DNA from: a virus | Virus record (IMG/VR): IMGVR_UViG_3300031787_000166 | Span: 1 to 53,104 of that record | Length of the DNA: 53,104 nt | Strand: one strand, 5' to 3' | In this document: positions 1-53,104 of the stretch, in pieces | How positions within the stretch are numbered: the first letter of the stretch is position 1 | Layout: the number at the start of each line of letters is the position of its first letter | Program-made: the position numbers and the translations under genes | The notes under the pieces: model-generated | What the model saw: the letters and a program-made list of their open reading frames with translations, nothing else | The model's database searches: none | Told to the model about the DNA's origin: nothing

Positions 1-248
1 AGCGAAATCTCAGACAAATGGGGGCTTTCCCCCAACGATGCAGAAGCCGCCGAGGGGGCTTGCCGGGGGGTGGCCGCGCAGGGGGGCGCGAGTCGCCGTG
101 GTAAGTAGCCGATGACCCCCATAAGTGCCGTGTTTACAAGGGTTTACGTTTGAGATAAGCGTGAGGGTGTTGGCTCCAACGGTGAGCCACGTTCTATCCT
201 CTCACAAGGAGACAGTCATGTCGTTCAGCAAGGTTCAGTCGGCTGCCA
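1..248. repeat. Left copy of the 248-bp imperfect terminal direct repeat
   Basis: Bases 1-248 reappear at 52857-53104 with 246 of 248 identical. The differences are A42 versus G52898 and A121 versus G52977. The repeat holds a TGGGGG-cttt-CCCCCA hairpin (19-34), several G-runs (54-58, 65-70, 81-86), two GTTTAC words 10 bp apart (132-137, 142-147), a small hairpin TGGCTC/GAGCCA (171-189), and the start of the first gene. Its right edge falls inside that gene, as expected for an assembly overlap of a circular or permuted genome rather than a tidy natural terminus. The two mismatches argue against a simple k-mer overlap. Confidence 0.95.
133..161 (+). promoter_or_regulatory. Candidate sigma70-like promoter for the first gene
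   Basis: TTTACA (133-138), a 17-nt spacer and TAAGCG (156-161) resemble -35 and -10 boxes, with the -10 box a poor match. It lies about 57 bp before the ATG at 218, in the only long noncoding region. The two GTTTAC repeats around it could instead be a protein-binding site. Confidence 0.3.
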
Positions 249-634
249 AGAAGGAGTTGTTTGGGGCACAGGTCGAGCGCATCGACCCGCTCGAACTGGT
301 CACCGACGCCAAGGGCGTCGTCAGCGGAGCGAACCTCCGCATCGACTTCGAGACGGGCGATGTCTGGGCTAGGGTCGGATGCCTCGACACCGTGGGAGAG
401 GCCGAGACTCTCCCCGCCTCGGGCAACATGCCCGCCAAGGTCGTGGACAAGTTGGGGGTGGTCGAAGACGGCGCCACCTTCATGGTGGACGCCGCGGCGA
501 CCCCCAACGAGAAGATGCACGGGATCTTCTCGATCTGGAGAGCCCCGAAGGGCTTCCTCGTGCAACTGGTGAGGCACAGCGGAGTTGCCGCCAAGGCGGC
601 TCCCGCCGCTCGCACCGCAGTCCTGAAGCGCTAA
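218..634 (+). CDS. Hypothetical protein, first gene after the noncoding region
   Basis: 138 aa, family not recognised. The ATG at 218 is preferred because AAGGAGA (206-212) precedes it; the frame is open back to a GTG at 125, which has no ribosome site. The protein has a Lys-rich N-terminal helix (SAAKKELFG), a mixed middle, and an Ala/Arg/Lys-rich C-terminal tail that could bind nucleic acid. It stands alone between the candidate promoter and a strong terminator at 654-689, so it is probably a separate, possibly highly expressed early transcript. Its first 31 bases recur at the end of the window because of the terminal repeat. Confidence 0.8.
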   Translation: MSFSKVQSAAKKELFGAQVERIDPLELVTDAKGVVSGANLRIDFETGDVWARVGCLDTVGEAETLPASGNMPAKVVDKLGVVEDGATFMVDAAATPNEKMHGIFSIWRAPKGFLVQLVRHSGVAAKAAPAARTAVLKR

Positions 635-653
635 GCGCTTCCGTCCCCTCGAA

Positions 654-689
654 GGGCAGGGCAGCCACGCGCTGCCTTGCCCTTTTTTT
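654..689 (+). terminator. Rho-independent terminator
   Basis: A GGGCAGGGCAGC stem (654-665) pairs with GCTGCCTTGCCC (671-682), with one G-T pair, across the loop CACGC. A run of seven T follows (683-689). It directly follows the first gene. The remaining bases of the 635-761 gap carry only the ribosome site of the next gene. Confidence 0.9.
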
Positions 690-761
690 GTTTTTCTGTG
701 CCGAGCCGCGTTGGTTCGGCAACCCGCAATCCGCCCCTCAAGGGCAATCAGGAGACATGCC

Positions 762-1109
762 ATGTACGCCATCTGCTACACCACCACCCCCGTCAACCGC
801 GACTCCATCCGTGAGGAAATCGAGTGGTGCCTCAAGTACGGCACCTACAACGCGCCGCGCCCCTCCCCCCTCAATATCCTCGCCACCTCGCCCGACTACT
901 ACACGGCGGTGCGCATCTCCGCCTCCCTCGCCGAGCGCGAACAGCGCGACATCGAGGTGCGGTCTATGACCTTCAACAGCGGCATCTCCGACACCCCGCT
1001 GCACACCTCCGTGCCCACGCCCACCCCACTCCACGAGGAGATCGACGCCGCCCTCGACGCCTTCGACGGCGTCCCCGCCGACACCAAGGAGGGCTCGCAG
1101 ATCCGCTGA
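762..1109 (+). CDS. Hypothetical protein
   Basis: 115 aa. The ATG at 762 is chosen because AGGAGA (750-755) lies 6 nt upstream. The N-terminal half (YAICYTTTPVNRDSIREEIE) looks like a small mixed alpha/beta domain; the C-terminal part is Pro/Thr-rich and then acidic (EEIDAALDAFDG). No family recognised. It is flanked by terminators on both sides and so is probably monocistronic. Confidence 0.7.
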   Translation: MYAICYTTTPVNRDSIREEIEWCLKYGTYNAPRPSPLNILATSPDYYTAVRISASLAEREQRDIEVRSMTFNSGISDTPLHTSVPTPTPLHEEIDAALDAFDGVPADTKEGSQIR

Positions 1110-1130
1110 CCGCATCTTCCCCCCGCCCTC

Positions 1131-1207
1131 CCTCCCCTTGACGGGGGAGGCGAGGGTTTCCTCCACCTCGCCCCTGCTGCCCGACCCACGGGCAGTGGGG
1201 GTTTTCC
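1131..1207 (+). terminator. Tandem terminator hairpins containing one CCCCCACTG site
   Basis: The first hairpin is CCTCCCC (1131-1137) with GGGGAGG (1144-1150). The second is CTGCCCG (1177-1183) with CGGGCAG (1189-1195), followed by TGGGGGTTTTCCTTT. The second hairpin overlaps a CAGTGGGGG site (1193-1201). The T-rich end supports a terminator after the 762-1109 gene. Confidence 0.65.
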
Positions 1208-1213
1208 TTTCAC

Positions 1214-1243
1214 GATTGCCGCGAAGCACGGTGCGCGGCAATC
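1214..1243. promoter_or_regulatory. Perfect 10-bp inverted repeat, possible operator or leader hairpin
   Basis: GATTGCCGCG (1214-1223) and CGCGGCAATC (1234-1243) are exact inverted repeats around a 10-nt centre, 30 bp before the ATG at 1273. No T-run follows, so it is unlikely to be a terminator. It could be an operator or an mRNA leader structure controlling the next gene. Confidence 0.55.
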
Positions 1244-1272
1244 CCAAACCAATCCCGTGCCGAGACACAGCA

Positions 1273-1869
1273 ATGGTCGCAGTCAAGAAGAACATCAAGT
1301 GCAAGATCAAGCCGGAAGACCTGCTCGCCGCGGTCGTCTGGAACCCCGGCGCTCCTCCGCTCAACATCGACCTTGGCCTCGCCGCCAAGGTCATCGAGAA
1401 GAAGCGCTCCAAGCGCACGGCCATGATCGACGAGCTCGTCGCGGAGGAGAAGGCCAAGGGACGGCCGGCGGAGCGGATCGTCGCCGCCATCATCTACGAC
1501 GCGGAGAAGGCTCCGAGGTCCACCAACCGCAAGCAACTCGCCGAACTCGGCGTCGAACTCCCAAAGGATGCGACGTGTCTCACCAACGAGGAGGTTCACC
1601 TCTTCCTGTGGCGCGTGATCAACGGGTTGGCGTTGCTCGGCATCTACCTGGTGGGCACCAACCATCTCAGCGACCGCAACCTTCTCGGTCTTCTCCTCAC
1701 CAGCATCATCGATGAGCAGATCCGCGATATCCCGCCGAACCCCGACGTGTCGGAGTTCATCGACCTGACGCCGTGCAAGACCTCGTCCGAAGATCTCGCC
1801 GTCTCCTTCCGCGACTCGCTGACCCCGCGTCCTAACCGCCCCCTGCCCACCGCCACCCCCACCGCTTGA
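1273..1869 (+). CDS. Hypothetical protein
   Basis: 198 aa. The ATG at 1273 is used; the frame is open to 1138 but that part crosses the hairpins. The N-terminus is Lys-rich (MVAVKKNIKCKIKPEDLL), the centre is charged and helical (VIEKKRSKRTAMIDELVAEE), and a hydrophobic helix (LFLWRVINGLALLGIYLVG, about residues 107-125) precedes a Pro/Thr tail. It may be DNA-binding or membrane-associated; no family is recognised. Terminators precede and follow it. Confidence 0.75.
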   Translation: MVAVKKNIKCKIKPEDLLAAVVWNPGAPPLNIDLGLAAKVIEKKRSKRTAMIDELVAEEKAKGRPAERIVAAIIYDAEKAPRSTNRKQLAELGVELPKDATCLTNEEVHLFLWRVINGLALLGIYLVGTNHLSDRNLLGLLLTSIIDEQIRDIPPNPDVSEFIDLTPCKTSSEDLAVSFRDSLTPRPNRPLPTATPTA

Positions 1870-1885
1870 CTCACCGCCCATGTCT

Positions 1886-1925
1886 CCCCCCTCGCACCGA
1901 GTCGTTTGGTGCGGGGGGGTTTCTC
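1886..1925 (+). terminator. Rho-independent terminator
   Basis: CCCCCC-T-CGCACC (1886-1898) pairs with GGTGCG-GGGGGG (1908-1919) with one bulged T, followed by TTTCTC. It lies directly after the 1273-1869 gene. Confidence 0.85.
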
Positions 1926-1946
1926 ATTCACCCACTGGACAACACA

Positions 1947-2198
1947 ATGCGCTCCGACTTCGTCATCTTTGAGCCTCACCCGACCGACATCGACCGCGTC
2001 CGCGTCACCGTCAAGTGCGTGGACTGCAACAAGAACCACTCGTTCGACATGGACGAGGCCGCATTCTTCTCGGGGATGGAGAAGCGCCGCAACGGCGCGC
2101 TCATCCAAGTCGCCTTCCCAAACCTCGCACCTGAACACCGCGAGATGCTCGTCTCCCGAATCTGCCCATCGTGCTTCGACGCCGTCACCCCCGACTAA
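1947..2198 (+). CDS. Small zinc-ribbon-like protein
   Basis: 83 aa. Two Cys pairs, CVDC (near residue 24) and CPSC (near 74), could bind one zinc ion. Between them is an acidic/aromatic segment (FDMDEAAFFSGMEKRR). There is no Shine-Dalgarno sequence; the leader is C/A-rich and follows the terminator directly, like the leader of the gene at 4305. Function unknown. It starts a run of close-packed small genes. Confidence 0.7.
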   Translation: MRSDFVIFEPHPTDIDRVRVTVKCVDCNKNHSFDMDEAAFFSGMEKRRNGALIQVAFPNLAPEHREMLVSRICPSCFDAVTPD

Positions 2199-2207
2199 GG
2201 GAAACCC

Positions 2208-2453
2208 ATGCCCAAGCCCAAGCTCAAGACCGCCATGCTCGACCGAGCCGACGTCCCCCCTCCCCCGCTGCATCTCTTCCGTCTCAGATGCACTTATCAA
2301 TCAACCCACGAAGGCGAGCCCCACTACATCGTCGGCACCTGCCGCGAGGCGGTCGCCGAACTGTGGTACAGCCTCAACATGCGGGACATGGAAGACCCGT
2401 GCGAACTGGTCATCGACCAGATCCGCAGCGCCGAGGAGTCGTACCCCGCATGA
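2208..2453 (+). CDS. Hypothetical protein
   Basis: 81 aa, beginning 9 nt after the previous stop with AAGGGA just upstream. A basic N-terminus (PKPKLKTAM) is followed by a small mixed fold ending acidic. Its stop overlaps the next ATG (ATGA). No family recognised. Confidence 0.65.
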   Translation: MPKPKLKTAMLDRADVPPPPLHLFRLRCTYQSTHEGEPHYIVGTCREAVAELWYSLNMRDMEDPCELVIDQIRSAEESYPA

Positions 2454-2746
2454 ACCCGGCCCGCTACAAACCCGCAATGGCCTGCCCGTGGGGTCACATC
2501 GAATCCTCGCAGACCGTCGCTCCTGGCATCTACTTCGTGCAGACCGCAAGCCACGGCGGATACCGCCTCTTGCCCGAGGTCTACGCCCGCATGCCCCAGC
2601 ACCTCCGCGAGTACTCCTTCACCAAGGACCAGTGGTTCGAGCAGGACTGCTCGTGGTGCGCCGTCGTCCTCGCCTTCCCAGAACACTTCAGTCCGGCCTA
2701 CATCGAGGCCGCCCGCCAGACCGAGCAAAGGAACTACAAGCCATGA
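2450..2746 (+). CDS. DUF7007-like protein
   Basis: 98 aa. The pattern CPWGHIESSQTVAPGIYFV, then ASHGGYRL, then DQWFEQDCSWCAVVLAF matches what I recall of the DUF7007 domain (PWG...APG...T.SHGG..L...W.EEDC.WA), found in plasmid and phage proteins; its function is not known to me. The start is the ATG overlapping the previous stop, and the stop overlaps the next ATG, so the three genes from 2208 to 3108 are translationally coupled. Assignment is by pattern memory only. Confidence 0.65.
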   Translation: MNPARYKPAMACPWGHIESSQTVAPGIYFVQTASHGGYRLLPEVYARMPQHLREYSFTKDQWFEQDCSWCAVVLAFPEHFSPAYIEAARQTEQRNYKP

Positions 2747-3108
2747 AGCAAGCACACATCCGCATCGACATCGAACTGCCTCCCGACGCACCCGAACCCA
2801 TGGCGGACAGCATCAACCGCTATGTCCAATCCATGCTTCGTCTCGCCTATCCCACGCTCGGCTCCAACTGCTGGCTCGACGACATCACCGAGCCAACCAC
2901 CAATCCCGAGCCGGCCGCCACGCCGGTCGAGTGGAAGGTCTCGTGCATCGCCCTCGAGCATTGGACCCGCACCTTCCGCGTCAAGGCGGCGACCCCGAGC
3001 GACGCCATCCAGTACGCCATGGAGCACGGCATCATCCACCACGACGAGTTCATCGACACCGAATCCCTCTCCAACTGGAGCGCCAAGCGTTGCGACCCCC
3101 AGTCCTGA
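2743..3108 (+). CDS. Hypothetical protein
   Basis: 121 aa, ATG overlapping the previous stop. The N-terminal 40 residues form a beta-alpha unit (AHIRIDIELPPDAPEPMADS). The second half (WTRTFRVKAATPSDAIQYAM) resembles small 'DpnD/PcfM-like' or ferredoxin-like folds in which a strand is followed by an 'A..A...A' helix, but this is only an impression. Confidence 0.65.
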   Translation: MKQAHIRIDIELPPDAPEPMADSINRYVQSMLRLAYPTLGSNCWLDDITEPTTNPEPAATPVEWKVSCIALEHWTRTFRVKAATPSDAIQYAMEHGIIHHDEFIDTESLSNWSAKRCDPQS

Positions 3109-3155
3109 CCGTCACCCCTTTACAATCTTCCAACTCTGTGTAACATAGGAGACTC

Positions 3156-3410
3156 GTGTCCCAACCCAAACTCAACATCAACGACTTCGTCATCCTCTCA
3201 CCGCGCCGTGTCCGCCTCCTATCCGACACGGACATGACGCCCGACCGGTTCTACCTCGTCTCTGTCCTCGAGGACAAGGGCGACAACTTCGACTTCGAGA
3301 TCCTCGACTCCGGCCCGTGCGCCCTTGTCGAGGCCCTCGCCATATCCGGCTGCATGAAGGGGCAGCGGGTGTGGTTACCAGGAGATCCCTTCGGAGACAG
3401 CGACCAATGA
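3156..3410 (+). CDS. Hypothetical protein, GTG start
   Basis: 84 aa. AGGAGA (3147-3152) sits just before the GTG at 3156, which decides the start. The sequence reads like a small beta-barrel (NDFVILSPRRVRLLSDTD and RFYLVSVLEDKG). Its stop overlaps the ATG of the DUF932-like gene. TTTACA/TAACAT boxes at 3119-3146 look promoter-like but sit too close to the start codon. Confidence 0.65.
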   Translation: MSQPKLNINDFVILSPRRVRLLSDTDMTPDRFYLVSVLEDKGDNFDFEILDSGPCALVEALAISGCMKGQRVWLPGDPFGDSDQ

Positions 3411-4228
3411 CATCTCTCATACTTCACGCCGGCGGCTACTCCGCCAGCCTCGCCGACGTCACCAACGTGGCGACCCCCCGTCCGACCGCATCGCACTTCC
3501 CCATCCCGCACCGCCTGTTCCTCGACACCGTGCTCGAGGCCCTCTCCTACCACGGCTACGCCGTGACCAGTCAGGAGCACGGGCTCATGGGCAAGGGCGG
3601 CGAGGACTACTTCGGAGTCATCACCCTCGACCGCACCTCGGCCGACGGCGACTACACCCACGTCCTCGGTCTCCGCAACTCGCACCGCATGAAGTTCTCA
3701 GCACAGGCCGTGCTCGGAACCCGCGTCTTCGTCTGCGACAACCTCGCCTTCCGCTCGTCGGACGCCGTGGTCAAGTTCAGCCGCAAGCACACGGCCTTCA
3801 TCCTCCGAGACTTCCCCCGCATCTGCATCGACAAGGTCGCCGAGCTCCCCGGCTACTTCGACTCGACCGAGCAGCAGATCTCCCGATGGAAGAACCTCTT
3901 CCTCGGCACCGACCCAGTCGAGGTGCGCAAGAACGCAGCCGACCTGTGCATGACCGCCCTCGTCAAGGGCGCCACCAACGGACGGCTCCTGCCCCGTGTC
4001 TGGCACGAGTTCACCCGTCCCGACGGACCCGGCGGACACAACGCCCTCAAGGGCGACACGGTGTGGTCCCTCTTCAACGCCTTCACCGAGGTCGAGAAGC
4101 ACACCGACTCGCCCGCCGAGTCGCAGCGCCGCACCGCCCGCCTCTCCTCCATCATCGACGGCACCTGCCGTGCGATCGACGAGGAGAACGAGGAGCGCTT
4201 CAACTTCCAAGGCTCCCTCTACACCTGA
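3407..4228 (+). CDS. DUF932-like phage/plasmid protein
   Basis: 273 aa, ATG overlapping the previous stop. The central run GLRNSHRMKFSAQAVLGTRV followed by FVCDNLAF is the signature I associate with DUF932 (phage/plasmid-like proteins): 'R.SHD.S......G..VFVCDN..F'. A long helical C-terminal half with DTVWSLFNAFTEVEKH also fits. The biochemical role of the family is not established to my knowledge; such genes are common in plasmids and in early phage regions. It ends before a terminator at 4251. Confidence 0.75.
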   Translation: MTSLILHAGGYSASLADVTNVATPRPTASHFPIPHRLFLDTVLEALSYHGYAVTSQEHGLMGKGGEDYFGVITLDRTSADGDYTHVLGLRNSHRMKFSAQAVLGTRVFVCDNLAFRSSDAVVKFSRKHTAFILRDFPRICIDKVAELPGYFDSTEQQISRWKNLFLGTDPVEVRKNAADLCMTALVKGATNGRLLPRVWHEFTRPDGPGGHNALKGDTVWSLFNAFTEVEKHTDSPAESQRRTARLSSIIDGTCRAIDEENEERFNFQGSLYT

Positions 4229-4250
4229 TCCCACGCCGCCCCCACAACGA

Positions 4251-4278
4251 CCCGCCGATGCGACCGGCGGGCCTCTTT
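4251..4278 (+). terminator. Rho-independent terminator with GATGCGAC loop
   Basis: CCCGCCG (4251-4257) pairs with CGGCGGG (4265-4271), followed by CCTCTTT. The loop region GATGCGACC is shared with the terminator at 6814-6841. Confidence 0.8.
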
Positions 4279-4304
4279 CCCATTCACACCCACCGAGACA
4301 ACCC

Positions 4305-4772
4305 ATGCGAGTCAACATCATCGACACCAAGATCGAGATCCCCCGCTCCCTCTTCCCCACGATCTGCCGACACCTGCGTACCTCCACCTTCCTCAATCCC
4401 CGCAACATGGGCGGCGGCCGCTATGGCAAGGACGGCAGGGAGGAATCGTGGTTCTCAGGGGTCAACATGCTGGAACTGAAGAAGCACCTCGAGGCCGACG
4501 ACCTGCCCGCCGTCCTCGAGGAGTTCGGTTTCGAGGTCTCCCTTCAGGTCAGCACCGGCTCCATCATCGACCTGATGTACGACAACAAGCGAGGCGACGA
4601 GGGCATCCTCTTCGACTACATCGCCCAGGTCCTGCCTAGAAAGCACACCGTCACATGGTCCGACAATGACGGCGACTTCTACCAATGGCAGATCAGCAAC
4701 AAGCAACTCCGCACCATCGACGGCGTCGTCACATTCCCCAGGCCCCGTTCCAAGAAGAAGAGGACCAAGTGA
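4305..4772 (+). CDS. Hypothetical protein
   Basis: 155 aa. The ATG at 4305 follows an A/C-rich leader without a Shine-Dalgarno sequence, similar to the leader of the gene at 1947. N-terminal beta/alpha segment, a Gly/basic loop (NMGGGRYGKDGREESWFSG), an acidic middle, and a basic C-terminus (PRPRSKKKRTK) suggesting nucleic-acid contact. No family recognised. Its stop overlaps the GTG start of the next gene. Confidence 0.7.
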   Translation: MRVNIIDTKIEIPRSLFPTICRHLRTSTFLNPRNMGGGRYGKDGREESWFSGVNMLELKKHLEADDLPAVLEEFGFEVSLQVSTGSIIDLMYDNKRGDEGILFDYIAQVLPRKHTVTWSDNDGDFYQWQISNKQLRTIDGVVTFPRPRSKKKRTK

Positions 4773-5470
4773 ACTCCCCCCGATTCCTCCACCGCGGCGC
4801 CTCCTACCCCCTGCTCACGTGGACCAGCACGATGGATTGCTGGTCGTGGTCCCTGCCTGCCGGCAAGGACGGCTCGTGCCCGATGGAGTCCCGCGCGCCG
4901 GGCTCCATCTGCAACTCGTGCTACGCGCAGCAGAACCGCTACCGCTTCTCCAACGTCCGCAACGCACAGGCCGCCCGCCTCTCCTTCCTGAAGGAGTCGC
5001 CCTATGCCTGCGAGTGGGCACTCACCACCTTCCTTCAGGAGGAGCGCCCCATCTACTTCCGTGTCCACGACAGCGGCGACTTCCACACCATCGACGCCAT
5101 CCGCATGTGGACCCGCATCTGCACCGCCGCACCCGACACCAACTTCTGGTTCCCGACCCGCGGTTGGATCTTCCCCCACTGGTTGCCCGCCCTGCAGAAG
5201 CTCAACGAGCTGCCGCATGTCAGCGTCCGTCCGTCGGCCATCCACTTCGGCGACGCCCCGCCCTTCGGGCTCGGGCTCTCCGCCGGCACGATGTCCGCCG
5301 CCGAGCACCCGTTCTCCGTCATGTCCTGCCCCAAGTCCGTGAAACACACGACCTGCCTCACCGAGTCGTGCCGCCGCTGTTGGTCCAAGGACACCGCCGT
5401 CAACTACCTGCCCCACGGACGCCTTCTTCCCGACCGACCCGTGCCCCTCACCATCGGAGCCACTTCTTGA
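4769..5470 (+). CDS. GP88-like protein with cysteine motifs
   Basis: 233 aa, GTG start overlapping the previous stop (GTGA). The pattern LPAGKDGSCPM...CNSCYAQQNRYRF, then YFRVHDSGDFHTIDAIRMW and FWFPTRGW, is what I associate with the mycobacteriophage gp88 family (SCP..C..CYA and 'R.HDSGDF'). A Cys cluster near residues 32-51 and more Cys near the C-terminus (VMSCPK, CLTESCRRCW) suggest a bound metal or iron-sulfur centre. Function is unknown; the Cys pattern resembles radical-SAM-like phage proteins, but I do not see a clear CxxxCxxC. A CCCCCACTG site lies inside at 5173. Confidence 0.7.
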   Translation: MNSPRFLHRGASYPLLTWTSTMDCWSWSLPAGKDGSCPMESRAPGSICNSCYAQQNRYRFSNVRNAQAARLSFLKESPYACEWALTTFLQEERPIYFRVHDSGDFHTIDAIRMWTRICTAAPDTNFWFPTRGWIFPHWLPALQKLNELPHVSVRPSAIHFGDAPPFGLGLSAGTMSAAEHPFSVMSCPKSVKHTTCLTESCRRCWSKDTAVNYLPHGRLLPDRPVPLTIGATS

Positions 5471-5862
5471 CCCGCCACCCGCCCGCCACCGTCGAGGTCA
5501 TCGACGTCGAGGTCGAGTCCAACACCATCTTCCTCCTCTGCCGTTGGAACAAGTCCGAAGACCGCTCCTCGTCCGTGGTCCTCGAGGGGTGGTTCGACCA
5601 CGATCGACACTGCGGAATCGACGGCGTCGTCACCGACATGGGCGACGACCTCATCGACCACCTGCCCGCCGAACTCTGCCGCATGGTCCTCCACTACTGC
5701 ATCGACTTCTTCGATGCGGAGCAGTGGCTCCGCGATCACCTCTCCGAGACCAACCAGGAGGAAGGGAAGATCTTCCGTTCCCCTCAACCGCCCGACCACG
5801 ACGCGCTCGCCAAGGAGCAGCGCATGCTCAACGAAGAAAGGAATCCCGATGCCAAAGCGTGA
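5467..5862 (+). CDS. Hypothetical protein, TTG start
   Basis: 131 aa. The only start consistent with the spacing is TTG at 5467, overlapping the previous stop as TTGA. Two other genes (11734, 44088) use the same arrangement. The protein is acidic, with a beta-rich N-terminal half (VEVIDVEVESNTIFLLCRW) and a charged helical C-terminus. No family recognised. Its end overlaps the start of a 32-aa membrane peptide. Confidence 0.65.
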   Translation: MTRHPPATVEVIDVEVESNTIFLLCRWNKSEDRSSSVVLEGWFDHDRHCGIDGVVTDMGDDLIDHLPAELCRMVLHYCIDFFDAEQWLRDHLSETNQEEGKIFRSPQPPDHDALAKEQRMLNEERNPDAKA

Positions 5863-5947
5863 ACCGTCCCTGGGGCGGTTCTTAAACCCAGCCACCCTCT
5901 ACTTCTTACTCGTCATCGTCCTCTTCCTCACACTCTGTTCAACCTGA
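5849..5947 (+). CDS. 32-aa single-pass membrane peptide
   Basis: A short frame beginning MPKREPSLGRFLNPATLYF and ending in the hydrophobic helix FLLVIVLFLTLC. GAAAGGA precedes the ATG, and the ORF overlaps the end of the previous gene by 14 nt. The positively charged N-terminus with one membrane span suggests an N-in inner-membrane peptide. Such peptides in early phage regions can be lysis regulators or exclusion proteins, but nothing here decides that. Confidence 0.6.
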   Translation: MPKREPSLGRFLNPATLYFLLVIVLFLTLCST

Positions 5948-5957
5948 GACACCAACC

Positions 5958-6596
5958 ATGCAAGACCACATCTCCGAATCCATCGCCTCCTCCGAGGCGC
6001 TCGCCTGCTCCCTGCGCGGCCTGATCAACACGATCCGCCGCGAGCACCCCGCCCCGCCCCCCGTCCCCGGCCTGACCACGGCGCGCTTCTGCGACCTGCT
6101 CACCCCGGACTGCGTCACACCCACCCACGAGGAGTCCAACCTGCTCGACCGCATCGAGCACCTCATCGACCGCCGCGTCGAGTCCGCCATCGCCGACAAG
6201 ATCCTGACCGAGCACCAGATCGACGACCTCTTCAAGGAGCGGGCCAAGGAACTCGAGGACACCTACTGGTTCGAGCGCATGGTCAACCGCATGATCGACA
6301 ACCGCACCGAGTCGATCGGCGAGGAACTGACGAACGACACCCAGTTCATCCGCTCCCTCGTGACCGAACTCAACAGCAACATCAACGAGGAGATCCGCGA
6401 CGGCATCAAGGCCGAGTACCAGTCGGGAGACTTCGACGACAAGGTCGAGGAGGTCTTCGTCGACAAGTTCATCCGGCTCCTCGACCAGCTCGACGAGGAG
6501 AGCCTCGACGCACTCGCCGCCGCCGTGCTCAAGCGCATCGAGCTCCGCCCCCGCAACTCCTCCGCCACCTTCACCCCCACCACCCCCGGCACCTGA
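5958..6596 (+). CDS. Acidic helical/coiled-coil protein
   Basis: 212 aa, strongly acidic and helical. After a Pro-rich linker (PAPPPVPG, near residues 31-38) comes a long run of heptad-like segments (LDRIEHLIDRRVESAIADK; KVEEVFVDKFIRLLDQL). It probably forms a coiled-coil oligomer or a charge-mimic/partner-binding protein; no family recognised. The leader has no Shine-Dalgarno sequence. Confidence 0.7.
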   Translation: MQDHISESIASSEALACSLRGLINTIRREHPAPPPVPGLTTARFCDLLTPDCVTPTHEESNLLDRIEHLIDRRVESAIADKILTEHQIDDLFKERAKELEDTYWFERMVNRMIDNRTESIGEELTNDTQFIRSLVTELNSNINEEIRDGIKAEYQSGDFDDKVEEVFVDKFIRLLDQLDEESLDALAAAVLKRIELRPRNSSATFTPTTPGT

Positions 6597-6602
6597 ACCA
6601 CC

Positions 6603-6806
6603 ATGAAACTCCAACACGACCACGTCGCCCTCATCATCTCTTCAAAGGACCTGCCCCGCTACATCGACGCCATCACGGAGGGACATGCTTCCATCCGCCT
6701 TGTCCTGTCATCATCCAATGACAACGGGGAGATCGAACGACTGACCCGCGAGGCCAACCGCCTGAAGGAACTCCTCTTCCGCCTCGAGGACCTGAACCGC
6801 AAGTGA
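6603..6806 (+). CDS. Small coiled-coil protein
   Basis: 67 aa, 6 nt after the previous stop, no Shine-Dalgarno sequence. A short mixed N-terminal part is followed by a C-terminal leucine heptad helix (EIERLTREANRLKELLFRLE). Unknown function; probably co-translated with the upstream coiled-coil gene. A terminator follows. Confidence 0.65.
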   Translation: MKLQHDHVALIISSKDLPRYIDAITEGHASIRLVLSSSNDNGEIERLTREANRLKELLFRLEDLNRK

Positions 6807-6813
6807 CCGCACC

Positions 6814-6841
6814 GAGGGGGCGATGCGACCGCCCCTCTCCT
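6814..6841 (+). terminator. Terminator-like hairpin with GATGCGAC loop
   Basis: GAGGGGGCG (6814-6822) pairs with CGCCCCTC (6830-6837), followed by TCCTCC. It uses the same loop bases as the hairpin at 4251. A CCCCCACTG site (6845-6853) follows immediately. Confidence 0.6.
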
Positions 6842-6862
6842 CCGCCCCCACTGGAACCACAC

Positions 6863-7114
6863 ATGCCAAAGCCCGTCGACACCACCCACTACTACCGCAA
6901 CCACCTCTCTCCGCTCGTCGGCTGCCGCGTCATCGCCATCCTCGTCGACGGCGAGGACCCGTACGACCGCCCGTACATCGGCTACCATTTACACGACGAC
7001 AAGACTGGCAAGACCTACGAACTCGTCGCCCTCGCCGACCCCGAGGGCAACGGACCCGGCCACCTCGCCATCACCCTCCTCACCGCCTCCAACACACTGG
7101 ACACCACCCCATGA
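6863..7114 (+). CDS. Hypothetical protein
   Basis: 83 aa. Starts MPKPVDTTHYYRNHLSPLVG and continues with a beta-strand-rich body (CRVIAILVDGEDPYDRPYIG) like a small SH3/OB-type barrel. No family recognised. Stop overlaps the next ATG (ATGA). Confidence 0.65.
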   Translation: MPKPVDTTHYYRNHLSPLVGCRVIAILVDGEDPYDRPYIGYHLHDDKTGKTYELVALADPEGNGPGHLAITLLTASNTLDTTP

Positions 7115-7380
7115 CCACCCCAAGCCAAGCGCACATCGAGGGCCAGCGACTCCTTCTCCAGATCGACGAGTCCGTCAAGGCTGCCCACGCCGCCCTCACC
7201 GACAACGAACTTGCGGCTCACCGTGCCGCCGCCGTCGGCGCCATGATCTGCCTCGCCCGAGGCAGGCCGGCCCTCGTGTCGCCCGAGATGATCGACGACT
7301 ATCTCCATGCGATGGACGACGTGATCACCCTCACCGCCCAGACCTTCGCCGACATCAAGGCGCGAAGGGAGAATGCATGA
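7111..7380 (+). CDS. Hypothetical helical protein
   Basis: 89 aa, ATG overlapping the previous stop. All-helical appearance (EGQRLLLQIDESVKAAHAAL). Unknown; translationally coupled to both neighbours. Confidence 0.65.
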   Translation: MTTPSQAHIEGQRLLLQIDESVKAAHAALTDNELAAHRAAAVGAMICLARGRPALVSPEMIDDYLHAMDDVITLTAQTFADIKARRENA

Positions 7381-7655
7381 AGCTCAAGACCTTCGACCCC
7401 AAACGCTGGACACACAACGTCCAGCTCGTCCGCCTCCCCTTCCCCCCGTTTCAGGACGACACGCACCACGAGAAGCTCGTCGCCTTCAACCGCGACCTCG
7501 AGGAACTGCTCGTCCGCCACGACCTCCCGCGCGACGTCTCCTACATTGGCTTCTACAGATCGAACGCCGACTGGGACAACGTGGAGTCCCTCTCCGCCTG
7601 CACCAACCACCCCACGCGCGGCAAGTCCGCAGAAGGAATCGACAATGAACCCTGA
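7377..7655 (+). CDS. Hypothetical protein
   Basis: 92 aa, ATG overlapping the previous stop (ATGA). An aromatic/basic N-terminal part (FDPKRWTHNVQLVRLPFPPF) is followed by a charged helix and SYIGFYRSNADWDN. Unknown family. It overlaps the next gene by 11 nt. Confidence 0.6.
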   Translation: MKLKTFDPKRWTHNVQLVRLPFPPFQDDTHHEKLVAFNRDLEELLVRHDLPRDVSYIGFYRSNADWDNVESLSACTNHPTRGKSAEGIDNEP

Positions 7656-8040
7656 GACTGACCCCACCAAAGACATCGACATCGACGCGCTGTTTCAGGT
7701 GCTTGCCCATGTGAGAGGTACTTATGAACACCGCGCCACGCTGAACGCGCTCGTCGCGGAGCGGGACGGGCTGAAGCAGCGCGTGGCGGAACTGGAAGCG
7801 CACGCAGCGAAACTGCTTGGCGTGAACTATGACCTGCGTATTCGCCTCCAAGCAAACCCGCCCGCCGACCGCGACCGCGAACTGCGGGAGCGGCTGGTGT
7901 GCGCGGCGCTGACGGGGCTGCTTTCAAACACCAACTATGACAGCGACACGGACACTCCATCATCTTCGGCTGCGTGGAGTGTGGCATACGCGGACGCAAC
8001 GCTCGCCGCGATGCGGAAGGGGGAAGCCGATGGAAAGTGA
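7645..8040 (+). CDS. Coiled-coil accessory protein, first of a tandem paralogous set
   Basis: 131 aa. Contains the leucine-rich coil LNALVAERDGLKQRVAELEA (about residues 34-53) and ends in AAMRKGEADGK. The same ending is found in the next gene, and the DNA coding for it is repeated at 8277-8316. The layout (short acidic N-terminus, coil, variable tail) resembles the Ea22/ead-type accessory proteins of lambdoid phages, but no function can be inferred. Confidence 0.6.
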   Translation: MNPETDPTKDIDIDALFQVLAHVRGTYEHRATLNALVAERDGLKQRVAELEAHAAKLLGVNYDLRIRLQANPPADRDRELRERLVCAALTGLLSNTNYDSDTDTPSSSAAWSVAYADATLAAMRKGEADGK

Positions 8041-8042
8041 CA
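8003..8042 (+). repeat. 40-bp gene-junction repeat, copy 1 (copy 2 at 8277-8316)
   Basis: The two copies share 22 identical bases, differ over about 5, then share 13 identical bases (ATGGAAAGTGACA). Both span the end of one gene and the ATG of the next and lie 274 bp apart, about one gene length. This marks a tandem duplication or recombination joint. Confidence 0.85.
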
Positions 8043-8314
8043 CGCCGAGGACGGATGCGAATGACTGGATCACGCAGGTCGCAAGCGTGAATCTGACGGG
8101 TCAAGATTGCGTCGAGGAGGAGCGCGTTGTCGATGCGGCCTTTGCGCGCAAACTTGAGCGCGAACTTGCCGCGATGCGCAAGCAGCGCGACGAGGCGGTA
8201 CTGGCGCTGAAGGAGATCGCGCATCAGGACTATCGTGGACACCCGTCTACGGAATCGCAGATTGCGATGAACGCCATCGCCGCGATGCGGAAGGGGGACG
8301 GCAATGGAAAGTGA
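8030..8314 (+). CDS. Coiled-coil accessory protein, tandem paralogue
   Basis: 94 aa, beginning MESDTPRTDANDW and holding LERELAAMRKQRDEAVLALK (about residues 42-61). The next gene also begins MESD and has RAELAAMRQQRDEA, so the two are tandem paralogues. The start lies inside the 40-bp repeat and overlaps the previous gene by 11 nt. Confidence 0.6.
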   Translation: MESDTPRTDANDWITQVASVNLTGQDCVEEERVVDAAFARKLERELAAMRKQRDEAVLALKEIAHQDYRGHPSTESQIAMNAIAAMRKGDGNGK

Positions 8315-8316
8315 CA
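8277..8316 (+). repeat. 40-bp gene-junction repeat, copy 2
   Basis: Second copy of the 8003-8042 sequence, covering the end of the 8030-8314 gene and the start of the 8304-8615 gene. Confidence 0.85.
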
Positions 8317-8615
8317 TCGTCGATCGACTGCGAGGTGGGGCGACAAAGGATTACGGTTGCCAATGCCCCAAGTGCGAGGCCGCCGACGAGATCGAAAGCC
8401 TTCGCGCCGAACTCGCCGCCATGCGCCAGCAGCGCGACGAGGCGCACGGCTTGATTCGAAAATGGCGGCTCAACCTCGTCGATGTCGTCGAGGTTGGCGA
8501 TTACATGGACGCCATGACTTCTGAGGCGCGCATCAGCATGAACGACGCCGACAAGCGCGCGTTCCTCGCGGCAACGACGGCATGGATGGGAGACAAGGAA
8601 GGGGGTGGCGCGTGA
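8304..8615 (+). CDS. Coiled-coil accessory protein with CxxC, tandem paralogue
   Basis: 103 aa, starting MESDIVDRLRGGATKDYGCQ with a CQCPKC knuckle, then SLRAELAAMRQQRDEAHGL. It is a paralogue of the 8030-8314 product with a different tail. Its last codons (KEGGGA) lie in a 16-bp direct repeat that recurs at the end of the next gene. Confidence 0.6.
   Translation: MESDIVDRLRGGATKDYGCQCPKCEAADEIESLRAELAAMRQQRDEAHGLIRKWRLNLVDVVEVGDYMDAMTSEARISMNDADKRAFLAATTAWMGDKEGGGA
8600..8615 (+). repeat. 16-bp direct repeat flanking an AT-rich cassette (left)
   Basis: AGGGGGTGGCGCGTGA at 8600-8615 recurs exactly at 8797-8812. Each copy contains the stop codon of one gene and the overlapping GTG start of the next, so removing or adding one unit leaves both junctions functional. 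Confidence 0.9.
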
Positions 8616-8812
8616 GTGATCTTGAGCTTTTTGAGTTGTGGCAAAACCACTACATCTCACTCTGGAGTGATGGAGAAATTGGCGTGTCAGATGGTGTTGG
8701 ATTTGTCGGAACAGTTGATGCAACAGAAACTCGTAAACTTTATGAAGCACTTCGTAGATATTACGGAGATGACAAACTTGACAGCGAACCCGCTAAAGGG
8801 GGTGGCGCGTGA
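8612..8812 (+). CDS. AT-rich small cassette gene
   Basis: 66 aa with a GTG start overlapping the previous stop. Begins MSDLELFELWQNHYISLW and ends EPAKGGGA. Its codons are visibly AT-rich (ttt, gaa, aat, act) unlike the GC-rich neighbours, and the gene sits exactly between two 16-bp direct repeats, so it looks recently acquired by repeat-mediated recombination. Product function unknown. Confidence 0.65.
   Translation: MSDLELFELWQNHYISLWSDGEIGVSDGVGFVGTVDATETRKLYEALRRYYGDDKLDSEPAKGGGA
8797..8812 (+). repeat. 16-bp direct repeat flanking an AT-rich cassette (right)
   Basis: Exact copy of 8600-8615; it contains the stop of the cassette gene and the GTG start (8809) of the glycosylase-fold gene. 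Confidence 0.9.
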
Positions 8813-9462
8813 TCCTACCGCTGTTCCCGTCGCATCCCGAGTGCAGGTCGTGCGACAGGTGGCAGGAGGCGTCGTGCAATCCGGGGATCCCCACCGAAGG
8901 GATCGGGGACCCCGGGCTGCCGGCCCTCGTCGTGGTCGGCGCATCGCCCGGCTACCACGAGCACCGCTCGAACGCCCCCTTCAGGGGCGCGGCCGGCCGC
9001 CTCCTTCGTGACGTGATGCTTGCCGAACTTTCCAACTTGTGTACTATCTACCTGACCAACCTCGTGCGTTGCGGCCGCGAGCCCGACGCCAAATCCAAGC
9101 ACTACAAATCCTGCTTCCCCCACCACTCATCCGACCTTCGTGCCATCCTCGATACCCCCCATCCCGCCCACTACGTCCTGCTCCTGGGTGCGCCGGCCAC
9201 CGTCCAGTTCCACCGCCTGCACCTCGGCCTCAAGCTGCGCCACGCCGACGCGATCGCGCAGAACGGCCGGCACCACACCGTCCTCGGCCGCTCGGTCCCC
9301 GTCTTCACGACGCTGCACCCCGGCGCCATCCTGCTCAACAACTCCCTGATCCACAACGTCGAGGACCATGTCGACCTCCTCATCTCCACCATCCGCGGCC
9401 ACGCCCCGTCCCCGACCGAACCCGACATCCAGCCGGCCCGATCCCCGCACCATCTCCCTTGA
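8809..9462 (+). CDS. Uracil-DNA-glycosylase-superfamily protein (family 4/SPO1-type)
   Basis: 217 aa, GTG start overlapping the previous stop. Features of an Fe-S UDG: C12-x2-C15 (ECRSC), a further Cys at 23, then C88 and C102; the motif VVGASPGYHEHRSNAPFRG (about 42-60), like the usual GEAPG...PFVGRAG; and TTLHPGAIL (about 166-174) matching the second active-site motif. The Glu normally in GE(A/G)PG is Ala45 here, so glycosylase activity is doubtful. In phage SPO1 a domain of this family is fused to the DNA polymerase. Here it overlaps the polymerase start by 95 nt in a different frame, supporting a polymerase-associated role. Confidence 0.8.
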   Translation: MILPLFPSHPECRSCDRWQEASCNPGIPTEGIGDPGLPALVVVGASPGYHEHRSNAPFRGAAGRLLRDVMLAELSNLCTIYLTNLVRCGREPDAKSKHYKSCFPHHSSDLRAILDTPHPAHYVLLLGAPATVQFHRLHLGLKLRHADAIAQNGRHHTVLGRSVPVFTTLHPGAILLNNSLIHNVEDHVDLLISTIRGHAPSPTEPDIQPARSPHHLP

Positions 9463-11434
9463 CATCGAGACCTATGGCATCACACGATTCACCCCCACTG
9501 GGCGGCTCTTGCCCGAGCAGACCGTCTTCCACCCCGCCCGCTCCACGGATTCCGATGGGGTACTACGTGGTGACCTCATCGCCACCGTCGCTGTTACCGT
9601 TGCCCGAGCCGACGGTCCTCTTCATACCCTTGAGCCCGGCCCAACGTTCATTTTTGAAATGGGTAAGGCGTCCGCCCGATCCCACCTGGCCCGATGGCTC
9701 TCGCATGCTCAGGTCATCCTGGGAATGAACCTGCAGTTCGACCTGCTCTACCTCCGCTCCCAGCCCGACTTCCGATTCCACCTTCATTCGCAGACGCTGA
9801 TCGACCTCTCGGTCCTCAACTACCTGCACTCCGAGCTGCGCCCCGAGCGGTCGCTCAAGGCGCTCGGTCCCGTGCTCGGCACCCACGCCTACCCCAAGGA
9901 GCAGCTCGACCGCAGCCGGCGCTACAAGGACGCGCGATCGCCCGAGCTTCACCGCTACAACGCGGCCGACACCCACAACACCCTCCTCGCATGCGCCGAG
10001 CTGGCGCGCCGCATCCGCGCCGACTACCCCGGCACGGCCAAGCTCTCGCCCGAGTGCATCGCCCACTACTCCGACACCATCTGGACCGTGATCCGCATGT
10101 CCGAGGCCGGCGTCCCCATGTCCGTGCCGCGGCTCGAGGAACTGGAGCGCCGCCTCTCCGCCGAGCTCTCCGACCTGTCCACCCAGGGCCTGGTCCACGG
10201 CCTCGTGCTCGAGGGCCCGGGCTCCACCGCCTCCAAGAAATCCCTCATGGAGAAGGCCTGCCTCCACGTCGAGGAGCACCACGACCCGTCCATCCGGTCG
10301 CACCACCTGTTCCAGCTCACCGACAAGAAGCGCGAGATCGCCGTCAACGACGTGAACCGCCAGCTCTTCCTCTCGTTCCCGCTGCCCGAGACCCTCGCCG
10401 CCCCACTCCAAATCCTCGGGCGCCACTCGTCCGTGCAGAAGCTCATCTCCTCGTACACCTGCCCGCTCCTCCGCCACCGCCGCACCGACCCGGACGACCG
10501 CTCCTCCCGCCTCGTGCGCCGACCCAACTCTCCAGTGGGGGTCTCCTATCCCACGTGGTTCGTCACCCCCACTGCCTCGAAGGACGGGTCCGGCGCCGAG
10601 GGCGGCACCCTGCAGGGGCGCATCACCTGCAAGAACTTCCGGCACCAGACCGATCCCGACGAGATCAAGGAGTGCTACGCCAGCCGCTGGCCGCGCGGGC
10701 ACATCGTCGGCTACGACCTGTCGCAGATCGAGATGGTGGTGGCCGGCCTCCTGTCCGGCGACGACGCCCTCTGCTCCGCCTTCTGCGCCGACCCGCCGCT
10801 CGACCTGCACACGGCGCGCGCGACCCAGGTCTTCGGCCCCGCCATCAAGGACGACCCCGACTTCAAGAAGGTGTACCGCCAGGCGTCGAAGGGCGCCAAC
10901 TTCGGGGACCTCTTCCGCGCCGGGGCCCAGACCCTGCAGACCCAGGTGTTCAAGCAGACCGGAGTAGTGATCCCGCTTTCACTGTGCGAGAACATCGTGA
11001 AGACTCGCCCCCTCGTGCGGCCCGGACTGTGGGCGTGGCAGCAGGAGCTGATCCGGTCGACCCGGGAGCGCGGCTACCTCGAGCTCCCGTTCATCGGCCA
11101 GTCCCGGCGCTTCATGGGCGGCGACGCCTACGACATCTCCGAGATCGTGAACATGCCTGTCCAGTGCACGGCGGGCAACGTGCTGCTCCGCATCCAGCAC
11201 CGGCTGGATCGCACCCTTCCCTCGATCAATGCGGCGGCGCCCGACATCCTCATGTTCCTCAACGTGTACGACGCGATCTACTTCGACTGCCGCGACGACC
11301 CCGCCGTCGAGCGCCTCGACGTCCTCTTCCGTGACGCCTTCACCTACGTGACAACGGAGGGCTACTGGGCTAGACTGTGCGCACTTCACTCCCGAACCAT
11401 CCCGATACGCTATGAGCGCACCATCTACACCTGA
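9368..11434 (+). CDS. Family A DNA polymerase with 3'-5' proofreading exonuclease
   Basis: 688 aa. Exonuclease motifs are complete: ExoI LDIETYG (D32, E34), ExoII GMNLQFDLLYL (N121, D125), ExoIII YNAADTHNT (Y198, D202). Polymerase motif A is GYDLSQIEMVVAG (D450), motif B RQASKGANFG (R504, K508, F512), motif C LNVYDAIYFD (D635). Compared with Pol I, the Arg after SQIE is replaced (SQIEMV) and motif C is VYDA instead of VHDE. No 5'-3' exonuclease domain. The ATG at 9368 is the only start upstream of ExoI in this frame, so the gene overlaps the glycosylase-fold gene by 95 nt through a low-complexity Pro/Ser linker. It is the phage replicase. Confidence 0.93.
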   Translation: MSTSSSPPSAATPRPRPNPTSSRPDPRTISLDIETYGITRFTPTGRLLPEQTVFHPARSTDSDGVLRGDLIATVAVTVARADGPLHTLEPGPTFIFEMGKASARSHLARWLSHAQVILGMNLQFDLLYLRSQPDFRFHLHSQTLIDLSVLNYLHSELRPERSLKALGPVLGTHAYPKEQLDRSRRYKDARSPELHRYNAADTHNTLLACAELARRIRADYPGTAKLSPECIAHYSDTIWTVIRMSEAGVPMSVPRLEELERRLSAELSDLSTQGLVHGLVLEGPGSTASKKSLMEKACLHVEEHHDPSIRSHHLFQLTDKKREIAVNDVNRQLFLSFPLPETLAAPLQILGRHSSVQKLISSYTCPLLRHRRTDPDDRSSRLVRRPNSPVGVSYPTWFVTPTASKDGSGAEGGTLQGRITCKNFRHQTDPDEIKECYASRWPRGHIVGYDLSQIEMVVAGLLSGDDALCSAFCADPPLDLHTARATQVFGPAIKDDPDFKKVYRQASKGANFGDLFRAGAQTLQTQVFKQTGVVIPLSLCENIVKTRPLVRPGLWAWQQELIRSTRERGYLELPFIGQSRRFMGGDAYDISEIVNMPVQCTAGNVLLRIQHRLDRTLPSINAAAPDILMFLNVYDAIYFDCRDDPAVERLDVLFRDAFTYVTTEGYWARLCALHSRTIPIRYERTIYT

Positions 11435-11437
11435 CCC

Positions 11438-11737
11438 ATGCCTAAGATCCCTGACAACCACCGCAAGGTCATCGCACTGCTTCGCCGCGGGCACAACGCA
11501 GCCGAGGTAGCCGAGCACGTAGGCCTGTCCCGCAAGCGCGTGTTCGACCTCGCGCGCCGGCACACCCTGCCCACCAACCCGCACGTCAAGCCGAACGGCC
11601 GGATCGAGAAGCAGATCGTTCGCGCCTCCCGGGTCCTCACCATCCCCGAGATCTCGGCCGCCTTCCGTCTCGCCGAACCCCGTGTCCGCGAGATCCTCAC
11701 CCGGATCGACCGCCAGACCAAGGCCGCCCTCGCTTGA
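11438..11737 (+). CDS. Small helix-turn-helix DNA-binding protein
   Basis: 99 aa, basic. Two HTH-like units: HNAAEVAEHVGLSRKRVFDL (about residues 19-38) and LTIPEISAAFRLAEPRVREI (about 67-86), like homeodomain-type or resolvase HTHs without a catalytic domain. It lies between polymerase and nuclease and its stop overlaps the TTG start of the nuclease gene. It may be a regulator or a replication accessory DNA-binding protein. Confidence 0.75.
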   Translation: MPKIPDNHRKVIALLRRGHNAAEVAEHVGLSRKRVFDLARRHTLPTNPHVKPNGRIEKQIVRASRVLTIPEISAAFRLAEPRVREILTRIDRQTKAALA

Positions 11738-12282
11738 AGCGCAGCTGGACCATCCTCCAGGACGACCGGGAAAAGACCCCCCTCCTCTTCCCGGCCAACA
11801 TGGTCATGCTCGACGACGCCCACATCCCTTGCGATCGCCGGTCCTGCACCATTTCACTTACGGTCACCAAGAAACGCTTACCAACCGGCGACTACGCCCT
11901 AGAAGGCTTTGAGTCCAAGGTCTTGATCGAGCGCAAGAAGGACCTGCCCGAGCTCTTCGCGAACCTGCTGACCCCCACTGGTCGCGAGCGATTCGTCAAG
12001 GCCTGCGACCGGCTGAGATCGGAATGCACCCATCCGATACTCATTCTCGAAGGGACCGTCGGCCACCTGGTCAGGATGGCCAAGCCTCGACTCGACGTGG
12101 ATCCATGGCTGGTGGTCGACGCCCTTCACCGAATCTGCCTTGAACGCCGCATCCAAATCCTCTACCTTCCCGCAGCAACCCCCGACCAGCGCCGATCAGT
12201 GGGGGAGGAAGTCGCAAGACTGCTGATCAACGGAGCGATCACCCATGCCGAACCGCCCTCTCCAAACGTTCCGAGCAGTTGA
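11734..12282 (+). CDS. ERCC4-domain nuclease
   Basis: 182 aa, TTG start overlapping the previous stop (TTGA). The XPF/ERCC4 nuclease signature is present: DDREKTP at residues 10-16, then LPTGDYALEGFESKVLIERK with GDY (52-54), ERK (66-68) and a downstream Asp (70), then RFVKACDRLR. Such stand-alone nucleases cut branched DNA. With the polymerase, the annealing ATPase and the PD-(D/E)XK exonuclease it fits recombination-dependent replication or resolution of branches before packaging. Two CCCCCACTG sites lie inside (11972, 12197). Confidence 0.85.
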   Translation: MKRSWTILQDDREKTPLLFPANMVMLDDAHIPCDRRSCTISLTVTKKRLPTGDYALEGFESKVLIERKKDLPELFANLLTPTGRERFVKACDRLRSECTHPILILEGTVGHLVRMAKPRLDVDPWLVVDALHRICLERRIQILYLPAATPDQRRSVGEEVARLLINGAITHAEPPSPNVPSS

Positions 12283-13102
12283 GCCTGCGCACTTCGGCTT
12301 CGCGGCCGGAGCCACCCTCGCTTCCCAGCCCTTCGTCCTGTACCACGAGCAGTCGACGGCGGTGGTGGGCGCGGGCTCCGCCGGAACCAACGTGGCCGCC
12401 ACGTTCCTCTCGACGTTCGCGGCCAACCGGTTCCAGCCGTGGCTATGGCGGGACAACGACTCGTGCTACCCGGTCGAGGTGCCCAATGCCTACGACCGCA
12501 TCCACATCTGGCCGCTCTTCATCGTCTCGTCCTCGAACTCGGCCAACGCTCCGTCGACCCTGACGTTCGGCACCCTGACCAGCTACGCGGCTCCGTTCAT
12601 CATGCCCTTCGGCCTGGCCCCGCAGACGCGCGGCTTCACGACGAGCAACCGGTTGAACCCCGACTTCGCCCGCCTGCCCGACGACATCCTTGCCGCGGCG
12701 AGCCTCGTCTCCTCGTTCAACTCCCGCGCGAACGGACTGTGGAACGCGCTCCCACCCTACGCCTCGAACTTCTCGACGTCGAACGGCCTGATGGCCGTCG
12801 GCTCGGCCACGAACCCGACCTCGTTCGGGCGCGCGACCACCGGCACCGGCCTCGGCTACGCCCTGCCGGACGACTTCTCGATCTCGAACGGCGGCACGGG
12901 CGCCCTCTCCGAATCGGCGGCCCAGTACGCCACGGGCGGCCAAGTCCTGATCGGGATGGGCCACGACTTCCAGACGCTTGGTGCCGAAGAGATCGTGGTC
13001 GCGCCCGGCGCCTCCCCCGCCAACATCACGTTCAACCACCCGGGAACCAACGGCGCCAGCTACCGGGTCAACTACTTCCTAATGGGCACCTTCCTCGGAT
13101 GA
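12245..13102 (+). CDS. Putative virion protein (decoration or fibre-like)
   Basis: 285 aa, beginning MPNRPLQTFRAVEPAHFGFA. It is rich in Ala, Gly, Ser, Thr, Asn and Phe, low in Lys, with alternating hydrophobic strands, as in beta-rich capsid decoration or tail proteins. The end (NGASYRVNYFLMGTFLG) is similarly beta-like. I see no lysozyme or amidase catalytic pattern. It overlaps the nuclease gene by 38 nt and precedes the lysis-like cassette. The virion role is inferred from composition only. Confidence 0.5.
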   Translation: MPNRPLQTFRAVEPAHFGFAAGATLASQPFVLYHEQSTAVVGAGSAGTNVAATFLSTFAANRFQPWLWRDNDSCYPVEVPNAYDRIHIWPLFIVSSSNSANAPSTLTFGTLTSYAAPFIMPFGLAPQTRGFTTSNRLNPDFARLPDDILAAASLVSSFNSRANGLWNALPPYASNFSTSNGLMAVGSATNPTSFGRATTGTGLGYALPDDFSISNGGTGALSESAAQYATGGQVLIGMGHDFQTLGAEEIVVAPGASPANITFNHPGTNGASYRVNYFLMGTFLG

Positions 13103-13106
13103 CGCC

Positions 13107-13328
13107 ATGGACCCATCGCAGACCGCTACAATCCTCGGCGCCATCGTGGCCCTGATCACCATTTGCTCCACGATTCTCGGCGTCGGCTGGAAGCTCGGCC
13201 AGATCGCCTCGGGCATCAGGATCGAGATCGCCGAGATCAAGGGCATCCTCGCCGTGTCGGCGGAACGCATCTCGCAAATCGAACGGCGCGTCGAGCGCCT
13301 CGAGAAGAACCAAGGAGAAACCCAATGA
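13107..13328 (+). CDS. Membrane protein with C-terminal coiled coil (lysis cassette)
   Basis: 73 aa. One N-terminal membrane helix (ATILGAIVALITICSTILGV, residues 7-26) is followed by an amphipathic helix with heptads (IKGILAVSAERISQIERRVE). This plan fits an inner-membrane spanin or an XhlA-like holin partner. It is immediately followed by a holin-like gene with a 4-nt overlap. Confidence 0.6.
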   Translation: MDPSQTATILGAIVALITICSTILGVGWKLGQIASGIRIEIAEIKGILAVSAERISQIERRVERLEKNQGETQ

Positions 13329-13531
13329 AGATCAAGAGTTGGAAGACCACCGCCGCGGGCGCCGCGGCCATCATCATCGCCATCGCCTCGCTCGTGCAGG
13401 CTCAGTTCGACGGCGACCCGAACACCGTCCCCAACTTCGAGGTCGCGTTCTCCGCGGTCATGGCCGGACTCGTCGGCTTGTTCGCGCGCGACAACGACGT
13501 GACGTCCGAGCAGGCGGGCGTGGTCAAGTGA
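13325..13531 (+). CDS. Holin-like small membrane protein
   Basis: 68 aa, AAGGAG upstream (within the previous gene). Pattern KSWKTTAAGAAAIIIAIASL then a loop (QFDGDPNTVPNFE), a second hydrophobic segment (VAFSAVMAGLVGLFA) and ARDNDVTSEQAG. It resembles small two-span proteins annotated as phage holins. Likely role: inner-membrane lesion formation for lysis. Confidence 0.6.
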   Translation: MKIKSWKTTAAGAAAIIIAIASLVQAQFDGDPNTVPNFEVAFSAVMAGLVGLFARDNDVTSEQAGVVK

Positions 13532-13532
13532 C

Positions 13533-13727
13533 ATGCTCGAGTTCTTCACCGGACTCTTCACGGCGCTCCTCCGTTTCCTTCAAGGTCTCGCTGAGAGACC
13601 GGCTCGTGCCGTGGATTCTCCTGTGGACCGTCGTCTTCTGCGTCGCGGTGGTCGTCGCATCTCTGAGTGGCTGCGCGGCAAGGGCGGTGCTGGTCCCGGA
13701 GGCGGCGCCGGTACGGCTGGGTCCTGA
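13533..13727 (+). CDS. Possible overlapping lysis-cassette ORF
   Basis: 64 aa. Starts 2 nt after the holin-like stop with MLEFFTGLFTALLRFLQGL, an amphipathic/hydrophobic N-terminus, then Arg- and Gly-rich sequence. It overlaps the lipoprotein gene in another frame by 122 nt, which recalls nested Rz/Rz1 arrangements, but the sequence itself is not Rz-like. It may simply be a spurious ORF. Confidence 0.35.
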   Translation: MLEFFTGLFTALLRFLQGLAERPARAVDSPVDRRLLRRGGRRISEWLRGKGGAGPGGGAGTAGS

Positions 13728-13842
13728 CGTCCGCGGGCGCGTGTACGTCCGCGTCGACGGCGAGTGGATCCTGTCCGACAACCGCGTCCGCCTCAACGAG
13801 GGCTGGTACCTCGTGCCCCCTAGCTTCGTCGAAGAGGAATGA
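13606..13842 (+). CDS. Small outer-membrane lipoprotein (o-spanin-like)
   Basis: 78 aa from the GTG at 13606. Signal peptide WILLWTVVFCVAVVVASLSG ends in the lipobox LSGC (Cys 23), so the mature form is a lipoprotein of about 56 aa (VLVPEAAPVRLGPDVRG...GWYLVPPSF). Such short lipoproteins next to holins often act as outer-membrane spanins or related lysis factors. This implies a host with an outer membrane. The start codon is uncertain; the frame is open further upstream. Confidence 0.65.
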   Translation: MPWILLWTVVFCVAVVVASLSGCAARAVLVPEAAPVRLGPDVRGRVYVRVDGEWILSDNRVRLNEGWYLVPPSFVEEE

Positions 13843-13849
13843 GGCGGAT

Positions 13850-14359
13850 GTGCTCAACCGCAGCCGTGATCCCCGGGACCACGTAGGGTTCCTCACGCTG
13901 TGGGTGGGAGAGGCGCACCGAGCGCAGCGGTTCCCCAAGTGGGAGCGCGACGAGCTGCTGTCCGAAGCCTACATCCAGGCCGACCGCCTGCTCACCTCGG
14001 TCTACGACCCCGAGCGATCGACCGTCGTCACGTTCCTCAAGCGCTTCCTGCCCGGCGCCGTGCACTACCGCTACTGGACCTCGAACGGATTCCGTTTCAC
14101 CCCCACTGGTCCCCGCTTGAAACTGCACGTTACATCTGATACACTTTGTGAAGTGGTGGCCCCGTCGCCGCCGCCCTCCTCGTTCCAGCTGCCCGACCTG
14201 AGCGAGGAGGAATGGATCATCGTCAGGCTCAGGCTCGATGGATACACCATGTCGCGGATCGCATCCGTGCTGGGGCTGCGTTCGCCCCAGTCCATCTACA
14301 ACAGGATCGTCAAGATCAAGGACAAGTTTCATGGAGAATCCCACACCGATGCCGGTTGA
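13850..14359 (+). CDS. Sigma-factor-like transcription regulator
   Basis: 169 aa, GTG start after GAGGCGG. The N-terminal part (DELLSEAYIQADRLLTSVYD, about 34-53, followed by PERSTVVTFLKRFL) resembles sigma region 2 ('DL.Q...L.....YDP.....F..Y'). The C-terminal part (LSEEEWIIVRLRLDGYTMSR, about 117-136, then IASVLGLRS) resembles a sigma region 4 HTH. A plausible role is redirecting host RNA polymerase to late promoters, since no phage RNA polymerase is seen. It overlaps the next gene by 29 nt. A CCCCCACTG site (14100) lies in the linker. Confidence 0.7.
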   Translation: MLNRSRDPRDHVGFLTLWVGEAHRAQRFPKWERDELLSEAYIQADRLLTSVYDPERSTVVTFLKRFLPGAVHYRYWTSNGFRFTPTGPRLKLHVTSDTLCEVVAPSPPPSSFQLPDLSEEEWIIVRLRLDGYTMSRIASVLGLRSPQSIYNRIVKIKDKFHGESHTDAG

Positions 14360-15746
14360 CCACGGAAGGTCGGCCCGCCTCTACCTCGAGACGGAGGGCC
14401 TCGTCGCCCGCATCCCGTCCATCCGTTCGTCCGACTACTCGTCCGCCCTGTCCGACCCGTTCGGCTACTACCTCCGCCGCCGGCTCGGGCTCACGCCCGC
14501 GCTCATGTACTCGGAGGCCCTCTCGCGGGGCTCATACTTCCACACGCTCTTCGCGCTCTACGACCGCGACGACCGATGGAAGATGTTCCGTGCGCAGTGC
14601 GCGTCCCGTCTCGAGGAACTCAACACCCTGTGCCGCGACCTCTCGTTCACCGAGGCCACCCGCGCCGAGGCGGTGCAGAACGAGCAGATCGACCAGGCGA
14701 CGGCGGCCGCATGGTTCGCCGCGTTCGAGAACCTGCCCTGCCTCGACGGCGGGTCCGCGGCCAAGTGGCTCTTGGGCTACGAGAAGCTGGGCGCCGAGCT
14801 CCGCTTCACGTGGGTGGACGAGCGCACGCCCAAGACCCGTCAGGTCGCGCAGTTCGACCTGCTCCTCCTCAACCGCGACACCAACACCCTGTGGATCGTG
14901 GACGCGAAGACGACCGCCTCGCCCCCACTGATCCGGCTGGCCACGGTCAAGCACGAGTTCCAGACGCAGCACTACCTTCACGCGCTCGAGTGGTTCCTGC
15001 AGCGCGGGCTCCTGCACAAGAGGTACCCGACCCTGCCCAAGAACGTGCGCATCGGCGGCATGATGCACGTCGCCGTGCTCAAGCCCTCGATCCAGTTCGG
15101 GCAGTCCGACCGCGACTTCCACTGGGAATCCGAAGGCAAGCGCACTGGCGTGGCCGGCCGCATCATCCGCACCCCTGTCAACCTGCGCGACCAGGGCACA
15201 CACGTGATCCAGTGGACGGCGAACCAGCCCTACGCCGAGCCGTTCTGCGGCACCGTCGACGAGTGCCTCGCCGAACTGCACGAGCGCACGGGCAAGAAGC
15301 CGGAGAAAGCGTACACCGGCGAACCCTCGCTTCACAACTTTACAAGTCGGTGTCTCCGATGGTACAAGGGCGAGGCCGAGTACATCGACCGGGCGCCCGA
15401 CTTCGTCAACGATCCCCCCATCAACATTTCCTACACGCATGCGTCGGTCATGCTTGACAGGGACTGGCGCAACGACTATCTTTCCCGTGTTGCCATGATC
15501 TACAACTTGGCAACCCTTGAGGCAAACCCATGCAACTTCCTGAAGAACATCGACTCGATCCGAATGGGCGCCAAGCTGGCGCAGTACAGTCCCTTCTACC
15601 TGACGGAGCCGAAGGAGTGGCCGGCGCTGGTGAACAGCAGGCAGTTCCTCGTGGCGCATCGCGACGCCGGCGATCTTCCGGCGATTCCGGAACCGCACGA
15701 GTTCGACGGTCTCGTGGAAAGTCTCGAACCCGCGCCCCAAGTCTGA
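14331..15746 (+). CDS. PD-(D/E)XK (RecB/Cas4-type) exonuclease
   Basis: 471 aa from the ATG at 14331 (AAGGA upstream; ATG 14349 is an alternative). The nuclease core is clear: RGSYFHTL (H71), then GAELRF (E156), QVAQFD (D176), LWIVDAKTTA (D191, K193) and FQTQHYLHAL (Q211/Y215, the QxxxY motif). This is the arrangement of RecB/AddB/Cas4-type exonucleases. Next to a Sak4-like ATPase it is likely the exonuclease half of a phage recombination pair. The long C-terminal region (about 230-471) is not assigned; I see no conserved four-Cys Fe-S cluster. Confidence 0.85.
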   Translation: MENPTPMPVDHGRSARLYLETEGLVARIPSIRSSDYSSALSDPFGYYLRRRLGLTPALMYSEALSRGSYFHTLFALYDRDDRWKMFRAQCASRLEELNTLCRDLSFTEATRAEAVQNEQIDQATAAAWFAAFENLPCLDGGSAAKWLLGYEKLGAELRFTWVDERTPKTRQVAQFDLLLLNRDTNTLWIVDAKTTASPPLIRLATVKHEFQTQHYLHALEWFLQRGLLHKRYPTLPKNVRIGGMMHVAVLKPSIQFGQSDRDFHWESEGKRTGVAGRIIRTPVNLRDQGTHVIQWTANQPYAEPFCGTVDECLAELHERTGKKPEKAYTGEPSLHNFTSRCLRWYKGEAEYIDRAPDFVNDPPINISYTHASVMLDRDWRNDYLSRVAMIYNLATLEANPCNFLKNIDSIRMGAKLAQYSPFYLTEPKEWPALVNSRQFLVAHRDAGDLPAIPEPHEFDGLVESLEPAPQV

Positions 15747-16111
15747 TGTTCGAGGAGGAGTACATCCGCCTCGTCATCGGCCCCAAGCTGCTTCCGCTCT
15801 GTGCAAAGTGCTCGTCGATGCAAGAGGTCTGCTCGGAGTTCCGCGACCAGTGGGGGTTCACCCTCAACCGGACCCGCGCGCTCCGTTGGCTCGACGTCCT
15901 CGGCATCACCCCGAAGAAGCAGACGCTCTTCGTGGGTCTAGCACCGGTCGTCCCGCGCCCTGAGCCCGCGATGATCGACCTCGGGCCTGGCCCGGACACG
16001 TCCGCTCCTCCGATCGACGTTCCGGGTCAGACCCTCTTCCCGGGTTTCACGAACATGGCCCCGCCGGGCGGCATGTTCGCCAACGTTCCCATGCCCGGCT
16101 TCAGCGAGTAA
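15746..16111 (+). CDS. Small putative DNA-binding protein
   Basis: 121 aa, ATG overlapping the previous stop (TGATG). N-terminal half helical with an HTH-like part (SSMQEVCSEFRDQWGFTLNR); C-terminal half is a Pro/Gly/Met-rich disordered tail (PPIDVPGQTLFPGF, MAPPGGMFANVPMP). It lies between exonuclease and Sak4 ATPase, so it may be a recombination accessory factor. Family not recognised. Confidence 0.6.
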   Translation: MFEEEYIRLVIGPKLLPLCAKCSSMQEVCSEFRDQWGFTLNRTRALRWLDVLGITPKKQTLFVGLAPVVPRPEPAMIDLGPGPDTSAPPIDVPGQTLFPGFTNMAPPGGMFANVPMPGFSE

Positions 16112-16120
16112 GGAGATCAG

Positions 16121-17017
16121 ATGTCCGTCACGATGCATGCAGGAAAGTTGCCGCAGCAGCGGTACCCGACCTTGGGGTTCCAAGGTGTGCGGATGGTCCA
16201 TCCGCCCGACAAGCTCTTCGGGCTCCTCTGCGGTCTGCCGGGAGAAGGCAAGTCGCAGTTCGCCCACTCGCACCCCGATGCCTGGGTGTGCAACATGGAC
16301 TCGACCTCGACCCTCGGCAATCCCCGCGCCATCATCTGGCCGGGCATCAACCCGCAGGGCCAGGCGATCGACGTCGACGGCCGCCCCCTCGTCCTCACGT
16401 GGGAGGCGGTCAAGGCGAAGCTCGACATCCTCGTCGCCCTCGCCAAGAACAACGAGCCACGTCCCGCCACCGTCATCTTCGATTCGCTTGGCACGTGGAT
16501 CCCCCTGCTCAAGGACTGGATCACGCGCTCGAACGACAAGGGCGACTGGCGAGACATGGACGGCCGGCGCGCGTGGGACCAGCTCTACGACATGGTGATC
16601 GACACGTGCCTCATGCTGCGCCGCTGCGGCTACGGCGTCTACATCATCTGCCATGTCGTGAACGCCAAGGTTCCGCTCGGCGACGACCGCTACGTGTTCA
16701 AGCCCGAGCTCACGATCACGGACGGGTTCTACAAGCGCCTGTACCCGCTGTTCGAGCTCGTCGCCGCGATCTCGTCCGAGTGGATCACGGAGCAGCGCGA
16801 GGTCGTGCAGCCACCGATTGTCAAGGATGGCAAGACCGTCACCTTGAAGCCGAAGGTGATCACCGAAAAGCGCAAGAAGCATCTCTTCGCGGTAGACTCC
16901 GAGACCCTCTCGGGCATCACGAAGCACCGCGTCAAGATGGCGGGAGAGTTCGAGCTCCCGGAAGAGAACGGCTGGGATGAGTTCGTCCGTCACTACACCA
17001 ACAATGCCAGCGCGTAA
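16121..17017 (+). CDS. Sak4/RecA-like ATPase, probable ssDNA-annealing recombinase
   Basis: 298 aa with AAGGAG before the ATG. Walker A GLPGEGKS (38-45) and Walker B TVIFDSLG (D121) lie in a single RecA-type core, with AAA_24-like features and later polar segments (YIICHVVNAKVPLGDD). Length and motif spacing fit phage Sak4 proteins, which anneal single strands together with an SSB-like partner. The gene order exonuclease - small protein - ATPase - partner supports a phage homologous recombination/replication module. Confidence 0.85.
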   Translation: MSVTMHAGKLPQQRYPTLGFQGVRMVHPPDKLFGLLCGLPGEGKSQFAHSHPDAWVCNMDSTSTLGNPRAIIWPGINPQGQAIDVDGRPLVLTWEAVKAKLDILVALAKNNEPRPATVIFDSLGTWIPLLKDWITRSNDKGDWRDMDGRRAWDQLYDMVIDTCLMLRRCGYGVYIICHVVNAKVPLGDDRYVFKPELTITDGFYKRLYPLFELVAAISSEWITEQREVVQPPIVKDGKTVTLKPKVITEKRKKHLFAVDSETLSGITKHRVKMAGEFELPEENGWDEFVRHYTNNASA

Positions 17018-17045
17018 CGCTGGCTCATTTCACGGAGAGTAAGTC

Positions 17046-17609
17046 ATGGCAAATCAGAAGATGTCCGCACTGTTCGCAGCTCAGAAGAAGGCCTTCGGCG
17101 ACGCCAACCCCGACACGGGCGTGGGTGGTCTCGGAGAGTGGCCGGCGGAGGGCGAGCACGACTGCTACATCCTCGCCCTCGAGATCAATGAGAAGGCGTC
17201 GTACCGCTTCACGGACGGTCAAGGCCAGCAGCTGGAGTTGCCCGCGGTGGAGTTCCGCTTCCGGTACCAGCTCCTCAACGACGAGACCAACCCGGACTCG
17301 CCGCTCGTGTGGGGCGGAGCGCCCTTCACGTTCCCGGACGACGCCGACAAGGTCACGTCGGACGGCCGCCGCACCGGCCTCACGATCGAGCGCAACCGCT
17401 TCTGCGGTCACCTCTCGACCCTGCTTGGAAGCAAGGTCGGAACGGCTGATGGTCTCGACGTGGCCGCGGCGATCGAGAAGGTCACCGAGCTCCTCGGCTC
17501 CGACACGCAGGTCGTCGCGACCGTGCGCTGCCAGTACCGCAAGGGCAAGGGCAACAGCGCCAACCGGATCTACAAGACCGAGTTCCTGACCAAGCTCCTG
17601 TCCCAGTGA
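17046..17609 (+). CDS. Putative ssDNA-binding/DUF669-like partner of the ATPase
   Basis: 187 aa, GGAGAG upstream of the ATG. Beta-rich central part (HDCYILALEINEKASYRFTD, VEFRFRYQLLND) and a basic C-terminal strand (VVATVRCQYRKGKGN). It resembles DUF669/DUF2815-type phage proteins that accompany Sak4 or RecT-like genes and are thought to bind ssDNA. Family assignment is tentative; the position supports it. Ends before a strong terminator. Confidence 0.6.
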   Translation: MANQKMSALFAAQKKAFGDANPDTGVGGLGEWPAEGEHDCYILALEINEKASYRFTDGQGQQLELPAVEFRFRYQLLNDETNPDSPLVWGGAPFTFPDDADKVTSDGRRTGLTIERNRFCGHLSTLLGSKVGTADGLDVAAAIEKVTELLGSDTQVVATVRCQYRKGKGNSANRIYKTEFLTKLLSQ

Positions 17610-17634
17610 CAGGCTGACGAAACCCCCACTGAGC

Positions 17635-17675
17635 GAGGGGGTGGGACCCACAAGTTCCACCCCCTCTTCCTTTCC
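17635..17675 (+). terminator. Strong Rho-independent terminator
   Basis: GAGGGGGTGG (17635-17644) pairs perfectly with CCACCCCCTC (17657-17666), followed by TTCCTTTCC. A CCCCCACTG site (17623-17631) lies just upstream. A second small hairpin, CCTCC/GGAGG (17674-17689), follows. Confidence 0.85.
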
Positions 17676-17753
17676 TCCATGAGGGGAGGCAGGGGTGCAT
17701 CCGGACCAACCTCCTTTCGGTCTATGCCCCGTTGTCTCACGGTAAGCATCGCG

Positions 17754-18242
17754 ATGGATCAGCCTACTGAGCCCCTGCCTCTCTTTGAGGAAACCCGGAT
17801 CCGTGCCCGGATCCTGCCCTACAACCTAAACCTGTACCGCCAGGCCCGCTTCATGGTGCCGCCCGTCTCGGTGCGCATCGACGTCACCCAGGCGCTTGCA
17901 CAGCCCCGCGTAGCCCGCCCGTGGCCGAGCCTCGCCTCTGGAACCCCCACTGATCTGCGGGTCACGCTGAGCCCGCAGGGCCGCCTGTGGCTGGTCGCCA
18001 CGCTGGAGGGCCTTCCGCCCTCGACCGGGCAAGAACTCCTGCCCGGCAGCTTCTCCGTCCGTTCCTCGTTGAACCGGCTGGGGATCGACATCAAGCGCGA
18101 GGCGATCGCCGACCTGGCCGAACGGCTGACCCCGGTCTTCCCCGACCACCGCATCCTGTTCCGGCTCTACCCCCGTCTCGCCACGGGCCTCGCCCAGTTC
18201 AACCAAGACCACAGCTACAGCCGGGTCCTGATCGCGCTCTAG
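17754..18242 (+). CDS. Hypothetical protein, last gene of the plus-strand unit
   Basis: 162 aa from the ATG at 17754; ATG 17724 in the same frame is possible. Sequence MDQPTEPLPLFEETRIRARI then alternating strands and Arg-rich segments (LFRLYPRLATG). No family recognised. It lies beyond a strong terminator, so it needs read-through or its own promoter. Its TAG stop shares a CTAG palindrome with the stop of the convergent 1119-aa gene. Confidence 0.7.
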   Translation: MDQPTEPLPLFEETRIRARILPYNLNLYRQARFMVPPVSVRIDVTQALAQPRVARPWPSLASGTPTDLRVTLSPQGRLWLVATLEGLPPSTGQELLPGSFSVRSSLNRLGIDIKREAIADLAERLTPVFPDHRILFRLYPRLATGLAQFNQDHSYSRVLIAL

Positions 18243-21200
18243 TAGCCCCCGAACGGCTCGAACGGCTGGGCCGCGGCGGCTGCCTGCTGCTGCTCCTGCG
18301 ACAGGGGCAACGCCTCCACGCGCCGCGCCTGCATCCGCTGCCGCGCCGTGTCCGCGCCCGCCAGCGCCTCTTCCTCCAGGCCCATCTGCGGCGACCGCTG
18401 CCGGGACATCTCGAGGTACTGCGGCCGAAGGTCCGGGGGCATCCGGTCCAGGATCCTCTCGCTCCTCGACACCAGCCGGTTCTGCATGGCCTCGTCCAGC
18501 TGGTCCTTGCTGACCGTCAGCTTCATCTTGAAGCGGCGCTCGAACTCCGACTGGATCCCCTGCATCTTCGGAATGTCGTTGGCCAGGAGCGCGGCGATCG
18601 CCCGCCTCCGGTACTGCACAATCTGGTCACGGTTCTTCAACAGCATGCCGTCGAAGTCGCTCGACTCCTTGAAGGTGCCGAGGTCGACGCCGAGCGCGCG
18701 CGCGAAGATCTGCCCCTTCGACTGGTAGTCGATCAGGGTTCCGTCGCCCTTGAAGACGGCCACGCGACCGTCCTCGGTCTGCTGCTTCGGGTCGATGTAC
18801 GTCTTCTGCAGCGAGCCGGGCAGCCCCAGGAGCGGTGAGTTCGGCATGTCGCCCATCATGTTCATCAGGCGCGCCGTGGCCACGCCGCCAGGCAGCAGCC
18901 GCGGGAGGTTGTCCTGCAGGAGCGCGCGCTGCCCAGGGTCCAGGGCGCCGCGCACCATGTTGATCGGGATGTCCACGATCGGGGGGATCGGGATCCACTC
19001 GTTCCCCGTCTGGAAGAACCGGCTGCCGCCGGCCACCTGCCCGAGGCTGGCGCCGTAGAGCGAGGGGCTCAGGTCGACGCCGAACGCATTCTTCCCGAAC
19101 TCGTAGAACATGGCGCTGATGCCCATGCCCCGAATGAAGTCGATGCCCATGCCACCCCAGCCGCGGTCGCCCAGCATCCTCGAGTCCTTCGTCAGCGCCG
19201 TCGCCGACCGCAGCGGGAACGTGAGGAACTGCCGCATCAGCGGGTTGTTGAACGCGCGGCCGAACGGCCCCACCCCCTGAAACATCATCGGCGTGTTCAC
19301 GGTCGAGCCGCCGAACTGCGTCGCGCTCACCATCTCGTCGACGTCGTTGAGCATGCGGTAGTACCCGCCCGTGCCCGGCTTCGTGGTCACGCCCGTGCTC
19401 CGGTACAGGTTCTCCACCGAGTGCGCCGCGACGCTTCGATTCAGCCACTCGGCCTTCTCGAACAACTTCATCGGGTAATCGAAGAAGTAGCTCTCGCGCC
19501 GCGCCACGCCGCTCAGCGCCTCGCTCTTGTGGCTGATCGTGTCGAGCGTCGAGAACGTGTCCCTTCCGATCTGGATCAGGTTCTCCCCGTCCACGTTCGA
19601 GAACTTGAAGTGCTTGTTGATGAGCGCCTCGTGCTCGAGGTCGCCGAGCGCCCTGAACCCGTGCGTCCCCACGCGATCGGCCACGTACCCGCCCATCTCC
19701 TTGAACGCGGCGCCATACGCCTTCATCACGTTGCCGAGCCCACCGTAGACGCTCGTGTACAGCAGGGGCTGCATGAGGTTCATCGCCACGCTGCTCAGGT
19801 TGAGGCCGAGGTGCGTGACGTACAGGTACTTCGCGAGCGTCCCCGTCACCCCCTTCGCCTCGCCGAAGCTCAGCTCCGCGTCCACCATCCCCTTCAGCCG
19901 CGAATGCACTCCCTGCCCCCACTGGCCCGCGCCCTTCAGCGCCTCGCCGACACCCGAGTCCAGCACCGCGCCGAGCGCCTGCTTGCCCTTGATCAGCGCC
20001 ATGTGCGACGCGGTGTGCTCCACCTTCTGCACCCCCACTGCCTGCCGCAGGATCGTCTCGAGCGCCTCCTTCGCGAAGCGGTCCTCGAGCAGGTAGTGCT
20101 GGTCGAAGAAGACCTCGGCCAGCGACTTCTTCGCCGACACCAGCGGGCTCTTGAGCCGCGCCGCCGCGAGCTCCTTCACCTTGGCCTCGCTCGCCATCTT
20201 CAGCGACGAACCGACCGCCTCGTTCACGCGCGGCAGCTCGTCCAGCGTCTGCACGTAGAGCGCATGCGTCACGCCCGTGTCCCTGAAGTAGCGGGCCAGC
20301 GACTCCTGCGCGTTGATCCGGTAGACCCGCGCCGACTCGCCGCGCGCCGTCATGCGCTGCACCCGGTTCACCGCCTTGGACAGCAGCTTCGAGCCGTCGG
20401 CCGTCGGGCCGAACATGCCGTAGAGCTCGCGCAGGTCGTCCGGGTCCCAGGTGCCGGCCACGCTCGACCGGCTCAGCGACGAACCCGTGGCCACGAGCGC
20501 ACGGCTGCGCCGCTGCTCGACGATGTCCATCATGGCGCCGCCACCCTTCACGTCGATGAGGTTGCGCGGCATGTAGTCGGCTGGCTGGTTCTCGATGATC
20601 TGCTTGAGGAACTCCTTCGCGTCGTTCACGTCGAGCTGGCCCTTCGCGATCCGCTGCGCCACGTCCGGCCCCAGCATGATCGCGGCGACCTCCGCGCCGG
20701 TGCCGCTCATCGCGCCCTTCCCCTGCATGCCCATCCTCACGCCCTGCACCATCCGCACCAGCTTGTCCTCGTCGGCCAAGAACTTGCCCGCCTTCGCGCT
20801 CGCCGCAGCGTCCCCGAACATCGCCATGCGGCGCTCCGCCGCCGCGGCGCGGTACGAATCACGGAGCCGCGTGAGCCCCAGCCTCCCGATCTCCGCATCC
20901 ATGTCCGTCGCCAGGTACGCGGGCACCTGCCGCTTGATGAACCCCATCTTGCCCTTCTTGTAGGTGGGGATCAGCTCGGTGCGCGCCTTGTCGAACCCCT
21001 CGAGCGAGGCCCACAGCGCCAGGTTCCGGCGCTTCGCCAGCGCCTTCTTGGAGGGGTCAGCCACCTTGTCGTGGTTGAGAGAGTCAAGGCCGTGCTTCTC
21101 AAGCACCTCGCGCAGCGGCTCGCCGACCCTCTCGAGCAGCTGCTTCTCCAGCTGGTCCACGCCCTTGGCGAAAGCCTGCGTGGCCGGCGTCAGCGCCGTC

Positions 21201-21598
21201 CCCCTGAACATCTGCTGCGGAGCCAGCAACCCGAGCGCCGCATGCAGCCCGCCCTGCTCCTTCACGAACGGGTGGAACCGCGCGCCCATGTCGAACACGG
21301 CCTTGCCCGAGCGGGCGAGCATGCTTCCCCCCACTGGACTCGTGACGGCCATCAACAGCACGAACGGATTCGTCAGGATGTCCACCGCCGTGTCCGTGAC
21401 GGCGTTGCGGCCGATGCGGTCCTTGAGCCGATCGACCAGCGAATCCCGCTCCGAAGGGCTCAGCCCGTCCGCGTCCACCAGCGTCTGCATGGCGCCGCGC
21501 GCGGTCATCTCCCCGTCCAGCGCCTGCGTCAGCAGCACCATCGGCTTGTCGTAGGACGCAAGCGACTCGTACCGGAGGTTCATCGGCATCTGGCTCAT
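18239..21598 (-). CDS. Very large probable internal virion (DNA-ejection) protein
   Basis: 1119 aa, last gene of the minus-strand virion unit. Helical and amphipathic, rich in Ala, Met, Gln and Arg, with hydrophobic segments (YVTHLGLNLSSVAMNLMQPL; AVDILTNPFVLLMAV). Its C-terminus is Gln/Ala-rich. Size and position after the nozzle and other large helical proteins recall the largest ejection protein of T7-like phages (gp16), but I see no lytic transglycosylase motif. A terminator (21612-21643) lies between it and the upstream gene, so it may have a separate promoter. Confidence 0.65.
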   Translation of the reverse strand: MSQMPMNLRYESLASYDKPMVLLTQALDGEMTARGAMQTLVDADGLSPSERDSLVDRLKDRIGRNAVTDTAVDILTNPFVLLMAVTSPVGGSMLARSGKAVFDMGARFHPFVKEQGGLHAALGLLAPQQMFRGTALTPATQAFAKGVDQLEKQLLERVGEPLREVLEKHGLDSLNHDKVADPSKKALAKRRNLALWASLEGFDKARTELIPTYKKGKMGFIKRQVPAYLATDMDAEIGRLGLTRLRDSYRAAAAERRMAMFGDAAASAKAGKFLADEDKLVRMVQGVRMGMQGKGAMSGTGAEVAAIMLGPDVAQRIAKGQLDVNDAKEFLKQIIENQPADYMPRNLIDVKGGGAMMDIVEQRRSRALVATGSSLSRSSVAGTWDPDDLRELYGMFGPTADGSKLLSKAVNRVQRMTARGESARVYRINAQESLARYFRDTGVTHALYVQTLDELPRVNEAVGSSLKMASEAKVKELAAARLKSPLVSAKKSLAEVFFDQHYLLEDRFAKEALETILRQAVGVQKVEHTASHMALIKGKQALGAVLDSGVGEALKGAGQWGQGVHSRLKGMVDAELSFGEAKGVTGTLAKYLYVTHLGLNLSSVAMNLMQPLLYTSVYGGLGNVMKAYGAAFKEMGGYVADRVGTHGFRALGDLEHEALINKHFKFSNVDGENLIQIGRDTFSTLDTISHKSEALSGVARRESYFFDYPMKLFEKAEWLNRSVAAHSVENLYRSTGVTTKPGTGGYYRMLNDVDEMVSATQFGGSTVNTPMMFQGVGPFGRAFNNPLMRQFLTFPLRSATALTKDSRMLGDRGWGGMGIDFIRGMGISAMFYEFGKNAFGVDLSPSLYGASLGQVAGGSRFFQTGNEWIPIPPIVDIPINMVRGALDPGQRALLQDNLPRLLPGGVATARLMNMMGDMPNSPLLGLPGSLQKTYIDPKQQTEDGRVAVFKGDGTLIDYQSKGQIFARALGVDLGTFKESSDFDGMLLKNRDQIVQYRRRAIAALLANDIPKMQGIQSEFERRFKMKLTVSKDQLDEAMQNRLVSRSERILDRMPPDLRPQYLEMSRQRSPQMGLEEEALAGADTARQRMQARRVEALPLSQEQQQAAAAAQPFEPFGGY

Positions 21599-21611
21599 GC
21601 GTCAGAGAGTA

Positions 21612-21643
21612 TCCAAAAGAGAAAGCCGCCCGGGTGGAGCGGC
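21612..21643 (-). terminator. Rho-independent terminator on the minus strand
   Basis: On the minus strand GCCGC (21643-21639) pairs with GCGGC (21629-21625), extended by flanking pairs, followed by TTTCTCTTTT (21624 down to 21615). It ends the transcript after the 145-aa gene and before the 1119-aa gene. Confidence 0.75.
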
Positions 21644-21669
21644 CTCCTCCAAGGGGAAAAGATGCTCGA

Positions 21670-22107
21670 TCAATACTGGCTGCGCCAGCGCACCTGGATG
21701 TGGAAGCCGTCGATGCCCGCGAGGGCACTCGCGCTCACCAGCCACAGCGTCGAGCCGGCCTCCATCAGGTTGTTCGCGGTCTGGATCGTGAAGCCTGCGG
21801 TCGTGCCGGAAATCCAGCGCGCCGGGAAGGTGCCGCCGGACGCCAGCTGCTTGGCCACGGTGATGTTGGTTTGTGCCGCGATGCCCGCGTCGGTGGGGAC
21901 CGCATCGCTCGTGACCTTGACGAAGCGCAGGTCCTCGTTCGCGGTCGGCGCGTCCTGGAAGTACATCACGATCGAGTCGATCACGCTGATCCGGTCGAAG
22001 TGCTGGATCGGGATGAACTGCGCCGTCGTGCCGGGGGTCACGAGAATCGTCGTGACGTGAAAGTCGTTCGGGTAGTAGCGGGTTTCGAGCGGGAGTTGTC
22101 CAGCCAT
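21670..22107 (-). CDS. Small probable structural protein
   Basis: 145 aa, beginning MAGQLPLETRYYPNDFHVTT. Beta-rich, few charges, Thr/Ala/Asn-rich, with alternating strands (DRISVIDSIVMYFQDAP; AGSTLWLVSASALAG): the composition of a head decoration or tail accessory protein. No family recognised. Terminator downstream. Confidence 0.55.
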   Translation of the reverse strand: MAGQLPLETRYYPNDFHVTTILVTPGTTAQFIPIQHFDRISVIDSIVMYFQDAPTANEDLRFVKVTSDAVPTDAGIAAQTNITVAKQLASGGTFPARWISGTTAGFTIQTANNLMEAGSTLWLVSASALAGIDGFHIQVRWRSQY

Positions 22108-22115
22108 GGTTCACC

Positions 22116-22604
22116 TCATCGGGCTTCAATAAGTGCTTCCAACACCCCTTGATTATCAGGGGATCCAGTGGGGGTTCCAAAGCCGCCCGTGGCCATTTGG
22201 TACGCCACGCTCTCAAGGAAGTCGGTGCGCCCACCGCCGATCACGACGGCGCCGTTCGGGATGGCGCGCCCCACCATCAGCTGATTGTACAGCTGCGGGT
22301 TCGCCGTCGCCAGCCGGATCAGATTCTCCGACATGGCCCGCTGCAGGCGCCGCGCGCGCATCGCCCGTGCCGCCTCAAGCCTCTGCCTCTGGAGCTCGAG
22401 CTTGAGGTCCTTGCTGAACCCGGTGAACTCCTCCTTGACCGAGCTCCCCAGCTGGCCGCCCAGCTCCAAGCCCACCAGCGCCGTAGGCACTCCCACTCCG
22501 AACGCCATGCCTGGGCTCGAGAAGTCAAGCCCGACGGCCCTGCCCGCCTTGGCGGGTCCGCTCACGAGCGAACCAAGACTCTTGAATGCTGATCCGACGC
22601 TCAT
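22116..22604 (-). CDS. Hypothetical virion-module protein
   Basis: 162 aa from the ATG at 22604, which overlaps the previous stop (ATGA). Gly/Ser-rich N-terminus with a possible membrane-active segment (GMAFGVGVPTALVGLELGGQ), then a Lys/Gln/Arg coil (LKLELQRQRLEAARAMRARR). The pattern fits a small ejection or tail protein. The open frame extends to 22868 but that part is antisense-like sequence over the neighbouring gene. Confidence 0.6.
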   Translation of the reverse strand: MSVGSAFKSLGSLVSGPAKAGRAVGLDFSSPGMAFGVGVPTALVGLELGGQLGSSVKEEFTGFSKDLKLELQRQRLEAARAMRARRLQRAMSENLIRLATANPQLYNQLMVGRAIPNGAVVIGGGRTDFLESVAYQMATGGFGTPTGSPDNQGVLEALIEAR

Positions 22605-22963
22605 TGAGCCACCTCGATCCACTGGTACTCGGGATTGCGCAGGACCATCCGATCGGCCACGTCGCGCCGCACCGCCGCGGCGAACCCGACCAGACTCTTT
22701 CCCTCCACGACCCGAGACCAAAGCCAGGTTCGAGACTTGCGGCGCACTGCGGCGCTGCCCCGCTCGTCCCAAAGCCACTTGCGCAGGTCCGCCTTGGCCT
22801 TGAGGGCCTCGCCTCGGACGACAAGCGGCCGGCTCGTGACGTTCACGAGCACGTGTCCTGCGGGCCATGGATCTTCGGTCAGCTTCACGAGCGCGAAACC
22901 CTTCCTGTTGTGCTGCTCCACGACCCTGTGGCTCAGCTCCTTGACGTTCTCGAGCTTCACCAT
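22601..22963 (-). CDS. Hypothetical protein
   Basis: 120 aa from the ATG at 22963 (TGATG with the upstream stop; GTG at 22966 also possible). Small alpha/beta protein (VEQHNRKGFALVKLTEDPWP; RTWLWSRVVEGKSLVGFAA). No family recognised. Coupled to genes on both sides. Confidence 0.6.
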   Translation of the reverse strand: MVKLENVKELSHRVVEQHNRKGFALVKLTEDPWPAGHVLVNVTSRPLVVRGEALKAKADLRKWLWDERGSAAVRRKSRTWLWSRVVEGKSLVGFAAAVRRDVADRMVLRNPEYQWIEVAQ

Positions 22964-25662
22964 CACATCCTCGCCATCAACTCTCCGACGCCTGGCTGGC
23001 TCGGCACAGCAAGGGACCGCAGGCTGGCCTCGTGCCCACGCAGGAGCGACGAAAGCGCCTGATCCGAGATCGACTGGTTCCTCGACTGCATGATCCCCTG
23101 CTGGTTCTGGATCGCAGCCATGTCCGTCATGTAGCGCATCTGCCTCATCTGGTCGTTCACCATCTGGTCCTGCTGCGCACCGCCGCCGACCGCGCCCAAG
23201 GCCTGCAGCATCTTCAGGCGCCGCTCGTCCGCGGCATCCAGCGTTCCCTGCTTCAACAGATCAAGAACCGTGTACGCGCTGTAGATCGCGGCGAGCGGCC
23301 CAAGGAACCGCCCCAACCACGCCGGTTTAGAACCAACCGGCCCTACGGCATCGCCTCCGGCCGCAGCAGCCGGTGCCGTCGCGCCCTTGGTGGGCCCAAG
23401 CATGCCGACCAAGCTGGTCGGTGCCGCCCCCGCAGCCGACGCAGCAGCCGGAGCCGCAGCCGAAGCCGCAGCGCCCGTCGCAGCGCCCGCTGCAGTGGTG
23501 GCGGCCGTTGCCGCGGCCTTGGCGCCCGTGCTGATCGTCTTCGGGACGCGCTTGCCGGCCTTCAAGAGCTTGATGGCGTCGCTCGCGTCCCCCTGATTCG
23601 TGATCGCATCCGCCTGCTCCTGCGTGATGAGGCCTGCCTTCACGCCCTTCTTGAGCGAGCTGGCCTGCGCCTTGCTGACCGGGTTCGCGCGCCATGCGTC
23701 CTTGGCGGCCGGAGCCGATCCGTCGGTCACGGGCGTGAACGAGCCACCCGCGGGCACCGCGCCGCCCGCCGCCTTCTTGATCTCGCCGAGATCCTGGGAC
23801 GCGGCGAACTTGGACTTGGGCAGGTCGGCCTCGGGCATGCCCGCCTCGAGGAGCGCTTTCTTCTGAGCTTCGGTGATGGGCTCGAACTTGCCGGTCTTCG
23901 TCCCCATCTCGTCCATCAGGTCGGAAGCTTCTCCGAACGTCGTCGGCAGCTTCGCTTCGTCGATCCCGTTCTTGATCAAAACCGACTTCTGCCTCGCGCT
24001 GATGGGCTGCGCGCGCCAGTTCCGATCCAGCTTGAACGGCGCCACCGACGCAGCTGCGCCCGGTGCGGGAGCCGAAGCCGGAGCCGCGGTAGCCACCGCC
24101 GCGGGCGCAGCGCCCAAGGGAGTGAACGAACCGCCAGTCGGAAGACGGCCTCCTCCCACGGGAGACGACGCGGGCGCGGAAGCGGTCGGGGTCGGAGTGG
24201 GCGTCGGGGTTCGGCCAAGGGCCTCTCCCGTCTCGGCCAACGTGCCCCGCTTGGGTTCGGCCGCGGTCTCGATCGACTCTTGAATCGCGCGATCGCCCTT
24301 GTTCAACCGAATGTTGAGCAGACGGTCCTTCACGGTTCCGCCGACGCTCATGGCCTGCCCGCGCAGATTCTCGAAAGTCTGCGGGTTCACCGCGCCCTTG
24401 CCTGTGGCCGCAGCGCGGCCCCTGCCCATCATAATGTTGGCCTGGTCGTCGACCCGCTTTGCCCAGTCCCCGAGCCCCACGGCCTCGCCGATGTCCGGCC
24501 CGAGACGATCGCGAAGCAGAGCCACCTCGACCATATGAGCCCGAACCGCCGGCTGTTGGGCGCGGGCAAAGGTCAGTGCGGGCCCGCCGCCCAGATGCTT
24601 GTAGATCAGGTCGTCGGCTGCTTCGCGCGAAAGCTTGGCGGCTTCCTTCTTGAAGTTGACGCCCTGCAACGCCCGGCGCGCCGCCATCTGCTCATCGGTC
24701 GCCCCCGCCTCGATGAACCCCGATCGCCCGGCAGGAACCGGCGTAAACGACCCTCCTCCTTCAGGCGCATCGCCCCCGAGAACAGAAGCCTTTGGCGCGG
24801 TTCCGAAGCGGCCGCGCGCGCCCCTCGGCTGCTCCTTCTTCACGAAGTCCGCGATCACCTTCTCGGCTTCAGGGGTCTGCGGAATCTGATCGACCCGATC
24901 GACTCCGAACTTGGCGAGAAGCTCCCCTCGCAACTTCAGGTAGTCGTTCTGATCCTTCGCAACCTTCCCGACGGCTTCCTCGATGCGCGTCACGTCGGGA
25001 GGAGTCCTTCCCGACGGAACACCCCCACTGACCGGCACTTCAGCCGGACGGACAAAGCCGCCTGCGATTCCAGAAGTCTTTCCCTTGGGCTCGGGAAGCG
25101 GGGCGGCTCCCGCCTTCGCGGTGGCCTGCGAAAGCGGGTCGCGTGGTGCGGACGCTGGAGCCGGCGCAGGCTCAGGCATGGCCGCGAGCTTCTCAAGCTC
25201 CGCCTTGCGCCGCGCCTCTTCCTTGCGATTCGATTCCGCGATTGCCGCATACTCGGCCTCTTGCTTGAGCTTCGCTGCAGCCTGCGCACGAGCCGAGCTT
25301 TCTGCGAGTTCCTCCGCGGAAACTTCGCCCTTCTTCGCAAGCGTCTCGGTGCCTCGAACGCTCGTCTTCACTTCAGGAGCAATCGAAGGAGCCGCAACCG
25401 CATTCGCCGCAGGCACCAGCTTGCCTTCTTGAAGCACGATAAGACCGGCCTCTTTCGCCGCTTTCAACTGCGCCTTGGCCTCGTTTGCCCGCGGCTCCAA
25501 AGCGGCCAACTGCGCTTGCGCCTTCTCGAGCGCCGCTCGAGTTTTGTTACCAGCATCGCCCGTCAGGCGTTCCGCCTTATCCGTAAGGTCTTTCACCGCT
25601 CTTTCGACCTTGAAGAACTCAAACACCGTCTTCTGCAGGCCGTCAAGTTGGTCTTGGTTCAT
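22963..25662 (-). CDS. Large Ala/Pro-rich repeat-containing probable virion protein
   Basis: 899 aa. N-terminal coiled coil (about 1-80), long Ala/Pro/Glu-rich linkers, the phrase GGSFTP three times (coded near 24745, 24130 and 23740), and three related helical units: QPISARQKSVLIKNGIDEAK, EPITEAQKKALLEAGMPEAD and NPVSKAQASSLKKGVKAGLI, each ending in an 'A.D....' segment. An Ala-rich stretch and a possible membrane helix (LGPLAAIYSAYTVLDLL) precede a Met/Gln-rich C-terminus. It resembles flexible internal virion proteins; a tape-measure role is less likely given the podovirus-type order. Confidence 0.6.
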   Translation of the reverse strand: MNQDQLDGLQKTVFEFFKVERAVKDLTDKAERLTGDAGNKTRAALEKAQAQLAALEPRANEAKAQLKAAKEAGLIVLQEGKLVPAANAVAAPSIAPEVKTSVRGTETLAKKGEVSAEELAESSARAQAAAKLKQEAEYAAIAESNRKEEARRKAELEKLAAMPEPAPAPASAPRDPLSQATAKAGAAPLPEPKGKTSGIAGGFVRPAEVPVSGGVPSGRTPPDVTRIEEAVGKVAKDQNDYLKLRGELLAKFGVDRVDQIPQTPEAEKVIADFVKKEQPRGARGRFGTAPKASVLGGDAPEGGGSFTPVPAGRSGFIEAGATDEQMAARRALQGVNFKKEAAKLSREAADDLIYKHLGGGPALTFARAQQPAVRAHMVEVALLRDRLGPDIGEAVGLGDWAKRVDDQANIMMGRGRAAATGKGAVNPQTFENLRGQAMSVGGTVKDRLLNIRLNKGDRAIQESIETAAEPKRGTLAETGEALGRTPTPTPTPTASAPASSPVGGGRLPTGGSFTPLGAAPAAVATAAPASAPAPGAAASVAPFKLDRNWRAQPISARQKSVLIKNGIDEAKLPTTFGEASDLMDEMGTKTGKFEPITEAQKKALLEAGMPEADLPKSKFAASQDLGEIKKAAGGAVPAGGSFTPVTDGSAPAAKDAWRANPVSKAQASSLKKGVKAGLITQEQADAITNQGDASDAIKLLKAGKRVPKTISTGAKAAATAATTAAGAATGAAASAAAPAAASAAGAAPTSLVGMLGPTKGATAPAAAAGGDAVGPVGSKPAWLGRFLGPLAAIYSAYTVLDLLKQGTLDAADERRLKMLQALGAVGGGAQQDQMVNDQMRQMRYMTDMAAIQNQQGIMQSRNQSISDQALSSLLRGHEASLRSLAVPSQPGVGELMARM

Positions 25663-27323
25663 CGGTTGACTCCTGTCATGCGGGCGAGTTCCTCAAGACG
25701 AGACGCCGTGTCCGTGCCCCCGAGATACCGCTGTTCCGCGATCACGGACTCGAGAGCGTCCCGTTCGTCTTCGGCTCCAGCCTCCAGCCGGCGGGTGATT
25801 CCTGCCTGCTCTTCTTCGATCTTCTTGGCGCGCTGCTGATACACGCGCGGATCGAGCGTCTCGAGTTCCGGCGGAACCTCGGTCAGGATCCTGCGGACCT
25901 CCGCTTCCTGCTCGGGGGTCATCATGCCCATCTGGCGCATCCTGTCGATGTCGTCCATGAAGCCGTCGTACTGGGGATCGTTCGCGTACTGGATCGACTT
26001 GCGGGCGTTCTCCAACGCTCCTTGCATGTCGAAGCGCGACAGGTCGTGCACGGTGCCCCCCACTGGCTTCATCAGCTTCTCGTCGATCATCACGCCCTGC
26101 ACCTGATCGCCGACCGCCGACAACCCGGAAAGGGTCTTGTCGATCATGTCGAACTGATTCTTGTCAGAAGTCTCCGTGAACTGGCCGAGCAGCTCGGTGC
26201 GGTTCTGGCCGATCTTCTCAAGCCCATCGAAGATGGCGCTGATCTGCGTGTCGTCCATGCCCAGCTGACGCAGCTTGCCGATGCCCTTCGCGATCTCCCC
26301 TCTCAAGGCAGGAGCCGTGTCGCCCATCGCAGGACCGAACTCGGCGAGAAGCGCGGCCTTGGTCGCGATGTCGGAAGCGACGGCCGCGGCGTTCTTAGCT
26401 TCTCCTGGCTCGAGGCCGAAGGCGTCGCGGTTCAGATCGATCGCGTTGCTCACGACCGATACGGCCATGACCTTGGGGTCCTTCATAAACTCGGCGGCCT
26501 GCGCCTGCGCAAGCGTCGGATTGCCCGTGGACCCGAAAAACTTCAACGCCGAGTCAAACGCCATCAAGATCGTGGCGTCTACCGTGCTTGGAAACCTGTT
26601 GGCACCCAAATCGGCTTGTCTAATTTGTGAGGCCTCCAGTACCGCTCCTACTCTGCCTGCTTCCTGGAAGAAGCTTCCTTCGGTCGTGGCCTTGGTGAGC
26701 GCATGCGTGAAGCCGGCGAGCATCGCCTTGTCTGCTTGGCCGCGACGCAAGTCGAGGCTCTCCTTGAGGGCCTTGAGACGCGCGGAGATGTCGTTGTACT
26801 TCGTGTTGTGGATGCCTTTTTCGCTGGTCAGCATGTTCAGCGCGGCCTGCGTCGAGGCGGCGAGGGCCTGCAGCTTGTCGGATTCGCCGGCCAGTTCGCG
26901 ACGTTTCGCTCGGAACTCGGCGATGCGCGGATCGTTCTTGGCAAGCGCCTGGATCGCCTTCTCGTTCATCTCGCGTTCGTTCTGAATCTGCGCCATCTTG
27001 ATCCTGATGGCGTTGTCGATATCCGCCTGCTGCTTGTCGAACGCCATGCGCTTGTCGAACTGCGCACCCTGCTGAGACAGCTCGGCCTGCTGCTGTCGCT
27101 CGCGGCTCTCGTTGAGCTTGCGGTAGTTCTCGGCTTCGGCCTGAAGGCCCATGCGGAACTGCTGGCCCTGCTGCGCCATCTTCTGGGCCTCGAGGGCAAG
27201 CCCTTGGCGCGCACGGAGATCCTGCTGCTTGATGGCCCAGTTCTCGCGGGCGCCCTGGAGGTTCTGCGCCCCCATCTGCATACCGCCCATGAACTGCTCT
27301 GCGTTGCTCGGGATTCTGCTCAT
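25659..27323 (-). CDS. Large Gln/Met-rich helical probable internal virion protein
   Basis: 554 aa. The N-terminal 130 residues are Gln/Met/Arg-rich continuous helix (FMGGMQMGAQNLQGARENWA; LRARQGLALEAQKMAQQGQQ); the middle is a helical bundle; the C-terminus is acidic (PELETLDPRVYQQRAKKIEE). Composition and position fit a core/ejection protein. Stop overlaps the next start (ATGA). Confidence 0.6.
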   Translation of the reverse strand: MSRIPSNAEQFMGGMQMGAQNLQGARENWAIKQQDLRARQGLALEAQKMAQQGQQFRMGLQAEAENYRKLNESRERQQQAELSQQGAQFDKRMAFDKQQADIDNAIRIKMAQIQNEREMNEKAIQALAKNDPRIAEFRAKRRELAGESDKLQALAASTQAALNMLTSEKGIHNTKYNDISARLKALKESLDLRRGQADKAMLAGFTHALTKATTEGSFFQEAGRVGAVLEASQIRQADLGANRFPSTVDATILMAFDSALKFFGSTGNPTLAQAQAAEFMKDPKVMAVSVVSNAIDLNRDAFGLEPGEAKNAAAVASDIATKAALLAEFGPAMGDTAPALRGEIAKGIGKLRQLGMDDTQISAIFDGLEKIGQNRTELLGQFTETSDKNQFDMIDKTLSGLSAVGDQVQGVMIDEKLMKPVGGTVHDLSRFDMQGALENARKSIQYANDPQYDGFMDDIDRMRQMGMMTPEQEAEVRRILTEVPPELETLDPRVYQQRAKKIEEEQAGITRRLEAGAEDERDALESVIAEQRYLGGTDTASRLEELARMTGVNR

Positions 27324-28477
27324 GTGAAATCTCGGAAGTCAGGGAGGTTGATGTTCTCGAGGCCCGGAGTCGTCGCCGCGTTGAGGAACCCCGTCAGCCC
27401 CGCGAACACGCTGATCGGCTGGTAGGGGTTGCCCATGTACATGTCGTACCGCTCTCGCTGGCCCGATGCAAGCAGCATCGCCGCCTGACTGGCAAGGGAC
27501 GCATACGCCTGTTCGCCCATGACCCGCAGGTTGGAGCCCAGCTCGCGCATCTGCTGGCCCATCTTCTGGGCCTCAAGGGTCTGCGACCCGAACGCCGTTC
27601 CCACCTGACCGGCGATCTGCGCGCCCTGTGCCGTCATGCTCGCCTGCGCCTGCTTCATCGAAGCAGTCATTTGCCCGAGCTGCGCCATCTGCTGGTTCAT
27701 GTTCGAGAAGATGCCCGAAACGATCTGCGAGGTCTGCGTCTGCGTGTCCATCCAGTTCTGCTGCTTGAGCGCCGCCTTCTCGCCCGGGCTCAGGTCGCCC
27801 ATCATCTCGATTTCCTGATTGCGCGCGGCTGCGCTCCGCCCGATCCCAAACCCTGCGTTGGCGGCGTCCTGCGCACTCGTGTCGCGGAACTGCCGTTCCA
27901 CGTCCATCGATTTCTGGACTGCGGCCTCCATCTGGCTGCCCATCTGGTCGAGCCTCTGGTTCACGTTCCCGAGCTGCTGATCGCGGAACTTGGCGAAGGC
28001 GTCGAAATCCTTCTGTCCCTGCTGCTCGAGCCCGCCGGCGATCCCTTGAAGCGCGCTCCGCTGACCCTGCCCAAGACCCTGCATCGTGGCCGCCGCGTTC
28101 TGCGTGGCGTCCATGAAGCCCTCGGTCGCTTGATTCATACGTTCAAACTGGTAGTCCGCCGCCCCCTGCTGCCGCGACATGTCGAAACCGACCGCCCCTG
28201 CGAGCGCCTGATCGACGTCAAGGAACGGGCTGTTTGGTCCGGCGCGCCGCAAGTTCCGATTGACCTGATCGACCATCGGATGGCCATACGGCACCGCAGA
28301 GCTCACAGGGTTCCTGGGCGACTCGAACTTCTGCGGGCCTCTTGAAGTACCCCCGTTGTTCATCGGGACGGGCCGCGAGCCGCGACTTCGAGCCTGCGAG
28401 AACGGATTCCCCCACTGGGAGAAAGAGCTCACAGGGTCTTGGTTTCCGGGTGCTGGGAAAACTTGCGGTCGGTTCAT
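27320..28477 (-). CDS. Gln/Ala/Met-rich helical probable internal virion protein
   Basis: 385 aa from the ATG at 28477 (TGATG with the upstream stop). The apparent extension to 28978 overlaps the nozzle gene and is rejected. Disordered N-terminus, then long Gln/Met/Ala helices (QQMAQLGQMTASMKQAQASM). Probably part of the same ejected complex as its neighbours. CCCCCACTG site at 28409. Confidence 0.65.
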   Translation of the reverse strand: MNRPQVFPAPGNQDPVSSFSQWGNPFSQARSRGSRPVPMNNGGTSRGPQKFESPRNPVSSAVPYGHPMVDQVNRNLRRAGPNSPFLDVDQALAGAVGFDMSRQQGAADYQFERMNQATEGFMDATQNAAATMQGLGQGQRSALQGIAGGLEQQGQKDFDAFAKFRDQQLGNVNQRLDQMGSQMEAAVQKSMDVERQFRDTSAQDAANAGFGIGRSAAARNQEIEMMGDLSPGEKAALKQQNWMDTQTQTSQIVSGIFSNMNQQMAQLGQMTASMKQAQASMTAQGAQIAGQVGTAFGSQTLEAQKMGQQMRELGSNLRVMGEQAYASLASQAAMLLASGQRERYDMYMGNPYQPISVFAGLTGFLNAATTPGLENINLPDFRDFT

Positions 28478-31400
28478 CAGCTGCCTCGCGGGTTCGTGGT
28501 GCGCTCGACGTTGGTGATCGTTCCCTTGACGATGCAGCCGAGCAGCCTGAAGTCGAGATCGGGACACAGGATACGGATTCCGGGCGTCAGCGAGGTGCCC
28601 TTCACGCCGTACCGCCCCTCTGTAGCATCGGAACCGAAGGCCGCGTACACCACGCCCTCGAGGTCCTGCACCGAAGGATACTGCTCTCCGTCCGTGTCCA
28701 CCGTGTCGGCGACCGCGTACTGCGTCTCCGTCGTGCCGCGCCAGACCAGCCCGCGGAACCGGTTCAGCCGGTGGTTGGCCGTGACCGAGTCGGTCAGTGG
28801 GGGTCCCGAGACGTCGCTGAACGCGGCCCCGATCGAGCTGACCACCTTCATGCGGAAGAAGTCGGCGTTCGAGAACTGCATCCCCTGCGCGTCCACCAGC
28901 CCGACCGGCCAGCCGCCCCACTCGAACACGACCGGGCTCACGACAAAGACGTCGCCCGACTTCACGCCGGTGAGCCATGCGTTCGCGCCCGTCGTCGAGA
29001 TGGGAACCACCTGCGTCGTCGAGTTGTAGGCCACCTGGAACTTCTTGCCGATGTGCGCCTTGTTATGGGTGCTGTGCACAAGGTAGGCGTAGGCCCCCTT
29101 CCAGCCGTCCGTGACCGCCACCGTTCCCGTACCCGTGCTGATCGGGATCAGGGAGTTGCCCGTGTCCCAGTTGGCGGACGCCACGAAGCGGGAGTCGCCC
29201 GCGAAGTCGAGCAGCGTCAGGCGGCGCGCGCCGTTCCAGCTCGCCGTGGCGCCCGAGATCGTCCGGTTCCGATCTTCGTCCGTGACGTAGACGGCCGGCG
29301 CGAATGTGGCGCTCGAGCCGATTCCTGAAAGACGCGAATCCGGATTGTTCAAGAGGAAGAGGGCGCGGCGCGTCAGGTCGTTCTTGAACCCCGACCCGTT
29401 CAGGAACCCGATCGGCCACGGCCCCTGCTGGCAGTCCGTGAAAGGCATGTCTACCACCTTCGTGGTGCGACCTGACGCGAACCACAGGACGTAGGCCTCC
29501 TGCTGCACGGGGTTGAACACGAAGAGCGCGTTCATGTACGGGTCGTGGGCGACCTGCACCGAGGCGAGGTCGGCAGCCCACTCGCGCACGATCACCTGGT
29601 TCAGGTTCCTGATCTCGTCGAGCTGCCCCTGCATGTCAACGCTGTTGAGCCCGTGCGTCGTCACGAAGTAGGCCGCGCTTCCCACCGAGTCCACGGCCCT
29701 GTGGTTCACGACGCCATAGCCCTGATGCATCTCGGTCACCCGCAAGTAGGGCCCGCTCTTCCTCACGTGGTAGATGCGATCGGTAGACAAGCCCAGCAGG
29801 TTGGAACCTGCCTTCGCAAACGTCACTACCTCGTTGCTCGGGATCGTCGGGTTGTAGCGGTTGAATGGTGGAAACAGCTCAGGACTCATCTCCATCGTGG
29901 AGCTCCAGCGCATTTCCCCGAGTCCGCGCACGACGTCCTGCGTCGACTGCTGATCCGGGGTGCTCGCTGGCGGAGCCACGATCTTCGAGACGATAAGCGT
30001 GTTCTGCAGAAGCCCAGCCGCGCCTGCGAACGGCATCTTCTCGTCGAAGACGCTGCGGTCCACGTAGGCCTGCTGGTAGACGAGCTGCTTGTCCTCGAGC
30101 TCGTAGAAGTACATCGCATGCCTGTTGCTCGTGCTCGCCGGATCGAACGGACGAGTCGTTCCGTTCCGGCAAGTCCAGTAGTCCTTGAGCGTGATCACCG
30201 CATCGAGAAGCGGAATGCCTGCCATCATCGTCCCGCCCGCGTCCTGAATCTTCACGCTCCTGTACACGTACATCGTGTCGTACTTGGACGAGTCGTAGAC
30301 GACCTCGATGCCGATGTACTGATCCTGTTTCACGCTGATGTTGTTGCCGTTCTGCGTCCGGACGACGATGAAGTCCTCGCTGCGAACCTGCCCGACCTCG
30401 CTGAACGCGCTCCTGCGTCCCGTGCTCGAGTCCACGAGCACGTACCCAAAGCTGTAGTCGCCCGGCTCGAACTTGCGCGCCTGGAACCTGTTCTCCGTCG
30501 TGAACGACCCCACCGGGCTCTCTTCGTAGAACCCGGTGCAGTCCGTGCGGAGCGCCGCGACCTTCCACAGGTACTTCTTGCCGTAGGCCAACCGGCCCTG
30601 CGGGAACAGGCTCGCAGGCTCGAAGTACGTCACGCTCAGGCCGGGGGGCATCGTGACCAGCTGATGGTTGTTCAGGGCGCCTTTGCCCTCCTCGACCATG
30701 TAGACGAGCCACTTCACGTTCGCGTCGACCGCGGCGCCGCTCGTGTAGTACGTGGTCCAGTCGAGACGCGGCGTGACGCTCACGCCCGTCTGCTTGTTCG
30801 CCGGACTCAGGAGCTGCGTGACCACGCCCGTTACATCGGTGCAGGCCGAACCAGTGGGGGTGTGCGTGTACGAGGTTCCAGGCTGCGTCACGGCGCCCGG
30901 CGCAGGGAAGGCGTCGCCCGAGCACAGGCCCGAGACCTGATCGGGAAAGAGCACGTCGCCCGAATACGGGTTGTCTGAAAGAAGGATGATCTGCGCGGTG
31001 GCTGGGCGCTTTGCGTCGGCCGTCGTGAACGAACCCGGCGCGATGCCGCGCTCCGGGCTCTCGAGGGCCGGCTGAAGCCCGGGCCCTGTCGAAGTCACGA
31101 CATTGGCCTTGAGGAAGGTCTTGGAGACGAAGGTGATCGTCAGCTTCGGGCGAACGAACGGACTCTGTTGGCCGCGGCCCGAAACGGTCACAAGGCCTGT
31201 GGTTACCGTCGACGAGCGGAGGATCACATCGACCTTGGAAACACCTGATTGATACAAACTTCCAAGGCTTTTCGTGACAATCGTCTTGAAGTTGCTGTCT
31301 TCAAACGTGATCTTGCCGACGAAACCCCCACTGATCTGGACGTTCGAGGTATGCAAGGTGTCCCAGTCGCCGCCGGCGGTGTTCCAGTTGACGGCGGTCT

Positions 31401-32181
31401 TACGCAGGTCCCAGGTCGCGGTCGACTCCTGCCACGGCGTGCCGGTAAAGGACGGATCCGTGACGGCGTTGATGGTGAGGGGGACCGGAGAAGAGTTGGT
31501 ATTGCCGGAGACGATCAGCTCGAGCTTGGCGCTTTCGACCGCAAAGCCTGCTTCAGAACTTGTGTCGAATCGCATCAAGATGTTGCGCAGGTTGGTGGCG
31601 CTGGCCGTCTGAAGCTCGTTTGTGGTCCCGTAGTTCGTGGTGTTGTTGACCGCGGAGATGAAGGTGTCGGCTTCGGCATCGTACTCTTTCGTGCGAGTGG
31701 CCTCGACGTAGAAGAGGATCGGACTGCGGCCTTCGATGAACACGTAGACGAAGCGCCCTACGACCTGCACCGACATCTGCGCCGTTTCCTTGATCGGCAC
31801 GGCTGCTGCAAGCAAGAAGCACTTGGTCCACGTTTGCGTGACGGAGTTCCAGTAGTCGATGAAGATGTCTGCGGTCTGGACCGCGGCCGTGACCTTGGCG
31901 CGGTACACGAAGCCGTAACCGTACTGCTCGGACCCGATGCGAAAGTCGACAGGAAAAAATTCAGTCACCACCGACTTCGAGGTGTAGCCCGGATAGCTAG
32001 GGAGCTGGTCGAAATCGTAGACCTTCTTGAAGCCTGCGAACGGACGAAGGCCTCCTTCGCTGCGTCCATCGACTCCGGTCATCTCGGAGGAGAGGCCGCG
32101 CTGGACGCCAGGACGCTCGACACGCTTGTCAAGCGTGGTGTCGATCACGGGATAGGACCAGTCGTTCTTGATGTCAGGCAT
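28477..32181 (-). CDS. Large nozzle-like tail protein with DNRLRE-like insertion
   Basis: 1234 aa. The N-terminal part (VERPGVQRGLSSEMTGVDGR...) and the C-terminal half with beta-propeller-like repeats (LLGLSTDRIYHVRKSGPYLR; AAYFVTTHGLNSVDMQGQLD; MNALFVFNPVQQEAYVLWF) fit podovirus tail nozzle proteins (T7 gp12 type). Between them, residues about 165-355 (DTFISAVNNTTNYGTTNELQ; ILMRFDTSS; TWDLRKTAVNW) match the DNRLRE/CBM96-type fold ('D.yi....p..nyG....l'), then an Ig-like segment (PANKQTGVSVTPRLDWTTYY). Role: tail tip/tube with possible surface attachment. Confidence 0.7.
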   Translation of the reverse strand: MPDIKNDWSYPVIDTTLDKRVERPGVQRGLSSEMTGVDGRSEGGLRPFAGFKKVYDFDQLPSYPGYTSKSVVTEFFPVDFRIGSEQYGYGFVYRAKVTAAVQTADIFIDYWNSVTQTWTKCFLLAAAVPIKETAQMSVQVVGRFVYVFIEGRSPILFYVEATRTKEYDAEADTFISAVNNTTNYGTTNELQTASATNLRNILMRFDTSSEAGFAVESAKLELIVSGNTNSSPVPLTINAVTDPSFTGTPWQESTATWDLRKTAVNWNTAGGDWDTLHTSNVQISGGFVGKITFEDSNFKTIVTKSLGSLYQSGVSKVDVILRSSTVTTGLVTVSGRGQQSPFVRPKLTITFVSKTFLKANVVTSTGPGLQPALESPERGIAPGSFTTADAKRPATAQIILLSDNPYSGDVLFPDQVSGLCSGDAFPAPGAVTQPGTSYTHTPTGSACTDVTGVVTQLLSPANKQTGVSVTPRLDWTTYYTSGAAVDANVKWLVYMVEEGKGALNNHQLVTMPPGLSVTYFEPASLFPQGRLAYGKKYLWKVAALRTDCTGFYEESPVGSFTTENRFQARKFEPGDYSFGYVLVDSSTGRRSAFSEVGQVRSEDFIVVRTQNGNNISVKQDQYIGIEVVYDSSKYDTMYVYRSVKIQDAGGTMMAGIPLLDAVITLKDYWTCRNGTTRPFDPASTSNRHAMYFYELEDKQLVYQQAYVDRSVFDEKMPFAGAAGLLQNTLIVSKIVAPPASTPDQQSTQDVVRGLGEMRWSSTMEMSPELFPPFNRYNPTIPSNEVVTFAKAGSNLLGLSTDRIYHVRKSGPYLRVTEMHQGYGVVNHRAVDSVGSAAYFVTTHGLNSVDMQGQLDEIRNLNQVIVREWAADLASVQVAHDPYMNALFVFNPVQQEAYVLWFASGRTTKVVDMPFTDCQQGPWPIGFLNGSGFKNDLTRRALFLLNNPDSRLSGIGSSATFAPAVYVTDEDRNRTISGATASWNGARRLTLLDFAGDSRFVASANWDTGNSLIPISTGTGTVAVTDGWKGAYAYLVHSTHNKAHIGKKFQVAYNSTTQVVPISTTGANAWLTGVKSGDVFVVSPVVFEWGGWPVGLVDAQGMQFSNADFFRMKVVSSIGAAFSDVSGPPLTDSVTANHRLNRFRGLVWRGTTETQYAVADTVDTDGEQYPSVQDLEGVVYAAFGSDATEGRYGVKGTSLTPGIRILCPDLDFRLLGCIVKGTITNVERTTNPRGS

Positions 32182-32644
32182 TGATGGCTCCCCTCAGAGT
32201 ATCGGTCAAAGGAGCCTTTTCTGAGTCGGGCGTCCACTTGGAAAGTGGACATGTCGAGGCAGGCATTCGCGCCTTCACCGTGAGCTCGGAACGGTTCCAT
32301 TCCGGACACCCGCACTTGGTGCACCAACCCAGCTTCTCGGGTTCGTCGGCCCTGCGCAGATGCGGGCATGCGTTGCATACCTCAAGACGAAGAAGGTACT
32401 CTTCGTTCGTGAGGGGCTGGTGCGTGACGAGGCTTGATTCGGCTCGAACCCAGGAAACGGCTCGATTCACCAAAGAAGGTGGAGAGTTCCCGACAGCCGG
32501 AACGCTGACAGGAACGTACATAGGCGCCTTGAAATGGGCGCATTGATTGCACCGTTCTTCTGGCGCGGGAGAGTTGCCGATGCGGGGGTGACGGCACATC
32601 TCCTCCTGACGCCAATAGCAATTTCTCACATGCTCCATCCCCAT
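32174..32644 (-). CDS. Cys-rich zinc-knuckle protein
   Basis: 156 aa from the ATG at 32644 (AAAGGA upstream). Ten Cys, including a C-terminal pattern CNACPHL...WCTKCGCPEW...STCPLSKW that I recall from many phage proteins of unknown function (C..CP...C..CGC....K....CP..W). Probably binds one or two zinc ions. It overlaps the upstream gene by 19 nt and the nozzle gene by 8 nt, so it is expressed with virion genes. Confidence 0.65.
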   Translation of the reverse strand: MGMEHVRNCYWRQEEMCRHPRIGNSPAPEERCNQCAHFKAPMYVPVSVPAVGNSPPSLVNRAVSWVRAESSLVTHQPLTNEEYLLRLEVCNACPHLRRADEPEKLGWCTKCGCPEWNRSELTVKARMPASTCPLSKWTPDSEKAPLTDTLRGAINA

Positions 32645-34176
32645 GACGTGGTCCTTTCTTCGACTTCGCACCAGCCCGGCCAATAGCATCTGCGCACAGT
32701 GTACGGGGCCACCCCGGAGGAAGAACAGCTAGGCGGGCAAAAGACAGCGCTGTTGGGGGTACAGCTGCAAATAGATCCCTGCGGGCAATAAGGATCCCCG
32801 GCATTTTCGACAGCGCAAAAGTACGGAGAGTCGCCTTGGTTGTTTGGGTCGTTGGAGCCCCCGTTGCAGTAGGGGGGAAACTCCAGCACTTGCTCCAAAG
32901 GCTGACAAGGGGAACAGCCTACGCCCGCCATGTCAATGCCGTCAGCCCCAAAACCGTACAGAGGTGAAGGGTGCATCGAGCAGCCGTTGATCGGGCTGTC
33001 GAATGTACTTGAATTAAGGCAGTTGCTCTTGCCGAAGATCGCGAACGGCCTGATGCAGAACGGCGTTTGAAGTTCGACAACGCAATTTTCCGGCTCCCCA
33101 CAAGGCCACGGACAACAAGGGTCCATGGTTCGATCGTAGATTGAATCGAAGAACTTGTCCGTTGTGTCTGGACTGAAGATCAGCACGGGTTTGACACATT
33201 GGGCATCGGCCTTGCACTGGGTTCCCACGCACACAATCGTGATCACATCTCCCGGGCGAACGAAAATGCTCGGTGAGCCCACGAGAAAAGGCGGAGGTCC
33301 AGGGATGGAGTTGGGGCAGGAACCAAAGTCTGGCGGACACTCTCCTGGTCCGCAACTCGAACCCCCCGCCGTAAGTTGTCCGTTGTAGGTGAATTCTCGG
33401 GTTTCCAAAAGTCTGAAGTCAATTTGGTCTGGACTCTGGGGGCATTCAATGCCTTCGCAACCCGCTCCTGAACAAGCATCGTTGCTGTCTGCAGCGGTGC
33501 CGCAATTCCAGGACAAACACGGATTGGGCCCGGTTCGAGGACTTGGCTCCGGCCAGTAGCCGTTTGCATCGAAGAAATCCTGACAAGTGCCTAGATTGCC
33601 CAAAGAGCTATTTATTCCGCAAGGAACGCACTGAGCGCCAGGTACGGAAGTAGAAGTGCAGCCGCCCGGTTGCGGACAGGTCCAGTAGAATCCGCAAGGC
33701 GGATTTCCATTGACGCAAAGGCTCATCAGGCCCGCATACGTCGCGCTGAATTCAGAGTTGGGACTGCCATAAGTCACGCAGTCCCCTATTTCAGTCCGGC
33801 TTCCGCATTGGAGAGGCGCCCACGGAAGCTGCCAACACGTGTAGCTTTGTCCGACGTCGCGGAGGTAGATCTTCTTCTGATAGGAAAAGTTGCAGGTCTG
33901 GGCCGAGTACCGGTACAAGGCGTTGAATGGGGCTATTCCGGCCTCTGCAACAACGCAAGTGCTGCCTGAACGAGTCAAGGTCGCCGTGACCGTCCAATGG
34001 ATCTCTTCAATCAGCAGGGTCTGAGTGCCCGGAAGAATCTTCTTGTTCGTGATCGCGCTTGCGCTCAAGGAAACGTTGATCGGGCCCGTAGGACTGCAAC
34101 TCCACCAATCGCAGCATTGGCTGGCGCAAGATTCGGAATTGCAGCAGCATCCGGTCGAGACCACTCCGTTGCTCAT
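32626..34176 (-). CDS. Extremely cysteine-rich protein of the tail region
   Basis: 516 aa with 48 Cys by my count (over 9%), spread along the whole length: GCCCNSESCASQCCDWWSC at the N-terminus, then PCCPWPCG, CQPLEQ, SICSCTPNSAVFCPPSC near the C-terminus. Also rich in Pro, Gly, Ser and Trp. No catalytic motif. No signal peptide is seen, so it would be made in the reducing cytoplasm; it may bind metal or form disulfides after release. Position between adaptor and nozzle genes suggests a virion or tail-assembly role. Stop overlaps the upstream ATG region as ATGA. Confidence 0.7.
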   Translation of the reverse strand: MSNGVVSTGCCCNSESCASQCCDWWSCSPTGPINVSLSASAITNKKILPGTQTLLIEEIHWTVTATLTRSGSTCVVAEAGIAPFNALYRYSAQTCNFSYQKKIYLRDVGQSYTCWQLPWAPLQCGSRTEIGDCVTYGSPNSEFSATYAGLMSLCVNGNPPCGFYWTCPQPGGCTSTSVPGAQCVPCGINSSLGNLGTCQDFFDANGYWPEPSPRTGPNPCLSWNCGTAADSNDACSGAGCEGIECPQSPDQIDFRLLETREFTYNGQLTAGGSSCGPGECPPDFGSCPNSIPGPPPFLVGSPSIFVRPGDVITIVCVGTQCKADAQCVKPVLIFSPDTTDKFFDSIYDRTMDPCCPWPCGEPENCVVELQTPFCIRPFAIFGKSNCLNSSTFDSPINGCSMHPSPLYGFGADGIDMAGVGCSPCQPLEQVLEFPPYCNGGSNDPNNQGDSPYFCAVENAGDPYCPQGSICSCTPNSAVFCPPSCSSSGVAPYTVRRCYWPGWCEVEERTTSWGWSM

Positions 34177-34955
34177 ACGCAGGTCACCTGAAGAGGATTG
34201 GGTTCACTAAACCAAGGTACGCAAGTGAGGTCGAGCATCATGTCGACGACGGCTCCCGTTGGAATCTTCAACCTTGTCAAAAGTGCAGGACCAGGGGGAA
34301 TGTTGCCGCCGTCGTTGTTGTAGCTGAGTTCGTACTCGTTGATCGACATGCCGTTCAAAATGCTTGAACGAAGCCCCCCAATCTCTACCCAAGAGTAGGC
34401 CCAGTAGTTGCGCCCGCCGCTCAAAATGGGTCCGAAAGCCCCTGTGATCGAGGCTTTGAATGCGGTGTGGGACAGCCCGCAGCCACAATCGCACCCGTTG
34501 CCGCCACCACCACCGCCGCCGCCTCCGCCACTTCCCGAACCGCAGCCGGACGCAAGGCATTCGTCGATCCCGAGGTAGACGCCGTTCGGGTCCTGCAGGC
34601 ACTTGCCTGAGACGCAAGAGTAGCGAATGCGCTCCTCGGGCCCGATCGGAGGCACCGAGTCCGGGTGCGCCGTGGGCGCGTCGGGCGAACCAAGGTTGGC
34701 AATCAAGTTGAAGATCGAAGGAGCCGAATCGCCTAGTTGACCCCCACTGCCTCCCGGGCCGTTGATGAGGGGCGAAGGACCCGTCTGCTCGGGCAGAGCG
34801 CCAGGAGCCGTCGTAGGGCCTGCATCGGTGAAGCGCAGCCCAGGCACGACCGTGAAGCGCTGGAACCCCTGATCGAGGCGGCTCGACAGCGGCTTCGAGA
34901 AGCCGGGGCTGATCTCGAAGTCGCGGTTGGCCTGGTTGAACAGCTCGTCGGGCAT
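34173..34955 (-). CDS. Tail-region protein with Cys motif and poly-Gly linker
   Basis: 260 aa. Disordered Pro/Gly N-terminal third, then the motif YSCVSGKCLQDPNGVYLGID followed by ECLASGC, a small Cys-rich unit of the type 'C..G.C.....G.Y.....C...C' that I recall from other phage structural proteins. A run of ten Gly, CDCGCG, and a beta-rich C-terminal domain (NYWAYSWVEIGGLRSSIL) follow. Likely a virion accessory or attachment protein. TGATG overlap with the adaptor gene. Confidence 0.6.
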   Translation of the reverse strand: MPDELFNQANRDFEISPGFSKPLSSRLDQGFQRFTVVPGLRFTDAGPTTAPGALPEQTGPSPLINGPGGSGGQLGDSAPSIFNLIANLGSPDAPTAHPDSVPPIGPEERIRYSCVSGKCLQDPNGVYLGIDECLASGCGSGSGGGGGGGGGGNGCDCGCGLSHTAFKASITGAFGPILSGGRNYWAYSWVEIGGLRSSILNGMSINEYELSYNNDGGNIPPGPALLTRLKIPTGAVVDMMLDLTCVPWFSEPNPLQVTCV

Positions 34956-35839
34956 CAGAAGGTGAAGAGGTTCTTGTTGTCGACCGTGGCGCCGGTAAAG
35001 CGCTTGCCTGATCGCGAGTTCATGTTGCCGATCAGATCGTGCGCCGTCTTGATCGCGGACTTGTAGGAAAGGGTCAGAAGCTGCATCTGGGCTCCCGTGA
35101 TCTTGCGGCCGGTGCCCGCGCGCATCGCGGCGCTCAGCGAGATCGCGTCGATCATCGGTTCTAGGAGGAACGGAACCACCTCATACGGATACGAGCCGGC
35201 GGCGTTCGTGGCCGCTGTGCGAAGCGTGAGGACGCGCGTGGCCGCCGCGTGTTGGGATACGACCAGCTCATCGGTCACCCCCGATCCGAAGATGCGCAGG
35301 TAGCAGCCAACGTAGGCGTTCTCGCGCTTGTCGACCGATCCAAGCGTCACGTTCGCCGGCATCGTGAACGTGCCGTTCGCGTGGAGGACCCCGTGGTTCC
35401 CGTTCTCGTAGTGGGCCTCGACGTCGCCGCTCGGGATGTAGGCCACGGTCATGTCGCGGTCGGCGGTCGGCGGAGGCTCGAACGAGATCAGGTTGCCCTC
35501 GAGCGCCCAGCCGTTCCCGTAGGTGTTGAAGCGGTTGCGCGGATGGAAGTCCTCGGTCCAGTACCCCGTCGAGGCGTTCATCAGCCCGACGCGCATGATC
35601 TGCCGCACAGTGGGGGGCAGCCTGTAGTGCTGGGTTCCCGTCTTCACCGCGAGCGTGAGGATCTGGACGATCTGGTTGTCGCTCATCATGGAGACGCGAG
35701 AAAGCACGTCGTTCATGGCGCTCGCGAGGAAGAAGCGCACGAGGTAGTTGTCGTCGTACTTGGCATCGAGGTCGGGATCGTCCAGGTAGTGGCGGACCTT
35801 CTCGCAGTACGTCTTGAGGATGGAGCCGGATGAGTGCAT
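34955..35839 (-). CDS. Head-tail adaptor-like protein
   Basis: 294 aa. N-terminal helices (ILKTYCEKVRHYLDDPDLDA; DDNYLVRFFLASAMNDVLSR), a beta-rich insertion in the middle, then C-terminal helices (MIDAISLSAAMRAGTG; QMQLLTLSYKSAIKTAHDLI). This helical-bundle-plus-insertion plan and the place after capsid and before nozzle fit adaptor proteins such as T7 gp11 or P22 gp4. Family call is by order and shape. Confidence 0.6.
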   Translation of the reverse strand: MHSSGSILKTYCEKVRHYLDDPDLDAKYDDNYLVRFFLASAMNDVLSRVSMMSDNQIVQILTLAVKTGTQHYRLPPTVRQIMRVGLMNASTGYWTEDFHPRNRFNTYGNGWALEGNLISFEPPPTADRDMTVAYIPSGDVEAHYENGNHGVLHANGTFTMPANVTLGSVDKRENAYVGCYLRIFGSGVTDELVVSQHAAATRVLTLRTAATNAAGSYPYEVVPFLLEPMIDAISLSAAMRAGTGRKITGAQMQLLTLSYKSAIKTAHDLIGNMNSRSGKRFTGATVDNKNLFTF

Positions 35840-35842
35840 GGT

Positions 35843-36394
35843 TCAGCCTGTGGAGATGATCTTGTTCTGTGCCGCCCAGTTCAGGAGTTCACGCATCTCC
35901 TCGACGTCGGAGTCGTTGTCGGGAACGTCTTCAAGACTCAGATTGTCCGCGGCCTCGTTCAAGCCCTTCTTGCGGAGGACCGAGGCCATGTCGTCCATGA
36001 TGGTCTTGCGCTCGAGGAGCCGCAGTTGCTTCTCGCTGATCCGGTCGAGCCGCGCGCGCCGCTCCTCCTCGACCACGACGTGGCCCGGGCGGCACCGGCT
36101 CTCGATCCACTCCATGTCGGGCAGGTCGGCGGGGTTCTCCTCGGGCTTCTTCGAGAAGATGCAGATCTCGACACACACGGCGATCCCCTGCCCCCAGGTG
36201 CGCGGCTTCACGGACCAGCAGGCCAGCCCGAACATCTTCGACTTGCGGTGGAAGTAGACGAACAGGTCCTTCTGGGAGGTGCGCTCCCTCACCGCTTTGA
36301 TCCAAGGACCGTCGGGCACGAGCTCGAACCGCTCGGGGCTCATCTCGGTGCCGAGCATGAGTGCTGCCGTGATCTCGTCGTCGCTCATCGCCAT
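35843..36394 (-). CDS. Hypothetical protein between capsid and adaptor genes
   Basis: 183 aa from the ATG at 36394 (GGAG upstream; the frame is open to a TTG at 36406). N-terminal alpha/beta half (RFELVPDGPWIKAVRERTSQ; KMFGLACWSVKPRTWGQGIA) and a highly charged helical C-terminal half (RARLDRISEKQLRLLERK). No family recognised. First gene after the terminator that follows the capsid gene. Confidence 0.65.
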   Translation of the reverse strand: MAMSDDEITAALMLGTEMSPERFELVPDGPWIKAVRERTSQKDLFVYFHRKSKMFGLACWSVKPRTWGQGIAVCVEICIFSKKPEENPADLPDMEWIESRCRPGHVVVEEERRARLDRISEKQLRLLERKTIMDDMASVLRKKGLNEAADNLSLEDVPDNDSDVEEMRELLNWAAQNKIISTG

Positions 36395-36406
36395 GCAGGT
36401 CTCCAA

Positions 36407-36440
36407 AGAATAGGGGCCGCCCCATTCACGAGGCGGCCCC
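36407..36440 (-). terminator. Terminator after the major capsid gene
   Basis: On the minus strand GGGGCCGCC (36440-36432) pairs perfectly with GGCGGCCCC (36421-36413), followed by TATTCTTT. A terminator here would attenuate distal genes so that capsid protein is made in excess. Confidence 0.85.
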
Positions 36441-36466
36441 AGTGTAACCGTTCCGTCAGCCGGGGA

Positions 36467-38176
36467 TCACATGTAGAGGCGATCCTCGGTCAGGCCGGTC
36501 AGCTTCATGCCGTTCGGCTGGTCGGGGACGAGCTGCATGCGGATGCGGCCGGGCATCTGCGATGCCTGCGTGACGAGGTTGGCTCCGCCGCCAGACGCCG
36601 TCTGGAAGATCGGCAGCTGGTTCGTGCTGGTGCCGGTGATGGCGCCCGCGACGAACTCGAACGGGATGAACGCATCGGCCTCGCTCATCTTGGAGACGCC
36701 CTTCGGGCTCGGGGGCACGTACTTCTTCCAGTTCGATCCGCCGAGCTTGATGCCGTACAGGGTGCCCGCCTCGACGAAGCGCGAGGTGTGGCCCTTGTAG
36801 GTCTTGCCCTCGAACGTGAAGCTGAAGCCCTCGGTCTGGCCTTCGTTCTGGATCGCCGCCGGGCGGTTGGTGCGGTCGATGCGGTACTGGCCGATCTTCT
36901 GGGCCTCGTAGGCGCTCCACACGCCCTCGGACGCGATCAGGGTGTCGATCGTGTTGCCGAGCGGCTCGAAGGCGCTGTGGACGCGCTGGAGGTAGCGCTT
37001 CATGTTGTACTCGGTCAGGACGCCGTTGACCGCGTACTTGAAGCTCTTGAACTCCGGACGCTCCGCCACGTCGATGAAGTCGGTCGAATCCGACTCCGCT
37101 CCGAGCAGAGCCGTCGGACGGGTGCCACCCGTCTCGGCGCCGTTCTTGAGCCAGCTGTTGATGCCCGCGATGCCGGTGTAGGTGAGCGAACCTGCGCCGT
37201 CCACAAGGTGGCTGTTGGCGTAGACGACGTCCACGAATCCGTTCATCGTGCTCATCGTGGTCACGGTGCTCGTGGTGACGGAGCCAGCTGCGCCCGTGTG
37301 CTTCTGCCACGAGGTCGGGTTGACGCCGGTGCCCGGGGTCGCCGGCGCGCCGCCTGCGATGCAGGTGACCTTGTTGGTCAGCGGATCGACGCTCTCGACA
37401 AGAACCTGAAGACGGGTCGCGCGGGTGCCGTCGCCGAGGGCGAGGGTTCCCGACGTGGTGGCCGTCGACTGGTCGTTCGAGTCGTTCGCCCGGACGCCGG
37501 TCTGGTTGCCGGAGTCGTAGCTCGAGTTCCAGAGGAAGTCGATGCGCTGGCCGCGCGCGAAGCGGTGAATGGCGAAGTTCGATGGCTCGAACGTGAATCG
37601 GAAGGCGTTGCCCACCGCGGTCGAAGCCGAGAAGTTGGTCGCCGTGCAGAGCTTGTACGACTCGTTCTGCGAGAGGTACCAGTAGTTGCACAGCGTGAGC
37701 GCCATGTTGCGGGCGAATGCCGTGAGCTTCGGGGCCACGACCTGGTTGATGAGCGCCGGGGTGGCGTCGGCCTGCTTCTCGCCGAGGGTGATCATCAGGT
37801 TGGTGACCATCGAGCGCATCGGGATCGCGAGTCGGTACGCCGTGGCGTTCGGACCCTCGAGCGGGCTCGGGTAGGCCTGGTTGGCCGACTGAACGTGCAT
37901 CGACGGACCAAGGGCGTTCGTGAGATCGCCGTACAGGTCCTTGTCGCCGAAGCCCTGGCCCGCCTCGATCACGCCCGTGAGGCTGCCCATGAAGAGCTTC
38001 GTGATCTTGAGGTCGCGGCCGAGGTCGCCGGAGTTGCCGACGCCGAAGCTGGTGACGGCCTTGTCGCGCCACACCGGATCGAGACCTGCAAGGAAGACCT
38101 TGAGGCTCTTGTTGAGAACTTCCTGAATGCGATTGGACTGACGATCGAAGATCGAGCCCGTTGTTGCGAATGGCAT
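36467..38176 (-). CDS. Major capsid protein
   Basis: 569 aa. Follows portal and scaffold genes in the usual order and is the largest protein before the terminator. N-terminal helical arm (SIFDRQSNRIQEVLNKSLKV), then a mixed alpha/beta body; segments such as IDFLWNSSYDSG, GFVDVVYANSHLV and YIGIAGINSWL-type stretches fit an HK97-like fold of the larger kind. A well-formed ribosome site (AGGAAC) and a strong terminator fit high expression. Identification rests on gene order and composition, not on a diagnostic motif. Confidence 0.8.
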   Translation of the reverse strand: MPFATTGSIFDRQSNRIQEVLNKSLKVFLAGLDPVWRDKAVTSFGVGNSGDLGRDLKITKLFMGSLTGVIEAGQGFGDKDLYGDLTNALGPSMHVQSANQAYPSPLEGPNATAYRLAIPMRSMVTNLMITLGEKQADATPALINQVVAPKLTAFARNMALTLCNYWYLSQNESYKLCTATNFSASTAVGNAFRFTFEPSNFAIHRFARGQRIDFLWNSSYDSGNQTGVRANDSNDQSTATTSGTLALGDGTRATRLQVLVESVDPLTNKVTCIAGGAPATPGTGVNPTSWQKHTGAAGSVTTSTVTTMSTMNGFVDVVYANSHLVDGAGSLTYTGIAGINSWLKNGAETGGTRPTALLGAESDSTDFIDVAERPEFKSFKYAVNGVLTEYNMKRYLQRVHSAFEPLGNTIDTLIASEGVWSAYEAQKIGQYRIDRTNRPAAIQNEGQTEGFSFTFEGKTYKGHTSRFVEAGTLYGIKLGGSNWKKYVPPSPKGVSKMSEADAFIPFEFVAGAITGTSTNQLPIFQTASGGGANLVTQASQMPGRIRMQLVPDQPNGMKLTGLTEDRLYM

Positions 38177-38188
38177 GTTTCGTTCCTA

Positions 38189-38201
38189 CGCCCTTTGGGC
38201 G
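38189..38201 (-). promoter_or_regulatory. Small leader hairpin before the major capsid gene
   Basis: On the minus strand CGCCC-AAA-GGGCG forms a tight hairpin just before the ribosome site (AGGAAC) of the capsid gene, in the 27-nt gap after the scaffold gene. It could stabilise a processed capsid mRNA. Confidence 0.4.
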
Positions 38202-38203
38202 CT

Positions 38204-39118
38204 TCAGATTGCGGATTCAGACGGTGACGATGCGGCTGCCCGCGCGATCGTGTCGGCCGCGAACTCCTTGACCTGCGCCTCGAGGGCGCTGAAGTCGGTT
38301 CCGGGCTTCCACTCGGGCTCGGGCACGGGCTTCGACTTGAGGATCTCCTGCGCGTCCAGTCCGTCTGCTGTTTCCGACGTCCGACCGAGACGGTCGAGAT
38401 CGCCGATTACCGAACGGAAGGTTCCCACGACAGGCTCCACGGCCTTGCCCACCTCCTCCTCCATCCACGCATCCTCGAAGGTGCCGGCCTGGCTCCGTCG
38501 GCTCTGCATGCGCTCGAGCGCCTGGCGCTCCAGCTGCCCACGCAGCGTCGTCTCGGCCTGCCGGACCCCCTCGTCTCCGCGGAGGGACTTGGCGGCTTCC
38601 AGAAGTCTCTGCACTTCCGGGTTCTTTTTCATCGTGTTCTCGAGCGCGCGATTCAGATTGTCGCGCAGTTCGCGCACACGCATGCGGTGAAGTTCGGCCC
38701 GCTGGGCCTCGAGCTGTTCCTGAAGTTGCTGGGTCATGTCGTCCTCTTGGGTTCCCCCACTGGGCTGTTCGTCTTCGAGTCCCGGCAGTTCGATCTCCTC
38801 GATCTCGTCCTCGGAGCCGGTGCCTCCGGGCGAATCGTCCTCGTACACGGGTGGTTTCTCGGCCCCTGCGCTGGTCGCCTGGATGTAGGCTTCGATCTGC
38901 GCGTCGTCGTAGCCCTGCGTCCGAAGAGTCCGGCGCACGGCCTCGCGTCGCGCCTCGGGCTCGATGTCGCTGCGGAACAGAAGCCCGACGTTGTCGAGCT
39001 CTTCGCGCAGCTCCTCGGCGTAGGCCTTCTGATCGTCGAGCTCCTTGCGCGCCGCAAGAAGTTCTCCGAGCGTGGTGGTCGTTCCGTCTTCGAGCGTGAT
39101 CTTTGTGTTTGGGTCCAT
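38204..39118 (-). CDS. Scaffolding protein
   Basis: 304 aa, very acidic and helical. N-terminal segment (ITLEDGTTTTLGELLAARKE), acidic low-complexity region (GGTGSEDEIEEIELPGLEDE), long coiled coil (QLQEQLEAQRAELHRMRVRE), and a basic/amphipathic C-terminus. Length, charge and position between portal and capsid are those of T7-like scaffolds (about 300 aa). It would direct capsid assembly and be absent from the mature head. Confidence 0.8.
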   Translation of the reverse strand: MDPNTKITLEDGTTTTLGELLAARKELDDQKAYAEELREELDNVGLLFRSDIEPEARREAVRRTLRTQGYDDAQIEAYIQATSAGAEKPPVYEDDSPGGTGSEDEIEEIELPGLEDEQPSGGTQEDDMTQQLQEQLEAQRAELHRMRVRELRDNLNRALENTMKKNPEVQRLLEAAKSLRGDEGVRQAETTLRGQLERQALERMQSRRSQAGTFEDAWMEEEVGKAVEPVVGTFRSVIGDLDRLGRTSETADGLDAQEILKSKPVPEPEWKPGTDFSALEAQVKEFAADTIARAAASSPSESAI

Positions 39119-39127
39119 CTTGGTCTC

Positions 39128-41137
39128 TTACATGAGGGGCATGGCGGGTTGAGGGGCAGGTGCCCCGCCCTGCATGGACCCCATCTGGGCCATCTGCTGG
39201 TCCAGTTTCGACAGCATAGCCATATCGTCAGGATTGGGAAGGGCGTTCGGAAGTACCAATCCCATGAAGCCCACCAGCGTCTTGTGGTACTCGATGAAGG
39301 CGTTCTGCACGGATGCCTCCGCGAGCGCCATGATCGGGCTGGCCATGAACGAGTTGAGGACGCGGATCTGGAACTCGGGCTTGACGGTCTGCGGAGTCAG
39401 GATCAGCTGACCCGGGCTCTTGCCGTCGCCGTAGAGGAGGAGGCAGTTGCGCACCACGGACTCGTAGGCGCTCTGATGCTCGTCCGACCACATCGCGAAG
39501 TCGAGACCCTCCTTCAAGGCGAAGAGCATGAAGGTATCGGGGTCGATCTGGAACTGCTGCTGGAGCTGGAGCGCCTCCTGCTTGCGCGCGACCTTGGACC
39601 GCGGGTTGATGTCCCTGATCTTGAAGGAGAGCTGAGACAGGGACGGCAGCGGGTTCGTCTCGAACGAGACCGCCATCGTCTCGGGATCCACCACGACGCC
39701 CGCAAGGTCGAGCGTCAGCTGGTCCACCGTGAAGGTGCGAGGGCTGAAGACGACCTCGCGCACGGCGCCCGAAAGCACCGACCGGTAGGCGTCGCCCCAC
39801 GCCTGCTGCACCCCTGCAGTGGGGGTGTTCATCGCGCGGTTCACCTGCTCGTCGAGGAACTGCAGGCCTGTGGCCGAATCAACCCGCCCCTTCTCAGCAA
39901 GGAGATCGCGGATCGGATTGAGACGGTCGATCTGCTGTACGGCGAACGAACTGACTTTGCCGGGGACGTCGCCGCTCGTGAACGGCGTGATGTTGAACGG
40001 CCTGAAGCCTTCGCTGATCGGATCGGGCTCCCACGGGAAGACGCGCAGTCCTTGGCCAACGTCTCGCAGCATTGTGTTCGAGTTGAAGGAGCCGTGCGGC
40101 AGCACGAGGACGCCGTACTTGTCGATGTCGCGGATGTTCTGGAACAGGGACTTCTGCAGGCGCTCGGCCTCGCGGCACAGCGAGAAGAGAAGGTCGAACA
40201 CGCCGGCGCCGTGGAAGGAGCCGTTCTCCATGAAACGCGCGAAGCCGATCGGGCAGTAGACCTCGCGCCCATCGAACGACTCGTCGTGCAGGGTGCATTC
40301 GCCGCTCGTCACGATGTAGCGTTCGACCGTGTCGCGCGGGCCCTTCAGCCAAAGCTCGCGCACCCTCACGACCTGCTGCGCCTCCTTGTCCGAGTCGTAG
40401 AGCGCCATGCGATCGTCCGAGTAGGTGACCTGGGAACCGAGCGTGTACTCGTTCGCGGTCTGCTGCTCGTAGGACTCGCCCGGCTTGATCGTGTAGTACT
40501 CGATGCGGTCCTTGTTGCGCGTCACCTTCGAGCCGAACTTCTCCTTGAGGTACTCCATGGAGACCATGCGCTGGCGCAGGAGGCCGCGCTGCTTGGTGTA
40601 GTCGTGCACGAGGCTCGGAAACGGGAACAGCTCCATCGGGTGCACGACCTCGAGGTCCGCGGTGAGGCCGACCGTCGGGTGATTCACCATGTGCCCGGTG
40701 ATCCCGCAGGAGCCGAGGAGGGTGAAGAGGTGGTTGAACTGCGGCACCACGCGCTGGAGCTGGTGCTCCGAGACCACCTGATCCAGCATGATCTGTGCGA
40801 TCGATCGCTGCCGGATCGAGCTCAGCGAGGAGCCGACTCGCTGCACGAGCGGCCTGAAGTCAAGGCTGCTCAGGCGCCCCGAGATCTGGTCTACCGCCTT
40901 CAGCAGCTCCGCCGACTGGAACTCCAGGCGATCCTGCTCGTCCAGGTACGAGTACCGCACCGTCCCACTCTCCGGGTCGAACACGTCGAACTGCCTCGCC
41001 CCCTGCAGGTAGTACAGGGCCACCAGCCATGTCGCCCGCCGGTACGACAGCCGGTTCGTCTCCCGCTCCACGTGGGCGTCGATGATCCGGGCCAGCGCCA
41101 TCGGGTCCTTCGTGAGCTTGATCGGATCGGTTGCCAT
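39128..41137 (-). CDS. Portal protein (head-tail connector)
   Basis: 669 aa with AAAGG before the ATG. Long helical stem and wing segments (LSYRRATWLVALYYLQGARQ; NRLNPIRDLLAEKGRVDSAT; AWGDAYRSVLSGAVREVVF) and a C-terminal Met/Gln/Pro-rich tail (QMAQMGSMQGGAPAPQPAMP). Its place between large terminase and scaffold and its size fit podovirus portals, forming the dodecameric DNA gate. Confidence 0.85.
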   Translation of the reverse strand: MATDPIKLTKDPMALARIIDAHVERETNRLSYRRATWLVALYYLQGARQFDVFDPESGTVRYSYLDEQDRLEFQSAELLKAVDQISGRLSSLDFRPLVQRVGSSLSSIRQRSIAQIMLDQVVSEHQLQRVVPQFNHLFTLLGSCGITGHMVNHPTVGLTADLEVVHPMELFPFPSLVHDYTKQRGLLRQRMVSMEYLKEKFGSKVTRNKDRIEYYTIKPGESYEQQTANEYTLGSQVTYSDDRMALYDSDKEAQQVVRVRELWLKGPRDTVERYIVTSGECTLHDESFDGREVYCPIGFARFMENGSFHGAGVFDLLFSLCREAERLQKSLFQNIRDIDKYGVLVLPHGSFNSNTMLRDVGQGLRVFPWEPDPISEGFRPFNITPFTSGDVPGKVSSFAVQQIDRLNPIRDLLAEKGRVDSATGLQFLDEQVNRAMNTPTAGVQQAWGDAYRSVLSGAVREVVFSPRTFTVDQLTLDLAGVVVDPETMAVSFETNPLPSLSQLSFKIRDINPRSKVARKQEALQLQQQFQIDPDTFMLFALKEGLDFAMWSDEHQSAYESVVRNCLLLYGDGKSPGQLILTPQTVKPEFQIRVLNSFMASPIMALAEASVQNAFIEYHKTLVGFMGLVLPNALPNPDDMAMLSKLDQQMAQMGSMQGGAPAPQPAMPLM

Positions 41138-41480
41138 TGGTTGCCTTTCTTGCCGCGTACCCTCCCGGGATCATGCGGATTCGTTCCTTCGTCGGAGCAT
41201 ACTGCTTGACCGCTTCCTGCGCGGGCAGGGCTCCCTCGTGGAAACCCCCACTGGAGCCGACGGACGCATGCCGCGGCCCGTTGCCGTAGTAGGCCAGGCA
41301 GAGGATCCCTAGCCAAGCATCAGAGACGGTAACGGTCGCGCCCACCGCGCCGCCCAGTGGGGGTTCCTTGACGTCGGTTCCGCCAAAGTACCAGCGGGCC
41401 ATGGCCTCGAACAGCCCGATCGGGATGCGGGTTTCAGATCTTGGAGCCGGGGGATCGCTGGACGGTCGGGGTTCGTGCAT
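40860..41480 (-). CDS. Doubtful ORF between terminase and portal
   Basis: 206 aa. The gap between terminase stop (41434) and portal start (41137) is about 300 nt and is open in this frame. Residues 27-100 look protein-like (MARWYFGGTDVKEPPLGG; VSDAWLGILCLAYYGNGP), but no stop occurs until 278 nt inside the portal gene, where the sequence looks like shadow coding. It could be a real small gene with a long overlap, one with a sequencing frameshift, or noncoding. Two CCCCCACTG sites (41245, 41355) in opposite orientation lie within it. Confidence 0.3.
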   Translation of the reverse strand: MHEPRPSSDPPAPRSETRIPIGLFEAMARWYFGGTDVKEPPLGGAVGATVTVSDAWLGILCLAYYGNGPRHASVGSSGGFHEGALPAQEAVKQYAPTKERIRMIPGGYAARKATNGNRSDQAHEGPDGAGPDHRRPRGAGDEPAVVPAGDMAGGPVLPAGGEAVRRVRPGEWDGAVLVPGRAGSPGVPVGGAAEGGRPDLGAPEQP

Positions 41481-43398
41481 CGAGAATCTCGTTGATCTGT
41501 TCGGCGGTCAGCTGGTTGAGGTCGAGTCCTTCGCCGATGTGGACCCCGTTTTCGTAGAAGTTGCCGTCCCGCAGGCGCTCGAACAGGGTCTTGTCGGATG
41601 GCGCGCCGGGCGTCTTGGATAGGCGGCCGCGCAGGACGAACTGGGACATGGCGACTGCATCGATGCAGTCGTCCTTCTCGAGTCCCCCGTCGGGCGCCTC
41701 GGGGTTGAAGGACTCGATCTGGTCGAAGAGGTGGCGCCACGGGAGCATCTCGCGCCGCCACAGGGGCAGCTTGATCTTGCCGTGCTCGAAACGGAAGCCA
41801 AGGGCGGCGATCTTGTCCGTCTTCTCGGCCATGCCTGGGTTCAGCTTGACGATCTTGGGCAGGTGCTCGGTGCCCGCCATGTCGCGCGCGCGCGTGGACA
41901 CGATCGAGTTCAGGGAGTTGTAGAGGGAGACGCCCTCGCGGATCGACTCGGGGTGGACCGTGGGGCAGCGCCATCGGTCGGCCATCTCAAAGACCGCTTT
42001 CACCTGGACGGTCTCCTTGGTCTGCTGGGCCCAGAGGTCAAGGACGAAGAGGTCGTTCTGGGGAGTCACCGCCATGAGGCAGGCCACTTTGAAGTCAGAG
42101 TCGGTGGTGGCCGTGTGCGAGGTGTCCGCCGTCATAAAGAGGCGGGCGTACTTCGTAAGGAAGTCAGGCAGCGGCATCTTGATCCGGTGCGTCTCGCCTT
42201 CACGCAGCTCGTTCCAGCAGATGTTGGCCTTGGTCTGGAGCGGCTGGTCGATTTTGTCGTCGATTTCCTCGAGCGTCCAGCCGTGGCGGTGCTCGTCAAG
42301 GGTGCCGAAGAAGGCGCCGTGGCCGTCGCCCGGGGAGGCCATGTATTCGGAGGCGAAGTTTGATTCGCCGATCGTCTCGCGGATCTCCTCGAGCGACATG
42401 GACTCGGCGAACCGCGAGTTGTCCACGGCGAGGAGCAGGCGGTCGCTCTTGGTGGCGGGCCACATGTCCGGCCAGCAGGACACGATGCGTCCATTCTCCT
42501 CGAGCGCGGCGGGGATCACCAGGCGCGCCCAGCGGTTGAAGCGCGGGTCCTTCGCGCGCAGGCCCTCGGGGGTCTCCTCGAGCTGCATGGCATGCCACAG
42601 GTAGTGGCGCTTCGACACGAAGGTGCCGACCCAGTCGACGCCGGTGTCCGGGCGCGTGACCATCGGGATCACGATCTTGAAGAGGAGCTCGTCCATGTAG
42701 GAGCGGAGCACCGACATCGCCGTGGTGGCCTTGGGATCGTACTCGGGGTCGTCGAGCCGGTATCGGCGCGGACGTCCGCCGCGCTGCTTCGACGACGCGC
42801 TCAGGAACCGGATCCACGAGCTGTTGGCGAGGACCATGTGCTCCGTGCTGAAGGAGCCCTCGCCGCGCCGCGGCACGATGCGGTCGCCGTCGAACTCGGA
42901 CGAGAAGTCGTCGATGATGCGGGAGTTGTGGATGAACTGCCGCTTGAGCCGCTCGCCGACCTCGCGCGTGTTCGGGTGGCTCGACGTGGCGTAGACGAAG
43001 GAGTAGGCCGGCCGCGTCAGCAGGCGGAGCAGCATGTCCTTGCAGTTGAGGTAGCTCTTGGCCGAGCCGCGCGGCGCAACGCTCGCCGTGAGGCGATACG
43101 CGGCCCACTGGCGCGCGAGCACCCAGTGAAAGTCGGGCGTCTCAAGCGGAGTGTCGTCGTAGAACAGCGGATTGAAGTCCGCGTCCTGATCCGGCATCAG
43201 GTAGTAGCGATCGAAGAACCAGAGGGACGAGACAAGGTTGTCGCCGCGCTCCTCGGGATCTTTCGTGGGCAGCGACCAGAGGCAGCAGGCGTTGACGCGG
43301 GCCTGGCGCTGGCCGTCGGCGGTCAGCGTGTCGTAGTCGGCCGGCAGCGGGTGCAGGTCGTTTCCTTCGGCGCGGGTAGCGATGCGCTTCGGGTCCAT
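41434..43398 (-). CDS. Terminase large subunit
   Basis: 654 aa from the ATG at 43398 (TGATG with the upstream stop). ATPase: Walker A-like VAPRGSAKS (about 107-115), of the RGxAKS type seen in T7-like terminases, and a Walker B-like RRYRLDDPEYD (D216/D217). Nuclease: first Asp in LFMTADTSH (D425), later acidic motif EKDDCIDAVAMSQF near 590. It packages DNA through the portal. The open frame runs to 43518 but that part is a shadow. Confidence 0.92.
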   Translation of the reverse strand: MDPKRIATRAEGNDLHPLPADYDTLTADGQRQARVNACCLWSLPTKDPEERGDNLVSSLWFFDRYYLMPDQDADFNPLFYDDTPLETPDFHWVLARQWAAYRLTASVAPRGSAKSYLNCKDMLLRLLTRPAYSFVYATSSHPNTREVGERLKRQFIHNSRIIDDFSSEFDGDRIVPRRGEGSFSTEHMVLANSSWIRFLSASSKQRGGRPRRYRLDDPEYDPKATTAMSVLRSYMDELLFKIVIPMVTRPDTGVDWVGTFVSKRHYLWHAMQLEETPEGLRAKDPRFNRWARLVIPAALEENGRIVSCWPDMWPATKSDRLLLAVDNSRFAESMSLEEIRETIGESNFASEYMASPGDGHGAFFGTLDEHRHGWTLEEIDDKIDQPLQTKANICWNELREGETHRIKMPLPDFLTKYARLFMTADTSHTATTDSDFKVACLMAVTPQNDLFVLDLWAQQTKETVQVKAVFEMADRWRCPTVHPESIREGVSLYNSLNSIVSTRARDMAGTEHLPKIVKLNPGMAEKTDKIAALGFRFEHGKIKLPLWRREMLPWRHLFDQIESFNPEAPDGGLEKDDCIDAVAMSQFVLRGRLSKTPGAPSDKTLFERLRDGNFYENGVHIGEGLDLNQLTAEQINEILDARTPTVQRSPGSKI

Positions 43399-43820
43399 CA
43401 ACCCCCACTGGTCACGAGGAGGTGGGCGGCGGCCAGAATGCAGAGGCCGGCCATCATCTCGGCGGGGTTCTCGGTGGCGGGGCTCATGCGGTGCAGCCTC
43501 GAGGCGATGCGCACCCACTTCGGCTTGAAGCGGTTCTCGTGCACGAGTTCGGCGCGGATCGCGGCCCCGAAGGAAGAGGCGCCTCCGACGGCGCGGTCGA
43601 GGTCGATCACGCCCAGGTCCTCGTAGACGTAGGCGCCCCAGGACGCGAAGTCCTCATTCCGCAGCTCGGGGAGGCGGGCCTCCAGCAGATCCAGCGAGCC
43701 CGGTCGGGGGAAGGACTCGGCTTGCGAGGCTTCCGGTGCCGAGAGACTTGAGCCCTCGGACCTGGGAGAGGAGTCTTGATTCGGAACGGGTCTGTTCGAG
43801 AATGTTGCCTTGTTCGTCAT
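43398..43820 (-). CDS. Hypothetical protein upstream of the terminase
   Basis: 140 aa from the ATG at 43820. Ser/Pro-rich N-terminal third, then LDLLEARLPELRNEDFASWG and a C-terminal helix with a hydrophobic end (MMAGLCILAAAHLLVTSG). It overlaps the gene at 43654-44088 by 167 nt, so its true start may be internal. It may be a small packaging component; no family recognised. Confidence 0.5.
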   Translation of the reverse strand: MTNKATFSNRPVPNQDSSPRSEGSSLSAPEASQAESFPRPGSLDLLEARLPELRNEDFASWGAYVYEDLGVIDLDRAVGGASSFGAAIRAELVHENRFKPKWVRIASRLHRMSPATENPAEMMAGLCILAAAHLLVTSGG

Positions 43821-44088
43821 GGCTGACCATCTTAGCAGAACCGGTGACGATGAGTCCATTCACATCGGCGACTTCCCGTACACGCCTGTTCAACCTTTGA
43901 AGGGCGGAAAGCCTCGTGTTGTCGTCGAGCGAGTTGCGCGCGATGTCGATGTACATCCTGACCTCCTCCTCGATGTCGAAGTTGGAGGCCTTTATGGCGT
44001 TGGCCACGCCGTCCACGGAGAACATGGCTCGGATCACGTCCTCGCCGTTCTCGATCTCGGGTTCCTGCGGCGGGTCCTTGCGGCTCAA
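43654..44088 (-). CDS. Candidate small terminase subunit
   Basis: 144 aa from a TTG at 44088 with strong GGGAGG upstream and TTGA overlap with the upstream stop. Middle part helical (DVIRAMFSVDGVANAIKASN; EVRMYIDIARNSLDDNTRLS; ALQRLNRRVREVADVNG), C-terminus Gly/Pro-rich. Size and place just upstream of the large terminase fit a small terminase subunit, though I see no clear HTH. Inference from position. Confidence 0.5.
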   Translation of the reverse strand: MSRKDPPQEPEIENGEDVIRAMFSVDGVANAIKASNFDIEEEVRMYIDIARNSLDDNTRLSALQRLNRRVREVADVNGLIVTGSAKMVSHDEQGNILEQTRSESRLLSQVRGLKSLGTGSLASRVLPPTGLAGSAGGPPPRAAE

Positions 44089-45593
44089 GCGGCCTCCCTC
44101 TGGTCGCGCGCCATCGTCAGGCCCATGATCAGCATCCCTGCGATCGCGGCCACCATCACGGGGTTGCGGACGCGCAGCCCGAGCTCGGAGGCGGTATCGC
44201 GCACCTTCTTCGTGAGCATGTTCGTGTTGAACCCGCCGCCGCGCTGGCCTCGCACCTCGCGCGTGGCGGCTGGAGGCGTCCGCGGGGGCTTCGCAGGGAC
44301 CTGCGCCACCTCCTCGCCCAGCTTCAGGAAGTCGTCTTCGGCGAGCTCGGCCCGGGCCTTCTGCATCATGTGCATGGCGCGGCTCTTGTCCGTCCACGGG
44401 CGTCCTCGGTCGCGGGCGATTTCCGACATCTCGTTGCGCATTTCGATCATCTTGTCGGATCCGAAGCGCTTCTCGAGGGCCTGCTCGGTGCGGTCAAGCA
44501 GATCTTCGTCCGAAAGCGCCGCCACGGCCTTGCGCACCGTGGGGTTGCTCTCGAAGAGCTCGAGCTCGCGTATGTTCTTCGCCATGGCCGCGGCCTGAGC
44601 CTCGGTCAGGGGCATGACGGGGAGGTTGGGCATGCCTGGTTGGCGTGCCGCGTCGCGTCCCGTCCGGAATCCCGCGCTCGGTCCCAGCATGTTCTGGAAG
44701 ACGTAGGTGGCGATCGCGCGCTGGGCGATCGGCATCTTGCGTCCTTCCACGGCCGCAAGGATCATGTTGCCCGCCATCAGGTCGAGAGCTGCCGCGGGAA
44801 CTCCCCGTGCGCCCTTCTTCGTCCCGTCGTAGATGCGGCCACCCGGGCTGCGGCGGTGCAGGCCCACCGCCGACAGGTCGGAGCTGCCGGGAATCGTGGC
44901 CACCGAGTTCAGCATGACGGCGGCGCGGACGGCTCGGTTGATCGTGACGGGATCGGCCGCGCGCGGAGAGAGGCCTCCGACCATGAGCTCGTAGCGCAGG
45001 CTGTCGCGCACGGGCTTCAGCTCTTCGACGACCCCCCGCAGTTCGTCCACGGTGTAGCCGTACTTGCCGGTCGAGACGCCTGCGATCCTCTTGCGCACGG
45101 CATCGTAGAGCTGCTTGGTGGCCTCCGGGTCGTCGGCGATCACGGGGCGAAGGAACGAACTGTTGTAGTCGAGGGACGGATCGAATCCGCCAAGAACGAA
45201 AGGGAAAGGACCCTTCTTCGAGACGGTGCGCTCGTATCCGAAGTGCGGCTTGATCGGTTCAGAGGTCAGGAGAGAGATCGTCTCGTCCACGAGCTCGGGA
45301 TGGTTGAGCGCGTTGAGGCTGCCTTTCTGCTGCATCTGCCCGCGCAGCGGATGAAACATTTGCGAGATGTTTCCTTCGGGCCGGGTCTTGGGCGAGCGAA
45401 GCAGGGCTTGAACCGCTTTGCCTTCAAGCACTTCCTTGCGCGAAATGACGGCCTGCTCGAGGTCGCCGCTGCGCGGAAGCAGAACCTCGGGATTGAGCCG
45501 CAGGTCGGAGACACCGGCGCCGCGCAGGATCTCGTCGGCCAGGCGGGAGAGACCGGTCTTCGAGATCGTGAGATGGCTCGGCGCGATCGACAT
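44085..45593 (-). CDS. Hypothetical protein with C-terminal membrane helix
   Basis: 502 aa. Mostly helical, basic, with a C-terminal hydrophobic span (NPVMVAAIAGMLIMGLTMA, about 478-496). The middle has no motif I can name; the C-terminal third is Arg/Pro-rich (PAKPPRTPPAATREVRGQRG). Could be a virion protein that contacts the membrane during DNA entry. Its stop overlaps the TTG start of the next gene. Confidence 0.65.
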   Translation of the reverse strand: MSIAPSHLTISKTGLSRLADEILRGAGVSDLRLNPEVLLPRSGDLEQAVISRKEVLEGKAVQALLRSPKTRPEGNISQMFHPLRGQMQQKGSLNALNHPELVDETISLLTSEPIKPHFGYERTVSKKGPFPFVLGGFDPSLDYNSSFLRPVIADDPEATKQLYDAVRKRIAGVSTGKYGYTVDELRGVVEELKPVRDSLRYELMVGGLSPRAADPVTINRAVRAAVMLNSVATIPGSSDLSAVGLHRRSPGGRIYDGTKKGARGVPAAALDLMAGNMILAAVEGRKMPIAQRAIATYVFQNMLGPSAGFRTGRDAARQPGMPNLPVMPLTEAQAAAMAKNIRELELFESNPTVRKAVAALSDEDLLDRTEQALEKRFGSDKMIEMRNEMSEIARDRGRPWTDKSRAMHMMQKARAELAEDDFLKLGEEVAQVPAKPPRTPPAATREVRGQRGGGFNTNMLTKKVRDTASELGLRVRNPVMVAAIAGMLIMGLTMARDQREAA

Positions 45594-45599
45594 GGGTAA

Positions 45600-47138
45600 T
45601 CAGGCGTGAAGGGCGATGCCGGTGACGTCGCCGGCCGTGACAGCGGAGTTGTTGGTCAGTCCTTGGGCGCCCGTGACCATGATGGTGATGCCCGTCGAGA
45701 ATCCTGCCCCGCCTTCAAGGCTCCATTGCACTGTCCGGCCCGGAGGAATGGCGATCTCGGCCAGCGCGGAGGTCGTGCCCGGAGTGACGGAGGCGGAGAG
45801 GGCGTTGAAGATCTTGATGAAGCGCGCCGCCGCATTCGTGTTGGTGAGGGCGATGCTGAGCAAGCGGCCCGCGCCCGACTTGAGCTGCTGGGCCGCAGGG
45901 GTCGCAGGGCACAACACGTTCGTGAGGGTCGCGGCCCCCGTGGCGTTGGCCCGGTACTGGACACCGACATCGCCGACGGCGGCCGTTCCCGCAACGAGTC
46001 CGACCGTTTGCGAAGCTGCGATCTGGACTTGACCGATGGGGGTCGAGGCCGCGGTCGCGCCCGCAAGCAGGACGCTCGATGCCTGTCCCGCCGCGGTCGA
46101 GCCGCGTCCCGCCGTGATTTCCGCGGTCAGCTCCGCGTAGTCCTGGCAGTTGATGAACTGCATCTGGTAGCTGATGGCCGCAGGAGCCTGACCACGGGCA
46201 GCGCGGCCTGTTCCGGTGACATAGGTGCCGCCGAAGGTGGTGCCTTGGAGCTCAAGGGTGTTCGCGTCCACCACGGTCACGGTGAACACGCCGCGGACGA
46301 CTGCACCGCTGTTGGTGACCCCATTCAGAGACTCCACCCAGAACTTCTCGTTGGTAGATCCACCGTGTCCAGTACAGGTCACGCGGATCACGCCGCCCGT
46401 TCCAGAGACGGCTCCCGTGATCGACCGCCATGTCGAGAAGTTCATCGAACGGACGCGAATCTTGTAGAGCGCGTTCGGATCGGGAATCTGCTGATGCCGG
46501 ACATAGGAGTTCGAGCGACCGACCGTGGCGTTGTCGATCTGCCGCGAGTGGAAGTACGCCTCGTCGCTGAACGGCTCAATCTCAAGGACGGCGAGGCCGT
46601 TGGTCGTCTGGATGGTCGAGGCCGCGCTGACAAGCGGCGCGATGCCTCCGTTCTGGACTTCGTAAGAGGCCAGCGTCAGCGTGGTCGAGACGGCACCACC
46701 GAAGTCCCACCCCACGCGGTGAAGCTCGTTTGGAAGCCCGGTCACGGGATCGACCGACACCAGCTCGACATAGTGGTGCGTGTTCGCCTGACGGGTCGCG
46801 CCCGTGTTGATTCCCGCCATCACGCGGCACGGGATCGTGAAGGTCTCCTTCGACAGCAGCTCCGCGTAGCCGCCCGCCGTCGTTCCCGAGGCGATGGTCA
46901 GCAGACCGCTGGACACAGTGGCCGTGGTTCCGTCCGCGGTCACGACATCCCATTGGTTCGATAGGGGCTGGGTGAAGGAGTCGCGCCACTTCTTCTGGAC
47001 GCTCTTCATCTTCACCATGTCGTCGAACGGGTCGTAGCCGTCGATGCGGTGGACGGGCGTGTGAACTCCACCGCTCTCGACGGTGCGGAGAATCTCCGTC
47101 AAGCCGTTGCCGTCCCTGACTGTCACGTTGTTCGCCAT
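45600..47138 (-). CDS. Beta-rich virion protein (fibre or decoration)
   Basis: 512 aa, beginning MANNVTVRDGNGLTEILRTV. Thr/Ala/Gly/Val-rich strands throughout; the C-terminal domain (LLSIALTNTNAAARFIKIFN; TSALAEIAIPPGRTVQWSLE; GFSTGITIMVTG) matches a fold I recall at the end of many phage structural proteins ('L....vtN.....yvKlyn....P.vGt..P....piP.g....'). Likely a head or tail surface protein. Confidence 0.6.
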   Translation of the reverse strand: MANNVTVRDGNGLTEILRTVESGGVHTPVHRIDGYDPFDDMVKMKSVQKKWRDSFTQPLSNQWDVVTADGTTATVSSGLLTIASGTTAGGYAELLSKETFTIPCRVMAGINTGATRQANTHHYVELVSVDPVTGLPNELHRVGWDFGGAVSTTLTLASYEVQNGGIAPLVSAASTIQTTNGLAVLEIEPFSDEAYFHSRQIDNATVGRSNSYVRHQQIPDPNALYKIRVRSMNFSTWRSITGAVSGTGGVIRVTCTGHGGSTNEKFWVESLNGVTNSGAVVRGVFTVTVVDANTLELQGTTFGGTYVTGTGRAARGQAPAAISYQMQFINCQDYAELTAEITAGRGSTAAGQASSVLLAGATAASTPIGQVQIAASQTVGLVAGTAAVGDVGVQYRANATGAATLTNVLCPATPAAQQLKSGAGRLLSIALTNTNAAARFIKIFNALSASVTPGTTSALAEIAIPPGRTVQWSLEGGAGFSTGITIMVTGAQGLTNNSAVTAGDVTGIALHA

Positions 47139-47147
47139 GGTCAGACC

Positions 47148-47306
47148 TCAGAAGAAGAATGGAATGTACATGCTGTTGTCAGAGAGGGAGTAGTCGAGAA
47201 AGTAGAGGTTGGCCGGTGGTCCGCCCTGGCCGCGGCGCGAGGCGGACGTGAGGATTCGGAGCAAGCGATTGTTCGGTGAGATACGAGAGCGACGACTACG
47301 TCCCAT
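47148..47306 (-). CDS. Small basic protein, 52 aa
   Basis: Short frame starting MGRSRRSRISPNNRLLRI and ending SLSDNSMYIPFFF. The N-terminus resembles that of the next upstream gene (MGRGRRPRTASRSRL), suggesting a shared or duplicated leader. It fills the gap between the 512-aa and LamG-like genes. The Arg-rich start suggests nucleic-acid contact; function unknown. Confidence 0.6.
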   Translation of the reverse strand: MGRSRRSRISPNNRLLRILTSASRRGQGGPPANLYFLDYSLSDNSMYIPFFF

Positions 47307-47309
47307 GAG

Positions 47310-48251
47310 TCACCTCGGAGGCTCTGTCTTGTACGGGTGGCCTACGGGGAGACCGCCCTGCACTCCCCACTTCCATGCGAGGTATCCCTCGATCCTCTCC
47401 CACACAGACTGCGTGGCGGCGTTCGCGTTCCGAACGACGATGAACTCGCCGAAGGTGGTCGCCGAATGAAGAGACGGCGTTCCGCCGTTTCCGTCTGCAC
47501 CTAGGCACAGGCCATGGAGTTGGCCCGCGGTCGCTGAACCGACGGACGAACCAACGGTGGAGCCATACGTCCTCCGTAGGAGCGTCGTAGTCCCGTTGAA
47601 GACAGTTCCGTTGAGCCACAGGCCGCTTGGATGCTTCGGCGTTCCAGCGCCCGAGTAGACGGTGTAGTCCGCTCCGAATGTGTCCAACCCTCCACCCAAC
47701 AATCCACCCACGACCCCGATGATCCCTACCGGGTTCGGATTACCGCCGTACACCCAGTAGTCGAAAGTGTAGGTCTGATTCGTACCGCCAATGCTTCGAT
47801 GGAACCCGCTCCACGGTCTCACGTTGCTTGTCGGGAATCCAGCGAACGGAGGTGGCTTGCAGATGTAGAACACCGCGAACGGCATTGGTTCGCCGTTGGG
47901 GTTCTGCGGCCAACCCGGATAGTTGGCGGGATTCGACCGAAGCGCGTCGTTCGATCCGTCGAACACGATCCCCGGCATCCCGTTCATCGCGGTCGCGTTG
48001 TACTGAGGTTGATTGGCGCTGACAGTCTGCTCAAGATGATTGAGCAACGGAGTCTTGTCACGCCAAGACTCAACAGAGGGAAGTCCTCCAACCGGAGGAA
48101 CCACCGTCGAAGCATGCGTAGCGTCGTACCACGCAAGAAGATCGGACTGAATCCGCAACGGAGTCCAAACAGAAGGGCCCGCGGACGCAACGACCGTAGC
48201 CCTTGTGAGCCTCGACCGGCTTGCAGTCCGCGGGCGCCTTCCCCGGCCCAT
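47310..48251 (-). CDS. LamG/concanavalin-like structural protein
   Basis: 313 aa. Basic N-terminus, then LLAWYDATHASTVVPPVGGL...ESWRDKTPLLNHLEQ...QPQYNATAMNGMPGIVFDGS and ending ERIEGYLAWKWGVQGGLP...HPYKTEPP. These phrases are typical of lectin/LamG-like beta-sandwich domains in phage tail and other surface proteins ('R..IEGYLAWKWG....LP..HPY'). Probably a carbohydrate-binding virion protein. TAATG overlap with the upstream gene. Confidence 0.7.
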   Translation of the reverse strand: MGRGRRPRTASRSRLTRATVVASAGPSVWTPLRIQSDLLAWYDATHASTVVPPVGGLPSVESWRDKTPLLNHLEQTVSANQPQYNATAMNGMPGIVFDGSNDALRSNPANYPGWPQNPNGEPMPFAVFYICKPPPFAGFPTSNVRPWSGFHRSIGGTNQTYTFDYWVYGGNPNPVGIIGVVGGLLGGGLDTFGADYTVYSGAGTPKHPSGLWLNGTVFNGTTTLLRRTYGSTVGSSVGSATAGQLHGLCLGADGNGGTPSLHSATTFGEFIVVRNANAATQSVWERIEGYLAWKWGVQGGLPVGHPYKTEPPR

Positions 48252-48409
48252 TACTTGCAGCCCTTGCCCTTCCCCTTGGCCTTGCCCTTCGGCATCGACT
48301 TTGCGGGAGTTGCGGGCTTGCCGTACAGGAACGCGGGCTTCTTGCCTTCCTTCTTCATCTCTGACTCGCTTTCCGGGCCTCTGCGGCCCATAGGTGACAG
48401 TTCGATCAT
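48251..48409 (-). CDS. Small Lys/Gly-rich protein, 52 aa
   Basis: From the ATG at 48409: an acidic start, then a very basic tail (SMPKGKAKGKGKGCK). Frame open to 48517 but overlaps the next gene and looks like shadow there. Histone-tail-like; might bind DNA or the capsid interior. Function unknown. Confidence 0.55.
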   Translation of the reverse strand: MIELSPMGRRGPESESEMKKEGKKPAFLYGKPATPAKSMPKGKAKGKGKGCK

Positions 48410-48413
48410 ACCG

Positions 48414-48638
48414 TCAACTCTTGCGCAGCGAGTCGGGAAGGAGCACCTCAATCTTGATTTTGATGCCGGCTTCCTTCTCCTCAGAACCGCACTCCTCGCA
48501 CTCGCCCTCCTCGTCAAGCTCTTCGCCGCAGCCCGGGCACTTCTTGGGGCGCTGCTTCGACGGCTTGCCTGGCTTCTTCAGCAGGCCTGGAGGCGGCATC
48601 ATCTCAAGCGATTCAGATCGACGGTTCGCGAGGCTCAT
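48414..48638 (-). CDS. Zinc-ribbon protein
   Basis: 74 aa. CPGCGEELDEEGECEECG (about residues 34-51) is a classic four-Cys zinc ribbon, with basic N-terminal and amphipathic C-terminal flanks. Probably binds DNA, RNA or protein. Confidence 0.7.
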   Translation of the reverse strand: MSLANRRSESLEMMPPPGLLKKPGKPSKQRPKKCPGCGEELDEEGECEECGSEEKEAGIKIKIEVLLPDSLRKS

Positions 48639-48887
48639 TCAGCACTTCCATGCCCGGAGGCTCTTGTTGATGCGGGAGTTCGGATCGGACGCGGTCTTCT
48701 TGGACGTGAGCTTCTTCTTCATGCCCTGCATCCGGGCGCAGAAGCTGTCGCGCCTAGGTCCGCCCTCCGGCTGCGGCGCCTTGAGGTTCGAGCCCGTGGC
48801 TCGGTTGTAGGCGGAGCGGCCCGCCGCGTTGAGACCCCCACTGGGATCGCGGTGCTCGGCCTTGAAGTCGAAGCGCTTCTTCGCCAT
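48639..48887 (-). CDS. DUF6321-like small phage protein
   Basis: 82 aa from the ATG at 48887 (TGATG with upstream stop). The pattern DPSGGLNAAGRSAYNRATG...SFCARMQGMKKKLTSKKTA...DPNSRINKSLRAWKC is the one I associate with DUF6321, a small basic family common in environmental phages; function unknown. CCCCCACTG site at 48835. Confidence 0.75.
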   Translation of the reverse strand: MAKKRFDFKAEHRDPSGGLNAAGRSAYNRATGSNLKAPQPEGGPRRDSFCARMQGMKKKLTSKKTASDPNSRINKSLRAWKC

Positions 48888-49018
48888 CAGCGGCTCCGCT
48901 TCTTCGGCGCCTTCTTGGGGAGGGCCTTGATGGACGGCGTCTTCTTGGCCCACTTGCGGGCGGTCTCGGGCATCGTCGCGAACATGTAGCGGGCCTGGGC
49001 CTTGCTCTTGAACGGCAT
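48887..49018 (-). CDS. Small basic protein of the SKAQ type, 43 aa
   Basis: MPFKSKAQARYMFATMPETA followed by a basic tail (KKTPSIKALPKKAPKKRSR). Resembles very short phage proteins that begin 'MPFKSKAQ..YM.A..PE.A..W' and often occur next to the DUF6321-like gene. Stop overlaps the next ATG (TGATG). Confidence 0.7.
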   Translation of the reverse strand: MPFKSKAQARYMFATMPETARKWAKKTPSIKALPKKAPKKRSR

Positions 49019-49029
49019 GTCAGGACTCC

Positions 49030-49596
49030 TTAGAACTCGTCTTCCTCAAGCGTTCGGCGGGTGACGTGCCTGGTTCGATTCAACTTCCTTCCCCGAGCCG
49101 CAGCCTCTCGATCCAGCTTTCTCTGATAGGCCAGGTCCATGTCGTCCATCTCCCTGGTTCCTAGCGAACGCCTAGGGCCCCCGAGGGTTGCGCCGAACGA
49201 TCCATCGGGCCTCTGCCAGATGCCGGCTTCCCGGGAAGTGATCTTGCCTCGCTTTGAAGTCTGCCGGGTATAGCCTGTTTCACGAGGTTCAGACCGCGGT
49301 TTACCCAGTCGACCCAGAAACTTCTCTTCGTCGGATTCGTACTTGGCTGTCTTCTGCGAGGCCTTCTTGACGAACGATTCCTGCTTCAACGCCTTGTGCA
49401 GGTTCGCGGGGATCACGACCTTTCCCTCCGGCACGGCCTTGCCCGTCTGCTTCCGGTAGTAGTCCGCGATCTTGCCTCGGTTCTTCTGGTAGCTGCCCAT
49501 CATGCGTTCGACGTCCGGTCCAAAGCCGGAACCCTTGCGGATTCCGCGGACAAGATCCGTGAACATCTCTCGGGCGATGACGACGAACTTGGCCAT
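49030..49596 (-). CDS. Hypothetical basic protein
   Basis: 188 aa. Helical N-terminus (MAKFVVIAREMFTDLVRGIR), a Lys-rich middle and an Arg-rich C-terminus (RKLNRTRHVTRRTLEEDEF). No family recognised. Two nt separate it from the upstream stop. Confidence 0.6.
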   Translation of the reverse strand: MAKFVVIAREMFTDLVRGIRKGSGFGPDVERMMGSYQKNRGKIADYYRKQTGKAVPEGKVVIPANLHKALKQESFVKKASQKTAKYESDEEKFLGRLGKPRSEPRETGYTRQTSKRGKITSREAGIWQRPDGSFGATLGGPRRSLGTREMDDMDLAYQRKLDREAAARGRKLNRTRHVTRRTLEEDEF

Positions 49597-49597
49597 G

Positions 49598-50071
49598 TCA
49601 GGGTTCCTCGTGGCAGTGGGGGTTCAGGAGGCCGAGCATGCGGCGGCCGGCGTCCTTGAGTTCTTCGGCGGTGCGGGCCTCGAGCTCGACGCCGTCCATG
49701 ATGCGCACCTTGTTGATCTCCTCGACAAGCATCGGAAGATTCTGCTGGATGTACTCGAGGGACAGCTTGTTCGTGAGGTGCTTTCCGCGGCGGCCGCCGA
49801 GGAGCGAGGCAGAGCCGGGCGCGAGGAAGTCCTTCTGCCCGAAGCGCGTCGCGGCCCACAGGCCGATGCGGAACATGTGGATGTTGACGAGCCAGTCGTC
49901 GCCGATCTGGAGGAGCGGCACGTGGATGCTGCGGCAGAAGCGCCGGAACGAGAGAGGATTCATCCCGAGCTCGGAGCAGAAGCGGGACTCGTGCACCCAG
50001 CGCAGGCCGCCGCCCACCGAGAAGGAGAAGGCCTTGTCGCGCGGACGCTTCTTGTAGCCTGGTCTGGTCAT
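49598..50071 (-). CDS. Hypothetical protein
   Basis: 157 aa, ATGA overlap with the upstream gene. N-terminal basic/aromatic region (SFRRFCRSIHVPLLQIGDDW) then helical C-terminus. The first 70 residues could form an excisionase-like winged helix, but this is weak. CCCCCACTG-type site (49614) lies near its end. Confidence 0.6.
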   Translation of the reverse strand: MTRPGYKKRPRDKAFSFSVGGGLRWVHESRFCSELGMNPLSFRRFCRSIHVPLLQIGDDWLVNIHMFRIGLWAATRFGQKDFLAPGSASLLGGRRGKHLTNKLSLEYIQQNLPMLVEEINKVRIMDGVELEARTAEELKDAGRRMLGLLNPHCHEEP

Positions 50072-51189
50072 CGGGATCCGTAGCGTAGCGGAGGCACGAA
50101 GTTCGCGAGGTCCATGAGCTGGCGCTGCGGGGTCTGGCGGAGCGAGCGGCGCGCGGAGCCGATCGGGTCGGCCGGATCGCGGCGCGACGAGTCCCAGAGG
50201 CCGGGATCGTTCGTGGGGTTGCGCGCGACGTCGTCCGCGAGCATCTGCTCGTAGAGCGCGTCGGTGCGCTTCTTCTCCTCGGCGAGGCGCATCTGCCGGC
50301 CGTAGTCGGTGGCCTCGAGGTTGAGTTCGCCAGTGGGGGTGAGAACACCTGCGTCGCGAAGCCGGCCTTCGGGCGTTTCGTTCGTGAAGCGCCGCGGGTC
50401 CTGGTAGACGAAGGGTGCGGCAGGTTCCCGGGGACGGGGAGGGGCGCTAGGCGTGGCAGCCTGGCCGTCGACGTAGACAGGGGATTCGCCGGGGTTCAGG
50501 TAGAACTTGCGGCCTTCGGGCGTTTCGCCGTAGAGAGTGTCTTCGCCGACAAGATTGAGCTGGCTGTATGTGAGGTTGAAGCCTGGGGGTACACCGATGT
50601 AGTCTCCGTCCGTCCTGGGCTCGCGGGGCTTGACAAGTGGGTTGGTTCGTGTAGACTGAGGGGGCGCTGCACGGGATGGACCGGTTGCCAGGGCCCCGGC
50701 TGTGTTGGCTTGGGCCCTGGCCATCCGGGATTCCCGACGCGCCCTGGTATCGGCGAACCGTTCGTAGACCTGCTCGCGGGCCTGCTCGTTCCTTTCGGCC
50801 GTGCGAGTTTCGGCGTCGATACCGGCCAAGGTGTTCCTGAGCCTTTCGTCAGCGCGGCGACGGCTCAGCGGGTTGACTTGATACCCTTGGGATTCGCGCT
50901 GCATGAAGCCGGCGAGTTCGGCTTGATGCGCCTCGCGCGCGGCGACACGACGAAGATCGAAACTAGACGAAGAAGCAGCGACAGGAGCAGGAGCGTAGGG
51001 CTTTGCCCGTCCGGAAGGCGGGGACGTGGTCCCTGCGGATCCGGGCGGTTGCGTCTGTTCCTTTGGTTCGTCCGGCTTCGACGTGTACATAAAGGAAGCT
51101 GGAGCTTGGTCGGCTGCCTTTCGCTTGTCGATGAGTTCCTCTAGGAACGGGTCTGCGCTTGCGAAGCTGTAGTTCGTTGACTTGTACAT
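50068..51189 (-). CDS. Hypothetical disordered protein, first gene of the minus-strand unit
   Basis: 373 aa from the ATG at 51189 (GGAG upstream). Largely disordered, rich in Pro, Arg, Ala, Gln and Glu, with heptad-like helices (ERNEQAREQVYERFADTRAR) and short motifs such as DYIGVPPGFNLTYSQLN and GETPEGRKFYLNPGES. No family recognised. It starts the long virion transcription unit 38 bp from the divergent helicase gene. The frame extends to 51264 inside that gene, which I reject. Confidence 0.65.
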   Translation of the reverse strand: MYKSTNYSFASADPFLEELIDKRKAADQAPASFMYTSKPDEPKEQTQPPGSAGTTSPPSGRAKPYAPAPVAASSSSFDLRRVAAREAHQAELAGFMQRESQGYQVNPLSRRRADERLRNTLAGIDAETRTAERNEQAREQVYERFADTRARRESRMARAQANTAGALATGPSRAAPPQSTRTNPLVKPREPRTDGDYIGVPPGFNLTYSQLNLVGEDTLYGETPEGRKFYLNPGESPVYVDGQAATPSAPPRPREPAAPFVYQDPRRFTNETPEGRLRDAGVLTPTGELNLEATDYGRQMRLAEEKKRTDALYEQMLADDVARNPTNDPGLWDSSRRDPADPIGSARRSLRQTPQRQLMDLANFVPPLRYGSR

Positions 51190-51227
51190 GAAGTTCTCCG
51201 GCGCGTGGCGCCAGTAAGGATAATCAG

Positions 51228-52655
51228 ATGACGCTCGGTACACAACAAAACCCTTTGCGCACAACGGAGCCGATGAAGGTGGCCCGGGCGATGCTCAAGG
51301 TGTGCTTCGAGGACGGGATGGGGCTCAAGGAGGTGCAGGGCCGGCTGTTCGAGTGGTACGGCGGCAGGTGGGTGCAGAGGGACGTGCAGTGGCTGGAGGA
51401 CGCGGTGTGGCGCTGGACCGAGGACTTGCACGTGAGCGACGACCCGAACGGGCTCGTCGTGGAGAGGTATCAGACGAACGAGCACAAGGTGAACGGGGTC
51501 GTGAGGGCTCTTCAGGCCTTGTGCCGCGTGGCTGCGACGGAGGTGCCCCAGTGGCTGGACGCGGGCGCGCGGGGACAGGTGGAGGACCCCCACTGCTGCA
51601 TTGCGTTTCGGGACGTCGTGGTGGACGTGAAGGCCAGCGCGCGCGTGGGGGCGATGGTGTGCGTCCCCCGGGGACCGGAGTGGTTTGATCCGTGCGTCAT
51701 GGACGTGGACTTGGATTCGGACGCCGAGTGCCCGCGGTGGATGCGGTGCCTCGAGGAATGGAGCGGCGGGGACGCCGCGTGGAAGGAGCTGCTGCAGCGG
51801 TGGATGGGGTACTCGCTGATGAGCCACCGGAGGTACGCGAAGTGGATGCTGTTCCACGGGAAGGTGCGCGCTGGCAAGGGCACGATCGGGACGGTGATGC
51901 GGTGGCTCTTGGGCGGAACCGGATTCGTGGGCACCAGTCTTGACGAGCTGGCGGGGAGTTTCGGGCTCGACGGGCTTGAGTTCTCGAGGGTGCTGTGCGT
52001 GAGCGAGGTGAGCGAGCTCGATGGGCGCGAGGGCGAGGTCGCGGTGCGGGTCCTGAAGAACGTGCTGGGCCGCGACCCGATCAGCATCAACGCGAAGTAC
52101 CGGCGGCAAGTCAGGAACGTGGTCGTGAATGCGGCGCCGTGGGTCCAAGCGAACGAGATCCCTCAGTTGCCGAACAAGGGGCGCGGGCTGAGCACGAAGA
52201 TGCTGGTGCTGCCGTTCGAGCGGAGCTTCGAGGGCAAGGAGCAGCACGACCTGATGGACGTGCTGAAGGGCGAGTTGGCCGGGATCGCGGCGTGGGCGCT
52301 CCGGGGCGCCATGAAGCTGGAGGCCGCGGAGGACGGCGACAAGTTTCCCCCCACTGGAAGCGGTGTGCGGGTCGTGCGCGACTACCACCTGACGAACAAC
52401 CCGTTCGACTACTTCCTTGAGGCGCGGTTCGTCCGGAACAAGCAGGGGTTCGTGGCCAACGAGCTCGTGAGGCGCGAGTGGAAGGACTGGTGCAGGGTCA
52501 ATAACGTGAAGATGCACGTCGCGGACAACCAACTTGTCAGGCGCCTGACGAGCGAAAGCAGCTGGGATCTGTGCAAGATCAGGAAAGGTGGCGAAGGTAC
52601 GCGCGGGATCGGGGGTCTTTCGCTGAAGATGGACAAAGACGACGAAGTGGACTGA
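51228..52655 (+). CDS. SF3/D5-like replicative helicase
   Basis: 475 aa, AAGGA (51216-51220) before the ATG. Walker A FHGKVRAGKGTIG (K217), Walker B-like VLCVSEVSE (about 256-263), and motif C-like VVNAAPWVQANEIPQL (about 299-314) fit the P4/D5-type SF3 helicase. C-terminal winged-helix-like part (FDYFLEARFVRN...LVRREWKDWCRVNN). The N-terminal 180 residues resemble the D5_N region, but no primase active site (AEP or TOPRIM) is evident. It unwinds the template for the family A polymerase. Its codons are G-rich where the other plus-strand genes are C-rich. CCCCCACTG sites at 51587 and 52348. Confidence 0.85.
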   Translation: MTLGTQQNPLRTTEPMKVARAMLKVCFEDGMGLKEVQGRLFEWYGGRWVQRDVQWLEDAVWRWTEDLHVSDDPNGLVVERYQTNEHKVNGVVRALQALCRVAATEVPQWLDAGARGQVEDPHCCIAFRDVVVDVKASARVGAMVCVPRGPEWFDPCVMDVDLDSDAECPRWMRCLEEWSGGDAAWKELLQRWMGYSLMSHRRYAKWMLFHGKVRAGKGTIGTVMRWLLGGTGFVGTSLDELAGSFGLDGLEFSRVLCVSEVSELDGREGEVAVRVLKNVLGRDPISINAKYRRQVRNVVVNAAPWVQANEIPQLPNKGRGLSTKMLVLPFERSFEGKEQHDLMDVLKGELAGIAAWALRGAMKLEAAEDGDKFPPTGSGVRVVRDYHLTNNPFDYFLEARFVRNKQGFVANELVRREWKDWCRVNNVKMHVADNQLVRRLTSESSWDLCKIRKGGEGTRGIGGLSLKMDKDDEVD

Positions 52656-53073
52656 TCCGGGAGGGACTGACAGGTTTTCGCCACAACCTTTTCTCCCTAT
52701 ATGCTTTTTATACCCCCCTTCTTTCTTCTTTTCTCTTGTCAGAGTTGTCAGAGAGAAGAGAGAGAGGGGGAGTAAAGGGGATCCGGAAACGGGGACGCCC
52801 TGTTTATGGGACGGAGTGGGGCAGGCAGGGTTGACTTTTGTTGTCGGGAAACTGGCAGCGAAATCTCAGACAAATGGGGGCTTTCCCCCAACGATGCGGA
52901 AGCCGCCGAGGGGGCTTGCCGGGGGGTGGCCGCGCAGGGGGGCGCGAGTCGCCGTGGTAAGTAGCCGATGACCCCCGTAAGTGCCGTGTTTACAAGGGTT
53001 TACGTTTGAGATAAGCGTGAGGGTGTTGGCTCCAACGGTGAGCCACGTTCTATCCTCTCACAAGGAGACAGTC
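52656..53073. other. Noncoding region, candidate replication origin/control region
   Basis: About 418 bp without a credible gene, joining the helicase to the first gene. It contains an AT-rich block (CTATATGCTTTTTATA, 52708-52723 region), a polypyrimidine run followed by a polypurine run that can fold back (52720-52770), a tandem TTGTCAGAG repeat, a TTGACT box (52831-52836), and then the terminal-repeat elements. It is also where the strand composition changes sign. No database search was possible. Confidence 0.5.
52736..52753 (+). repeat. Tandem 9-bp repeat TTGTCAGAG x2
   Basis: TTGTCAGAG at 52736-52744 and 52745-52753, directly adjacent, inside the pyrimidine/purine fold-back. It resembles an iteron or half-site of an initiator binding site. 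Confidence 0.8.
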
Positions 53074-53104
53074 ATGTCGTTCAGCAAGGTTCAGTCGGCT
53101 GCCA
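52857..53104. repeat. Right copy of the 248-bp imperfect terminal direct repeat
   Basis: Matches 1-248 except G52898 (A42) and G52977 (A121). See the left copy. Confidence 0.95.
53074..53104 (+). CDS. Partial copy of the first gene, cut by the window end
   Basis: Bases 53074-53104 repeat the first 31 bases of the 218-634 gene, with the same AAGGAGA ribosome site. This is terminal redundancy, not a second gene. Confidence 0.9.
   Translation, partial: MSFSKVQSAA

Follow-up and report, generated by a model that had tools for sequence, protein, structure and literature searches.

We wished to determine what role is played by a 9-bp sequence, CCCCCACTG, that recurs throughout the genome of an uncultivated phage. 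The sequence analyzed, which we call the window, is the 53,104-nt IMG/VR record IMGVR_UViG_3300031787_000166.

A dispersed 9-bp motif in the window

The original prediction, made from the letters of the sequence, was that CCCCCACTG occurs in 35 exact copies, 23 on the plus strand and 12 on the minus strand, where about one is expected by chance. Our recount was identical and CCCCCACTG is the top over-represented 9-mer of the window, with a density of 0.66 per kb. Chance expectation was about 0.3-0.7 copies, with dinucleotide shuffles containing a mean of 0.66 (maximum 3) and a second-order Markov model giving 0.33. A Markov background and a codon-shuffled control had been named beforehand as checks, and both left the motif enriched; coding segments contain 28 copies compared to 1.6 (maximum 6) after synonymous-codon shuffling. 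Among positions inside genes where the protein sequence permits the motif, 30 of 55 (55%) hold it compared to 3.3% for permuted motifs. Thus, the shuffles, the Markov model, and the use of permuted motifs rule out chance or codon bias as the source of the motif. The copies are listed below, where clade A is the clade of the window and TerL the terminase large subunit.

1193..1201, minus, intergenic
5173..5181, plus, g11
6845..6853, plus, intergenic, 5' of g15
9492..9500, plus, intergenic, 3' of g21
10533..10541, minus, g22 (PolA)
10566..10574, plus, g22 (PolA), head-to-head with 10533
11972..11980, plus, g24
12197..12205, minus, g24, intact in 6/6 alignable clade-A relatives
14100..14108, plus, g29
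14922..14930, plus, g30, intact in 7/7 alignable clade-A relatives
15848..15856, minus, g31
17623..17631, plus, between g33 stop and terminator hairpin, lineage versions nearby in most other clades
17635..17666, plus, terminator hairpin 3' of copy 17623 (folded stretch MFE -40.5 kcal/mol, z -3.1)
17944..17952, plus, g34
19916..19924, plus, g35
20032..20040, plus, g35
21328..21336, plus, g35
22166..22174, minus, g37
25022..25030, plus, g39
26057..26065, plus, g40
28409..28417, plus, intergenic, g41/g42
28795..28803, minus, g42
30852..30860, minus, g42
31325..31333, plus, g42
34741..34749, plus, g43
35608..35616, minus, g44
38754..38762, plus, g47, intact in 8/9 clade-A relatives
39817..39825, minus, g48 (portal-like), kept or lost depending on the relative, protein sequence conserved there
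41245..41253, plus, small gene, TerL-portal interval
41355..41363, minus, small gene, TerL-portal interval
43402..43410, plus, g50/TerL boundary
48835..48843, plus, g57
49614..49622, minus, g60
50331..50339, minus, g61
51587..51595, plus, g62
52348..52356, plus, g62

As predicted, the copies occur in every reading frame and in both orientations relative to genes. They had also been placed in gaps and terminators. The first holds, with five extragenic copies (1193, 6845, 9492, 17623, and 28409), and those at 41245 and 41355 are inside a probable small gene between the terminase and portal genes. As for the second, a clear terminator was seen next to the copy at 17623 only, which is just upstream of the hairpin and outside it. 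Conserved neighbors were observed as described, with an A preceding 24 of 35 copies, a G following 20 of 35, and no conservation farther out; the two copy-poor stretches (1.2-5.2 kb and 43.4-48.8 kb) were likewise confirmed. Tandem or mobile repeats are ruled out by the unrelated flanks of the copies, and an RNA-level signal is ruled out by a motif orientation that is independent of transcription. Rfam and tRNA searches of the window gave no matches. Single-mismatch copies are depleted in the window (5 in coding segments, 16 +/- 3.5 expected), and because they are rarer than expected in this genome, recognition of the motif looks all-or-none. Near misses in other clade-A genomes are at roughly background level.

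Lineage versions of the motif across a phage family

Enrichment in related phage genomes, another check named with the original prediction, was found. Phages with a TerL identity of at least 74%, which have a GC content of 50-67%, carry the identical motif CCCCCACTG, whereas each more distant lineage has a C-rich version of its own, such as CCCCCACTC, TCCCCCCACT, TTCCCCACTA, TTCCCCGCT, and CCCCACCAGC. On the G strand the motif is 5'-CAGTGGGGGT-3', and most lineages have an asymmetric G-rich core, [AG]G[TC]GGGG. Relatives spanning GC 0.37-0.67 carry motifs of like kind, which rules out GC-rich sequence bias as their source. In most lineages one copy is located near the position just past the g33 stop codon, where it has been rewritten in concert to the local version. 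Different clades also share motif positions within genes (163 coincidences compared to 24 by shifting), although this sharing is partly forced by the amino acid sequence and is not our main evidence. We found that a whole uncultivated phage family carries dozens of copies that change in concert by lineage. The synonymous shuffle and the comparison of related genomes both agree with the earlier claim of selection at the level of the DNA, and there is strong support for maintenance of the motif in this way.

Searches for close cultured relatives in INPHARED with TerL, portal, and ERCC4 gave no match, nor did a search for plasmid relatives in PLSDB with TerL. Two cultured phages with similarity in the helicase only, Vibrio 1.049.O and Shewanella 1/44, were rejected because they contain clustered repeats rather than a dispersed motif.

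Strand specificity and spacing

The motif has a strand bias of approximately 2:1 whatever the gene direction (289:158 across 15 lineages, 11 of 15 having the same sense), and this bias is uniform along the circularly permuted map. In several independent clades, copies on the same strand are spaced more evenly than chance would give; the even spacing is about 2.3 kb on one strand and 4.4 kb on the other. The nearest same-strand copy was a median of 1655 bp from permitted positions that are used compared to 947 bp from those that are unused (P = 1e-13), and this effect of same-strand redundancy persisted when each clade was represented by a single genome (P = 6e-5). By contrast, distance to an opposite-strand copy had no effect on the use of permitted positions (P = 0.38 and 0.53). 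The same-strand effect was absent in clade H when its motif was defined as a 9-mer, and even spacing was lacking in G017 and G037, the two genomes richest in the motif. Conserved pairs of sites in opposite orientation, 7-18 bp apart, also exist.

These data show that the motif is a one-way, all-or-none signal of 8-10 bp that is counted per strand and changes in concert. Such per-strand action is compatible with a Chi-like signal, a nick site, or a priming site, and on this ground the Chi-like site and site-specific nick are retained from among the originally proposed roles. Redundancy confined to one strand argues against orientation-blind protein binding and against the stoperator-like repressor site that had also been proposed.

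Candidate readers and the role of the motif

The following genes are relevant to how the motif could be read.

11734..12282, plus, g24, single-domain ERCC4/XPF-Hef type nuclease, candidate recognizer
14331..15746, plus, g30, RecB/AddB-type PD-(D/E)XK exonuclease with QxxxY motif, candidate recognizer
16121..17017, plus, g32, Sak4-like recombinase (phrog_124, PF13479)
17046..17609, plus, g33, co-occurring with Sak4 in nearly all relatives, most distant group excepted
41434..43398, minus, g49, TerL (phrog_38), tree tracks motif
51273..52655, plus, g62, SF3/DUF5906 primase-helicase, C-terminal half

The g30 protein matches the PF12705 (E 1e-10) and phrog_1218 profiles, and the first PDB matches of its AlphaFold model (pLDDT 87) are AddB/AddAB, AdnA, RecE, and RecB. 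The g24 protein matches PF02732 and Hef (1j22), and its AlphaFold model (pLDDT 94), in which there is no extra DNA-reading domain, best matches XPF and Hef. Its active-site residues (D53, E66-R67-K68) are conserved, and the gene is near-universal in the family, being absent only from fragment records or records that also lack the g24 neighbors. No motif occurs inside g33 in any tested genome. Motif divergence tracked gene distance equally well for ERCC4 (rho 0.57), TerL (0.56), and g30 (0.54), and we therefore name no single reader. The motif is tracked somewhat less closely by g62 distances than by those of the nucleases and TerL, and UDG and PolA distances do not track it (rho 0.23 and 0.24). 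UDG (g21) and PolA (g22) were rejected as readers because they are polyphyletic within clade H, which has a single motif, and g23, g29, g60, and g57 because they are missing from motif-bearing lineages. Sites are avoided in the capsid-like gene g46, where a strong expression-type codon bias removes GGG and, in clade A, lowers CCC. We dropped this avoidance as evidence of a roadblock because the codon bias removes GGG anyway.

The explanation that we tentatively prefer is that the motif is a Chi-like site private to the phage, serving its own recombination system of exonuclease and Sak4, for which we have candidate readers only. We suggest with similar caution that, across the family, it may be a recombination or self-protection signal read by a phage nuclease, with signal and reader co-evolving into dialects. 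That the motif is the same at GC 0.50-0.67 and lacks enrichment in a metagenome-assembled genome (MAG) holding a relative is best read as the motif being phage-owned. Also in favor of this explanation are the same-strand redundancy and even spacing, the heavy use of permitted positions, the 2:1 strand bias, the asymmetric G-rich core (which in clade H often includes E. coli Chi), the rewriting in concert near one position, and the structural matches and motif tracking of g30. In this model, a nuclease, most likely g30 working with the Sak4 g32 and probably the ERCC4 nuclease g24, would move along or resect one strand and would pause, be modified, or cut upon meeting the signal in one orientation. 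This would limit end loss and leave a 3' strand that Sak4 could use for recombination and concatemer formation. One signal would cover the stretch until the next same-strand copy, which would lead to even per-strand spacing and indifference to the other strand.

A precedent is the strand-specific pause of lambda exonuclease at GGCGATTCT (PMC7496540). There a phage recombination exonuclease responds strand-specifically to a 9-base sequence, and the link to g30 is by analogy. To our knowledge, the lambda genome is not enriched in dispersed copies of this sequence. Several points count against a private Chi. Lambda-type pausing is short and stochastic, and even per-strand spacing would also result from nicking or priming. 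Recognition of Chi by RecBCD is a task of RecC and not of the nuclease domain (PMC8022716), which counts against g30 as the reader; g30 lacks a helicase or any RecC-like part that could account for the reading of nine bases.

It is also possible, but unlikely, that a phage endonuclease (g24 or the terminase) nicks each copy on one strand late in infection. The motif resembles the localized single-chain interruptions known from T5, phiKMV-like phages, and tf in being an exact, asymmetric, intragenic sequence of about 9 bp with few near misses (PMC3517423) and with variants in relatives, as between tf and LUZ24. The strand-specific spacing and the distribution, conserved active site, and motif tracking of g24 are consistent with this. 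However, all known nick systems, those of T5, phiKMV, and tf included, are confined to one strand (PMC3517423), 14:0 in tf compared to 23:12 in the window, whereas the family motif is on both strands at 2:1 and evenly spaced on each; tf sites lack even spacing. The conserved opposite-orientation sites 7-18 bp apart, if nicked, would risk double-strand breaks. XPF-type nucleases are structure-specific rather than sequence-specific, and the g24 model offers no additional domain for reading DNA.

We consider it improbable that the motif is the Chi of a host RecBCD, AddAB, or AdnAB enzyme, carried against degradation as in T5, P1, and lambdoids without a recombinase. Over-representation of host Chi in phages is known (PMC3784561), and the motif shares with Chi, and with Chi-rich lambdoid, T5-like, and P1-like phages, a short, exact, asymmetric, G-rich sequence of 8-10 bases that is oriented, all-or-none, over-represented, dispersed within genes, and polar in its strand bias. 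Orientation dependence was seen statistically, as redundancy limited to same-strand copies. The clade H motif, GYTGGTGGGG, contains GCTGGTGG, and roughly one half to two thirds of the copies include E. coli Chi, but GCTGGTGG without the following G is rare in this clade. Enrichment in a host genome was not found in the sole putative host, a Myxococcales MAG of uncertain binning that may not be the host. A clade-C phage is present in this MAG as three contigs with matching GC; there are 19 copies of the 10-mer in those contigs and two in the other ~3.55 Mb (2.2 expected). One motif across phage GC 0.50-0.67 suggests different hosts. Unlike Chi, the motif version belongs to the phage lineage, spacing is even on each strand, the phages encode their own Sak4 and exonuclease, and density (0.66 per kb in the window) is about 3-fold or more higher than the approximately 0.2 per kb of Chi in lambdoids without a recombinase.

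Lagging-strand initiation or priming, with the motif read on single-stranded DNA by a primase or the helicase g62, is somewhat less probable still. It would be consistent with per-strand action, spacing of about 2.3 and 4.4 kb, and a uniform strand bias on a circularly permuted map. Against this, there was no primase domain among the scanned proteins, g62 matches only the C-terminal half of primase-helicase profiles, and its distances track the motif less well. Primase sites are 3-5 nt long and do not need enrichment, which also counts against priming.

Binding by a repressor, nucleoid, or packaging protein is very improbable: there are many exact dispersed copies, as with mycobacteriophage stoperators, and clade A encodes helix-turn-helix proteins (g23, g29, and g60), but these are absent from some motif-keeping lineages and duplex binding would ignore orientation, whereas redundancy and even spacing occur within a strand only. 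Stoperators follow the direction of transcription and are mostly in gaps, and the family motif does neither; its exact recognition and the lack of mutual redundancy between opposite-strand copies also argue against such a site. DNA uptake sequences (Neisseria DUS, Haemophilus USS) are similarly dense and short, at about 1 per kb with lineage dialects, but uptake has no known counterpart in a phage, and DUS are not known for strand-specific redundancy. For a packaging signal or a modification target, also raised originally, we found no positive evidence, and no methyltransferase was seen among the window proteins that were scanned.

Chi is normally a property of the host, and a phage has two options, carrying that same sequence or inactivating the enzyme by which it is read. 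If our preferred explanation of a private Chi is true, a signal owned by the phage, in many natural dialects, would constitute a third strategy, and the family would provide natural motif-enzyme pairs for learning how a nuclease acquires a new 9-base word. The question of why certain phages have short motifs at which their genomes are nicked or marked would also become directly testable, because the motif and its candidate readers can be compared in vitro across lineages. The per-strand redundancy test is suited to any phage genome and can separate strand-reading signals from ordinary protein-binding sites.

Abundance of the motif in the window and its relatives

The window, which spans the entire IMG/VR record, contains 35 exact copies of CCCCCACTG, 23 on the plus strand and 12 on the minus strand, compared with 0.66 (maximum 3) in dinucleotide shuffles and 0.33 under a second-order Markov model. 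This is the most enriched 9-mer in the window. Coding sequence holds 28 copies versus 1.6 (maximum 6) in synonymous shuffles that left every protein and the pooled codon usage unchanged, in agreement with the proposal that selection acts on the DNA. The noted conservation of neighboring bases was confirmed, with A before 24 of the 35 copies and G after 20; no conservation was found past these two positions. One-mismatch copies are scarce in the window (5 versus 16 +/- 3.5 in shuffled coding sequence) and close to background in the remaining genomes of clade A, the relatives that share this motif. Recognition thus looks all-or-none. A second, weaker enriched 8-mer, ACTACCTG, has 8 copies in the window and is also enriched in several relatives, including G008.

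Relatives were gathered by terminase and portal searches. All those with at least 74% identity in the large terminase subunit (TerL) are dense in the window's motif, at GC contents of 0.50-0.67, so the anticipated enrichment in related genomes was found. More remote relatives (TerL 42-54%) have a drifted motif among their own top words (CCCCCACTC, TCCCCCCACT, TTCCCCACTA, TTCCCCGCT, CTCCCCCACT and ACCCCTCC). Alignment scans with ERCC4 and helicase added CCCCACCAGC, CCCCCCCAC, GTCCCCCCA, TCCCCCTCC, CCCCCGTCA and others. Read on the G strand, [AG]G[TC]GGGG is common to most lineage motifs. The terminase, portal and ERCC4 proteins all lacked matches in INPHARED, as did the terminase in PLSDB. Clade F genomes (G015, G016) carry a second dispersed motif, CACCGCAGC, with 12 of the 14 copies in G016 on one strand, and in a fragment related to clade F (G042) GAGCACCGCATC (about 15 copies) replaces the CCCC type. 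Contigs of the family (G000, G006, G010, G012 and others) begin at differing genes; the map is therefore circularly permuted, which suggests headful packaging or circular assembly.

Occupancy, spacing and strand

We defined a permitted position as a site whose encoded amino acids admit the motif via synonymous codons. The motif occupies 30 of 55 such positions in the window (55%), versus 3.3% of their own permitted positions for 150 same-letter permutations, and 549 of 1143 in core genes across 11 lineage motifs. In the lineages tested, it was at 0 of 32 chances in the capsid-like gene g46 (window 36467-38176) and 0 of 16 in g33 (17046-17609), which adjoins the Sak4 gene. Strong expression-type codon bias marks both genes, leaving GGG nearly absent and, in clade A, CCC suppressed as well; translation is therefore the simplest reason that they are empty. 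The sequence after g33 includes the following feature:

17635-17666, hairpin terminator 3' of the g33 stop codon

Ahead of this hairpin, genomes of clades A, B, D, E, F and H have one copy of their own lineage motif in the sense orientation about 2-21 nt past the stop codon, a concerted change at a single location. Several other lineages (G017, G024-G027) have a copy 20-60 nt past it, and a few genomes, among them G020 and G028, have none there. At other aligned clade A positions, sites are intact or differ by several mismatches, and single mismatches are rare.

Per-strand spacing was more even than random in several independent lineages, including G009 (CV 0.19 and 0.48 on its strands, both p=0.001), the window's plus strand (CV 0.59, p=0.008), G021 (p=0.001) and G033, with zero gaps under 500 bp versus 6.8 expected. 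The spacing effect was weaker in clade H, and even spacing was absent from G017 and G037, the two genomes richest in the motif. Sites on opposite strands lie as close as 7-18 bp. Used and unused permitted positions were then compared for how far away the nearest other site lay. The median distance to a same-strand site was 1655 bp from used and 947 bp from unused positions (P=1e-13). When each lineage was represented by a single genome, because genomes of one lineage are not independent, the distances were 1810 and 1089 bp (P=6e-5). Opposite-strand distance did not differ between used and unused positions (P=0.38; 0.53 with one genome per lineage). Thus, each copy serves its own strand alone, over a stretch on the kilobase scale. 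Most lineages are biased against the TerL coding strand by about 2:1 (289:158), whichever way the genes run. The spacing, same-strand effect and strand bias argue for a process that reads a strand and against protein binding that is blind to orientation. A nick site would be compatible with per-strand spacing, but known nick systems are confined to a single strand (PMC3517423), and we consider this explanation unlikely.

Candidate readers of the motif

Comparison of metagenomic sequences, on which all evidence rests, shows the motif to be a DNA-level, exact, strand-specific and phage-lineage-specific signal. A Myxococcales MAG contains a clade C phage in three contigs of matching GC (G046 C7, C18, C72); this phage is complete or nearly so, and the MAG is a possible host lead. 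Because AGTGGGGGGA occurs 19 times in the phage contigs and at background in the other ~3.55 Mb (2 copies, 2.2 expected), though binning may be wrong, the host is disfavored as reader, and a host Chi, the oriented signal of RecBCD/AddAB, is rather improbable. The clade H motif GYTGGTGGGG only partly resembles E. coli Chi: GCTGGTGG without the following G is rare in clade H. A lagging-strand priming site seems less probable again.

Near-universal genes of complete genomes encode UDG, PolA, the ERCC4 nuclease g24 (a single XPF/Hef-type nuclease domain), the PD-(D/E)XK nuclease g30, the Sak4-like recombinase g32 and structural proteins. In quick FastTree trees from home-made gene calls, gene distance followed motif distance for g24 (rho 0.57), TerL (0.56) and g30 (0.54); UDG and PolA barely tracked it (0.23 and 0.24) and are exchanged inside the one-motif clade H. 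These two genes (g21 and g22; window 8809-11434) appear to undergo recombinational exchange between lineages sharing other core genes. The small protein g29 (13850-14359), missing in some lineages, has a C-terminal sigma-region-4/LuxR-like helix-turn-helix and, by eye, a stretch resembling sigma region 2; it is possibly a phage sigma factor. Between terminase and portal there appears to be a small conserved gene (41138-41433), which the gene caller overlooked.

The structure model of g30 (pLDDT 87) has AddB nuclease, AdnA, RecE and RecB as top PDB matches. Lambda exonuclease pauses strand-specifically at a 9-base word (PMC7496540), which we take as precedent for a Chi-like signal. We propose, at somewhat less than even confidence, that the motif is such a signal and serves resection and recombination by the phage itself, in which g30 would work with Sak4.

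Follow-up and report, generated by a model that had tools for sequence, protein, structure and literature searches.

The stretch of DNA analysed here (the window) is an IMG/VR virus record of 53,104 bases that encodes, besides the two genes considered below, an ERCC4-type nuclease, a PD-(D/E)XK exonuclease, a Sak4-like protein, a primase/helicase and a large terminase. A gene for a protein of the uracil-DNA glycosylase (UDG) superfamily is followed, in another reading frame and with an overlap, by the gene of a family-A DNA polymerase, and we infer that the two form one replication module (Table 1).

Table 1. Features of the UDG and polymerase genes and of their junction (window positions).
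Feature	Position	Strand	Remarks
UDG-superfamily (family-4-like) protein, stand-alone, 217 aa	8809..9462	+	GTG start
Motif 1 GASPG, residues 44-48	8938..8952	+	Ala45 and Ser46 correspond to Glu41 and Gly42 of Tth UDGa
GAGG, weak Shine-Dalgarno-like match	9361..9364	+	3 nt before ATG 9368
Family-A DNA polymerase with 3'-5' exonuclease domain, 688 aa	9368..11434	+	ATG start, +1 relative to the UDG frame
Polymerase leader, residues 1-23, unconstrained and predicted to be disordered	9368..9436	+	read from the UDG gene in a second frame
UDG C-terminal tail, conserved, RGHAPSPTEPDIQPARSPHHLP	9394..9459	+	stand-alone UDGs from neighbouring clades end in the same type of tail
Stretch coding in both frames: UDG tail end, and PDPRTIS, the first polymerase residues under constraint	9437..9459	+	substitutions mostly synonymous in the polymerase frame

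The UDG gene begins within the stop codon of the gene upstream (GTGA). Its assignment to the UDG superfamily, proposed in the earlier note from the letters of the sequence, is borne out by a Pfam PF03167 match (E = 9.8e-14; 52.1 bits against a gathering cut-off of 24.3) and by the fold of an AF2 model (pLDDT 94.9) whose best PDB matches are all UDGs. The closest solved structures are the family-4 enzymes of Sulfolobus tokodaii (4zby; VIA Z 21.8) and Tth UDGa (1ui0; Z 20.7), followed in the ranking by UdgX and then by the phiLo family-A polymerase 9qhs (Z 16.5), which carries a UDG-like domain at its N-terminus. The window protein has in common with the family-4 UDGs the fold, the four Fe-S cysteines (C12, C15, C88 and C102), the HP motif, the Asn and the second Glu, but it differs from them in motif 1 (GASPG instead of GE[AG]PG), is 24-25% identical to them and falls below the family-4 NCBIfam cut-offs (49.9 bits against 125.3 for TIGR00758, 58.8 against 250 for NF040953). 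PHROGs gave no match for this protein and a single-sequence search of viral contigs with it found no relatives; the polymerase-based search of viral contigs did recover the UDG next door.

The polymerase matches Pfam PF00476 (DNA_pol_A; E = 1.9e-15, above the cut-off) and PHROG 17 (E = 2.1e-49), and both the profile and the catalytic carboxylates are those of a family-A polymerase with a 3'-5' exonuclease. The exonuclease residues D32, E34, D125 and D201 and the polymerase residues D450, K508 and D635 are invariant among 46 homologues and the best PDB folds for the model are Pol I large fragments, which together lead us to expect that the protein should be an active proofreading enzyme. At 9578-9613, within this gene, the relatives share several T-ending codons (three GTT, and GAT) of a kind seldom used in the rest of these genes, possibly an overlapping DNA element. 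In-frame insertions of ~70-95 residues, which the window polymerase lacks, are found between the equivalents of its residues 221 and 224, or near 388, in L041 (3989-6469), L040 (504-3017), L042, L075 and L077. On the single contig L014 (720-3225) the homologous polymerase lies in two ORFs in different frames, an exonuclease part (720-1922) and a polymerase part (2224-3225) on either side of a small ORF (1877-2251), and may be a split polymerase.

That the polymerase start at 9368 lies 95 nt inside the UDG gene is confirmed by the ORF coordinates (overlap 9368-9462, polymerase in +1) and recurs in relatives. The polymerase frame is closed by a TGA at 9347-9349 and open only from 9350, the UDG frame ends with the TGA at 9460-9462, and the stretch 9350-9459 is open in both; between 9350 and the exonuclease motif ATG 9368 is the only ATG, GTG or TTG in the polymerase frame. 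The absence of stops from that frame has no power as evidence of translation in GC-rich sequence of this kind, one relative being open over 648 nt. Both overlapping segments had been described as Pro/Ser-rich linkers, but the overlap consists of more than linker: its first ~9 UDG residues belong to the helix that closes the UDG fold (178-195), the other ~22 making up the tail. On the polymerase side the overlap encodes a leader predicted with low confidence (residues 1-23, pLDDT mostly <50; below 50 at residues 1-6 and 10-23 in the AF2 model), the protein being folded from about residue 24. With positions counted from Ile29 of the polymerase, the nonsynonymous/synonymous ratio in the polymerase frame is 2.98 at -51 to -22 and 0.27 at -21 to +1. 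Constraint in this frame and predicted fold both begin at Pro24-Asp25, which is where sister loci start their polymerases; these begin MPDPTFAS or MSDPTFAS (MPDPTFASLDIETYG, MSDPTFASVDIETYG), directly before the exonuclease motif, and match the PDPRTIS of the window.

Searches with the polymerase retrieved 15 viral loci from the single sequence and 72 from a profile, plus one MAG locus (L092), and a phage collection yielded no close relative of the window. Three architectures were distinguished. In architecture A, found in ~40 loci with 27-35% identity to the window polymerase and also in two deposited phage genomes, UDG domain and polymerase are fused in one frame; in architecture B, that of the window's clade (71-78% polymerase identity), all members have overlapping genes and the polymerase in +1; in architecture C (37-48% identity) they are separate and non-overlapping, ~30 nt to 3 kb apart. 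The window itself, with UDG and polymerase in different frames, does not have the SPO1-type fusion in one frame. Comparison of the junction across related phages revealed the overlap and the +1 relation in 13 of 13 contigs that contain it (12 of them distinct), which come from separate metagenomes, and the recurrence of the arrangement in each related contig that spans the junction excludes a chance overlap. The same comparison disposes of the sequencing or assembly indel that might have split a fused gene, an explanation raised earlier for a polymerase lying one base out of frame: with an identical frame relation in all these related contigs, at 71-78% polymerase identity, an error of this kind is refuted and retains practically no credence.

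In a maximum-likelihood tree of the polymerases, architectures B and C together with L075/L077 and L085 formed one clade of 31 rows (SH-aLRT 100), none of them fused, while all sequences outside it were fused except L060/L074. Two changes of architecture suffice on this tree, a quick one with long outgroup branches and no firm root, from which the direction (fission or fusion) is not readable. The unfused pairs of L032-L042, L075, L077 and L092 have the same UDG tail and polymerase as the window, but their genes do not overlap, sometimes have other genes between them, and encode a motif 1 of GMNPG or GRNPG, with the pocket Asn retained, instead of GASPG. In L074 (3335-5989) UDG and polymerase share a frame and are parted by a single TAA directly before a TTG, which would represent either a fused gene interrupted by one stop codon or a fission that happened very recently. 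In L019 (130-3568; MW202637.1), another phage, the polymerase is closely preceded by a separate TtUdgA-like protein, with GGGPT as motif 1 and also without the Glu, and by an annotated RNA ligase.

The overlap is real and conserved, and its most likely decoding is an ordinary one. We favour, with a probability of about 0.68, two separate proteins from overlapping genes, the polymerase being started inside the UDG gene and the UDG being a probable non-cutting accessory. The upstream gene yields, as homology shows, a complete stand-alone family-4-like UDG-fold protein ending at its natural C-terminus, and the polymerase would be translated independently from a start codon inside that gene (ATG 9368; mostly TTG in the relatives), its short disordered leader of 23 residues probably being a by-product of the overlap. 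In the window lineage the pair is unfused, and the start region of the polymerase would have come to lie across the UDG gene's 3' end, whichever of fission and fusion came first. The tail of the UDG bears directly on this reading: the pattern PxPSxPxIxPPRSP followed by a stop is common to the clade B UDGs (PTDPDIQPPRSPHH, then stop) and to the unfused UDGs of L075, L077, L033, L039, L041 and L042 (ending in VPSRPSIIPPRSPNP in L075, VPSKPTLVPPRAPES in L042 and VPSEPNIIQPRIPHV in L033, each before the stop). The UDG frame is therefore read to its natural end, past the sole plausible slippery site.

A programmed +1 ribosomal frameshift near the UDG end, for example at CCC_CGA, would instead produce a UDG-polymerase fusion like the SPO1 polymerase, as the earlier note had proposed among its options. 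Fused homologues are common, every member has the polymerase in +1, and constraint passes from the UDG to the polymerase frame at one point (about -21), as a +1 shift would give; at this very point nine loci have CCC_CGA, where re-pairing one base on is possible. However, at the candidate site the window and L027 have GCC_CGA and L029/L030 have GCC_AGA, L087 lacks the site, and the UDG stop, TAG or TGA, falls at four places (-13, +2, +8 or +14 relative to Ile29), so that neither a conserved slippery site nor a conserved place for it was found. Moreover, the UDG tail continues past the site to the natural stop of unfused homologues, start codons are retained in the polymerase frame, the whole 31-row clade is unfused, and no shift-stimulating RNA structure was found when eight segments of 100 nt were folded (z from -0.5 to 0.8). 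We accordingly regard such a frameshift as improbable. A stop-driven (prfB-like) variant was rejected, as stop codon and position vary and L027, whose UDG stop lies beyond the exonuclease Asp codon, would lose that Asp.

Independent translation of the polymerase, which we prefer, finds support in the start codons. Every member with a full junction has one in the polymerase frame, at five different positions relative to Ile29: ATG at -84 in the window, TTG at -81 in most, GTG at -45 in L028 and ATG at -63 in L029/L030 and at -66 in L087. The chance of such a start per sequence was 0.12-0.41 in a codon-usage simulation and 0.15-0.62 in sliding control windows, and the product over five lineages, taken as independent, is 0.001-0.004. 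The TTG start is created by an Ile codon, which is ATT in five of the five Ile-bearing sequences tested although ATT accounts for 4% of Ile codons, and this is the only such column of 29. GAGG precedes the TTG by 6 nt in most relatives; the window has a short spacing (3 nt) and an anti-SD energy, -5.9 kcal/mol, that is ordinary for this phage. On the other hand, the lack of positional conservation of any start codon counts against an internal start, as do the short spacing in the window and L028, whose only candidate, the GTG 45 nt upstream, is without a good Shine-Dalgarno sequence.

Translational coupling had also been suggested. Classic termination-reinitiation, for which a start within -8 to +10 nt of the upstream stop is taken as predictive (PMC10666635), is doubtful for ATG 9368 because its 95-nt overlap lies far outside this range; plain initiation inside the UDG gene fits better and is the more likely, perhaps with the assistance of passing ribosomes. 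Termination-reinitiation might also take place at the UDG stop itself, with the polymerase beginning at the non-standard ATT, ATC or ATA codon of Ile29. Five loci have this codon in a 5-nt overlap with the UDG stop (ATTAG), seven have it 11 nt back from there, and unfused homologues begin 2-6 codons before Ile29. As a start, however, ATT has ~0.3% of the efficiency of ATG, a distance of -11 is more than reinitiation usually spans (PMC10666635), and L087 and L027 have distances that do not suit this mechanism. Besides, the residues PDPRT ahead of Ile29 are conserved in the polymerase frame, even in L087, whose UDG frame is closed by this point, and a start at Ile29 is in our view improbable.

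As to the function of the UDG, the earlier note had stressed the Ala that replaces the catalytic Glu in GASPG. The Glu is indeed missing (E41 of Tth UDGa), but it is H155 that has the largest kinetic effect in that enzyme, and its equivalent, His170, is present in the window protein. The worst single changes reported for Tth UDGa are H155S (~2,500-fold) and the likewise strongly costly E41Q (~900-fold), followed by E47A (120-fold) and N80A (44-fold) (PMC5387724); in UdgX the Glu is given a role in nucleophile activation and E52A loses the covalent reaction (PMC10359453). When the window UDG is mapped on Tth UDGa, E41 is replaced by Ala and G42 by Ser, and E47, F54, N80 and H155 are kept. Among 26 fused sequences the E41 position is occupied by E in 12, Q in 10, M in 3 and K in 1, with N80, E47, H155 and all cysteines present in 26 of 26. 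The 12 unfused sequences of group C have M (7), R (4) or Q (1) at E41, and all 12 have Asn at the G42 position. The SMUG1 and MUG motifs GMNPG/GINPG have that Asn too. In clade B (n = 10) E41 is lost from all ten sequences, N80 from nine, and H155 from one (L087), E47 is changed to D in three and the Fe-S cysteines are kept in 10 of 10, motif 1 of the window's relatives being GPAPG, GPTPG, GPSPG, GVTPK, GVTPN or GPCST.

Judged by these residues, clade B has an eroded uracil pocket on a kept scaffold, and the window UDG is its least eroded member. It can be argued that the latter is still an active uracil-DNA glycosylase, engaged in repair and merely encoded beside the polymerase: residues equivalent to H155, N80, E47 and F54 are present in it, as is every Fe-S cysteine, and unfused relatives that lack the Glu in GMNPG/GRNPG keep the remaining pocket. 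The cost of E41Q in Tth UDGa and of E52A in UdgX, and the loss from the clade of Glu41, mostly of Asn80 and in L087 also of His155, make this unlikely. Efficient uracil excision is unlikely in the clade because pocket residues are lost while fold and Fe-S ligands are kept, and the clade B UDG would most likely be a DNA-binding, non-cutting partner of the polymerase. The structural role at the replisome put forward in the earlier note is, on the same residues, plausible for the clade; the window UDG keeps more of the pocket than its relatives do.

The association of UDG-like domains with phage polymerases is itself known, and the overlapping, unfused form described here is a new variation on it. 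The fusion attributed to SPO1 does exist, and not in SPO1 alone: in SPO1 gp31, the phiLo polymerase (PDB 9qhs), Brevundimonas phage StAshley and ctfzr933 the same two modules follow in the same order as in the window, with the UDG domain directly before the 3'-5' exonuclease domain, but as a single polypeptide, whereas the window has two ORFs in different frames. SPO1 gp31 is also without the four Fe-S cysteines that the window clade keeps. In this SPO1 protein (L094, 32242-33441), the textbook case, motif 1 reads QENPFD instead of GEAPG and the HP motif is kept. Vaccinia D4 is a UDG fold that serves, with A20, as a polymerase processivity subunit and has a catalysis-independent role in replication, while keeping five of six conserved family-1 active-site residues (PMC1936997). 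Its likeness to the window UDG is a functional analogy only; D4 acts via A20. In the literature on UDG-polymerase fusions, on UdgX with phage polymerases and on 9QHS nothing was found on function, and no source found settles what the UDG-like domains of phage polymerases, known from SPO1, do.

The ~75 loci assembled here present one UDG-polymerase pair in fused, overlapping and fully separate forms. Some of them have an intact uracil pocket and others an eroded one, over a kept Fe-S scaffold; domain and subunit can hence be compared directly, with and without catalytic residues. We tentatively envisage, as a possibility that falls short of even odds, a replisome with a separate, catalytically degenerate Fe-S UDG-fold subunit that would scan the template DNA or tether the polymerase. 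If this is true, the repeated loss of the motif-1 Glu from polymerase-linked UDG domains, seen also in the fused sequences, 14 of 26 of which have Q, M or K in its place, would mean that cutting is selected against when a glycosylase rides on a polymerase.
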